Shown here: piece by piece, positions 1 to 64,000 of the stretch | How the letters are laid out: each line of letters opens with the position of its first letter | Numbering within the stretch: position 1 is the first letter of the stretch | NCBI RefSeq assembly: GCF_947623445.1 | Contig: NC_135245.1 | Location: 17,863,501-17,927,500 of the forward strand | Length of the DNA: 64,000 nt | Origin: Clavelina lepadiformis | Lineage: Eukaryota; Chordata; Ascidiacea; Aplousobranchia; Clavelinidae | Direction of reading: 5' to 3' | Position numbers and translations under genes: made by a program | The notes under the pieces: model-generated | Told to the model about the DNA's origin: nothing | The model's database searches: none | What the model saw: only the letters and a program-made list of their open reading frames with translations

Positions 1-911
1 CTTTACAACGCTATACCTTGTCTCGCATAAGTGATTTTCCAAAACATTCGCTTCCCGTTTCTGTTCCTGGTGAGTGAATAAATTTAAAGACGATTTTTCA
101 CGATGATTCGTTTGAAGTCGATTCCTAATTTAAGTCCGTTTTTATTTCTATCGACCTGTTTCTGCAAAATCATTGTAGAATTAAAAAAATATGTTTTGAG
201 TGGTATCTACTGACTAATAAACGAAAACCTTGTTATTACCGGCATTGTGGTTTGCAGAGTTTGGCAATTTTATTTCTCGGATTAAGGTTGGACCAAATGG
301 GTCTAAAATAGGGTTCATTCAACATGTTCTGGCGGTTTTGTGAGCTTAATATAAAGTTATTGACGTATTATAAGAAACTTTCTTACTTTATAAACTTGTG
401 TTTTTTTCTAAAAAATACATTAATTTCAATAAATTTGTCGCCAGTATCACTCTAATATAATGATCGCAAATTTAGATATAGGCTAAATAGCTGCATATGT
501 AGCAGATACTGTCTAATATACAAACCGTTTTTTCAAGTAAAATAATTTGCTTACACTCATTGAAGCAAACCTTTTTTTATTAAAGTTGTACTTATTACTT
601 AACCCGTACTTATTACCCGGAGTATAGTTTTTCTATTTTTTAATATTTATTAATAACTTGTTTAAAAACCTATATGTTATTTAATTAAAAAAATATTATA
701 CTATCAAGTTACAATCACAGCAGTAATAGTCCCGTCTAATGTTTCCGTCTCTTCTCATCTATGTAATTTATTTGATTTTATTTGCTGTTATGTTAAGTCT
801 ATTAAGATTAAACCTAGTGAACTCAGATATTAAGATTCAATGTTATGTCCTCATCAATTTGTCTGTAAGTTATAAAGGTAATGAAGTGTAACGATCAACC
901 ATTTTATTTAG
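1..911. other. No exon identified; presumed intron of the polyserase gene
   Basis: AT-rich sequence without a recognisable coding exon. The first clear exon (from 912) encodes the last third of a CUB domain. In the two downstream cassettes this exon is preceded by a 90-nt and a 170-nt CUB exon, and I could not find either here. They probably lie left of the window. A short open stretch from the left edge to about position 71 ends before a possible donor (GTGAGT), but its translation resembles nothing in the cassettes, so I do not call it. Confidence 0.45.
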
Positions 912-11611
<10,700 letters not shown>

Positions 11612-11694
11612 TTATGACTTTATTGGGAAAGAGTTTAGTCATGATGATTATTCTTTTTGTTGAGCACAGGAATGTCGTTTCTCTTTTTCAGATA

Positions 11695-12021
11695 CCGTAA
11701 AACCTCTATTTGAGCGCCTCCCTCTAATTGAACGCCACCTCTAATAGAACACCACATTTAGTGGCGGAATTGTATTAGCAGGTTTTTGTGATTACTTACC
11801 AGTAATCACCCTGTATTAGTATATTTTCTAATTACCTGTATATACCGGTAAATGTGTTTGGTGTTTTTTATTTTCATTAATAAACTTTATTTCAAAATTC
11901 TGACCAGCTAGTCGAAAAATAGAGCGCCAACCTTTAATTGAACGTCACCTCTAATAGAACGCCACTTTTAAACAAGAGTTGAAAAATAGAGCGCTATGGC
12001 GGTGAAATAGAGGTTTTACGG
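11695..12021. mobile_element. MITE-like DNA transposon with long terminal inverted repeats
   Basis: The left end starts CCGTAAAACCTCTATTT and the right end is its exact reverse complement. Both ends are flanked by TA (11693-11694 and 12022-12023), consistent with a Tc1/mariner-type target-site duplication. Internally, a motif with CTCTAATTGAACGCCACC or close variants occurs near both ends. At about 327 bp with no ORF it is non-autonomous. The superfamily assignment rests only on the TA flanks. Confidence 0.75.
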
Positions 12022-12023
12022 TA

Positions 12024-13283
12024 AATTAAGCAAATGTATTATTTTTATATTTAAATACAGATTTTGTTTAATTTAACTTATAAGTATTTTGTATTAAACT
12101 TATAAAAAAATGACGCAATCACGCCATTGTTTAAAACTAGGTCAATTTATCGGCTGTGATAATGTCAGCATTTTCAGTAGGGCTACATTTTGCAGTGCAC
12201 CGATTGTGGTAAACGACTGGCAATTTCTTTTCCGTTTAAGTGTTATTTTAAACAATGAATTTATTGTAATAAAATGATTGGCAACTTATTTTTGCGTGTA
12301 AATGTTATTATTGTAAAGTCGATGGGGCATCATTTATCAACAAATATTGCTAGAAATCATCTACGTGCCTCTGTATACACATTTATTATCTACATTTTTA
12401 TGCCAATGGAATGTTCATCTGAATACAAATATCTTTCAAACGCCCACGGAATGATTTTTGTAATTTGTATTTTTAAAGTAAATATAGGCTATAGCTTAAA
12501 AATCAAAAGAAACCTAAAAGTGAACTTAACATTTTAAACTTGTACGTAAACTTGAGAATCAAACTTGTAGATTTGCAGTATATTTCGTCACGATTAGTTA
12601 CAATATTAATATTGGAACTCAGACGCAACACAATTTCCATTAATGTTTTTTCGCTTTTCTGATTTACATGACTTTTATGACATGTATTTTCAAGGGCTAG
12701 CGTTGCTTCTAGAATTTTGCAAACTGTTTCAATAAACTTTCATCCAAAGTTTACAAAGTCATTACTTAAACTGACACAAGAGCATTGTCCAAACCGTACG
12801 TTCAAACAAAACATAAACGTGAATCAACAGTGCAAATATGAAAATTTAGGAGGCAAATATTTTGCAGCAGCGTCTAATATTGACTAAGTAGAAAGATCGC
12901 AATAAATTTGTTTGAAAAAAACACTAAAAGGAGCGGTTGGTTCTTCCATAAAAACAGTTTCATTATGAAAGTACAGCATATTACGAGGAATAAAGTTAAA
13001 TCTGCATAAAAGTTAGGACAGTTTGAACTCTGCTTAAAACTGCCTTTAGGCGTTCTACTCGTGAAAATACTGTATCTACGGTACCTGAGTTAGCTTTAAA
13101 AAATGTTCCATGTATTGCTGATCGTCAGCACAATAGAAATATTTTAGTATTTAACCCGAGATGAATAGTTATAGTTGATTAGCACAAAAAGGTTGTATTG
13201 ACTTAAAATTGATTTTGATTTACAAACGCTTAATAAGCTATATCAAGTTAAATAATATCAAACTTGTTGAAAAAAAATCAAGA
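12024..13283. other. Intergenic, nothing recognised
   Basis: AT-rich spacer between the polyserase stop/MITE and the first LU gene. The 87-codon ORF at 12274-12537 has no recognisable domain or cysteine pattern, and I regard it as chance. Confidence 0.5.
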
Positions 13284-16194
13284 ATGCAAAACTTGTTTCT
13301 GATCCTATTTTTTGGGCTCGGTTTGTTTACAGTTAAAGGTAAGTCTATCATTTTGTTTTCACCTCTAATATTAATGACATATTAGTTTCTACTTTCAAAC
13401 TGAAATGGATTCAAATTGGTAATTGGAGGTAAAAATACAGAGTTTTCAGCGGTGTAAATTTTTCGATAAAATTTTTTTATGTTTTACAACGCCAAAGTTA
13501 CAACATCAAGTTAAGTTTTCATGAGTTGATGGTAATCTGGCCTTTTGCGCCATCGTCATAAACTGCTTGATTCGACGTTGTAGAATATTTGTTTAGTAAT
13601 ATGCCGTTAGAAGTCGTACTGTATATAAGTGTTACGATAAAGGTAGGGATAAAACCAGGTTCGATATCACTATAACGGCGAGTGGTGTCGCCACAAACAC
13701 TATAAGGGATTTAACAAACAAAACAGTGAAAATACAGCGATAAAAACTGTCAGTTATAAGAAAAGCGAGTAGATAGGATAGACCATACAAAGAATAGAGC
13801 CGTGGCTGCTATAGATATAACAATAAGTGATGAACAACACATTTAACTGCGATTGAGAGCGGGTACCGTTATAACAAGACGTTCTACATCAGATGAAACT
13901 AAAACACCTCTTCTGCTCTACGATGAAAACAACTCAGAATATATAAGAGCAAACGCGGTAATGGAACGGCAGGAATGTTGTGACTTGTGACACGGGATGA
14001 AAAGACGGAAATGTTACAAAGTGTGCGTGGTGCGCGCAATCAACGCTAACTGGAAAGGAGTGTCGAAGACTAGGATAAAGAAGCCCAGGGAAAGAAGGAC
14101 AACCCTAAAATCATGATAAAAGCTAGCAAAATGAGCAAATAAACCACAAACACACACAGTAATATAAAACTAGTGACTATATTATACGCATCTTCATTCC
14201 TATCATATTTCTTGTCCCATATCATGGCCGAAGATCCACAAAGCGTGTTTCATAAGAATAAAATTAAATAAAACAATTTCAAATAGCAAATAAACAATAG
14301 GTGGCAAGCAATTAGAGAGAAACATACTTTAACCCTTTTTTCTGTTGACTATTTCAGCGTCGGCTTTAGATTGCTTTCAGTGTTTTTACACTTATGGTTC
14401 TTCTTCTACGGATTGCATTGGTCCAGTTTCAAATAGCGCATTGTTAAAATCCTGTGCGGTCGGACAAGATTATTGTTCAACGGTTTCTACCAGTAAGAAT
14501 CAAATTTGCTGCACGGCTTCCATGAAAGCGGAGAAAACATTCTTACAAACGTTAAGTTATATATTTTCACAGCGGGTAGTGTTGGTGACACAGTTGTTCG
14601 TGGTTGCTCATTCTATCCTGCACCGTACACTTGTTATACTGCAGGGGTAATTCGAAGCTGCTCGTCTACCTGCAAAATCTGTGAGCTGATTTTTGCCACA
14701 AACCTGAGATTGATGCTGTGCTAAATCGTTAATGGTTATTAAATAGTATAAGATTCTCTAACTATAATTTTATAGTTTCATATTTAAACTTGCCGCATAT
14801 TTAGCTGGATGTAACAATGAAGCAATTGAAACTCATCAGCAAAACCCATCAACACCAGGTAAAGTACCTAGGTTATCAAGATTGCATAGCGTAGCCCAAA
14901 AGATCATGGTAAAATTTGAAAACTTTTTATAACAGGAAGCAGTTCCTTAAAATGCTACCAATGCACATATTCCTCGAAAAGTGGTGGAACTGAATGCTAT
15001 GGGCCATCAATAAATTCCAACTACCTTATGAACTGTCCTGATGCTGGTCAAAAGTATTGCTTGACAATCACTAGCAGTAAGGATTCGTGTCTAAAACCTG
15101 ATTCTTTTTACGTAGACAGCAAATATCTTGACGTTATGCAAAATTTGAATTGTAGATTCTGATCAGAGCGTCGTTGAAAATACAATAACCCGAAGTTGTT
15201 CTTCAGTACTTGTATTAAGCGGATGTGCAACAATTGAGGGAGTCACTTCATGCACTTCAACATGCAATACAGGTCTGCAACTACGATTTTATATCTGTTT
15301 TCTAGAACATTTCAGTGTGGAAATGTATTCTATAGTTGATGATATAATTTTTGGCATAATAGGTATAAAAAGGTGCCATGAAAAGTGCTTTACGATTAGG
15401 ATTTAAAGAACAACTAAAAATATTTTTGCAGATGGATGCAATAATCAAAATACTATTGGTGTAATTGACTCTGACCCTGAAGGTACGTATTTCCCTCAAA
15501 AACCTTATTGTGTGGTTAAATCATTTAATATACCTTAATATTCGATAATAGCTAAAATTGTTGTCAAAACTGAACTTTAAAATACTTTTACAGTTGCATA
15601 ATAATTTTAGACGGCCCTCTCCAATGCTATCAGTGTCAATATTTTTCTGGAAGTAGCAGCGATTCTTCGTGCAAGGAAAAGGATGTTGACGAGGCACATT
15701 TATTAGCGTGTCCTAACAACGAAAATTACTGCACAGTGATGAAAGTTTGTAAGTAAATATTTGTATAGTTCAATGAACGTCGTTATCGCGATACTAGCTT
15801 GAATAAAGAAATCAATTTATGGGTTTTCGTTAGCGGGAACGGTTAACGGCCAACAATATGAAATGATCTCTCGAGGGTGCTCCAGCCAGCCGTTGACTTC
15901 GGATTGCTCAACTGTTTCTGGGCTTAAAACTTGTTATTCCAGCTGTAGCACAGGTCTCTGATTATTATTATTATTAGTTTCTACTGCTAGTTTGGATTGA
16001 TGTGTGCATGCGTGCGTGCGTGTCTATGTTTTAGTGTATTTAGTACAAATTTTCGTGCGTGTGCTTCAGGATCATTTTATAACATTTTCGCTTTGTTTTT
16101 TGCAGATGGCTGCAACGGAAGTGATGTTTTTAAAGTAAAAATTATCGCTATAATACCCTTGACTATGATTAGCACGTTTCTATTAGTTATGTAA
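13284..16194 (+). CDS. LU gene B: secreted GPI-type protein with three uPAR/Ly6 (LU) domains
   Basis: Ten exons, 335 residues: 13284-13338, 14358-14492, 14573-14680, 14805-14858, 14936-15076, 15156-15272, 15432-15482, 15611-15748, 15834-15953, 16106-16194. Exon 1 is a signal peptide (MQNLFLILFFGLGLF...). Each LU domain is split over two exons: the first has C-x2-C near its start (for example CYQC), the second ends in a short C-rich segment, and the following exon starts with the terminal CN (GCNN, GCNG). Short linkers such as NPSTPG separate domains. The final exon encodes DGCNGS followed by a hydrophobic tail ending ISTFLLVM, a likely GPI-attachment signal. Every intron is phase 1, so domains can be duplicated or exchanged without frameshift. 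Related to LU genes C and D and to the LU domain at the polyserase C-terminus. LU proteins typically act as cell-surface ligands or receptors; the partner here is unknown. An AATAAA lies about 80 nt after the stop. Confidence 0.85.
13610..14170. other. Compositionally distinct block in LU gene B intron 1 (possible insertion)
   Basis: Intron 1 is about 1 kb, far longer than the other introns of this gene (about 75-160 nt). Its centre is visibly richer in G and C than its flanks and holds no long ORF. It may be a degraded mobile-element insertion, but I recognised no termini or protein motif. Confidence 0.3.
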
Positions 16195-16556
16195 CTACTG
16201 CACAACATGCAGCAAAAGAAGAAACATAATTGCAGTATGGCCATTAATTCAAAACGGGACTTTAATTTTTAGAAAAATAAACTTCTTGCAATACATATAA
16301 TAATAGTGGTAAAGGGCTTATGTTTCTTACCTAGATGAGTAAATGTTTTTCAAATCTTTCATAAATAATTCAATTGCCATCGCCAGATGATGGAACTTTA
16401 AAGCAAAACAACTTGCAAATCGCAATAAAGTTGAATTAAAATCTCAAGGAATAGAACTGCAGCGGTGTGTCTTCCACTTATCATTTGTAACGCCAGATTA
16501 TTAGAAATTGTCTCTGGAAATTGGCACTATATATAATTTAGAGGTGTGATATGAAT

Positions 16557-17725
16557 GATTGAGCTATGAATTTTATAACAATTTCGTATACTGTCTCATA
16601 CTCCGACACTTTTTAGCTTAAAGTGCTATGTCAATTTGTTACTTTGTGTTTTTGTAAATACCACTGTAAGCTGGTAGTATTATACAGAGACCTTAATACA
16701 AAATCTCTGAGTGTTTTGTGGGCCAGGAAGCGAGGCGTGTAGCTGTAATGTGAGAAGTTTAATTGGAATCAGATATCACATCCTAGTAATTAACTATCAT
16801 ATAAACTCGCCGTAGATTGGTAAAATAAGCTTGTAGCTTTGCTGTTTATGATAAGTTATAAGTTGTGAGTCATCGCATAGTCGCATCGCAGTTAGTTCGT
16901 AAAGTTTTGCATTAAAGATGAATGAAGTTACTACTCGAATCGTCTGCAAGCAGGATATTTGCATCTGCTCGATTTGTTGCTTTTTGCTTCGTGTTACTTT
17001 CTCCACACAACAATTTCCTCCTTAAAGATTCGTGTTTATATTTACAAAATGTGATAATAGCTTTAAATCAATATAGAGTATTATAATTAACAATTATGCA
17101 TTTAATAACTGAATGCTTGAACTATGAATTTCAAAACAATATCGTGCTCTCTTATACAGTACTCTCACGCTTTTTAGCTTGGAATGCTTTGTCAACTTGT
17201 TACCGTGGATTTTGTGAATATTAAGCTGGCAAATTGTACATAGTCCTCAGCACATAATGTCTGAGCGTTTTGTTGCTGTATGTTAGCCAGGAAACTGGCA
17301 AGACGTATAACTGTAATGCGAAAGGTTTACTATGACTATAGAATCAGATATCACATCCAAGTAATTAACTAGTAAGCAATATCCTTACCGGAGAACGGTA
17401 AACTAAGTTTAAAGCTATTGCTTTGTTGTTCACTATAAGTTGTAGGTACCGAGTCCAGTGAGTTCTATGTGGTGAGCGCTGATTCATTGAACATAGAATG
17501 CTGTCTCAATTGCGCTCGCCACACGCCAGCTGGTTCAGTTAGTTCTAATAGTTTTGTATTGGAAATCAATACACTTTCCACTCCAAACGTTTGCAAATAA
17601 AATGTTTGCATCTGCTCTATTTGTCTTTTTGCATCTTGTTACTCGATTTACTCAACAGCTTCCTATTTAACGATCCGTTTTTATATTTACAAAATTCGAT
17701 AAGATATAATATAACATAATTAACT
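16557..17725. repeat. Diverged tandem duplication, two copies of about 550 bp
   Basis: Copy 1 (about 16557-17085) and copy 2 (about 17114-17725) share ordered landmarks: an ACTATGAATTT/GCTATGAATTT start, CTTTTTAGCTT, AAGCTGG, TCTGAG-GTTTTGT, AATCAGATATCACATCC-AGTAATTAACT, and TATTTACAAAAT near the end. They differ by many substitutions and small indels, so the duplication is old. No coding potential was seen. It lies between LU gene B and the methyltransferase 3' end. Confidence 0.75.
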
Positions 17726-17880
17726 ACATACATATAATTAGTACATATCAGCACATACAATTAACTCATTTACAAGAAGGCAATATAGCTGAGTTGCTTG
17801 ACAGATGTTTCTTGAGTAAAAAATCCACATTATAACAAACGTCAAAAGGTTATTTCTTTGTTGTCTGAACTCTTTTTAAA

Positions 17881-18783
17881 TCAATCATTTGCCGGACTTG
17901 CAAGGAGAATGTAAACATTGAACACAATTTCAAACTTCTCGTTTGCATCATTTGAATTCCAGATCTTCATCATATTCTTGGTAACTGCTTGAACGACGTC
18001 AAACTTTTCAACGTCGATTTGTATTACGTCACCAAATATTTCGTTTAGCTTTTGCTGTTTTGTTTTAAGATCCCCCAAGCCCATGATAGAAGAGATGAAG
18101 CCACAAATCCCGGACAACGTTGTTGTATTTGCGATTGTAATGTGATCCACACGTTCCTTCAATGAAAAGGGGATTTCTTTAAACAGATCTCGGTAACCGT
18201 TGACCAATTCCAGATCCATTTTTTTATAAAATTTTTCATCCAAATCTGACACAGATCCAAGATCTCTCAACAACCTCACACTCTGTTCAAACGCAGTTGA
18301 CATTTGTTTTGTTTCTACGTCTCCCACACGAGCAATCGACTGAATCCAATATCCAAATATGGCCATGCATCCTCCTGGTTTGAGGACTCGTGAAACTTCT
18401 TCGAAAAAGCTTGGTAAATCAAACCAATGGGCAGACATGGCAGCAGTCACTAAATCAACACTCATTTTTTGAAATGGCAATTCCTCAGCCCTTCCAACCA
18501 AATATTCAACATTTTCAAACTGGTTTTGCTCTTTTGCTAACTTTATCTGGCATTCGCTGGCATCCACCCCCACCACATTTTTGAAATAAGGAGCAAACAT
18601 GCTGCTTCCCTGGCCATTTCCGCATCCAACATCTACTGATAAATCAAACGTAGAAGATAAATTACCATCTTTGAGTTGATATTTCATATAATTTATAATG
18701 ACTTCAGCCACTTCTTTGGGAAAGACAGGCCTGTATTTCAAATAAGCCTTGGCGAGACTTTCGTTTTCGTATAAGGATTTCAT
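17881..18783 (-). CDS. Class I SAM-dependent methyltransferase (single exon, 300 aa)
   Basis: Intact intronless ORF. Motif I is VDVGCGNGQGS at residues 50-60, the glycine-rich SAM-binding loop. VVGVDAS (70-76) supplies the acidic residue expected to contact the SAM ribose. DLVTAAMSAHWFD (110-122) and VLKPGG (133-138) match the Methyltransf_11 core. The short N-terminus with a YRP motif resembles the trans-aconitate-methyltransferase-like group found in fungi, Dictyostelium and animals, so a small carboxylate substrate is possible; the substrate cannot be read from sequence. Likely cytosolic, with no signal peptide or membrane segment. It sits alone on the minus strand inside the LU cluster and has no obvious functional link to it. 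The start at 18783 is the first Met and gives the usual distance to motif I. Confidence 0.85.
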   Translation of the reverse strand: MKSLYENESLAKAYLKYRPVFPKEVAEVIINYMKYQLKDGNLSSTFDLSVDVGCGNGQGSSMFAPYFKNVVGVDASECQIKLAKEQNQFENVEYLVGRAEELPFQKMSVDLVTAAMSAHWFDLPSFFEEVSRVLKPGGCMAIFGYWIQSIARVGDVETKQMSTAFEQSVRLLRDLGSVSDLDEKFYKKMDLELVNGYRDLFKEIPFSLKERVDHITIANTTTLSGICGFISSIMGLGDLKTKQQKLNEIFGDVIQIDVEKFDVVQAVTKNMMKIWNSNDANEKFEIVFNVYILLASPAND

Positions 18784-19430
18784 TGTAACTGATGGAGTTT
18801 TGGATCTATTTGAAGTTTACTACTTAATGCAGATACTTTTAGATCAGTCAAATAGCAAAAATAACATATCGCGAAACAAATTGCTAACAGCAAAGTTTAT
18901 TCTGTTTATATCAAAGTAAAAAAATAATAATTTGTTTCAAATTCTGTTATCTCCAAAATACGTTAACCTATGCTTCATGTTTCTAAGCCTATATTTTGGG
19001 TTATATTTACGGTAATCCACTTTTTTTCTCTTATTGTACCTTCTAAGCTAGCTTTGCTTTATTTTGTGTAAATTTCTTTTTATTCGGTTGTCAACTGATC
19101 AATTTCTTTTCGCTCTTTTCAAAGTATAGTTACTTTTTTAATAATTACAGCTATAAAGCTTCTGTTTTACAAGTAAAAATCACACAAGTGTTTTTAGTTC
19201 ATCAGCTAATAAGCGATTTCATCAGCCTTCCCGTAAATCTATTACTGTTTTGAGCCAAATGAACTCATTTGTCAGAGTCACAATATATGCTGCATCCCGT
19301 TCGTAAAATGAGTATACAAAACAAATCTCCTAATTGTTTAATAAGTTGGCGTTCTAATCGCCCTTAGTTGCACAGAACGATACCAAATTATAGCCTAGGG
19401 CAGCATAACTTTCCAGTTTGCTCCTTTCTT
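18784..19430. other. Intergenic, likely methyltransferase promoter side
   Basis: AT-rich sequence immediately 5' of the minus-strand methyltransferase. No gene, RNA or repeat was recognised. Confidence 0.45.
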
Positions 19431-19431
19431 T

Positions 19432-20447
19432 TTGGGTAGTATGGGATTTGTTTTCTTTTCAACGTTTCTACTAAATCATCTTTAGGCCAGCCTGTGGTGT
19501 TATAGCTGGTGTTATGTCTTATATACTTTACAGATCTGTATTTCCACTCATCTTAAAGGGGTCATGACCCAATTCAAAGAGATAGGCTTTTCAATGCAAA
19601 GTACATTAAATCAAGAAGCTACTATCGCAAAACCACATCATAAACCTCTCCTGAATTTTGGTTTGCAACGAGATCTAGGTTATGACTGCCTACAGCCTTA
19701 ATTTGGACAGAATCCTTGTACTCAAATCTCTATAACAACTACCTAAACTTTACAGTCTAATTGTCTTCTTAATGGGAAGTGACCCCCTAAAGGCACGAGT
19801 GACCGTTGCCTGTTTGCTACGCTTTTGCATGAAACTTCTTCTTATCCAAATAATCACATCACGACCGTATCTGCGTCAAATCGCAGCCGTTAGATGAGAC
19901 AACTATATAGGGCTGGTAATAAAAAAACAGACCATTTTTGAAACAGATTGCATTACAAGGTTATAGGCAATCTGGGTACATGCGTCGGTCGGTGGTAACA
20001 CACATTACGAGTAAGAAACCATTATTACAATATTCATCACTTATTTTCTAAATTATGGAGACCTAGGGTTTGGTTTCTTTTCATCGTTTCTGATAAATCA
20101 TCTTTACGCCAGCCTGTGGTACTATAGCTGGTGTTTTGTCTTGTGTACTTTACAGATCTGTATTGCCACTCATTATAAACGCACGAGTGACTCTGTTTAC
20201 CCAATACTTTTGCACGATACTTCTTGTTATCCAAACAATGATATCACGATCGTAGTTGTATCAAATAGCAGCCGTTTGTTGAGACATCCACATAGGGCTG
20301 CTAATTATAAACCAGGCCATTTTTGAAACAGTTTGCATTAAAAAACTGCAGGCAATCTGGAAACATGCGTCGGTAGTAACATATAATTTACAAGTAAGAA
20401 ATCATTATTAAAATATTTATCACTTATTTTCTAAATTATGGAAACCT
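19432..20447. repeat. Tandem duplication with an internal length difference
   Basis: Copy 1 is about 19432-20053 and copy 2 about 20062-20447. Both contain AATCATCTTTA-GCCAGCCTGTGG, TATAGCTGGTGTT, ACTTTACAGATCTGTATT, GCACGAGTGAC, CCATTTTTGAAACAG, ACATGCGTCGGT and CACTTATTTTCTAAATTATGG in the same order. Copy 2 lacks about 240 bp corresponding to 19551-19790. Noncoding as far as I can see; it could be a relic of a repetitive element. Confidence 0.75.
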
Positions 20448-20459
20448 CGGGTATCAAAC

Positions 20460-22549
20460 CCACCCAAAAACGAAATTTGTAGCATTTTATTGCGATTGAT
20501 ACTGAAGAATTGAGTGAACTAACGCTACACTCTGCTTTCTGTTAGAACTATCTCTGTTAAAGAGAAAAGCAAACAATTGATGATGTTCAATAAACGCCTT
20601 CATGTTTTTAACTGGAATTTTCTGAACGCCCTTTTGATGATTAATTAATTAATCGTTGCAAGGTTTGTGCGATATGGTTGACTTCTTGAAACGATTAAAA
20701 GCTTTTGCTATGGGTGTGGAATGCCGTCTTCCACGTCGTTTATTATATCATTTACACCCGAGACAATTTACGGCTTATATCGATGGTATGTGGATAACTT
20801 AGTCAACATTGCGTGGCCGCTATCTGTGAGTACTGGGTTTATAGTAGTTGGTAACTCTTTGATGCTGATTAAGTCGCGATATAATTGTTTGAATAAAGTG
20901 AAGTGTCGCGCAAAGGTCGTGTCATATAGTGTCAGTTTATATCCGCGCAAACGAATAGGTCATGCGGATATGAGTGGTGATTCAGTTCATTAAAGTACAC
21001 AAGACTATAGCCACTAGCCCAAGTACAAAGGTCGACCTATAGTGACGACGAGAAATCATGAGAAATATTATAAAAGGAGACAATTCTTCTGAAACGAAAA
21101 GGAAGTAACATTGCGGAAGTTTATGCTTTGGGAAAACAATTTAAGATATCTCGTATAACAATAACACAAAGAGAAGAAGAATTTATTGGAAGATCACCGG
21201 AAATGTCCAGCACAGTTTAATCGATGAAATATGATTGAGAATTGATTATATGTTACTTTGTGAAGAAGCGCAATTGTTATCGGTATAAACCCTTCCGTGT
21301 TTTTTTCTCTTTCGACGGAGGCCGCCAGGTCTCGTGACTTACCAGCAGGTTGCACCGAGGTGGATACATCCGGTTTTTGCAGCTAATTAAACAACATTAC
21401 ACGTCAGAATGTCCGAGTTATCACCAGTTAGCGGAAGAATTTTTCGGCTTTCAGTTTACTGCATATTTTTAATGTTGTAAAAAGCGCAACTTTTATAAAA
21501 CAACACGTTTTACATTTTGCACAATTTTCTTTATTCTTCTGATTCGCCGCTCTCCTTCATTTTGCAATTTTATACATATTATGGGCGGCAATTTTCTTTC
21601 ACTCTTGCATGTCTGTTCTTTTCAAACGTGTGACAGCTTGATCGAACTTTTAACAAGCAACTAGTAAAAGGGTCGTCGCTAAATCACCGAAAAAATTGTA
21701 CGTTCTAAGCTATTTTTTACACTTTCTTTTAAACTAACTTCAGCTAACTAATTAACTAACTTGAGCTAAAGTGCAGCTTAACCTAAACACAGGCAACCTT
21801 CTAATCAAAACAGTTTAAAAAAAAATTTATATAACCGTTCTCGGAACCTCACCGCCTATTTTTAACATCGGGCTGCGTGACCTACCGGTAATTATAGGAA
21901 AAATAATCGCTTTCCTGTGATTACATCTTTTAATCTTCGATTTTTAGTGAAGGGGCCCCGTTTCGCTACACGTTGATCGTGTCTCAACTACCTTATAGTT
22001 AGAGACAAGGTACTTACTGCATTATTTGTTATACGCTACAATTTGAGTGACAATACCATTTGTCTTCCTTTCTACTGACAGCTAGAGAAGAAAATATGCA
22101 GCCTGTGCTCGCGATTCTACGGCGGTATCGTTGTTGTGGAACGGTCACTGATTTCTTGCAACAAACCAAAGGCTTGTACTTAAAAACGTGCAAAGGATTT
22201 TTCAAAGGTCATATTTAGCACATACACGTTCTATGAATGTGCAAACGATGGAATATCCTGTATGACACGATTTGTGTCGTAATCATTTATAATCCTAATA
22301 TGTTTTAATCTACTCGTTGTGTTTGCGCTTTGGGGCATTTGTGTCTTTCAGTGATAAGCACCATAGGTCTCTCTCTTTTTTTTATTGAAGAAAGATTTTT
22401 ATTTTTATTTTGCGCTTTTAAAGACAACACCATTTGTCATTGCGCTTGCAAATAGCCTACGTCGTTGAATTTCTGTTAATTCGTCAGTTATTGGACCGCT
22501 TTGTTTGCCATCATCGCATTCTGGCTCGGTACCACTGAATCCACGACAG
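20460..22549. other. Gene-poor region, partly GC-richer; possible LTR-element remains
   Basis: No convincing gene. The 90-codon ORF at 20721-20993 has no recognisable domain. The block from about 21.9 to 22.55 kb immediately precedes a retrotransposon primer-binding site, so part of it may be a 5' LTR. I could not define an LTR start or a second LTR. Confidence 0.35.
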
Positions 22550-22573
22550 TGGTGGCAGCGGTTGGATTCGAAT
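22550..22573 (+). mobile_element. LTR-retrotransposon primer-binding site, tRNA-Leu type (remnant)
   Basis: The segment TGGTGGCAGCGGTTGGATTC and the next bases (CGAA core) are nearly the exact reverse complement of the 3' end of an animal tRNA-Leu including its CCA tail. It follows ...CGACAG, consistent with an LTR ending in CA one base upstream. No gag/pol reading frame follows, so the element is truncated or decayed. A tRNA-Leu gene on the other strand is unlikely because the other arms are missing. Confidence 0.6.
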
Positions 22574-22764
22574 CTATGTCAAATAAATGCCTAGTGCCTT
22601 AAACTAGGCATGAAATTTCATCTCCTATGTTTAAACTAAAATGACGGGTAAATTGAATTGAAAAGAATGAATGCAAATGAGAGCATTTAAACTCCAAACA
22701 TTTTAAACGTCTTTTCATGAAAGAATTTCGCACTGGCTGAAAGGAAAACCTGCCTTATACCTAC

Positions 22765-23066
22765 ACATATAAGTAAACACGCCATAAAACGTTACGAAGT
22801 ATTGAAGAAACGCTCGGTTAGTTATTTTGCGATTAAGAAATATCTGCCGTCTCTGTTCGCTTTGTGCACACCTGTTAAAGTAACGAAATACCACGAATTA
22901 AATGAAAATACATCTGTTCAGAATCCTTTTATGTAACGAAGGCAAATAGTCGCCCTTAAAAATAGCTTTAAACCATTTTTACTTTGACATAAGTCTATAA
23001 AACATTCAAATGTTGTAACCGAATCAAGGCGATTGTGTGACGCTTGGATATAGACCAAAACTGGAC
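22765..23066 (+). promoter_or_regulatory. LU-type promoter block, copy 1 (upstream of orphan exon)
   Basis: Resembles the upstream regions of LU genes C and D. Shared landmarks are AAACACGCC, GGTTAGT, ACATCTGTTC, CTTAAAAATAGCTTTAAACC, AAGGCGATTGTGTGACG and AGACCAAAACT immediately before the ATG. Conservation next to the start codon suggests core promoter and 5' leader, but no transcription evidence is available. Confidence 0.55.
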
Positions 23067-23124
23067 ATGAAACAGTTTTCAGCTGTGTTTTTCTGTCTGA
23101 TGTTTGGGATATTTGTTACTAAAG
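23067..23124 (+). other. Orphan LU signal-peptide exon (alternative first exon or dead gene)
   Basis: A 58-nt exon with ATG, a hydrophobic leader (MKQFSAVFFCLMFGIFV) and a GT donor, phase 1. It closely matches exon 1 of LU genes C and D. Similarity continues about 50 bp into the intron and then stops; no LU-domain exon follows before gene C. It could splice to gene C exon 2 at 24330 without frameshift, which would make it an alternative first exon. Otherwise it is a truncated duplicate. Confidence 0.6.
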
Positions 23125-23564
23125 GTAATTAAAATCTAGTTTAATGTGGATAGTATACGTAGTATATTGGCAATTTAGTATGTTGTGGTTTTGTTCTTTA
23201 TCATGTTGTATTGAATTACTACGTGCGTAGATTGTGAAAGTAATGTTTTATTTCCAACAACAATCAAATAGCTTGAAAACAAACGAACAGGACACGCTTC
23301 TGGAAATTAAACTACCATTCCACAAAACTAGTTTGCTTATCATGGCGTGCAGCAATTGCAGACAAGTTTATCATCATTTATACCTAATTTGTGAGCCCAC
23401 ACGTTATAATATATAGTCTCATGCACTTCACCCAGTCCTCTTCACTTAACTGTTCGTAAAATGTTTTCCGCATATCTTGCAAATATTGGACAATTCAAAT
23501 ATGGCTGATTCACATGATTTATTGAACCGCAAGACGCGTTTTAGAGTAACTTTACCAAATATTT

Positions 23565-26507
23565 CACCTAACAAGATTCAATCAAACTAAAACGGATCCG
23601 ACCACTTCATAAACTACAATGAAAACGTATATAGTCACAAAATACTCATTAAGTCTTGTACGCAGAAAATGAAACCATTCAAACTGCCAAAACAGGTCAA
23701 AATCTGGTGTTCTTGCTCAAAAGTCATGGAGCAGCACTCACTGATTCAATTAACCCCGCTCTCCCCTAAATAAACACGCCATGAAATATTACAAAGTTTA
23801 ATGAAAAAAGCTTGGTTAGTGGTTTTACGACGACAGCAAACATCAACTGTCTCCGTTAGTTTTATGCACATACGGTAAGTGAAGGAAATGCCGAATCGAG
23901 TAATATTACATCTGTTCGAAATTTTATTTTCCTATCTTAAAGCACAAAGCACAAGCTTATATTAAAAATTTAAATTTACTATTATCGTTTTCGCATGTAG
24001 CTGGAATTCTTTTATGTGACAAAGGTGACAGTCGCTCTTAAAAATAGCTTTAAACCTTTTTTTACTTTCGCGTAAATCTACATAGTATCTGTACTATATA
24101 TGTCTTATATGATATCACAGTGTTGCGACCGTTATAAGGCGATTGTGTGACGTTTGGATAGACCAAAACTAGACATGGAAAAATTTTCAGCTGCGTTCAC
24201 ATGTCTGATTTTTGGGATATTTGTTACTAAAGGTAATTAAAATTTAGTTTAATGTGGATAATATACGTAGCATATTGGCAATTTAATATATAGGTTAGAA
24301 AAAACAAAATTTTACAAGATATTTTACAGTTGCTTCAATAGACTGTTATCATTGCACAAACTCGTTTCTGAACGACTGCAAAGGAGTCACAGAAGAATTT
24401 TTAAAAACTTGTCCCGTCGGTTACGATTATTGCTTGACGCGTTACCGTAAAGGTACTTTGCATGATTAAAACAGAATTCTTGAATTATTGGTTTTAATAA
24501 AACTTTATTTTATTATCATTTGTTTGTAAAACATTTTAACTTATGCTTTTGAACACGGTGTATAGACGCAATCCTGAAGGATGATGTTCAACGTGGATGT
24601 TCAACGGCGGCTGTCAATGCTTGCACCCAGGAACAAGGATATACTGTTTGTTATAAAACCTGCAGCACAGGTAATATACTTATTTGGTAATTTCAAGTAT
24701 TTCTGATTTTTTTAAAAGTTTGTTTTACCAAATTTATGTTCCATGAAGATCGGTCAGAGCAATTTACTTTTGTTGATAAGTTAGTTAAAGTTTTGAAATG
24801 TTAGCTCAAATTTCGCTGCTGTACCACAGACAACTGCAATGACGAGGAAATCGTTTTCCCGTCACAAACTACGACCACAAAACCTGCCTGTATGTATTTA
24901 AACTAATGCTAGTTAGAGGTGAAGGTTTATGAAGATGTGAAAGAGTATTTAACAAAATTAGATTATTGCCTAATATAGCTTATCTCTTCAAAAGCTCAAG
25001 CAGTGAAATGCTTCCAATGTGGATACCAAACTATAAACGGAGTTGGCGTCGGTGATGATGATTGCAAACGACCATCTGCGAACAACTTGTCACTTACAAG
25101 TTGCTACGGTGGAAGCATGCATTGCCTAACATCAACCTTGGGTCATTTTGGTTTCATATGTTTAATAAACTTGTGTTTTTTTCACGCATTATATTTTCAC
25201 TTTAAACATTTTATGATTTGCTTTTAGTTGGTTACGATTACAGCGGCAACAAAACAACAGGAATAAGTCGACGTTGTTCAGACACTCCAACGGATTATAA
25301 TTGCTATAGCTATTTCGGCTATATTGGTTGTACTTCCACTTGCAACAACGGTACGTGATATAACTTAAAACTTGTTAAACATAAGAAAAAATATTTATGC
25401 TGTTGCTATAATAAACTACCGTATATCGTTGTTAATAGTTTTGCAATCTAACTTTATCTTATAACCGTTTCCTTAATTGGATGGATGCAACATTTTAGAC
25501 GGTTGTAACGACGACAGCGTAGAAGACCATCAATCCCAATCGGCTTCAGGTGAACAGGCAATACAAAGTACCGTAAATTATGAAATAAGTAGTGAAAAAA
25601 TCGATTTAAATCGATAAAACTTTGTTTAAACAGAAAGAATAAAGTGTTATCAATGCGCATATTCCTCGGATTCTGGAGAAAATGGTTGTAACAATCTGTC
25701 CAATATCTCAAGCAAATATCTCAATAAGTGTCCTGCAGGCCACAAATATTGTGATACTTGGAATATAAGTAAGTAAATTTACTTAAAATTTCAGTCATTA
25801 AATAGCACTAGCACAAGAATTATACTGAACAATTCCAGATAGAACAAGGCATGTTAATTATTGCAGCTTCCGCAAGGAACCAAACTGTCATAAGTCGCGG
25901 CTGTTCTGTGGAGGATCGAGATTTTTGTTTTATTTTAGGAGGAGACAGTGCGTGTATTTCAACTTGTGATACTGGTAAATCAGAATTTTTTCGTTTACAA
26001 AACGTTAAATATAATTTAAATGGTTTTAAATTTCATACAAAAACTGAACAATCTTTATTAAATAAATATATCCACGTTTTAGAATTGTGTGAGTTAATCT
26101 TACTGCTTTTACAGATGGCTGCAACAGTGGTGATACCATCAGGAGCGGCATTATGGCTTGCATAACTGCAACAATTGTATTTTTGCTTAACGTATAAGTG
26201 TCACCAAATTTCACGTTTGAAAATTGTTTGTATATTAACCACGCTGACAGGCGTGTTAATGTAGCACTGCACATTGAGACGTTTTTAGTTGTATAGTTAG
26301 ATGTATATTCCACGATGTATTTCCAGATTTTTATTAAGATGTATTTCACCCGTATTGTTGTGGCCATAATATGTCACTGCGTGTTTATGTAGTATTAGTA
26401 ATTCATCGATATGTCACTTGTTACTCTTTTTATTGTTAGTAAGTTTTCTACACACGTACACGGTTTACGCTTTACCCACAACTCCCCCCGCGGTATGTTA
26501 CGCTGCC
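23565..26507 (+). repeat. Segmental duplication, left copy (carries LU gene C)
   Basis: Collinear with 28203-31266. It starts at CTAACAAGATTCAATCAAAC, about 600 bp before gene C, and ends at CCACAACTCCCCCCG-GGTATGTTACGCTGCC, about 300 bp after the stop. It includes promoter, all ten exons, introns and 3' flank. Confidence 0.85.
24175..26197 (+). CDS. LU gene C: secreted GPI-type protein with three LU domains
   Basis: Ten exons, 327 residues: 24175-24232, 24330-24452, 24566-24670, 24830-24889, 25004-25141, 25228-25350, 25499-25549, 25634-25768, 25867-25974, 26115-26197. Exon 1 is the signal peptide. LU1 uses exons 2-3, LU2 exons 5-6 and LU3 exons 8-9, each with ten cysteines and a closing DNCN or DGCN at the start of the next exon. 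Linkers are Thr-rich (QTTTTKP) or acidic/Ser-rich. The last exon ends in a hydrophobic tail (CITATIVFLLNV) of GPI-signal type. All introns are phase 1. Exon 5 uses the AG at 25002-25003, chosen because only this keeps phase and matches gene D; its donor (GTCATT) is weak. Near twin of gene D. LU1 differs strongly between the two while LU3 is almost identical. Confidence 0.83.
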
Positions 26508-26584
26508 AGCGCTCGAACCACAGATAGAACAGATCCGACATAAAAAAATTCCTCACTGTGTGACAGGAAGCAACGCCTTGAATC

Positions 26585-26830
26585 TATACGTATACGTAAA
26601 CACCCCATAAAATATTACCAAGTATTAAACAAAAGCTTGGTTGGATATTTTGCGATCAGCAAACATCTGCTGTATCCGTTCGCTGTCTGTACATGCAATA
26701 AATGAACGGAATGTCGCAAACTACGTCACAATACCTTTGTTCAGAATTCTTTCATGTAAGGAAGACGGTCTTAAAGATAATTTTATATCTTTTTTATTTT
26801 CACTTAGGCCTAAATCTGTTAGCAACTATT
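26585..26830 (+). promoter_or_regulatory. LU-type promoter block, truncated copy
   Basis: Contains the ordered landmarks of the LU promoter block (AAACACCCCATAAAATATTAC, GCTTGGTTGG, CAGCAAACATCTGC, TTGTTCAGAATTCTTTCATGTA), but similarity ends before the AAGGCGATTGTGTGACG element, and no signal-peptide exon follows. It is a relic of another duplicated LU gene 5' end. Confidence 0.5.
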
Positions 26831-26834
26831 CGTT

Positions 26835-27890
26835 ACTACCAATTCATGACGTAATTTTCGTCATGGAAATATGGAATATTCTGATTACGTAAAGCAACTA
26901 ACTTCTATTATTGCGCAATATGTATCGCTCATGATGGCCGACACGTGACGCACAAATCTTTTTTAAATTTTCCAATTTGCGAAAGTTATTCGTCACCAGA
27001 GGAGTTCATTTTGTTAAATCTTACAAGTCAGCAAGAAACCTTACGTTCGAAATTCATTGAAACCAACCGCAACTTTACTATCGAGTTACAGATAGTGCAA
27101 CGTGTACATCTTCCTCCAGTTAACTCCTTGACACCAGAATCCATCTCACAAGACGTCTAAACTCAAACAAGATACGCGAGACACCTTTACCAGCTTACCA
27201 TGTTACAGCAATCACAGCTCAATGGCATATAGCCCACAGTATATTGCGGTTAACTTTGCCAGCATCTCAAACATAAAGTTTTGAATGCACCTTCTGAACA
27301 TTCAAGCTCAATTCTTTATCGGCGTTTTCTCTTCAGTTCACAAACCTTTGCAGTGATATGGGGATTCATCAACAACATCCATCTTCTCCTCTCCAGTCAG
27401 ACACATTGAAACCATGCGAAAAGTTTCATATTTGGTAAAATAACCGCCGATATTCTGCCAACCACCGTCTTATTCATAAAGTCTTTCCTTTTATGAAGAA
27501 GACGAAGATACTGTGAGCCGCCACCTCGTCCAGGAAATCAACACATGTCGTTGATAGCATTTGCTGATCGTTGTCACAACCGGTCCCCACCGAGCACCTT
27601 ATAACCCCAACAAACGGAAAATTTTCATCAGGCGCTTGCTGTTTCAATGAAACATTTTCCTGATAATATGATAATAATATATAATAATATCCTGATTATA
27701 TTCCTGATATTTCCTGCTAATTTTCCTGCGTACTAATTATAATTTTTGTTTGCATGACGTAATTTCATAAAAAACATTACCACAATGTTTATTTTTGCAT
27801 CTTAGTTTTAACCAATCATACTTGTGCGTGTTTACCAAAATGATTCCTTTTGAAATGCATTCGTGTGTCGCATGTTCTGGTCACACGTTT
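26835..27890. other. Intergenic, nothing recognised
   Basis: Spacer between the truncated promoter copy and the LU pseudogene. It contains a short AT-rich low-complexity run of TGATAATAT-type repeats near 27660-27720. No gene was recognised. Confidence 0.4.
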
Positions 27891-27894
27891 TAAA

Positions 27895-28190
27895 CATTAT
27901 CCGAACATCAACCTATGGTCATTTTTGTTTCATATTTTATTGATACGTTACTTTTGTCACTAATTTTACTATCGTTTTAAACATTTCATGTTCTGCTTTT
28001 AGTTGGTTACGATTTAAAAGAAAACATGGCATAATAATAAATGGAATCTGCACTGACACTCCAACGGATCATAACTGCTTCGGCTATTTGGGTTCTATTA
28101 TATTTGTACTTCCACTTGTAACAGCGGTATGTGATATAACTTAAAACTTGTTCAACATAAGATAAAATATTTATGCTGTTGCTAGTAACC
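27895..28190 (+). pseudogene. LU-domain pseudogene fragment (LU2 second half)
   Basis: Begins with the end of an exon-5-like sequence (ACATCAACCTATG-GTCATT donor region), followed by the conserved intron and an exon-6-like sequence from about 28004. The latter retains ACTCCAACGGAT, TAACTGCT and CTTCCACTTGTAACAGCG-GTATGT. The reading frame is destroyed: an in-frame stop follows shortly after GTTGGTTACGAT, and there are indels. No other exons of this copy remain. It abuts the left end of the segment carrying gene D. Confidence 0.75.
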
Positions 28191-28202
28191 TACTGTATAT
28201 CT

Positions 28203-31200
28203 CATCTTAACAAGATTCAATCAAACTAAAACGGATCCGACCACTTCATAAACTACAATAAAAACTTATAGTCACAATTTATTTGTTAAGTCTTATATTC
28301 AGAAAAAGAAATAATGAAACTGCCAAACAGGTCAAAATCTGGTGTGCTTGTTCATAAGCATTCTTAAACCTTTTGGATCTGGTTCTTTTTTGCGCTGCTT
28401 CAAAGTTCGGCAAGATAAGGAAAGACACTACGTATGGTAAATCACGTGCAATATTCTCGGGGCACCACTCACTAATTCAACCGACCCCGCTCTCCCCTAA
28501 ACAAACACGCTTTTTAATATTACAAAGTTTGATGAAGAAGGTTTGGTTAGTAGTTTTACGACGACAGCAAACATCATCTGTCTCTGTTGGTTTTATGCAC
28601 ATACGGTAAGTGAACGAAATGCCGAACCGAGTAACAACATTACATCTGTTCCAAATTTTATTTCCTTGTTGTAAAGTACAAAGCATAAGCTTATATTAAA
28701 AATTTAATTTTACTTTTACCGTTTTCGCATGTAGCTGGAATTCTTTTATGTGACAAAGGTGACAGTCGCTCTTAAAAATAGCTTTAAACCTTTTTTTACT
28801 TTCAAGTAAATCTACATACTATCTATACTATGATATCACAATGTTGTGACCGTTATAAGGCGATTGTGTGACGCTTGGATATAGACCAAAACTGGACATG
28901 GAAAAATTTTCAGCTGCGTTCACATGTCTGATGTTTGGGATATTTGTTACTAAAGGTATTCAAAATTAAGTTTAATGGTGTTAGTATTTTCAATATATAC
29001 TGGCAACTTATTAGGTTACATCAAACAGAACGTAACAAAGTGTTTTACAGTTGCTTCAATAGAGTGCTACGATTGTGGATACCGATTCACGAACGGTTGT
29101 GAAGGAGGAAACATCACAGAAGAATTTTTAAAATCTTGTCCCGTCGGTTACGATTACTGCGTAACTCGTTATTTAAAAGGTTGTCTGCATCACAGAAATG
29201 AAATTCTTCAATTGATGGTTTTAATAAAATCCTATTTTAATTCTATTTTAGTAAGGTTTGTTTGTAAAACACTTTAAGATGTACTTTTGAACATGGTGTG
29301 TAGGAACAAATTGGCTCATAGGACGTGGGTGTTCAACGGCGGCTGTCAATACTTGCATCCAGGAACAAGGATCTACTTTTTGTTATAAAGCCTGCAGCAC
29401 AGGTAATATACTTATTTGGTAATTTCAAGTATTTCTGAATTTTTTAAAAGTTTGTTTTACAAAATTTATGTCCGATAAAATCGTTCAGAGCAATTTACTT
29501 TTTTTAATAAGTTAGTTAAAGTTTTCCACTGTTTGCTCCAATTTCGCTGCTATACCTCAGACAACTGCAATGACGACAAACTCCCCCTCCAACCACAAAC
29601 TACGACCACAAAACCCGCCTGTATGTATTTAAACTGATGCTATTAAGAGATGAAGGTGTATGTAGATGTGAAAGAGTATATAACAAAATTAGATTATTGC
29701 CTAATATAGCTTATCTCTTTAAAAGCACAGCCAGCGAAGTGTTACCAATGTAGATACCAAACTATAGACGGAATTAGCGTCGGTGATGATGATTGCAAAC
29801 GACCATCTGCGAACAACTTGTCACTTACAAGTTGCGACAATGGAAGGATACATTGCCTAACATCAACCTATGGTCATTTTTCGTTCATATTTTAGTAATA
29901 CGTTACTTTTATCACGAATTATACAGTCGTTTTAATGATTCAGTTAGTTAATTGGTTTTAGTTGGTTACAATTTCGACGGAAACAAAACAACAGGAATAA
30001 GTCGAGCCTGTACAGACACTTCAAGGAGTTATAATTGCTACAGCTATCTGGGTTCTATCGGATGTACTTCCACTTGCAACAGCGGTATATGATATATCTA
30101 ACTTGTTAAATTAATTTAGAAACTTGTTCAACATAAGATAAAAAAAACTTATGCTGTTACTAGTAAACTACTATATATCGTTGTTAACGGTTTTGCAATA
30201 TAACTTTATCTAATAACCGTTTCTTTGGATGGATGCAACATTTTAGATGGTTGTAACGATGACAGCGTAGAAGACCATCAATCTCAATTGGCTTCAGGTG
30301 AACACGCAATACAAAGTACCGTAAAATTATAAAATAAGTAGTGAAAAAAAAAACGATTTAAATCGATAAAACTTTGTTTAAACAGAAAGAATAAAGTGTT
30401 ATCAGTGCGCGTATTCTTCGGATTCTGGAGAAAATGGTTGTAACAATCTGTCCAATATCTCAAGCAAATATCTCAATAATTGTCCTGCAGGCCACAAATA
30501 TTGTGATACTTGGAATATAAGTAAGTAAATTTACTTAAAATTTTAGTCATTATATAGCACTAGCACAAGAAGTACTGAACAATTCCAGATAGAACAAGGC
30601 ATGTTAATTATTATCCTTGTGCAGCTTCCGATAGGAACCAAACTGTCATAAGTCGCGGCTGTTCTGTGGAGGATCGAGATTTTTGTTTTATTTTAGGAGA
30701 AGACAGTGCTTGTATTTCAACTTGTGATACTGGTAAATCAGAATTTTTTCGTTTACAAAACGTTAAATATAATTTAAATGATTTTAAATCTCATACAAAA
30801 ACTGAAAAATCTTTATTAAATAAATTTATCCACGTTTTAGAATTGTATGCATAAATCTTATTGCTTTTACAGATGGCTGCAACAGTGGTGATACCATCAG
30901 GAGCGGCATTATGGCTTGCATAACTGCAACAATTGTATTTTTGTTTTACGTATAAGTGTCACCAAATTTCACGTATGGTAATTTTTTGTATATTAACCAT
31001 GCTGACAGGTGTGTTAATGTAGCACTGCACATTGATACGTTTTTAGTTGTATAGTTAGATGTATATTCCACGATGTGTTTTTAGATTAATATTAAGATGT
31101 ATTTCACCCGTATTGTTGTGGCAGTAATGTGTGACTGCGCTTTTATATAGTATTAGTAATTCATCGATATGTCACTTGTGACTCCTTTTATTGTTAGTAA

Positions 31201-31266
31201 GTTTTCTACACACATACACGGCTTACTCCTTTACCCACAACTCCCCCCGAGGTATGTTACGCTGCC
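28203..31266 (+). repeat. Segmental duplication, right copy (carries LU gene D)
   Basis: Second copy of the approximately 3-kb segment at 23565-26507, in the same orientation. Exons 5 to 10 and their introns are far more similar than exons 2-3, so either the 3' half was homogenised later or the 5' half diverged faster. Confidence 0.85.
28898..30955 (+). CDS. LU gene D: secreted GPI-type protein with three LU domains
   Basis: Ten exons, 327 residues: 28898-28955, 29051-29179, 29304-29402, 29561-29620, 29735-29872, 29962-30084, 30247-30297, 30386-30520, 30625-30732, 30873-30955. The architecture equals gene C: signal peptide (MEKFSAAFTCLMFGIFV), three ten-cysteine LU domains with Thr-rich or acidic linkers, and a hydrophobic GPI-type tail. 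LU1 differs from gene C in both length and sequence: exon 2 is 129 versus 123 nt and encodes IECYDCGYRFTNGC, and exon 3 is 99 versus 105 nt. LU3 and the tail are nearly identical. Cysteine spacing is intact and I see no disruptive change. A cell-surface binding role is the family expectation; the ligand is unknown. Confidence 0.83.
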
Positions 31267-33421
31267 CGCAATTTCCAATCTCACAACCTAACGATAATTA
31301 ATTGATTACGCTGTGGTTTGTTGTAGAAGAGTTAATTCAGTCTATGTTTGATTTTAATACAAGAAAGACGTTTGTTTTTATTAAAGGAATGCTCATAAAA
31401 GATAAGCGAGCAGAAACCGGCTAATCGACTAGCTGTAAAAGCGGGGAGTTTCCTGGCCAAGGAAAATCTTGGTTATATAAGTTCTGAAGCAAAATTTACA
31501 ATAAGCTTTAAGACTTTGTTATAGCCTGTATATAATCATTTATCACTTTCTTCGCTGTTGTCATTTCTCGATTAAGTGTTGCTTATTTTAGAAAATTGAA
31601 GCTGGTTGACATAGAAATCGAAATCATCAATAAAAAGCTTGGCAAGCGAACGAGAATTTAGAAAATTCTGGTCCAAATAAACAGAAATAAAACGGCGCAA
31701 GATTAGGACTTTGCATAAATATGGGTGAAAACGTTGTTATTGTTAAAACCGTATGTTTCTACATAACTTCAGCAGTAAATTACCGTAAAAAAATAATGTG
31801 GTCAAAAATTTCATATTTCCTAAGTAGGGGTTTGCCAAGTCTATTAAGTCCAAGAACGTTTAATGAATTACATCTGTCAAACGTCAAAATAATGCTTTAC
31901 ATATTTACATATTACACCTATAAGCCAGTCATATGTTAATATATACATGTTGCTCATTTCAAGTGCCATTTTGAGCTTTACTTACGACTGCTATCTAACC
32001 TTTGACGTAGTTCAAGACTTTTTATCTCTCAGCGCATCAGACGTAGATCATCTTTATGCATGTGTGTTATGGTAAATACAGCTTCTAGCAAAATAGAGCT
32101 CCTCGATGTTCATTGATAATTGATTTAAGATCGCATGAAACGCATTTTCATTAACACCAGAAATTCGATTTGCGAAATATTCAGTGTCATATTATTGCGA
32201 AATGAAACTTCAATCAAGTATTACAGTTCACGAAATGCGTTGACTGTATGCATCTGTTACGTACTTGTTACGTTTATAGCCTGCTATAGTAAACAGTATA
32301 CATATACACTGCATTCGTCTACTTTCGACAGCTTGCAACCAAAATGTAACCTTGGTTGTTAAATTCATAAAATTGGCTAACTCATCACTCTTGCGTTGCA
32401 TTGCATACTGATTATATACATGAGCCTAAGACAATTTTCGTTGCCCGGTTTAACGATACTCATTATAAGTGCCCATGAGTTCACAAAGCAACAATCATGA
32501 TCTATTTGGAGGTCCTGTTCGCTTTGGCAATACCAGTCACATCTCAATGAGGTCTCCATATACGCTCAAGTACAATTTAGCACAATACACTTTACAAATT
32601 CGTAACTGCTCAGCGCCAAGCAAAGGAACTGAGAATTCCGTTTTTAGAGTTGTTGGTATAACCTGATAAGGGAATCGGACATTTGATTCCTTGAAAATTT
32701 CTCTTTCACTTAGGTACCGCGAGTGTTTATAAGTTTCAAAGGGTGCCTAGATAAATGAAGAGAAAAGTCTTGAAAACGGATGGTTTCATAATCTTTAAGT
32801 CATAAACCGGATGCCAAATTTCTTGAAAATAAATATACGACATGCGCTGAAGGTGAAGCCTTTCATTTTATTTATATATTTTATTTATTTTAATTGTTTC
32901 ATTATTTGTCCAACGTTTGAGAATTGTTGTGGGAAATGCGGATAAATTCCCAATAAATAAAAGTCATTTTTTGCTCATTTTTCATGTCCCGAAATGGAAT
33001 GATTTTGCACCATCTTCAAACCAAATGTATATTGATCTAAAGCAGTAAAATACTTTGTATGTTTCTATAAAATAAATGAATTTAACTGTTGAATATACTG
33101 GGCTTAAATATATACAATAGCTGTCAGGATTTAACAGTGTGTTTAACAGAAAAAGATACAAACAATTCTAATTTTTGTGTAGCAAAAATCTAATCAATGC
33201 TTATATACTTCAAACTTTATTTTGTTTGAATGAACCAAATTTCATAAACGTTCATCACACAGAAATTTCAATAACCAGTTTATTATAGATTCAAAGTTAT
33301 ATTATCATGAGCGCAAAAAATTCTTCAGTTTGTTAAAACATTTTCCATGTATTACGATTCAGTTTCCGTCTATAAGTTACATGCAGCCGAATATACAGAT
33401 TTCCATCCAATTTCTTCCTCA
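31267..33421. other. Intergenic, nothing recognised
   Basis: About 2.1 kb of AT-rich sequence after the LU segment. Short ORFs at 31721-31939, 32135-32362 and 32469-32666 lack domain signatures. No RNA gene or repeat was recognised by eye. Confidence 0.45.
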
Positions 33422-34248
33422 TTACGGAGAAGGATACGGAGAAGGATACGGAGAAGAATATGGAGAAGGAACAGGAGAAGGAACAGGAGAAGGAACAGGA
33501 GAAGGAACAGCAGAAGGATAAGGAGAAAGATAAGGATGAGGAGGTCCAAGAAGGTCACTTGTTATCTGTTTGCGGCCGTCGCAAAACAAACAGGTCTTTT
33601 GACAGTTCTCCAGCATGTATTCCATGGTATTACATTCGCCAGAACCTCTAAATGCTTCACATTTGCTTTCGGCGAGTTTATCTTTACAAGTTCCTGGAGC
33701 TGGTGAAAGATTAGAATTATTTGATATCTTCTTGATTAATTTTTATACTTAGCTTATATAAAATACATTTGGTAATTTGTCTTATTTTATGCTCTTTCAA
33801 TTACAGTAAATATACATTAAGTGCTTCTACATATCAATTCTTGTAAAGGAGCATTTTAAGCCTAAAATCCAAATTTCTTTTTAAATTCTTCGATTTAAAA
33901 ATCCTAAATAAACGCCTGCCACAAAGTTTCTAAGAAATAACCTTTTGTTTAAATACCTACTTGGTGTGCATTTAAAACATGAGTACGGGCAAGCTTTCCC
34001 CATCCTTTCGTCTGTCCCACAGTATCCGTTTACTGCCCACACAGGACATCTGATATCCTTGTCGACACAGGTGTTAGCTAATGTTTGATGAACAAAATCG
34101 AGAAAAAACTTTATTTTTGAAGAACCGCACGAAAACGTTCTTCAGATATTTGTTCAATAAATTACTTACGTCCTTCAACTTCTTCTGAGTTTGAAATTTG
34201 CGCGCAGGCAAATGCAAGGAGAACGCCGCAAGCAAACGACAGTTTCAT
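33422..34248 (-). CDS. Secreted two-ShK-domain protein with Pro/Ser-rich repeat tail (157 aa)
   Basis: Three exons on the minus strand: 34248-34170 (signal peptide, MKLSFACGVLLAFACA), 34077-33961 (first ShK domain, NTCVDKD...CPYSCFKC) and 33699-33422 (second ShK domain, PGTCKDK...YMLENCQKTCLFC, then the tail). Both junctions are phase 1. Each ShK domain has the expected six cysteines ending in C-x3-C-x2-C. The tail is a degenerate SPVP/SPYP repeat encoded by a 12-bp minisatellite. ShK modules occur in ion-channel-blocking peptides, and also in many enzymes and matrix or innate-immunity proteins of animals; the role here cannot be read. The Pro-rich tail may be extended or a glycosylated spacer. 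Paralogue of the divergent gene at 36520. Confidence 0.82.
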
Positions 34249-36519
34249 TTTTTCGGTATTTCGTCACAGAGTACAGTGCTCAAGAACAGAAACTTAGGTA
34301 AACCTTTGAAAGTGAACAGTTACGTTATTTTTTACGGGAAACACATGCGAACTTTCCAAACTGTTTCACAGCTAGCACAAAACTTGAAAGCAATATTGCG
34401 TAAAACTTTTAGCTACGATATAGAACTGCTGTTTGCTGCTAAACTGCCTGCTTCAAACACAAGGAAATGTGGCAAGAAAATCTTTTGCAAACAAGTGACA
34501 GCGAGCAACGATCTATTTCCTTGTCATATGTTTCAACGCAAAGAGTTTGTCACAAAACTTCACTCCTTTACATAGAATCCAAAAATATTCTTCGATGAAA
34601 CTCGATGGCTTTCGAATTTTGCGATGTCACACAATTTCCTAAAATGTTGTCTTTACATCTTGAAAAAGATGTGTGGTAAAGCCATCTACAAGTCACTTCT
34701 ATATGTTATATACGGCTATTAATCATTAGAAATATCTCGAGCTTACAACTGATATTTAACCTTTAATGCTTCTTGCCTCGCAAAGCAGCAGAATGAACAT
34801 TTTCATAAATTTGGTAATAATAAATGAATTGCTGTTTTCTATAGACCTTTTCGATTACCATTATTACAGAAAAATGACTAGAAATGCGTTTGTATTACTA
34901 CCGGAAATTATACATTTACGAAATGGGTAAAATGATATCATAATATTGCGAAACCAAACGTTAATTTTTTTCTGTTCATGCAATACGTTGGCTACACGTA
35001 CGGTATTATGTATAAGTCGTATACGAATCAAAACACTTTCGGTGTACAGAAGGGTGCGAATGTGTTTGTCTGCCATGCAAATTACTTAATTATTCTTTAG
35101 CAAAAAGGTTTACGGTAAATATCGTGTGTTCAGAAGGCGTTTTGGACCTGTGAAAATCAGGTACTTAAAAGTAGGTTGCGGATGCAACTATCCACACAAA
35201 TTTTCACCTAAAACACATCATACCAACTGAACTTATAGGGATAGTCGAACCGTCGTCGGTATTGCAACCCACATAGACTACACCAAGAACATTGAAATAC
35301 AGTAGCAACTTGCGGCACAAACACGGCGTGCTCGTACCAAAACACACTGACTACGCCAGCTTGTGGAACTTATAAAAACGAGGTTTATTGCATCCAAAAC
35401 TGATGGCAAGACGGAAAACAACACCCAAAGCAAATTGGGCGGACAAAAACAGGACGGTTTTACAACTATGCTTTTCGCGGAGCTCTTAATTAAAGGTGAT
35501 TTGTTTACAAACGTAGATTTGTTAGGCAGCGGAACCATCTCGCGGTTATAATTTTACACAAATGATTGCCAATCTGTACAACATAGTTATTTATTTCTGT
35601 TTATATAACTACTAACCTATCTATGTTGGCTGCAGTTAATTTTTGGCGCAATTCCAAAATTATAGTTTTTCAAACAATTTGGAAACTCGAACACGATATA
35701 TGACACTGTCAATTGTCAATATGATTGGTTTGTCTGTTGCGGTAGTAGACAGCTGCGCAGTAGCCTACTGGGCAACGGAGGAGACGAAAGCCAACGTTGT
35801 TGTAGGTGGAAAACAGGCTCGGTTGTCATATCAATTTGGTACAAAGTATAAGTTGCTGTATGGAAGGAGGTGTATTAAACAGCATTCAATTGATCATCAA
35901 CTGTATTTGCAAACATGAACTTTCTCATAGTTAATCAAACAAAAAGTCTTCAACTACGAGGCTTTTGTTTACTGTTATGTAACTAAGGTTATAGGTATCG
36001 GTAGCATATAAGCTAGCAACCATGATCAACAACCATGTACAACTAAGCTATACATAGATGACCTTTATCAAGCGTTTTTCTGACAGCATAAGCAAAAGGT
36101 TTTATGAAAAAGTATAAGCGTTTGACGTTTCAAAAAACTTAAAACCCTTTGCCAAAGTTTTGATAAAAGATTTCTTCAAAGTCTGTGATAGCGTGTTAAG
36201 TTTTGTCACGAATTCTTTACGTTCAAGCCTATGTAAAGGAAATATAACGTTCCTTGTTTTCATTTCTTTCCTGCAGATTTTCCTGTCATATTTCCTGACT
36301 TAAGTACCCAAACAGTTAAAGCTAAGCATACAATTCTGTCAACTAAGGCATTACCAGTGCCACATCGTAGCCAAAACTTATGTGAAATTGCTGTTACTAA
36401 TTGTGAAGCATTTGAACGTGTGCATGTGTTTTGGAGGGAAAACACAAACAATTTTTGCTTATTTCTAACAGCTAAAATAGGTTTTTATTCTGGATTGCAT
36501 TTGTAACGTAGTAACAAAG
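34249..36519. other. Spacer between the divergent ShK pair
   Basis: About 2.3 kb separating the start codons of the two ShK genes, so it must contain both promoters. A GC-richer block at about 35240-35560 stands out from its surroundings and may be an inserted repeat. No coding region was recognised. Confidence 0.4.
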
Positions 36520-37479
36520 ATGAATCTGTTTTTTGCCTACGGTGTTATTCTTGCATTTGCCTTCACGCTAATTGCAAACTCACAACAGGTCGAAGGCCGT
36601 AAGTAATTTTAGAAGAATAAAAAACTTGCAATACGGTTTTATGCAGTTATTGAAAAATAAGGCTTTTATTGATTTTACTTATTTTTTTAACGTTCCAGCC
36701 AATGATTGCGTCGACAAACGCTTAAGTTGTCCCGTGTTGGCATGAAAGGGATATTGCAAAGGAAACATGGACCTATGGAAGATTTGTCCGTATTCATGTT
36801 ATCAATGCACACCGAGTAAGTGGCCATGCTCTTTCAGAAATGATTACGTTACAGTGTTTAGCGACATTGTAGAAAATAGCATTGCTTAATACGGGGAAGG
36901 CGGTATTTCAATTTAAAGATTTAAGAATTGAAGAAAATTTTTGGAATTTTAATTCCTTATCTTGAAACGATTTTAAGTATTTTTTTAAACTGAAGATTTT
37001 TGAAATATGCAAAATACAAAACCTTAAGTAAAATGCATGAATCCAAGACATGAATAACCTAATGTAAACTAGAATTAAAAAATATCGTTAACCGTTTTAA
37101 TTTTTTAACAGCTCCAGGAACTTGTGTAGATAAACAAAAGGATGAAGAGTGCAAGACATTTCGATATAACAAAAGATGTGTTAACATGGAATACATGCTT
37201 GTAAATTGCCAAAAAACTTGTTTCTTCTGTGACGGTCGCAAGCCAATAGAAGATGTATTTCCAGGTCCTTTTCCTTATCCGCAGCCTGTTCCTTCTTCCG
37301 TTTCGCAACCTATTCCTTCTCCTGTCCCTTCTCCTGTCCCTTCTCCTGTCCCTTCTCCTGTTCCTTCTCCTGTTCCTTCTCCTGTTCCTTCTCCTGCCCC
37401 GGGGCCTGTTCCTTCTTCCGTTCCGCAGCCTTCTCCTTATCCTGCTGCTTCTAACGATCCACCTTCTCGTTATCCTTGA
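36520..37479 (+). pseudogene. ShK-domain paralogue with premature stop in the first ShK domain
   Basis: Same three-exon structure as the gene at 33422-34248: 36520-36598 (signal peptide MNLFFAYGVILAFAFT), 36699-36815 and 37112-37479. First-exon and second-exon lengths (79 and 117 nt) and phases are identical. In exon 2 the frame reads ...CPVLA-stop-KGYC...CPYSC, with TGA at 36743-36745; the rest of the domain and all splice sites remain intact. The neighbouring paralogue has CPVWAVNGYC there. A Trp codon (TGG) mutated to TGA would explain it. Exon 3 encodes an intact second ShK domain (GTCVDK...YMLVNCQKTCFFC) and a long SPVP tail. It could be a fixed pseudogene, a segregating null allele or a base error. 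Confidence 0.75.
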
Positions 37480-37684
37480 GCTTCTCCCTATCCTTGTCTT
37501 TATCCTTCCCCATATCCTTCTCCGTATCATTTTCCTTAGCCTTCTGCCTATCCATCTTTTTATACCTCTCCTTATCCTTTTGCTGTTCCTTCCCCTGTTT
37601 CTTCTCCAGTACCTTCACCGGTTCCTTCTTCTGTTCCTTCTCCTTAACCTTCCCAATATCCTTCTCCGTATCCATATCCACAAT
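37316..37684 (+). repeat. 12-bp Pro/Ser-coding minisatellite and decayed tail of the ShK paralogue
   Basis: Repeats of CCTTCTCCTGTT/C encode SPVP. Beyond the stop at 37477-37479 the same frame continues to read SPYP/SPVP-like codons to about 37684, interrupted only by one TAG and one TAA before a final TGA. This indicates that the ancestral tail was longer and that stop codons arose inside it. Confidence 0.75.
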
Positions 37685-38795
37685 GAGGAATAAATTCGAT
37701 AGAAAGCTCTTTACTCGGCTGCATGTAACTCATAAACGGAAATTGAATCTTAATATATGGAAATGTTTTGACAAACTTTCCAATGTTTTGCGTTAATTAC
37801 AATATAATTTTAATTGCAATAAAATCGACATTAAAGTTTTATTTTCCTTTTTCCTTATCTAAGTCCGTAATAAAAAAAAACTGAATACCAAGTTCCATCT
37901 TTGCTTGAAGAACTTATTTATGTAAACAGAGACTGAATCTTATATTATTCCGAAAATGCTATCATTAACTGATCAATGCTTTGCTATGATCGCAAAACAA
38001 ATGAATATGTAATAAAAGCACAATCATTGTTATTTTTGTGTGATGAGTTTTTAGTATAAAAAGAAAATGGTGAAGTCCAAAAAGGGCAAATTAGAGGAGA
38101 CTGGGCGTTATAACCTATTTGTTCCATTCAGCATAAGTAAAGTTACGTCGCATTTGAGGTCATTTAATAGCATTTGGTTGATAAAAGATTGTTGGACAAA
38201 CATTGACTTGCTTTTTAACATGCTGATTGAAAAGAGAGCTGTACAAAACTGTATAATATAAATTCGGTGGGTAATCTCTTAGTATGAGCTATTTTAGTCA
38301 TAGCACTTTAGTAGTAGTAGTAGTCATAGCATTTTAGTTATATAACATAGCCATTAGAAACATTTATCTCGTGTAACGCTTAACCATAGGTCACCAATAA
38401 CACTCTTGTTTTTATGAGAACGTTTAGGATTGATCCGTTAGTAAATGTGTCTTTAACTTCTTAAGTTTGCTCACCGATTTTACAGGGTAAAAGATAATTT
38501 ATCAACACGTCGATTTTTTAAACCAAATGTCGCTGAGCAAAGCCCAAATTTGTCCTAAACTCTGCTGCTGCATTCTAAGCAACCGTATCATCGTGCAACG
38601 ATCCTATATGTGATGCGTGATGAAATTTGTGAGGTGAGCTTTTTTTAACAAATACATTTGATTTTATCATTTTAACTTTGATTTATTACCAAGCATTGTA
38701 AGTAATCGTTTTATATCACAATTTGGACTCGAACTTGTTGGAAAAATCTGGGGATGGTCGAGTTTTGACACCCGCAGGTATTCATCGTAGGAAAG
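37685..38795. other. Intergenic, 3' flank of NT1
   Basis: No gene recognised. A small TAG trinucleotide run lies near 38310. A TTTATT (AATAAA on the minus strand) near 38684 could serve NT1 polyadenylation. Confidence 0.45.
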
Positions 38796-40604
38796 TTAAG
38801 TTCCGTGTTTAAGAAAATGTCTGGGAGTCAATGTTCGAGTAAGATTCCTACTTTTTTGGCAAAATCCGATATCCACACGAACAGCTGAAGACAAGGTTTT
38901 GTCAGTTGTGTCCACAGACTTCAAAATGTTTAAGGCTTCCTTGTAGGATAGCATTTTAACTAGGGAACGGGCAACGTAATATTTTCCCCAAGGGTCTCCC
39001 ATAGTTACTTGGTCCCTTTTCCAATCTTCCGTGATGTAATCGTAGTATCCGAGTTTGTATGCAACCATGTATTTCATGTACGGCTGGAAACTGAATGTTA
39101 GCTTAGCTGGGAGTGACGATGGGTCCAGATTTCGAAGAACTTTCTGCAAGGCAAGCGCTATGACGAAATACTGGACAATATCTTCCATTTTTGCATATTT
39201 TTTCAACAGAACGGTAACCTGACGATCCATACAATTAACGTAATCATGTTGAGACTTGTACTCCATGTATCTACTGAGTCGAACTTTGCAAGCAACTGCC
39301 ACTGCTAATTTTAGTTTTTCTGCAGTTTCGTGATCAATAATTTGCTTTCCTTTAAGGCTTTTAACCACAGAAAATGACGAAGCTTCGTCGATATTATACA
39401 TTCTTCCTAAGGCAGAAATGAACAGAGTGACGCTTCTGTAAATAACTCTTTTGATATTACATTGAGTTGTTTCACGCATGCGCATTAGATCAGTAAATGC
39501 GTCAAAGTTTTTTAAGTCTTCATTCAGTCCTTGCATCACCTGACATTGCGTTGAGAATTTGTTTTCTTTCTTTTTTCGTCTCACAGCTTCTACGAATTGT
39601 TCATATAAGCCCTTATCTCCACTTACGTAGCAACTCTGCAGAAGTATCTGATCAAGATGATAACCGTTCTTAAGACTGACATCGGATTTTAAATATTCCA
39701 GCATCTTATTAACTGGTTTGATAAGTTCAGTAATCCACGGTTTATCTTTTGTCTCAAATGTTCTTCCAAGTGGATTTTTGCAAGCATGGGCCATAAGTCC
39801 ATCCAAAGTAATGCCTCGTGTGGTATAAGCGTCATAAAACCAATTACCACCTGGAGTTGTGTAATCATTTAAACTTGGAATGGCAACACTAGGAATAATC
39901 GTTTCTTGCAAGTTGATGAGAATGATGAGGAAAATGAGTGAAAACCAGCGAAACTGTTCCTGGGTTTCAGAATAGTTTTCGTCATCTTCAATTCCATTTT
40001 CAAGCAATATAATGTGTTCAAAATCGGAGTATGGAGTTATTTCGTTTCGAGCCAGCGAACCTAAACCTGCTATGGCAAATTTACAAGGTAGTCCTTCAAA
40101 TATACTTATGCAAGTTTGAAAAAGTTCATGCATAACATTGATATATTTTTGGCTAATTTGTCGTTGATTCTTTTTGACTTGTTTTACAACGCTTTTTCCT
40201 GAAGCAGATATTTCTAAAATTTTCAAGACAATTTTTCTAAGCGTCGTCACTTTTTTGGCTATTTTGTTTGAGATTTCGACGAGATCATATCCCTGATTTT
40301 TCACTTGAGCTTTATTTAAAACATAAGAACAAAAATCCCTCAAATCTTTTGTGAAAGTTTTGTTTTCTGGTTCTCTTGCTACTGCAGCGTTTAATAAAGC
40401 AGCACTTTGTATCAGACAAATTTTGCTGTGGGAGATTTCAGCCTTTCTTTGGTAAAGTATTCCCAGTTCGTGGAAGATTTCAGCTGCTTTAACGGAATCT
40501 TTTTCCTTCCCATTCTCGTCACAAATATCTTTCAGTGTTTTAGCCAGACGGCTTTCTTCATCAGCTACACAATTTTCCACATTAACAGTTGACGTTTTAA
40601 TCAT
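38796..40604 (-). CDS. NT1: nucleotidyltransferase-like protein (GlnD/DUF294 type) with TPR-like helices
   Basis: Single-exon gene, the most divergent member of the array. The frame is open from 40658, but I place the start at the second Met (40604), because there the protein aligns with the N-termini of the paralogues; this gives 602 residues. Features in order: an N-terminal helical pair KAAEIFHELGILYQ...; the nucleotidyltransferase motif AGLGSLARNE-TPYSDFEH; a conserved block WFYDAYTTRGITLDGLMAHA; and C-terminal TPR-like helices (YYVARSLVKMLSYKEALNIL). The motif matches the G-S-x(n)-D-x-[DE] signature of GlnD/DUF294-type enzymes, with Asp-x-Glu as presumed metal ligands. Likely cytosolic. 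The central third is almost identical in DNA to NT2-NT6, although both ends are clearly diverged. Substrate unknown. Confidence 0.8.
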   Translation of the reverse strand: MIKTSTVNVENCVADEESRLAKTLKDICDENGKEKDSVKAAEIFHELGILYQRKAEISHSKICLIQSAALLNAAVAREPENKTFTKDLRDFCSYVLNKAQVKNQGYDLVEISNKIAKKVTTLRKIVLKILEISASGKSVVKQVKKNQRQISQKYINVMHELFQTCISIFEGLPCKFAIAGLGSLARNEITPYSDFEHIILLENGIEDDENYSETQEQFRWFSLIFLIILINLQETIIPSVAIPSLNDYTTPGGNWFYDAYTTRGITLDGLMAHACKNPLGRTFETKDKPWITELIKPVNKMLEYLKSDVSLKNGYHLDQILLQSCYVSGDKGLYEQFVEAVRRKKKENKFSTQCQVMQGLNEDLKNFDAFTDLMRMRETTQCNIKRVIYRSVTLFISALGRMYNIDEASSFSVVKSLKGKQIIDHETAEKLKLAVAVACKVRLSRYMEYKSQHDYVNCMDRQVTVLLKKYAKMEDIVQYFVIALALQKVLRNLDPSSLPAKLTFSFQPYMKYMVAYKLGYYDYITEDWKRDQVTMGDPWGKYYVARSLVKMLSYKEALNILKSVDTTDKTLSSAVRVDIGFCQKSRNLTRTLTPRHFLKHGT

Positions 40605-40639
40605 AATTTGACTACCGCGTACTGTGTATAATATGATAT

Positions 40640-41215
40640 CTGCTGTACCTTTATACAATATTAAGAAAAGAACAAGATTATTTTGCTTGCCGTTGCTGAA
40701 TTGTTTTCTGATTATTATCTGTTATTCGTCAATACTGTACACGACAAGCTAAGCTATAACTCGGCGATAAATAAGAGAATAAAACCGTCTTTTTTAAGTA
40801 GTCATACTCTGTCTGTAATATCCGGATGCACCCACTGAGTGAGTAAGACACCGTGACGTGACATGAATAGTTCCTACGATAAACAGTTAACGTCATAAAC
40901 ATCCCGCACATTACCAACACATTTTAAAACGTGAGGTTCTAAAGAAACTTTATGGACTTGTTATACCGGAAGTTGGCGCTGCTAGAAATTGATGTATATA
41001 TGGAAATAACAAAAACTATAGTTATACATTACACTATAGTGTTACCATTCGAAAACAAAACTTACAGTTAACCATTTTACAGTAATATGGTAGCAACACG
41101 CACATTTTCCAGTCATCCAAAGAAAAAATAAATTAGCAAACCAGTACCGAAAACAAAATTTGCATAAGTGAAATAACAAAATAAAATACACCACTTATAA
41201 CTCTATTTTTATGTA
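40640..41215 (-). repeat. Duplicated NT1 upstream region (copy at 45501-46085)
   Basis: About 580 bp upstream of NT1 is nearly identical to 45501-46085 upstream of the truncated NT1-like pseudogene. Shared blocks include CGTGACGTGACATGAATAG, ATACCGGAAGTTGGCGCTGC and CAAAATTTGCATAAGTG. Both copies lose similarity immediately after ATTTTTATGTAAA, which marks the breakpoint. Confidence 0.9.
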
Positions 41216-41226
41216 AAAAATACAAT

Positions 41227-41502
41227 TAGAACGTTGAAACAGAAGACCTCCAAATCCGACCGGAATTTCTAATTGCTTGGCTGTCGCGCTACTGCTGCGT
41301 TCAACAAGGTAGCACTTTGTATGAGACAGATTTTGTTTTGTAACTTATTACCTTTGTCTTGATACAACAATCCCAGTTTATGGAATATTTCCGCTGCCAG
41401 CTTTGGGTCGATTTCTCTGCCATTTCCATCACAAGTTATTCTTAAACTTTCCCTCAAATAAGTTTCTTCTTCGGTGAAATGAATGTTAGCACTAGTGGTC
41501 AT
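41227..41502 (-). pseudogene. NT N-terminal fragment (about 95 codons, with stop)
   Basis: Starts MTTSANIHFTEEETYLRESL and aligns with the N-termini of NT2-NT6. A stop replaces the Glu after QPSN (codon 78). Similarity continues through RSDLE-FCFNVL and ends abruptly at the boundary with the duplicated NT1 upstream block. It is the remains of a sixth NT2-type gene deleted by the insertion or recombination that brought NT1 here. Confidence 0.85.
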
Positions 41503-42880
41503 CTTATTGGTGTTTAAGATGATTACTTGACCAACTGTTTTAAATTTTTAAGCAAGACAGCCTAGGTATGTTCCGTACTGTTTAACATATTTATGCATAT
41601 TCATAACTGTGGCTAAATTAAAATCTAGGAGTGCAATATAGCCACTTAAAATTCTACTAAATGCAGTTACTTTAATTGTTATAGATACTTTTATAAAAAA
41701 AACGCTTCAAAATCACTTTTATAGCTTAAATAAGAGTATCAAAATTATCACTCCGATCTCAAACTACCTCTGCTCTTAAATAAATGATAGCTTGCTACGT
41801 TTTGTAAGAATTCACTTTGCCAGGAAAGCCGATTATTTCCTATAAAGTAAGCTGTATTACTTATACCCTTCTATGTTTACGTACAATATAAACGCATAAC
41901 TAATTTGGCGTTCTTAATCTCAGCGATTTCAATATCCGGTTTGATTGTTTTATACTTTCTTGCTCAATTGTATGCTGAAACTATATATAGAATATAGATG
42001 ATACTTTCGTATTTATGCAATTAATTATGAGCAATAACTTTTGGCGAAAAACAGTTTTATAAGATGAATACATTCCTATTTATAGTTGAACGACCAGAAT
42101 TACTGTATAAAATATTTTCTAAGCCACCTTTTTGTCACTTTGTAACTGTGGTAATTTTAGACGGAGTTGTATAAGATTTACACCACAGCACAGGCTAATG
42201 TTCGTTTTTATTAAAGTAATACATTTTATCGGCTCAATGGCAGTACAAAAAAGTTAAATTAATGCGGAAACAAAGCTCGATGCATCAAAACTGAAAAGTA
42301 TCAAATATTAAGTCGGCAGTCTAAGTTAAGTCGAGTTTTACTGAACGTAGGCTAAGTCTTTGTACGATCTCGTTACGCCTCACTTATTCGACGCCTGCGC
42401 ACTCTTATGACTGTATTAGATGGGGATGCCAACTGATTGTTCCCAAAGACTGGACACTTGTTGTGAGAACGAATGCTTGCCTGGGATATCCATTCTCGTC
42501 TTGACCTTTTTACAGCTTTTCCCAACCACTGATGCTCTCAAGTTTAAAATCTATACAACACGACTGTCACGAATTGAAACAATAGTCAAATTATTTCCAA
42601 AACTATATATTTGTTACATATTTTTTCCACTCTACAGTGGGAATAATGTGTTATTTAATTTTGTACATACAATTGTGCACCGATAAAACACAAGTCGTTT
42701 ATAAGGACAGCTTAGCTGTGCACGTATACAAAAGTCAACTACTAGGTTGCATTGCAAATCAAGCTTTTAGGCCTTATAGTCCGTTAATTTGAGAATCTTT
42801 ATTTTCAAGTTTCGATGAACACACACATTCCTCATTTGTTTTTGTATAACTTACATTGTATTACCAGAGATTAAAGCTAT
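41503..42880. other. NT intergenic unit (repeated between array members)
   Basis: Homologous to 50336-51738, 53602-55003 and 56867-58268. Each contains a TATATATAGAATATAGATGA block upstream of the gene on its left, and a TTTATT (AATAAA on minus; here 42798-42803) about 80 nt after the stop of the gene on its right. The plus-strand 88-codon ORF at 42420-42686 recurs in the other copies but changes mostly at amino-acid-altering sites, so it looks noncoding. Confidence 0.6.
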
Positions 42881-44767
42881 TCACCAGGACTGATGGACAA
42901 GAGTGACAGCAAAGGATTGCGCAGGGATCGACAATAAAGCTCCTTCAGCATTTCCCCGACAAAGTTTTTCAGCTTCATTAATGTTTGCAGAAATGGCATT
43001 CTTCAAATCTCCATTTTCCGTTTTAATAGCTTTGAAAACTTTTAGAGCCTTTTGCCAAGACTTTTTTCTTAAATGGGCGCGTCCGACATAATACTTGATC
43101 CAAACTACGTCAGAAAATGATGGACAGTTTTGCTCCATTCTCCATTGCAAAATAACATAATCGTAATATCCGAGCTTGTACGCGACCATGTATTGCAGCA
43201 AAGGTTTTGTGTCGAAGACGAGATTATCTGGAAGTTTTAAATAATTCAAGCCCCGAATAATTTTCTGCAAGGACAGTGCGGTGACAAAGTACCGCACAAT
43301 CTGTTCCATTTTGACATATTTCGTCAACTGGAAGCTGACGTGATCTTCATCAGTTGCATCTGATTCTAAGTGATCTTTCTGAGACTTTTGTTCCATGTAT
43401 CTACTGAGTCGAACTTTGCAAGCAACTGCCACTGCCATATTCAATTCATCTGTAATTTCATCTTCTATAATTTTGTTTTCTTTAAGGCCTATTATGATAG
43501 AAAATGACGAAGCTTCGTCGATGTTATACATTCTGCCCAACGCTGAAACAAAGAGAGTGACGCTTCTGTAAATAACTCTTTTAATATTACATTGAGTAGT
43601 TTCTCGCATGTGCATTAAGTCAGTAAATGCGTCAAAGTTTTTTAAGTCTTCATCGAGTTCCTGCATCATTTGCGAGTGAGACGACAGTTTGTTTTCTTTT
43701 GTCATTCTATTTACTCCAGTTTTAAATTGCTCATAAACATCTTTATCCCCACTTACGTAGCAACTCTGCAAAAGTATCTCACCCAGATGATAACCGTTCT
43801 TTAGACTGACATCGGGTTTTAAGTATTCCAGCATCCTATTAACTGGTTGAATGAGTTCAGTAATCCACGGTTTATCTTTTGTTTCAAATGATCTTCCAAG
43901 TGGATTTTTGCAAGCATGAGCCATAAGTCCATCCAAAGTAATGCCTCGTGTGGTATAAGCGTCATAAAACCAATTACTACCTGGAGTTGTGTAATCATTT
44001 AAACTTGGAATGGCAACACTGGGAATAATCGTTTCTTGTAAGTTGATGAGAATGATGAGGAAAATGAGTGAAAACCAGCGAAACTGCTCATGAATTTTAG
44101 AATAGTTTTCGTGATCTTCAATTCCATTTTCAAGCAGTATAATGTGTTCAAAATCGGAGTATGGAGTTATTTCGTTTCGAGCCAACGAACCTAAACCTGC
44201 TATGGCAAATTTACAAGGTAGTCCTTCAAAAAGTTTTATGCATTCGTTAAAAACGTTTTTCATAATCTTTGTGTACATCTGGCCAATAGTTTTTTGAATG
44301 CTTTCCATTCTTTTAATGAAGTTCTGCTCTTGGCGACGCTTTGGTTTGAAAACAGTAAACCGAGAAATATTCTTTCTCATTTTGCGCAGAACTATTTTCC
44401 TCATATATTTTATTTCCTTGGCAGTTTTGTTTGAAAGTTTTAGTAAATCAGCATTTTGTTTCTTGACCCCAGCAGTACTTAGAACGTTGAAACAGAAGGC
44501 CTCCAAATCAGACCGGAATTTCTCATTGCTTGGCTGTCGCGCTACTGCTGCGTTCAACAAGGTAGCACTTTGTAAGAGACAGATTTTGTTTTGTAACTTA
44601 TTACCTTTGTCTTGATACAACAATCCCAGCTTATGAAATATTTCCGCTGCCAGCTTTGGGTCGACTTCTTCGCCATTTTCATTACAATTTTTTCTTAAAT
44701 CTTCCCTCAAATAAGTTTCCTCTTCAGTAAAATGATTACTCTCAAGAATGTTAGCACCAGTGGTCAT
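42881..44767 (-). CDS. NT2: nucleotidyltransferase-like protein (GlnD/DUF294 type), 628 aa
   Basis: Intact single-exon gene. Residues 37-80 form a TPR-like helical pair (AAEIFHKLGLLYQ...ATLLNAAVA). A basic stretch at 118-150 (RKIVLRKMRKN...KPKRR) precedes the catalytic-type motif GLGSLARNE (191-199) and TPYSDFEH (201-208); Asp205 and Glu207 are the presumed metal ligands. Residues 229-285 carry WFSLIFLIILINLQE and NWFYDAYTTRGITLDGL, conserved in all paralogues. The C-terminus has a further TPR-like pair (YYVGRAHLRKKSWQKALKVF). In GlnD and related enzymes this fold transfers UMP or AMP to proteins or small molecules. Whether this family is active is unknown. The start is fixed by conservation of MTT[GS]ANILESN among copies. 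A minus-strand AATAAA lies at 42803-42798. Confidence 0.82.
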   Translation of the reverse strand: MTTGANILESNHFTEEETYLREDLRKNCNENGEEVDPKLAAEIFHKLGLLYQDKGNKLQNKICLLQSATLLNAAVARQPSNEKFRSDLEAFCFNVLSTAGVKKQNADLLKLSNKTAKEIKYMRKIVLRKMRKNISRFTVFKPKRRQEQNFIKRMESIQKTIGQMYTKIMKNVFNECIKLFEGLPCKFAIAGLGSLARNEITPYSDFEHIILLENGIEDHENYSKIHEQFRWFSLIFLIILINLQETIIPSVAIPSLNDYTTPGSNWFYDAYTTRGITLDGLMAHACKNPLGRSFETKDKPWITELIQPVNRMLEYLKPDVSLKNGYHLGEILLQSCYVSGDKDVYEQFKTGVNRMTKENKLSSHSQMMQELDEDLKNFDAFTDLMHMRETTQCNIKRVIYRSVTLFVSALGRMYNIDEASSFSIIIGLKENKIIEDEITDELNMAVAVACKVRLSRYMEQKSQKDHLESDATDEDHVSFQLTKYVKMEQIVRYFVTALSLQKIIRGLNYLKLPDNLVFDTKPLLQYMVAYKLGYYDYVILQWRMEQNCPSFSDVVWIKYYVGRAHLRKKSWQKALKVFKAIKTENGDLKNAISANINEAEKLCRGNAEGALLSIPAQSFAVTLVHQSW

Positions 44768-44935
44768 CTTACTAATGTTTAAGCTAATTACTTGACCAAT
44801 TGTTTTAAATTTCTAAGCAAGACAGCCTAGGATGTTGCGTACTGTTTAACACATACTTGCTTATTTATAACTATGACTAAATTAAAATTTTGCTCGAAAA
44901 AACAAACATTATCCAGTATTTCATCTGGTCTGATG

Positions 44936-45002
44936 CAGCATCAGTCATTTCAGTCATTTCAGTCATTTCAGTCATTTCAGTCAGTCATTGTTTCAGTCAT
45001 TT
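44936..45002. repeat. Short tandem repeat (TCAGTCATTT)n at a rearrangement junction
   Basis: Several direct copies of TCAGTCATTT with one irregular unit. It lies exactly between sequence upstream of NT2 and the broken NT1-like pseudogene, so it may mark or have promoted the breakpoint. NT6 has the same upstream sequence (ATCTGGTCTGATGCA) without the repeat. Confidence 0.9.
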
Positions 45003-45467
45003 GTGTAATCATTTAAACTTGGAATGGCAACACTGGGAATAATGGTTTCTTGTAAGTTGATGAGAATGATGAGGAAAATGAGTGAAAACCAGCGAAACTG
45101 CTCCAGGATCTCAGAATAGTCAATTTGGTGCTGAACATTATCTTCAAGCAGTATAATGTGTTCAAAATCGGAGTATAGAGTTATTTCGTTTCGTACTGTC
45201 CTTCAAATCTTTTGTGAAAGTTTTGTTTTCTGGTTCTCTTGCTACTGTAGCGTTTATTAAAGCAGCACTTTGTATCAGACAATTTTTGCTCGGCGACATT
45301 TCAGACTTTCTTTGGTAAAGTACTCCCAGTTCATGGAAGATTTCAGCTGCTTTAACGGAATCTCTTTCCTTCCCATTCTCGTCACAAATATCTTTCAGTG
45401 TTTTAGCCAGACGGCTTTCTTCATCAGCTACACAATTTTCCACATTCACAACTGAGGTTTTAGTCAT
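45003..45467 (-). pseudogene. NT1-like pseudogene with internal deletion and 3' truncation
   Basis: From Met at 45467 (frame open from 45521) it encodes an NT1-like N-terminus (ENCVADEESRLAKTL...AAEIFHELG) to about residue 100. It then jumps near 45195 to the catalytic block (RNEIT-YSDFEHIILLED...EQFRWFSLIFLI), losing roughly 90 residues and the frame. It ends at the TCAGTCATTT repeat after the SVAIPSLNDYT region. Promoter-side sequence is retained (45501-46085). Confidence 0.85.
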
Positions 45468-45500
45468 TACTTGACTATCGCGTACTGTGTATAATATGAT

Positions 45501-46085
45501 ATCTGCTGTACCTTTATACAATATTAAGAAAAGAACAAGATTATTTTGCTTGCCCTTGCTGAATTGATGTCTGATTATTATCTGTTATTCGTCAATACTG
45601 TACACGACAAGCTAAGCTATAACTCGGCGATAAATAAGAGAATAAAACCATCTTTTTTAAGTAGTCATACAATGTCTGTAATATCCGGATGCACCCACTG
45701 AGTGAGTAAGACACCGTGACGTGACATGAATAGTTCCTACGATAAACAGTTAACGTCATAAACATCCCGCACATTACCAACAAATTTTAAAACGTGAGGT
45801 TCTAAAGAAACTTTATGGACTTGTTATACCGGAAGTTGGCGCTGCTAGAAATTGGTATATATATATGGAAATGACAAAAACTATAGTTATACACAACACT
45901 ATAGTTTTACCATTCGAAAACAAAACTTACAGTTAACCATTTTACAGTAATAGGCCTATGGTAGCAACACGCACATTTTCCAGCCATCCAAAGAAAAAAT
46001 AAATTTGCAAACCAGTACCGAAAACAAAATTTGCATAAGTGAAATAACAAAATAAAATACACCACTTATAACTCTATTTTTATGT
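45501..46085 (-). repeat. Duplicated NT1-type upstream region, second copy
   Basis: Partner of 40640-41215. It lies 5' of the NT1-like pseudogene in the same orientation. Only scattered substitutions and one small insertion (AGGCCT near 45953) distinguish the two. Confidence 0.9.
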
Positions 46086-47384
46086 AAACAAGTATTTAGT
46101 AACTTACTTGCCGTCGTGCTATAGATAGTTTACCAATAACGTCTAACTCGCCGTTGAGATCTATAAAGTAAATTTGTACAACTTGTTTTTTTCAGTCCAT
46201 GAGGCCTACTCAGCTCATGGCTTGCTTTCGTTTTGATCAAAAATTTTGTTAACATAATAATAATAGAAACCTACAAGTTAATTTTTTCTACAATTTTTAT
46301 CCTAAAACTGTGCACAATGCTCTCTCTTTTCAAACACTCTGCTTGATGATGTTTAATTTCTATTTCAATTAATTTTTGTGGAAAATGTTTGGATGTCGCA
46401 AAATGAACTTAGGAGTATGTGTTGAATTAACAGCAGAAAATTGCAGAAACATTTTTTAGGAATACAATAGAAAGCAATGCAAACGTTTCGGTCGATATCA
46501 CAAACCTTTTGAATATGACGTATAAATAATTGCATGCAACACTCTGTTATATGTAGGGCAGTGAAAGAAAAATGAGATGAAACACAAAGTAAACCAACTG
46601 CATTTTTTCTAACAAAAAAAATAATATTAAGACGCTTAATTCGCTAAACTAATGTCTACCTTTCAAACGCGGTTTTATTGGCACAATACTTACTTCTTTT
46701 CTTTAAAATAGCCTTAATGTAGCTGTAACGCCAAAAAATGTGTCCTGGTCGCTAAGTGCCAGACGCCAAACGAGAAATGGGCTTGTTTATGATCCTTTAT
46801 GACCGAAAACTCGTGCAGACACGACAGATTGAGGAAACACACACTGCGTGTCGAAACTAGAGCCTGTCTGACTTTAGGTATCAAGCGAACAGGTTCACTC
46901 TTCAGAATCACTTATAGCAGAGCGTATCAGCGGCACTGTATTGTGATGATACGTCATTCAGCACAAACTGCACAGTTTTTCTATAAATTAAAATAAAATA
47001 TAATCCAATCTGCTAACAACATAATCATATAAATCCAATAAAACTGTGACGTAATCCTTAATCCAATGTTATCACATCATAGCTTAAAAATCGTTCTACA
47101 GTGCTTCTATAAGATAAGGTGTACATATAAATGATAAAATGCAATAATTACCAGGTAGTTGTTGGTTAACTGATAGGATTTACATAATCAAACAAAATAC
47201 CCGCGTGGTATGACCTTTAGCTTAAACTTAAATGAAGGCTCAATAAAGAACTTTCAAAGCAGGATAGTAGGATTCGCTGTACGACATTAACCACGAGCGC
47301 AACCACACCATAAAAGACACGCGATGACATTCCAGCCAAATCTGGCGAAATATTATGACGATTTACGATGTAACAGTAGCCTTT
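46086..47384. other. Intergenic, nothing recognised
   Basis: Unlike the other array spacers, this stretch has no counterpart elsewhere in the window. Short overlapping ORFs near 46714-46996 on both strands lack any domain. Confidence 0.4.
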
Positions 47385-47470
47385 AAAATCTCCATACTAT
47401 GAAAGATTTCGGCTGCAGAAGTGGAAATTTTTCCTTTATTCATCACAAAACCTATTCAATTTTCGCGCCA
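47385..47470 (-). pseudogene. Tiny relic of an NT N-terminus
   Basis: On the minus strand the sequence reads approximately MNKGKISTSAAEIFHSM, which aligns with the DENGKEKDSVKAAEIFHEL region of NT1. Flanks are not recognisably NT-like. It is a highly decayed fragment; short length limits confidence. Confidence 0.45.
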
Positions 47471-48027
47471 TAAAGCGCACTAATCTCATCATGGTAAATC
47501 TTTATTTGCATTCGCCATTTAACGCAAGTCGTATTGTTAGGTTTACATTTTCACCGCGCTAAGTGCCATGGTTTTAGGCTAGAGGTGATGGTGGCGCTAA
47601 AGGGCAAAATGGTTTCAGTGTTTGCATTAAACTTTAGACGGGCATGACAATTGATTGTCCCCAACGCCTGGACACTTGTCGTGGGAACGAATGCTTGCCT
47701 GGGGTATCCATTCTCGTCTTCACTTTCTTGCGACTTTTACAATCACTGATGCTCTCAAGTTTAAAATCTATACAACACGACTGTCACGAATTGAAACAAT
47801 AGTCAAATTATTTCTAAAACTGTAGATTTGTTACATATTTTATCCACTCTACAGTGGGAGTAATGTGTTACTTAATTTTGTACATGCAATTGTGCACCGA
47901 TAAAAAACAAGTTGTTTATACCGATAGTTTAGCTGTGCGCGTATATACAAAAGCCAACTATTCGGTTAAATTGCAGATAGTAATAATAACATTGCGTTGA
48001 TAACTGCGCGGAGAAATACTGAAGCAG

Positions 48028-48168
48028 GTGGAGAAATTCCAGTACTTGGGAGGTCAATTCACGAATCACGATTAATTCATGATTGATGAAAAACGGAACA
48101 TTGAACGGGACAACCGAATTGAGAAAGTCAGTGCAGTCATGCGTGAACTTCAAAGCTTGACTCGTTTG
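48028..48168 (+). mobile_element. Non-LTR retrotransposon (LINE) reverse-transcriptase C-terminal relic
   Basis: Reads VEKFQYLGGQFTNHD, stop, then DEKRNIERDNRIEKVSAVMREL. This is the pattern of the region just after the reverse-transcriptase fingers/palm in many LINEs (V-x-x-F-x-YLG ... E-I-x-x-R-I-x-K-A). It contains at least one stop and lies in the NT3 3' flank, which is interrupted here relative to the other copies. Confidence 0.55.
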
Positions 48169-48448
48169 TAAAATAAATGGTAAAACGAAAATGTACGGAA
48201 AAGTAATAATCTTTCACATGCAAGTTGGCAACAATATAAAGCTATTGTAGTAGTTATGAAAAAAGGATGGAATGGTTTATTACGCAAACCTCATTGAAAT
48301 TTCCAAGCTTTTAGGCCTTTTAGATTCAGCTGTGCATAGCCAATGTAGTCGGTTAGTTTAAGAATCTTTATTTTCAAGTTTCGATAAACACACACGTTTC
48401 TGATTTGTTTTATATAACTTACATGATATTACCAGAATTTAAAGCTAT

Positions 48449-50335
48449 TCACAAGGACTGATAAATAACAATGGTAGGAATGGATTGCGCCGGAAACGAC
48501 AATGAAGCTCCTTCAGCATTTCCCCAACAAAGATTTTCAGCCGCATTAATGTCTCCAGAAATGGCATTCTTCAAATCTCCATTTTCTATTTCAATATCTT
48601 TGAAAACTTTTAGAGCCTTTTGCCAAGACTCTTTTCTTACATGGGCGCGTCCGACGTAGTACTTGATCCAAACTAGGTCAGAAGATGATGGACACATTTG
48701 CTCCATTTTCCATTGCAAAATGACATATTCGTAATAGCCGAGCTTGTACGCGACCACGTATTTCAGCAAAGGTTTTGTGTCAAAGATGAGATTATCCGGA
48801 AGTTTTAAATAATTCAAGCCCCGAATGACTTTCTGCAAGGACAGCGCGGTGACAAAGTACCGCACAATCTGTTCCATTTTGACGTATTTCGTCAACTGCA
48901 AGCTGACGTGCTCTTCATCATTTGCATCTGATTTTAAGTGATCTTTCTGAGATTTTTGTTCCATGTATCTACTGAGTCGAACTTTGCAAGCAACTGCTAC
49001 TGCTAATTTTAGCTTTTCTGCAGGTTCGTGAACAATAATTTGCTTTTCTTTAAGGCTTTTTATGATAGAAAATGACGAAGCCTCGTCTATACCATACATT
49101 CTGCCCAACGCTGAAACAAAGAGAGTGATGCTTCTGTAAAAAACTCTTTTGATATTACATTGAGTCGTTTCACGCATGCGCATTAAGTCAGTAAATGCGT
49201 CAAAGTTTTTTAAGTCTTCATCGAGTTCCTGCATCATTTGCGAGTGAGACGACAGTTTGTTTTCTTTTGTCATTCTATTTACCCCAGTTTTAAATTGATC
49301 ATAAACATCTTTATCCCCACTTACGTAGCAACTCTGCAAAAGTATCTCACCCAGATGATAACCGTTCTTCAGACTGACATCGGGTTTTAAATATTCCAGC
49401 ATCTTATTAACTGGTTGAATGAGTTCAGTAATCCACGGTTTATCTTTTGTTTCAAATGTTCTTCCAAGGGGATTTTTGCAAGCATGGGCCATAAGTCTAT
49501 CCAAAGTAATGCCTCGTGTGGTATAAGCGTCATAAAACCAATTACCGCCTGGAGTTGTGTAATCATTTAAACTTGGAATGGCAACACTGGGAATAATGGT
49601 TTCTTGTAAGTTGATGAGAATGATGAGGAAGATGAGTGAAAACCAGCGAAATTGCTCGTGAATTTTAGAATAGTTTTCGTGATCTTCAATTCCATCTTCA
49701 AGCAATATAATGTGTTCAAAATCGGAGTATGGAGTTATTTCGTTTCGAGCCAGCGAACCTAAACCTGCTATGGCAAATTTACAAGGTAGTCCTTCAAAAA
49801 GTTTTATACATTCGTTAAAAAGGTTTTTCATAATCTCTTTGTACATCTGGCTAATAATTTCTTGAATGCTTTCCATTCTTTTAATGAAGTTCTGCTCTCG
49901 ACGACGCTTTGGTTTGAAAACTGTCAAACGAGGAAAATTCTTTCTCATTTTGCGCAGAACTATTTTCCTCATATGCTTGATTTCCTTGGCAGTTTTGTTA
50001 GAAATTTTTACTAAATCAGCATTTTTTTTATTGACCCCAGCAGTACTTAGAACGTTGAAGCAGAAGGCCTCCAAATCAGACCGGAATTTCTCATTGCTTG
50101 GCTGTCGCGCTACTGCTGCGTTCAACAAGGTAGCACTTTGTATGAGACAGATTTTGTTTTGTAACTTATTACCTTTGTCTTGATACAACAATCCCAGTTT
50201 ATGGAATATTTCCGCTGCCAGCTTTGGATCGACTTCTTCGCCATTTTCATCACAATTTTTTCTTAAATCTTCCCTCAGATAAATTTCGTCTTCGGTGAAA
50301 TGATTACTCTCAAGAATATTAGCACTAGTCGTCAT
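48449..50335 (-). CDS. NT3: nucleotidyltransferase-like protein (GlnD/DUF294 type), 628 aa
   Basis: Intact single-exon gene, collinear with NT2 over its full length, with the same start context (MTTSANILESN). The TPR-like N-terminus, basic segment, GLGSLARNE/TPYSDFEH motif and WFYDAYTTRG block are all preserved. One variant in the conserved block is TLDRLMAHA instead of TLDGLMAHA. A short stretch after SSFSIIKSL (KEKQIIVHEPAEKLKLAVAVA) matches NT1 rather than NT2, NT4, NT5 or NT6, so this copy is a mosaic. A minus-strand AATAAA lies at 48372-48367, about 80 nt after the stop. Function as for NT2: possible nucleotide transfer, substrate unknown. Confidence 0.82.
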   Translation of the reverse strand: MTTSANILESNHFTEDEIYLREDLRKNCDENGEEVDPKLAAEIFHKLGLLYQDKGNKLQNKICLIQSATLLNAAVARQPSNEKFRSDLEAFCFNVLSTAGVNKKNADLVKISNKTAKEIKHMRKIVLRKMRKNFPRLTVFKPKRRREQNFIKRMESIQEIISQMYKEIMKNLFNECIKLFEGLPCKFAIAGLGSLARNEITPYSDFEHIILLEDGIEDHENYSKIHEQFRWFSLIFLIILINLQETIIPSVAIPSLNDYTTPGGNWFYDAYTTRGITLDRLMAHACKNPLGRTFETKDKPWITELIQPVNKMLEYLKPDVSLKNGYHLGEILLQSCYVSGDKDVYDQFKTGVNRMTKENKLSSHSQMMQELDEDLKNFDAFTDLMRMRETTQCNIKRVFYRSITLFVSALGRMYGIDEASSFSIIKSLKEKQIIVHEPAEKLKLAVAVACKVRLSRYMEQKSQKDHLKSDANDEEHVSLQLTKYVKMEQIVRYFVTALSLQKVIRGLNYLKLPDNLIFDTKPLLKYVVAYKLGYYEYVILQWKMEQMCPSSSDLVWIKYYVGRAHVRKESWQKALKVFKDIEIENGDLKNAISGDINAAENLCWGNAEGASLSFPAQSIPTIVIYQSL

Positions 50336-51738
50336 CTTACTAATGTTTAAGATGTTTCTTTGACGATTTGTTTAAAATATTTAAGCAAGAAAGTCCTGGT
50401 ATGTACCGTACTCTTTAATTAACATATATATGCGCATTCATAACTGTGGCTAAATTAAAATCTAGGAGTGCAATATATTCACTTAAAATTCTACTAAATG
50501 CAGTTATTTTAATTTTTATAGATATTTTTATACAAAAACCGCTTCAAAATCACTTTTATAGCTTAAATAAGAGTATCAAAAATTATCACTCCGATCGCAA
50601 ACTACCTCTGCTCTTAAATAAACGATAGCTTGCTAAGTTTTGTAAGAATTCACTTTGCCAGGAAAGCCGATTATTTCCTGTGAAGTAAGCTGTATTGCTT
50701 ATACCCTTCTTTGTTTACGTACAATATAAACGCATGACTGGTTTGGCGTTCTTAATCTCAGAGATTTCAATATCCGGTTTTATTGTTTTGTACTTTCTGG
50801 CTCCATTGTCTGCCGAAACTATATATAGAATATAGATGATACTTTCGTATTTATGCAAATAATTATGAGCAATAACTCTTGGCGAAAAACAGTTTTATAA
50901 GCTGAATATATTCCTATTTATAGTTGAACGACCAGAATTACTGTATAACATATTTTCTAAGCCACCTTTTCGACACTTTGTTACTGTGGTAATTTTAGAC
51001 GAAGTTGTATAAGATGTACACCACACCACAGGCTAATGTTTGTTTTTATTATAGTAACACATTTTATCGGCTCAATGGCAGTACAAGAAAGTTAAATTAA
51101 TGCGGAAACAAAGCTCGATGCATCAAAACTGAAAAATATCAAATATTAAGTCGGCAGTCTACGTTAAGTCGAGTTTTACTGAACGTAAGTCTTTGCACGA
51201 TCTCGTTACGCCTCACTTGCTCGACACCTGCGCACTCTTATGACTGTATTAGATGGGGATGGCAACTGATTGTTCCCAAAGACTGGACACTTGTTGTGAG
51301 AACGAATGCTTGCTTGGGATTTCCATTTTCGTCTTGACCTTTTTGCAGCTTTTCCCAACCACTGATGCTCTCAAGTTTAAAGTCTATGCAAAACGACTGT
51401 CACGAAATGAAGGAATTGTCAAATTATTTCCAAAACTGCATATTTCTTACATATTTTTTCCGCTCTACAGTGGGAATAGTGTGTTGTTTAATTTTATACA
51501 TACAATTGTGCACCAATAAAACACAAGTGGTTTATACTGATAGCTTAGCTGTGCGCGTGTACAAAAGCCAACTATTAGGTTGAATTGCAGATCAAGCTAT
51601 TAGGCCTTATGGGTTCAGCTGTTCAAAAGCAATGTAGTCCGCTAATTGTATTATCTTTATTTTCAAGTTTCGATGAACACACACGTTTCCTCATTTTTTT
51701 TGTAAGATTTACATGGTATTACCAGAAATTAGAGCTAT
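50336..51738. other. NT intergenic unit
   Basis: Homologous to the spacers at 41503-42880, 53602-55003 and 56867-58268. Contains the NT3 promoter side, with the TATATATAGAATATAGATGA block near 50820, and the 3' flank of NT4. The 88-codon plus-strand ORF recurs at 51253-51519. Confidence 0.6.
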
Positions 51739-53601
51739 TCACCAGGGCTGATCAACAACAGTGTCAAGAATGGAATGCCCAGAAATCGACAATGAAGCTC
51801 CTTCAGCAGTATTAATGTTTGCAGAAATGGCATCCTTCAAATCTCCAATTTCCGTTCCAATAGCTTTGAAAACTTTTAAAGCCTTTTCCCAAGACTCTTT
51901 TCTTACATGGGCGCGTCCGACATAATACTTAATCCAAACTACGTCAGAAGATGATGGACAGTTTTTCTCCATTTTCCATTGCAAAATAACATAATCGTAG
52001 TAACCGAGCTTGTACGCGACCATGTATTTCAGCAAAGGTTTTGTGTCGGAGACGAGATTATCCGGAAGTTTTAAATAATCCAAGCCCCGAATGACTTTCT
52101 GCAAGGACAGCGCTGTGACAAAGTACCGCACAATCTTCTCCGTTTTGACATATTTCGTCAACTGCAAGCTGACGTGATCTTCATCGTTTGCATCTGATTT
52201 TAAGTGATCTGTCTGAGATTTTTGTTCCATGTATCTACTGAGTCGGACTTTGCAAGCAACTGCTACTGCCATATTCAGTTCATCTGTAATATCAGATTTT
52301 ATAATTTTGTTTTCTTTAAGGCTTTTTATGATAGAAAATGACGAAGCCTCGTCTATACCATACATTCTGCCCAACGCTGAAACAAAGAGAGTGACGCTTC
52401 TGTAAATAACTCTTTTGATATTACATTGAGTCGTTTCACGCATGCGCATTAAGTCAGTAAATGCATCAAAGTTTTTTAAATCTTCATCGAGTTCCTGCAT
52501 CATTTGCGAGTGAGACGACAGTTTGTTTTCTTTTGTCATTCTATTTACTCCAGTTTTAAATTGCTCATAAACATCTTTATCCCCACTTACGTAGCAACTT
52601 TGCAAAAGTATCTCACCCAGGTGATAACCGTTCTTTAGACTGACATCGGATTTTAAATATTCCAGCATCTTATTAACTGGTTGAATGAGTTCAGTAATCC
52701 ACGGTTTATCTTTTGTTTCAAATGTTCTTCCAAGGGGATTTTTGCAAGCATGAGCCATAAGTCCATCTAAAGTAATGCCTCGTGTGGTATAAGCGTCGTG
52801 AAATCAATTACCACCTGGAGTTGTGTAATCATTTAAACTTGGAATGGCAACACTGGGAATAATGGTTTCTTGTAAGTTGATGAGAATGATGAGGAAAATG
52901 AGTGAAAACCAGCGAAACTGCTCGTGAATTTTAGAATTGTTTTGGTGATCTTCAATTCCATCTTCAAGCAATATAATGTGTTCAAAATCGGAGTATGGAG
53001 TTATTTCGTTTCGAGCCAGCGAACCTGAACCTGCTATGGCAAATTTACAAGGCAGTCCTTCAAAAAGTTTTATACATTCGTTAAAAAGGTTTTTCATAAT
53101 CTCTGTGTACATCTGGCTAATAATTTCTTGAATGCTTTCCATTCTTGTAATGAAGTTCTGCTCTCGACGACGCTTTGGTTTGAAAACTGTCAAACGAGGA
53201 AAATTCTTTCTCATTTTGCGCAGAACTATTTTCCTCGTGTGCTTTATTTCTTTGGCAATTTTGTTAGAAATTTTTACTAAATCAGCATTTTGTTTCTTGA
53301 CCCCAGCAGTACTTAGAACGTTGAAACAGAAAGCCTCCAAATCAGACCGGAATTTCTCATTGCTTGGCTGTCGCGCTACTGCTGCGTTCAACAAGGTAGC
53401 ACTTTGTATGAGACAGATTTTGTTTTGTAACTTATTACCTTTGTCTTGATACAACAATCCCAGCTTATGGAATATTTCCGCTGCCAGCTTTGGATCGACT
53501 TCTTCGCCATTTTCATCACAATTTTTTCTTAAATCTTCCCTCAGATAAATTTCGTCTTCGGTGAAATGATTACTCTCAAGAATATTAGCACTAGTCGTCA
53601 T
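51739..53601 (-). pseudogene. NT4: NT family member with a single nonsense codon (W266stop)
   Basis: The frame is open for 620 codons except for TGA at codon 266, where the paralogues have the Trp of NWFYDAY. Immediately after it, Tyr is also changed (FHDAY). Everything else, including GSGSLARNE/TPYSDFEH upstream and the C-terminal TPR-like part, is uninterrupted, so inactivation is recent, or the stop is a polymorphism or tolerated. Truncation after residue 265 would keep the catalytic-type motif but lose the conserved WFYDAYTTRG block. A downstream Met (52758) starts a 339-codon frame, but its use is unsupported. An extra difference from NT2 is AGSGSLAR in place of AGLGSLAR. Confidence 0.8.
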
Positions 53602-55003
53602 CCTACTAATGTTTAAGATGTTTCTTTGACGATTTGTTTAAAACATTTAAGCAAGAAAGTCCTGGTATGTACCGTACTCTTTAATTAACATATATATGCG
53701 CATTCATAACTGTGGCTAAATTAAAACCTAAGAGTGCAATATATTCACTTAAAATTCTACTAAATGCAGTTACTTTAATTGTTATAGATATTTTTATAAA
53801 AAAACTGCTTCAAAATCACTTTTATAGCTTAAATAAGAGTATCAAAATTATCATTCCGATCGCAAACTACCTCTGCTCTTAAATAAATGATAGCTTGCTA
53901 CGTTTTGTAAGAATTCACTTTGCCAGGAAAGCCGATTATTTCTTATGAAGTAAGCTGTATTGCTTATACCCTTCTATGTTTACGTACAATATAAACGCAT
54001 GACTAATTTGGCGTTCTTAATCTCAGCGATTTCAATATCCGGTTTGTTTGTTTTGTACTTTCTGGCTCAATTGTCTGCCGAAACTATATATAGAATATAG
54101 ATGATACTTTCGTATTTATGCAAATAATTATGAGCAATAACTCTTGGCGAAAAACAGTTTTATAAGCTGAATATATTCCTATTTATAGTTGAACGACCAG
54201 AATTACTGTATAACATATTTTCTAAGCCACCTTTTCGTCACTTTGTTACTGTGGTAATTTTAGACGAAGTTGTATAAGATGTACACCACAGGCTAATGTT
54301 TGTTTTTATTAAAGTAGGCTAATACATTTTATCGGCTCAATGGCAGTACAAGAAAGTTAAATTAATGCGGAAATTTAAGCTCGATGCATCAAAACTGAAA
54401 AATATCAAATATTAATTCGGCAGTCTACGTTAAGTCGAGTTTTACTGAACGTAAGTCTTTGCACGATCTCGTTACGCCTCACTTGCTCGACGCCTGCGCA
54501 CTCTTATGACTGTATTAGATGGGGATGGCAACTGATTGTTCCCAAAGACTGGACACTTGTTGTGAGAACGAATGCTTGCCTGAGAAATCCATTCTCGTCT
54601 TGACCTATTTGTTGCTTTTCCAAACCACTGATGCTCTCAAGTTTAAAATCTATACAACACGACTGTCACGAAATAAAACAATAGTCAAATTATTTCCAAA
54701 ACAGTATATTTGTTACATATTTTATCCACTCTACGGTGGGAATAATGTGTCATTTAATTTTGTACATACAATTGTGCACCAATAAAACACAAGTCGTTTA
54801 TACTGATAGCTTAGCTGTGCGCGTGTACTAAAGCCAACTACCAGGTTGCATTGTAGATCAAGCTTTTAGGCCTTATAGGCTCAGTTTTTCAAAGCCAATG
54901 TAGTCCGTTAATTTTAGAATCTTTATTTTCAAGTTTCGATGAACACACACATTTCTCATCTGTTTTGTGTGACTTACGTGGTGTTACCAGACATTAAAGC
55001 TAT
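53602..55003. other. NT intergenic unit
   Basis: NT4 promoter side plus NT5 3' flank, with a minus-strand AATAAA at 54927-54922. Practically identical to 56867-58268. Contains the recurrent 88-codon plus-strand ORF (54519-54785), judged noncoding. Confidence 0.6.
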
Positions 55004-56866
55004 TCACCAGGGTTGATCAGTAACAGTGTCAAGAATGGAATGCCCAGGGATCGACAATGAAGCTCCTTCAGCAGCATTAATGTTTGCAGAAATGGCAAAC
55101 TTCAAATATCCATTTTCCGTTTCAATAGCTTTGAAAACTTTTACAGCCTTTTCCCAAGACTCTTTTCTTGCATGGGCGCGTCCGACATAATACTTAATCC
55201 AAACTACGTCAGAAGATGATGGACAATTTTTCTCCATTTTCCATTGCAAAATAACATAATCGTAATATCCGAGCTTGTACGCGACCATGTATTTCAGCAA
55301 AAGTTTTGTGTCGGAGACGAGATTATCCGGAAGTTTTAAATAATCCAAGCCCCGAATGACTTTCTGCAAGGACAGCGCTGTGACAAAGTACCGCACAATC
55401 TTCTCCGTTTTGACATATTTCGTCAACTGCAAGCTGACGTGATCTTCATCGTTTGCATCTGATTTTAAGTGATCTGTCTGAGATTTTTGTTCCATGTATC
55501 TACTGAGTCGGACTTTGCAAGCAACTGCTACTGCCATATTCAGTTCATCTGTAATATCAGATTTTATAATTTTGTTTTCTTTAAGGCTTTTTATGATAGA
55601 AAATGACGAAGCCTCGTCTATACCATACATTCTGCCCAACGCTGAAACAAAGAGAGTGACGCTTCTGTAAATAACTCTTTTGATATTACATTGAGTCGTT
55701 TCACGCATGCGCATTAAGTCAGTAAATGCATCAAAGTTTTTTAAATCTTCATCGAGTTCCTGCATCATTTGCGAGTGAGACGACAGTTTGTTTTCTTTTG
55801 TCATTCTATTTACTCCAGTTTTAAATTGCTCATAAACATCTTTATCCCCACTTACGTAGCAACTTTGCAAAAGTATCTCACCCAGGTGATAACCGTTCTT
55901 TAGACTGACATCGGATTTTAAATATTCCAGCATCTTATTAACTGGTTGAATGAGTTCAGTAATCCACGGTTTATCTTTTGTTTCAAATGTTCTTCCAAGG
56001 GGATTTTTGCAAGCATGAGCCATAAGTCCATCTAAAGTAATGCCTCGTGTGGTATAAGCGTCGTGAAATCAATTACCACCTGGAGTTGTGTAATCATTTA
56101 AACTTGGAATGGCAACACTGGGAATAATGGTTTCTTGTAAGTTGATGAGAATGATGAGGAAAATGAGTGAAAACCAGCGAAACTGCTCGTGAATTTTAGA
56201 ATTGTTTTGGTGATCTTCAATTCCATCTTCAAGCAATATAATGTGTTCAAAATCGGAGTATGGAGTTATTTCGTTTCGAGCCAGCGAACCTGAACCTGCT
56301 ATGGCAAATTTACAAGGCAGTCCTTCAAAAAGTTTTATACATTCGTTAAAAAGGTTTTTCATAATCTCTGTGTACATCTGGCTAATAATTTCTTGAATGC
56401 TTTCCATTCTTGTAATGAAGTTCTGCTCTCGACGACGCTTTGGTTTGAAAACTGTCAAACGAGGAAAATTCTTTCTCATTTTGCGCAGAACTATTTTCCT
56501 CGTGTGCTTTATTTCTTTGGCAATTTTGTTAGAAATTTTTACTAAATCAGCATTTTGTTTCTTGACCCCAGCAGTACTTAGAACGTTGAAACAGAAAGCC
56601 TCCAAATCAGACCGGAATTTCTCATTGCTTGGCTGTCGCGCTACTGCTGCGTTCAACAAGGTAGCACTTTGTATGAGACAGATTTTGTTTTGTAACTTAT
56701 TACCTTTGTCTTGATACAACAATCCCAGCTTATGGAATATTTCCGCTGCCAGCTTTGGATCGACTTCTTCGCCATTTTCATCACAATTTTTTCTTAAATC
56801 TTCCCTCAGATAAATTTCGTCTTCGGTGAAATGATTACTCTCAAGAATATTAGCACTAGTCGTCAT
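55004..56866 (-). pseudogene. NT5: chimeric NT copy sharing the W266stop of NT4
   Basis: Residues 1 to about 510 are the same as NT4, including the TGA at codon 266 and the AGSGSLAR variant. From the LLLKYMVAYKLG segment to the end it matches NT6 (HARKESWEKAVKVF, SILDTVTDQPW). It is therefore a recombinant of an NT4-type 5' part and an NT6-type 3' part, and the nonsense mutation predates the duplication. Otherwise the frame is open throughout its 620 codons. Confidence 0.82.
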
Positions 56867-58268
56867 CCTACTAATGTTTAAGATGTTTCTTTGACGATTT
56901 GTTTAAAACATTTAAGCAAGAAAGTCCTGGTATGTACCGTACTCTTTAATTAACATATATATGCGCATTCATAACTGTGGCTAAATTAAAACCTAAGAGT
57001 GCAATATATTCACTTAAAATTCTACTAAATGCAGTTACTTTAATTGTTATAGATATTTTTATAAAAAAACTGCTTCAAAATCACTTTTATAGCTTAAATA
57101 AGAGTATCAAAATTATCATTCCGATCGCAAACTACCTCTGCTCTTAAATAAATGATAGCTTGCTACGTTTTGTAAGAATTCACTTTGCCAGGAAAGCCGA
57201 TTATTTCTTATGAAGTAAGCTGTATTGCTTATACCCTTCTATGTTTACGTACAATATAAACGCATGACTAATTTGGCGTTCTTAATCTCAGCGATTTCAA
57301 TATCCGGTTTGTTTGTTTTGTACTTTCTGGCTCAATTGTCTGCCGAAACTATATATAGAATATAGATGATACTTTCGTATTTATGCAAATAATTATGAGC
57401 AATAACTCTTGGCGAAAAACAGTTTTATAAGCTGAATATATTCCTATTTATAGTTGAACGACCAGAATTACTGTATAACATATTTTCTAAGCCACCTTTT
57501 CGTCACTTTGTTACTGTGGTAATTTTAGACGAAGTTGTATAAGATGTACACCACAGGCTAATGTTTGTTTTTATTAAAGTAGGCTAATACATTTTATCGG
57601 CTCAATGGCAGTACAAGAAAGTTAAATTAATGCGGAAATTTAAGCTCGATGCATCAAAACTGAAAAATATCAAATATTAATTCGGCAGTCTACGTTAAGT
57701 CGAGTTTTACTGAACGTAAGTCTTTGCACGATCTCGTTACGCCTCACTTGCTCGACGCCTGCGCACTCTTATGACTGTATTAGATGGGGATGGCAACTGA
57801 TTGTTCCCAAAGACTGGACACTTGTTGTGAGAACGAATGCTTGCCTGAGAAATCCATTCTCGTCTTGACCTATTTGTTGCTTTTCCAAACCACTGATGCT
57901 CTCAAGTTTAAAATCTATACAACACGACTGTCACGAAATAAAACAATAGTCAAATTATTTCCAAAACAGTATATTTGTTACATATTTTATCCACTCTACG
58001 GTGGGAATAATGTGTCATTTAATTTTGTACATACAATTGTGCACCAATAAAACACAAGTCGTTTATACTGATAGCTTAGCTGTGCGCGTGTACTAAAGCC
58101 AACTACCAGGTTGCATTGTAGATCAAGCTTTTAGGCCTTATAGGCTCAGTTTTTCAAAGCCAATGTAGTCCGTTAATTTTAGAATCTTTATTTTCAAGTT
58201 TCGATGAACACACACATTTCTCATCTGTTTTGTGTGACTTACGTGGTGTTACCAGACATTAAAGCTAT
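56867..58268. other. NT intergenic unit
   Basis: Second copy of the 53602-55003 spacer: NT5 promoter side and NT6 3' flank, with a minus-strand AATAAA at 58192-58187. No separate gene supported. Confidence 0.6.
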
Positions 58269-60137
58269 TCACCAGGGTTGATCAGTAACAGTGTCAAGAA
58301 TGGAATGCCCAGGGATCGACAATGAAGCTCCTTCAGCAGCATTAATGTTTGCAGAAATGGCAAACTTCAAATATCCATTTTCCGTTTCAATAGCTTTGAA
58401 AACTTTTACAGCCTTTTCCCAAGACTCTTTTCTTGCATGGGCGCGTCCGACATAATACTTAATCCAAACTACGTCAGAAGATGATGGACAGTTTTTCTCC
58501 ATTTTCCACTGCAAAATAACATAATCGTAGTATCCGAGCTTGTACGCGACCATGTATTTCAGCAAAAGTTTTGTGTCGAAGACGAGATTATCCGGAAGTT
58601 TTAAATAATCCAAGCCCCGAATGACTTTCTGCAAGGACAGCGCTGTGACAAAGTACCGCACAATCTGTTCCATTTTGACGTATTTCGTCAACTGCAGACT
58701 GACGTGATCTTCATCATTTGCATCTGATTTTAAGTGATCTTTCTGAGATTTTTGTTCCATGTATCTACTGAGTCGGACTTTGCAAGCAACTGCCACTGCC
58801 ATATTCAATTCATCTGTAATTTCATCTTCTATAATTTTGTTTTCTTTAAGGCTTTTTAAGATAGAAAATGACGAAGCTTCGTCTATACCATACATTCTGC
58901 CCAACGCTGAAACAAAGAGAGTGACGCTTCTGTAAATAACTCTTTTGATATTACATTGAGTCGTTTCTCGCATGTGCATTAAGTCAGTAAATGCGTCAAA
59001 GTTTTTTAAATCTTCATCGAGTTCCTGCATCATTTGCGAGTGAGACGACAGTTTGTTTTCTTTTGTCATTCTATTTATCCCAGTTTTAAATTGCTCATAA
59101 ACATCTTTATCCCCACTTACGTAGCAACTCTGCAAAAGTATCTCACCCAGGTGATAACCGTTCTTCAGACTGACATCGGGTTTTAAATATTCCAGCATCT
59201 TATTAACTGGTTGAATGAGCTCAGTAATCCACGGTTTATCTTTTGTTTCAAATGGTCTTCCAAGGGGATTTTTGCAAGCATGAGCCATAAGTCCATCCAA
59301 AGTAATGCCTCGTGTGGTATAAGCGTCATAAAACCAATTACCACCTGTAGTTGTGTAATCATTTAAACTTGGAATGGCAACACTGGGAATAATGGTTTCT
59401 TGTAAGTTGATGAGAATGATGAGGAAGATGAGTGAAAACCAGCGAAACTGCTCGTGAATTTTAGAATAGTTTTCGTGATCTTCAATTCCATTTTCAAGCA
59501 ATATAATGTGTTCAAAATCGGAGTATGGAGTTATTTCGTTTCGAGCCAGCGAACCTAAACCTGCTATGGCAAATTTACAAGGTAGTCCTTCAAAAAGTTT
59601 TATACATTCGTTAAAAACGTTTTTCATAATCTTTGTGTACATCTGGCCAATATTTTCTTGAATGCTTTCCATTCTTTTAATGAAGTTCTGCTCTCGACGA
59701 TGCTTTGGTTTGAAAGCAGTAAACCGAGGAAAGTTCTTTCTCATTTTGCGCAGAACTATTTTCCTCATATGTTTTATTTCCTCGGCAGTTTTGTTAGAAA
59801 TTTTTAGTAAATCAGCATTTTGTTTCTTGACCCCAGCAGTAGGCCTACTTAGAACGTTGAAACAGAAGGCCTCCAAATCAGACCGGAATTTCTCATTGTT
59901 TGGCTGTCGCGCTACTGCTGCGTTCAACAAGGTAGCACTTTGTATGAGACAGATTTTGTTTTGTAACTTATTACCTTTGTCTTGATACAACAATCCCAGT
60001 TTATGGAATATTTCCGCTGCCAGTTTTGGGTCGCCTTCTTTGCCATTTTCATCACAAATTATTCTTAAACTTTCCCTCAAATAAGTTTCTTCTTCGTTGA
60101 AATGATTACTCTCAAGAATGTTAGCACTAGTGGTCAT
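58269..60137 (-). CDS. NT6: nucleotidyltransferase-like protein (GlnD/DUF294 type), 622 aa
   Basis: Intact single-exon gene at the right end of the array. It starts MTTSANILESNHFNEEETYL. The N-terminal TPR-like pair, the basic segment, GLGSLARNE/TPYSDFEH, NWFYDAYTTRGITLDGL and the C-terminal TPR-like helices are all present. A two-residue insertion (RP in VLSRPTAGVKK) reflects a small AGGCCT-type insertion. The C-terminus is about eight residues shorter than NT2 and NT3 (NINAAEGAS rather than the longer EKLCRGNAEGA form). It is probably the parent of the NT5 3' part. Family-level expectation: nucleotide transfer to a protein or small molecule, substrate unknown. Confidence 0.82.
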   Translation of the reverse strand: MTTSANILESNHFNEEETYLRESLRIICDENGKEGDPKLAAEIFHKLGLLYQDKGNKLQNKICLIQSATLLNAAVARQPNNEKFRSDLEAFCFNVLSRPTAGVKKQNADLLKISNKTAEEIKHMRKIVLRKMRKNFPRFTAFKPKHRREQNFIKRMESIQENIGQMYTKIMKNVFNECIKLFEGLPCKFAIAGLGSLARNEITPYSDFEHIILLENGIEDHENYSKIHEQFRWFSLIFLIILINLQETIIPSVAIPSLNDYTTTGGNWFYDAYTTRGITLDGLMAHACKNPLGRPFETKDKPWITELIQPVNKMLEYLKPDVSLKNGYHLGEILLQSCYVSGDKDVYEQFKTGINRMTKENKLSSHSQMMQELDEDLKNFDAFTDLMHMRETTQCNIKRVIYRSVTLFVSALGRMYGIDEASSFSILKSLKENKIIEDEITDELNMAVAVACKVRLSRYMEQKSQKDHLKSDANDEDHVSLQLTKYVKMEQIVRYFVTALSLQKVIRGLDYLKLPDNLVFDTKLLLKYMVAYKLGYYDYVILQWKMEKNCPSSSDVVWIKYYVGRAHARKESWEKAVKVFKAIETENGYLKFAISANINAAEGASLSIPGHSILDTVTDQPW

Positions 60138-61401
60138 CTTACTAATGTTTAAGATGATTACTTGACCAATTGTTTAAAATTTCTAACCAAGACAGCCTAG
60201 GTATGTTGCGTACTGTTTAACACAAACGTGATTATTCATATCTATGACTAAATTAATATTTTGCTGGATAAAACAAACATTATCCAGTATTTCATCTGGT
60301 CTGATGCAATTTCAGTTAGTAAAATCCAATTTTCCTTTTGTATAGCGCCGCTGAAACAGTCTTAAGCTAAAATTTCGGACTACAATTGAAACTACTTAGC
60401 AATCTAAATCGCAAAGTTATCTGATGAATACTTCACTTCAAGATATTAATGTATTTTGACATCTACGTCTCTAAGTGTGTACAACATCTTGAACTGTCTT
60501 CTACATTTCGACCAAAATTTTTAGAGATCTATTTTTAACAGATGGTAATACAGCCGATGATGACGGGCAATTTTGTTGTGAAGTCAGGCGGTTGCCGTAT
60601 TTATTTATTTACGCTCGATCAGTCAGCTCGAACATGTCCGACTTAAGCTTCAGCCCAGCCGTTCAAACATTTTGTATGTAATTAGATGTGCTACTTTTTA
60701 TATTGCAGGTCGCAAAAATGTGATGAAACCATCTCTACAAAATCTTCGTCGACAGCAATGCTCAAAGCATCTAATCGCTATTAAAGCAACCAAGCAAGTT
60801 CAAGGACAACATTGGATTCTTTCATAGGTCGTGTTCACTGAATAAAGTGGATTAAAAGAGTTGATTTGCCGCCTTTTGGCCTTGAAGCGATATGTTCGCC
60901 TGACATTGGTTAGTTAGAAGAGATGTGGCTTACTCACAACTCAGTGAGCGAATAAACCTGTGTGTTTTGTATGTGGTTGACTTAGAGTCTTGGAAAAAAT
61001 ATTTGGGGAGCATTAAGATAATGCGCGATCAGTAACATCCCACGAAATATTTTAAACGTCGACACAAATTTATTTCTGCAACTTTAAAACAACAATTAAT
61101 TCAAATAGGATTGAATTCATTTAGGGTAAGGACAGTTATTACAGTTAAAATAAGCTTGCACCAAATTATTTCTCACAACTAAAAGATGAAATTTCTGGGA
61201 TAGTTAATGACCTATCAAGTTTGTAAGTTGTAAATACAATCCACACATGGTGCAAAACATGTGTAAGATTTAGCATTTAGAGGAAGACTTGACGTGTGTT
61301 TCACGTTCTCACTTCTACAAATATAGCTAGCATGCTTCTAATACTCTTGTAGCGTTACTAATAAACTCACAACCGGGCTTCACTGTTTAAAAAAAGCAGC
61401 A
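60138..61401. other. Intergenic, NT6 5' side and C19orf47 3' side
   Basis: The first about 170 bp resemble the upstream sequence of NT2 (ATCTGGTCTGATGCA and the CAAACATTATCCAG block), so they probably hold the NT6 promoter. The rest contains nothing I can identify. Confidence 0.5.
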
Positions 61402-63300
61402 TCATTTTGGGCCAAGGCGATCAAAGACACTGGATTGTGTCATCGTGACCTCGCGTTTAAAGATTCCTGCTGATGTAGTGCTCGATATATCGTTGCTTGA
61501 AATTGGTTTGATTTTCTTCTTGCTCAATCGCTGCCGGACGTCCGACTTCATCCTGTCTGACCTTAAATTTCCAGTCGGCAATACGAGCTTCTTCTTCGCC
61601 AGCGATTGAGCAACAGAAGTGTTGGGAGCTTTCTGTCGCATTGCAAGTTGACTCGCCTTAGTTGTTGTCGTGCTGCTTACTTTGCTCCCAAGTCGATCCA
61701 AGATAGTTGTCTTCTTTGCAGGAACAGCAGTGGATTTCCTCAGAGTAACTCTCTTCCCCACTTTGAGGACAACTTTTTTTTTTGCGGCAGGTTTTGAAAT
61801 AAGGCGGATGATTTTTGGACTTTTTCTCACTTCAGGCTCCGACTCTGAGGATTCAGATGACAAGTCCGATGGTCTTTGAACAAACCTCTTCTTCAGAACA
61901 GTTTTCTTCACTTTTAAATTTTCTTCAACCGACGGTCGACTTTTCTTTGTTGCCGGCGGTGATATTATGGCTGTAGCTGGTCCAAGACGATCGAGGATAC
62001 TCTGCCGTTTCTTCATTTTTGTTGTGACTACTTTTTTATCAACCGGACTTGGAGAATCAGCAACTCTCTTGATAGTCACCGGAACCGACTTTTTGACGCG
62101 AGTTCCAGTTGAGTCAGGTTTAAGAGCTCCAGCAAAAGAGTCCTCATCTTGTTTGGATGCGGGGACCTGATCTCCCAACCTCTTGAAAACACGATTTGGA
62201 TCCGAAGCTGAGTCTTGACCTAGTCGAGAAAAAACAGATTTCCCACCAACTGCATCAGCCGCCACTGCATATAAAATTCATTGATACCTTCACAGAAACT
62301 TATTATTCAAGACTATTCATTTACATCTCAAACCTAATGCTTTACAACATATAAAAATATATCTAAGAAAATCATTGCCAAGCTAACTCGACAAATGGCG
62401 TTGCAAATCGTTACAAAATATTGTAGCATAGTTTATTTTTATGAATTCTCGCTTAAACCAAGCTTACGTGTTTCTCTTTTTGGTGAGTCGTCTACTCCTA
62501 AAAGTTGTGATGTCTTGTCACGGCTAATCTGCAGAATGAGTTAAGATAAAAAATTGTGAAAATATCAAAAATGAAACAGTTTAACTATAGCTGTCACATT
62601 GCTATTTATGTTTACATCTCTATGAGTTTTTATACACTCAGGTAGTGATTAAATCTAGAAGTTAATCAAAGATTCCAAAGTAAAACAAAATCTTACTTGC
62701 TCAGAAACGGCCTTTGCGTGCTTTAAAACGGCGATAATATCACCCATGGCTTTTATTCCCATTTCAACCAAAATTTCTCTTGTCAAATCTCCAAGAATTT
62801 CTGGTTGAATTCTATTAAATTATCATAAAAATATACTTAAAGCATAACAGCCAATTTATCAGGATCTAAACAGAATTAAAATCACCAAAAATTATACAAT
62901 GATGCATAATTTGCTTAAACCACTCAACCAGCCTTAGAAAAACCTGAATACATTTTTACCAACATAACGATCTGATATAAGTTATGTTGAAGAAGGCGTT
63001 AACTTAATGTACCATAATCAAATCTTAACTGTAATGATAAACCAGAGGCTTACCTGTGGTCACTGAATATGACCGCGTAGTTTGCACCGAGACCAGCAGG
63101 TATTCCTGCGTCTTTGAAAAACTTCAGCCAAGAACTCACTGCATAGACATATTACAAAAGTTTAATGTTGTGAAATCTGAACTGAAGTGAAATCTTGACT
63201 AAATTAACTAACAAAATTTTATTTTTTTGAACGAGTACAAGAAGCTTATTTGTGTAAAAACTCATGAAAATGCATCACCTGCGATTGATCCTTCCGTCAT
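61402..63300 (-). CDS. C19orf47: C19orf47 orthologue: SAM-domain protein with repeated RLG motifs
   Basis: Five exons on the minus strand: 63300-63279 (start MTEGSIA), 63138-63054 ([24 protein letters not shown]), 62811-62697 ([15 protein letters not shown]...[13 protein letters not shown]), 62528-62468 and 62264-61402. Exons 2-3 form the N-terminal SAM domain diagnostic of vertebrate C19orf47 (WIQFFKEAGIP..., GDIIAILKHAK in human, from memory). The large last exon is basic and Ser/Lys-rich, with five copies of [FL]-x-RLG (FSRLG, FKRLG, LDRLG twice, FDRLG). It ends FDRLGPK at the stop, as expected for the family. The basic low-complexity tail suggests a nuclear or RNA-associated role; the human protein is poorly characterised. 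Splice phases agree throughout and there is no disruption. It is unrelated to the duplicated families on its left. Confidence 0.88.
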
Positions 63301-64000
63301 GACAATTGCTCTGATATTGGGTGCTAGTTACAATAAATATATACAACAGGCAAATAATGAACTATAGCTTAATTCCTTAGATGATAGTAAATCTGGAAAA
63401 AATGAACAAAATTAAATCTAACTCATTGATTTTTTGATACCATACCAGAGGAAAAGGAGATGAAAAAAAGTGAAGCGGAAAAACTACAGGGGAAATACCC
63501 TTTAAGCCTTAAGAAGTAAACAACAAGTCAGTGTGAGCTACTGTGATAGTTTTCAGTTATTAAAACAAAGGGCTATAGTTTTCATTTTACTTGAGAGTAA
63601 ATGAACACAAAATGAACAATACTTTAAAACAGCAGTAAATTCATTCTTGCACAACATGTCATGTGTAGAAATTACATCATACTTATATCCATGAGATTCA
63701 GGCTTACTCTGTAAATATATAATATATATCATACCTATTGTGTTTTGCACCTCTAAAATGATACTGTTTAGACAATAACTAATATATATTTGATAGTAGT
63801 GGTGAAATCAATTTCAGTTAGAAGCTTGCACACTGTAAGAATTTAGCACTACCGCAGTCAAACAAACAGACATTTCCAAAGCTTGCATGTGAAAAACACA
63901 ACAGAATATGATCACATCATCATAAGCATGTATGTATATCATATATATAGAAGGCTAATGTCAATAAATTTAAAGTCAATTCCTAAAAATCGTTTTTGAG
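63301..64000. other. C19orf47 upstream region, nothing recognised
   Basis: AT-rich. The start codon is close by, so the promoter lies here. The minus-strand ORF at 63553-63750 has no recognisable domain. Confidence 0.4.

Follow-up and report, generated by a model that had tools for sequence, protein, structure and literature searches.

A family of DUF294-type nucleotidyltransferase genes in the ascidian Clavelina lepadiformis, with predicted protein AMPylator activity and relatives in chlamydia-like bacteria

What is an array of bacterial-type nucleotidyltransferase (NTase) genes doing in the genome of a sea squirt? The window studied here is a stretch of 64,000 nucleotides of Clavelina lepadiformis DNA (contig NC_135245.1, positions 17,863,501 to 17,927,500). 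An initial annotation had described four open and five broken or relic genes of GlnD or DUF294 type in it, all on the minus strand, and had offered a sensing or nucleotide-signal role as a hypothesis. Both the ORF list and tblastn agree with the numbers and the strand: the array, at 38.8-60.1 kb, consists of six full-length copies, four open and two with a single shared premature stop, plus three fragments (Table 1).

Every coding region lies in one open frame. The description of the window genes as intronless therefore stands, on the basis of open frames and not of transcripts. The last four copies follow each other with a period of about 3265 nt. An AATAAA is found 76-77 nt past the stop in five full copies, and 108 nt past it in the first. 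Both g52 and g55 align across 626 query residues in tblastn, with one stop codon each, at the identical residue. A whole-genome protein search, in which 70 of 147 candidates were scored, returned no further full copies adjoining the array (C6:17902362-17923637).

Table 1 Features of the array, in window coordinates.
Feature	Position	Strand	Basis or remark
g39, NTase-HEPN gene, most divergent copy	38796..40658	-	open; 620 aa from TTG, 602 aa from ATG at 40604
approximate gene-conversion tract in g39 NTase core	39600..40105	-	88-98% nt identity to g43, g49
relic, N-terminal fragment, aa 1-96	41227..41502	-	tblastn
g43, open copy, 628 aa	42881..44767	-	ORF list, profile match, tblastn
relic, NTase fragment, aa 196-256	45014..45196	-	tblastn
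relic, N-terminal fragment, aa 1-88, g39-like	45204..45467	-	45199-45498 vs 40336-40635, 93% identity
g49, open copy, 628 aa, main query	48449..50335	-	ORF list, profile match
g49 HEPN-like domain, ~aa 346-500	48836..49300	-	DUF294_C sub-threshold, above threshold in homologue L044; low-confidence model matches HEPN structures
g49 NTase core, ~aa 145-345, G193-X11-D205-X-E207	49301..49903	-	profile and alignment
g52, one premature stop	51739..53601	-	tblastn, alignment
g55, premature stop as in g52; C-terminus like g58, remainder like g52	55004..56866	-	tblastn, alignment
g58, open copy, 622 aa	58269..60137	-	ORF list, profile match, tblastn

The window array belongs to a gene family with 95 or more loci across the 209-Mb genome. 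All 92 Pfam DUF294 matches listed for the genome are over the cut-off, 77 of them have an open frame of at least 600 aa, and family matches are present on every contig from C1 to C9. Profiles of the cGAS and OAS type match once and twice, against 92 for DUF294, with the proviso that a profile meets the exons of an intron-rich gene one at a time, and counts of such genes may be too low. UniProt names proteins of this type in other animals. A search of the open-licence PMC literature found no paper on such an animal gene family; passages of an eLife article about TRADD-N domains in bacteria mention a bacterial nucleotidyltransferase as well as a cGAS-TPR fusion, and neither DUF294 nor GlnD.

The proteins are built from a helical N-terminus, a DUF294 nucleotidyltransferase, a HEPN-like domain and C-terminal TPRs. 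DUF294 (PF03445) scores 22.7-30.8 bits in all four open window copies, above the gathering score of 21, and 30.9 bits in the single N-terminal half that was scanned; the proposed DUF294 assignment thus holds. The TPR-like part was only half borne out: it is nearly lost in the window copies (TPR_2 at E 0.05 and 0.5), and long and clear in paralogues elsewhere in the genome (TPR_12, E down to 6.6e-166). For DUF294_C, window proteins and other animal members score under the gathering threshold. Homologue L044 passes it with 29.2 bits, and the core of L044 can be aligned with the animal proteins across the HEPN-like region. The hallmark of HEPN ribonucleases is a conserved R-x4-6-H; no histidine occurs among the invariant or near-invariant columns of an 18-row alignment, and the HEPN-like domain is apparently non-catalytic.

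The NTase core carries the G-X11-[DE]-X-[DE] motif of GlnE and DrrA, as defined in PMC8097203, in the form G193-X11-D205-X-E207, invariant in all 18 aligned members. So are D269 and D279, candidates by sequence position for the third metal-binding carboxylate beside D205 and E207; a gammaproteobacterial relative keeps only D279. Neither Mab-21 nor OAS1_C appears in the complete Pfam lists of the four open window proteins (E<=10), or among the 25 of 29 families shown for the 18 members. This agrees with the earlier remark that cGAS and OAS are of a different subfamily.

The GlnD label did not survive. Among NCBIfam models, PII uridylyltransferase is indeed the best for the window protein, at 24.1 bits against a cut-off of 799, and it matches 18 of 18 members weakly. 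The similarity to GlnD is a weak one in the NTase, and neither an HD nor an ACT domain occurs in the full Pfam lists for the window proteins.

Structure prediction, also proposed by the annotation, gave a model whose closest matches are not cGAS or OAS. It is of low confidence: it was built on 7 sequences, has a mean pLDDT of 54, and drops below 50 at residues 151-213, 270-312 and 361-415, which include much of the late NTase and of the HEPN-like part. An earlier model from 4 window sequences was discarded at pLDDT 41. The top fold matches of the low-confidence model are the protein adenylyltransferases GlnE and DrrA, with DrrA best in Foldseek, and its HEPN-like region matches HEPN structures. 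The SidM_N profile hits 16 of 18 members at E<=0.1. Since sequence searches of the PDB were weak (phmmer gave DrrA at E 0.23 only; the profile search gave TPR designs, CD81 and ribosome recycling factor, best E 0.012), the link to DrrA and GlnE rests on Pfam profiles and the low-confidence fold.

Given GlnE and DrrA as closest folds of this low-confidence model, a protein-modifying enzyme is more likely than the second-messenger sensor that had been suggested. GlnE, whose substrate is glutamine synthetase, contains two adenylyltransferase domains, with 9-11% identity to the window protein. DrrA is not known to have a TPR arm. FICD and SelO catalyse, with different catalytic folds, the reaction that is proposed for the animal family, and FICD also carries TPRs. 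The N-terminal AMPylator of DrrA/SidM has the G-X11-[DE]-X-[DE] motif in common with the animal family, but passages of a 2021 review (PMC8097203) describe DrrA as an effector of bacteria that also has Rab-GEF and membrane-binding regions, unlike the animal proteins. The metazoan AMPylases named in those passages are Fic-type enzymes (FICD) and SelO only.

The family evolves by birth and death with gene conversion, and here the initial annotation, which had noted high turnover and sequence exchange, was right on both counts. A 1394-nt spacer is identical after duplication, so a duplication in the window must be very recent, and two copies share the same stop. The catalytic core of g39 contains a conversion tract. 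Outside it, g39 is mostly about 30-80% identical to g43 and g49 at the nucleotide level, though identity rises to 80-94% again over one stretch of the HEPN region. Fourfold sites of g39 and g43 agree in 48/54 cases within aa 185-345 and in 39/73 elsewhere (p 1.7e-5), with similar results for g49 and g58. The control pair g43-g49 has no such contrast (51/56, 120/135), which rules out chance or codon constraint as the source of the signal.

In the large C2 array the NTase core is the most conserved part, with a dN/dS of about 0.2 (0.13-0.23 in seven of seven disjoint pairs), against about 0.8 for the TPR part. From these sequence comparisons, relaxed constraint would fit the latter value as well as diversification does. 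Among the window copies the NTase, at 0.31, is under no tighter constraint than its neighbouring parts (0.28 and 0.27), which counts against the preferred reading given below, and the C-terminus alone differs, at 0.80.

The closest relatives found outside the animal are effector-like genes of intracellular chlamydia-like bacteria, with homology over some 400 residues. A profile made only from animal members and one made only from chlamydial members align with each other at E 1.4e-51, and the window protein shares 28% identity across aa 36-467 with a gene on Neochlamydia plasmid pS13. A first scan of bacteria, run with animal rows alone, gave no match; with three Neochlamydia rows in the alignment, three loci were found. 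Profile scans, limited to scoring a few top candidates in each genome, match 33 of 232 Chlamydiota genomes, 10 of them at 100 bits or more including the scan centre, where Neochlamydia-like genomes score high by construction because the query alignment includes those three rows. The control, Gammaproteobacteria, matches in 37 of 369 genomes, none at 100 bits or more: the best, 94 bits, is the scan centre itself, picked for having a match, and the next is 63. Most of these control matches span some 50-80 positions around the NTase motif, and roughly half of the rows lie in frames of 600-700 aa. Among viral contigs and phages no relative was found.

In two trees, the second of which took in 19 of 35 animal rows, the animal rows form one clade (100/100). 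Placing this clade within the chlamydial rows would depend on a fork with weak support (69/69), which does not settle the direction of transfer. The pS13 genes, which we assigned by description to NEX2, have the helical N-terminus, NTase and HEPN-like region of the window proteins. NEX2 is a Neochlamydia expansion family (Domman et al. 2014, PMC4209131), and according to passages of that paper it shares with the animal family a mid-protein DUF294, C-terminal TPRs and lineage-specific expansion. The same passages give most NEX2 proteins an F-box start and ten of them an OTU; no F-box occurs in the complete Pfam lists of the four open window proteins, nor in the families listed for other members. 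The animal family does have a DUF294 core with C-terminal TPRs homologous to the Neochlamydia genes, the TPR part being only a trace in the window copies.

What, then, do these genes do? A nucleotide second-messenger synthase or pathogen sensor, in the manner of cGAS or OAS, would account for many copies of a nucleotidyltransferase with fast turnover and conversion, and the polymerase-beta superfamily is common to both. We think it unlikely, as the profile and fold matches differ: Mab-21 and OAS1_C are unmatched, and the low-confidence model points to protein adenylyltransferases. A genome search also gave no STING ligand-binding match, but neither did the control, so absence is not implied. 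The weak match of every member to the PII uridylyltransferase model would suit a regulator of metabolism or development (nitrogen control of PII type) whose copies multiplied for dosage. This is quite improbable: the score is 24 bits against 799, and a conserved regulator would not be expected to number at least 95 loci, to include broken copies or to change so fast in its TPRs. A small-molecule nucleotidyltransferase, detoxifying microbial or dietary compounds like an aminoglycoside adenylyltransferase, seems the most improbable reading of all.

Just as improbable as the regulator is the idea that the proteins are catalytically dead and serve as scaffolds, or as decoys in imitation of chlamydial NTase-TPR effectors. 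The architecture shared with NEX2-type genes speaks for this, while metal-binding residues invariant in 18 of 18 members and the conserved C2 core speak against. Or the family could mostly be a by-product of tandem and dispersed duplication, as retrocopies or mobile-element passengers with little selected function. Single open frames, the spread over C1 to C9, several broken copies and the long non-NTase frames between C2 array genes all suit this, but it is very unlikely given the low NTase dN/dS in all seven pairs, the invariant catalytic residues, and the AATAAA past every full window copy.

The reading we prefer, at about an even chance, is that these are TPR-guided protein AMPylators with conflict-gene evolution, their activity being predicted from sequence and model. 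Such an enzyme would transfer AMP (or UMP) to a protein hydroxyl, and the TPR arm, the most variable part, would select the target. For the window copies this target choice fails as stated, because the arm is almost absent there; an immune role for genes of the window type is something we infer. The expansion may reflect conflict with microbes that live inside cells: the enzymes would modify proteins of the microbe, or guard those of the host, or be the animal's part in an exchange with effectors of chlamydia-like type.

A bolder version is tentative, and rather doubtful: that some animals have a large, rapidly diversifying AMPylator system of NTase fold, the third AMPylase fold in animals after Fic and SelO, and that gene transfer links it to the F-box- and OTU-armed effector families of chlamydia-like endosymbionts. 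Both sides would then hold homologous weapons, with the core kept uniform by selection and conversion, and the TPR arm diverging for recognition. If the proteins are AMPylators, a third animal fold and a whole added layer of protein modification could follow from at least 95 loci. Homology to chlamydial effector-like families also makes it possible to test whether host and symbiont, in conflict, both use one enzyme.

The array of DUF294 nucleotidyltransferase (NTase) genes spans 38796-60137 of the window on the minus strand. It consists of four open copies (602-628 aa), two one-stop copies and three fragments. Every full copy is one open frame with AATAAA downstream, and the last four copies repeat with a period of ~3265 nt. 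The two one-stop copies are broken only by a single premature stop, at the identical residue in both. In a genome-wide protein search, with 70 of 147 candidates scored, no additional full copy was seen adjoining the array (C6:17902362-17923637).

The copies with the premature stop, g52 and g55, are identical across about the first 1500 nt, the stop included. There is likewise no difference between spacers 53610-55003 and 56875-58268 over 1394 nt, so the duplication is very recent. The C-terminus of g55 matches g58, an open copy. Another open copy, g39, shares 88-98% identity with g43 and g49 across the NTase core. Over most of the remainder identity drops to roughly 30-80%, apart from one extra high-identity stretch in the HEPN region (80-94%). 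Fourfold sites repeat this contrast (48/54 vs 39/73, p 1.7e-5), which is absent from a control pair, so g39 carries a conversion tract.

Other features of the window are listed below. By eye, frames resembling the protease exons at 4861-5244, 5585-5854 and 9029-9307 suggest several tandem intron-containing genes. Two of the ShK-exon frames continue into proline-serine-rich low-complexity repeats. Two of the cysteine-rich frames were tested, and neither had a Pfam match.

Other coding features in the window
Feature	Position	Strand	Evidence
Trypsin-like serine protease exons	about 1.5-9.3 kb		2/2 tested matched
Series of short, mutually similar cysteine-rich frames	about 10.8-31 kb	plus	CYQC...YC, Ly6-like by eye
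SAM methyltransferase, 300 aa, one open frame	17881-18783	minus	Methyltransf_11 E 1.1e-24
ShK-domain exons	33422-33742, 33881-34141 (minus), 37063-37479 (plus)		2 over Pfam cut-off, 1 below

The genome contains 92 Pfam DUF294 matches, all 92 above the curated cut-off and spread over every one of the contigs C1 to C9. Of these, 77 lie within open frames of 600 aa or more, 71 within frames of 750 aa or more and 8 within frames of 1300 aa or more. When the window protein served as query, three loci missing from this list came to light (window copy g39, C9:3614332 and C2:2903744), so the family has at least 95 loci, which is a lower bound. Mab-21 has one match in the same genome and OAS1_C two, 1.7 kb apart; both counts may be low because intron-containing genes are matched exon by exon.

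Of the 92 matches, 22 fall in one array on contig C2 (23.06-23.23 Mb); these share the plus strand, and several have broken frames. Long non-NTase frames, some repeated, separate the tandem NTase genes there (L019-L036). Two of the NTase frames (978 and 1063 aa) share end sequences with these interspersed frames.

In a Pfam scan of 18 members at E<=0.1, DUF294 is found in 18, SidM_N, the DrrA adenylyltransferase profile, in 16, and DUF294_C in 10. The last is under the gathering score in the window proteins and over it in a Parachlamydiaceae relative (29.2 vs 22.5 bits). Longer paralogues have TPR_12 arrays after the core, with frames reaching 1943 and 2116 aa; window copies have at most one degenerate repeat left (TPR_2 E 0.05).

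Residues invariant in all 18 members (g49 numbering) include G191, G193, S194, L195, R197, E199, T201, P202, S204, D205, E207, R230, W231, F232, D269, D279 and E304, among others. G193-X11-D205-X-E207 corresponds to G-X11-[DE]-X-[DE], which is the motif given for glutamine synthetase adenylyltransferase and DrrA in a review (PMC8097203). Of the 18 members, 17 match PDC-S09, a candidate defence profile of PADLOC, at E<=1 (best 1.8e-6); this shows no more than that NTases of a similar kind are present in candidate bacterial defence loci.

Window copies compared with one another give dN/dS values of 0.30-0.44; only g52-g55, a near-identical pair, is higher (0.62). By region, five close window copies give 0.28 for the N-terminal part, 0.31 for NTase, 0.27 for HEPN and 0.80 for the C-terminal part, so the NTase is not distinct from the N-terminal and HEPN parts here. 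The C2 array gives 0.62, 0.19, 0.43 and, for the TPR, 0.79. These values come from 14 of the 17 genes found there whose frames reach 750 aa or more; the other three, which had longer aligned stretches, were dropped. In 7/7 disjoint pairs the NTase lies at 0.13-0.23 and the TPR at 0.71-0.99; one N-terminal value is 1.39.

Of 72,556 plasmid records searched by tblastn with the window protein, one matched: Neochlamydia sp. S13 plasmid pS13, hit at 11 sites (aa 36-467, 27.8% identity, E 7e-25). Three pS13 genes share the order F-box, helical part, DUF294, DUF294_C-like part and TPR array; in one of them a longer spacer follows the F-box. As far as the published description goes, they fit the 50-protein NEX2 family, a Neochlamydia expansion (PMC4209131). 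Families like NEX2 are expected to act within host cells, according to Domman et al. 2014 (PMC4209131).

A GTDB contig scan yielded three loci, divided between a Parachlamydiaceae MAG (15 matching stretches) and a gammaproteobacterial MAG (4). In the phylum of the former, 33 of 232 genomes match, 10 of them with at least 100 bits. In the gammaproteobacterial class 37 of 369 match, mostly through the NTase motif alone, and none reaches 100 bits. At L043:7450-8763, downstream of the chlamydial NTase-TPR gene, lies a frame that by eye is methyltransferase-like and begins with a segment resembling the N-terminus of the Parachlamydiaceae NTase protein at L044, which suggests domain shuffling. At L045:7339-9216, the gene adjoining the gammaproteobacterial NTase-TPR gene includes a stretch that looks peptidase-like by eye, with no convincing Pfam match.

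An animal-only profile (18 rows) aligns to a chlamydia-only profile (7 rows, Neochlamydia excluded) with probability 100 and E 1.4e-51 over 397 columns. Animal rows form a single clade in both trees (100/100); their placement inside the chlamydial rows is poorly supported (69/69). The single animal clade, the intron-free open frames and the deeper spread among bacteria make us lean towards transfer from bacteria to animal, although none of them proves it.

Both the superfamily and NEX2 in bacteria are already known; a published description of an animal family like this one was not found in open-licence full text. Motif, profile and a low-confidence predicted fold suggest protein nucleotidyl transfer as the enzyme class. 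On the reading we favour, the NTase would transfer a nucleotide, most likely AMP, onto protein, and the HEPN-like domain would pack alongside the NTase in the manner of GlnE and DrrA. In proteins that have a TPR arm, this arm would choose partners. Copy number, turnover and chlamydial kinship suggest a conflict role, and the family would turn over like conflict genes.
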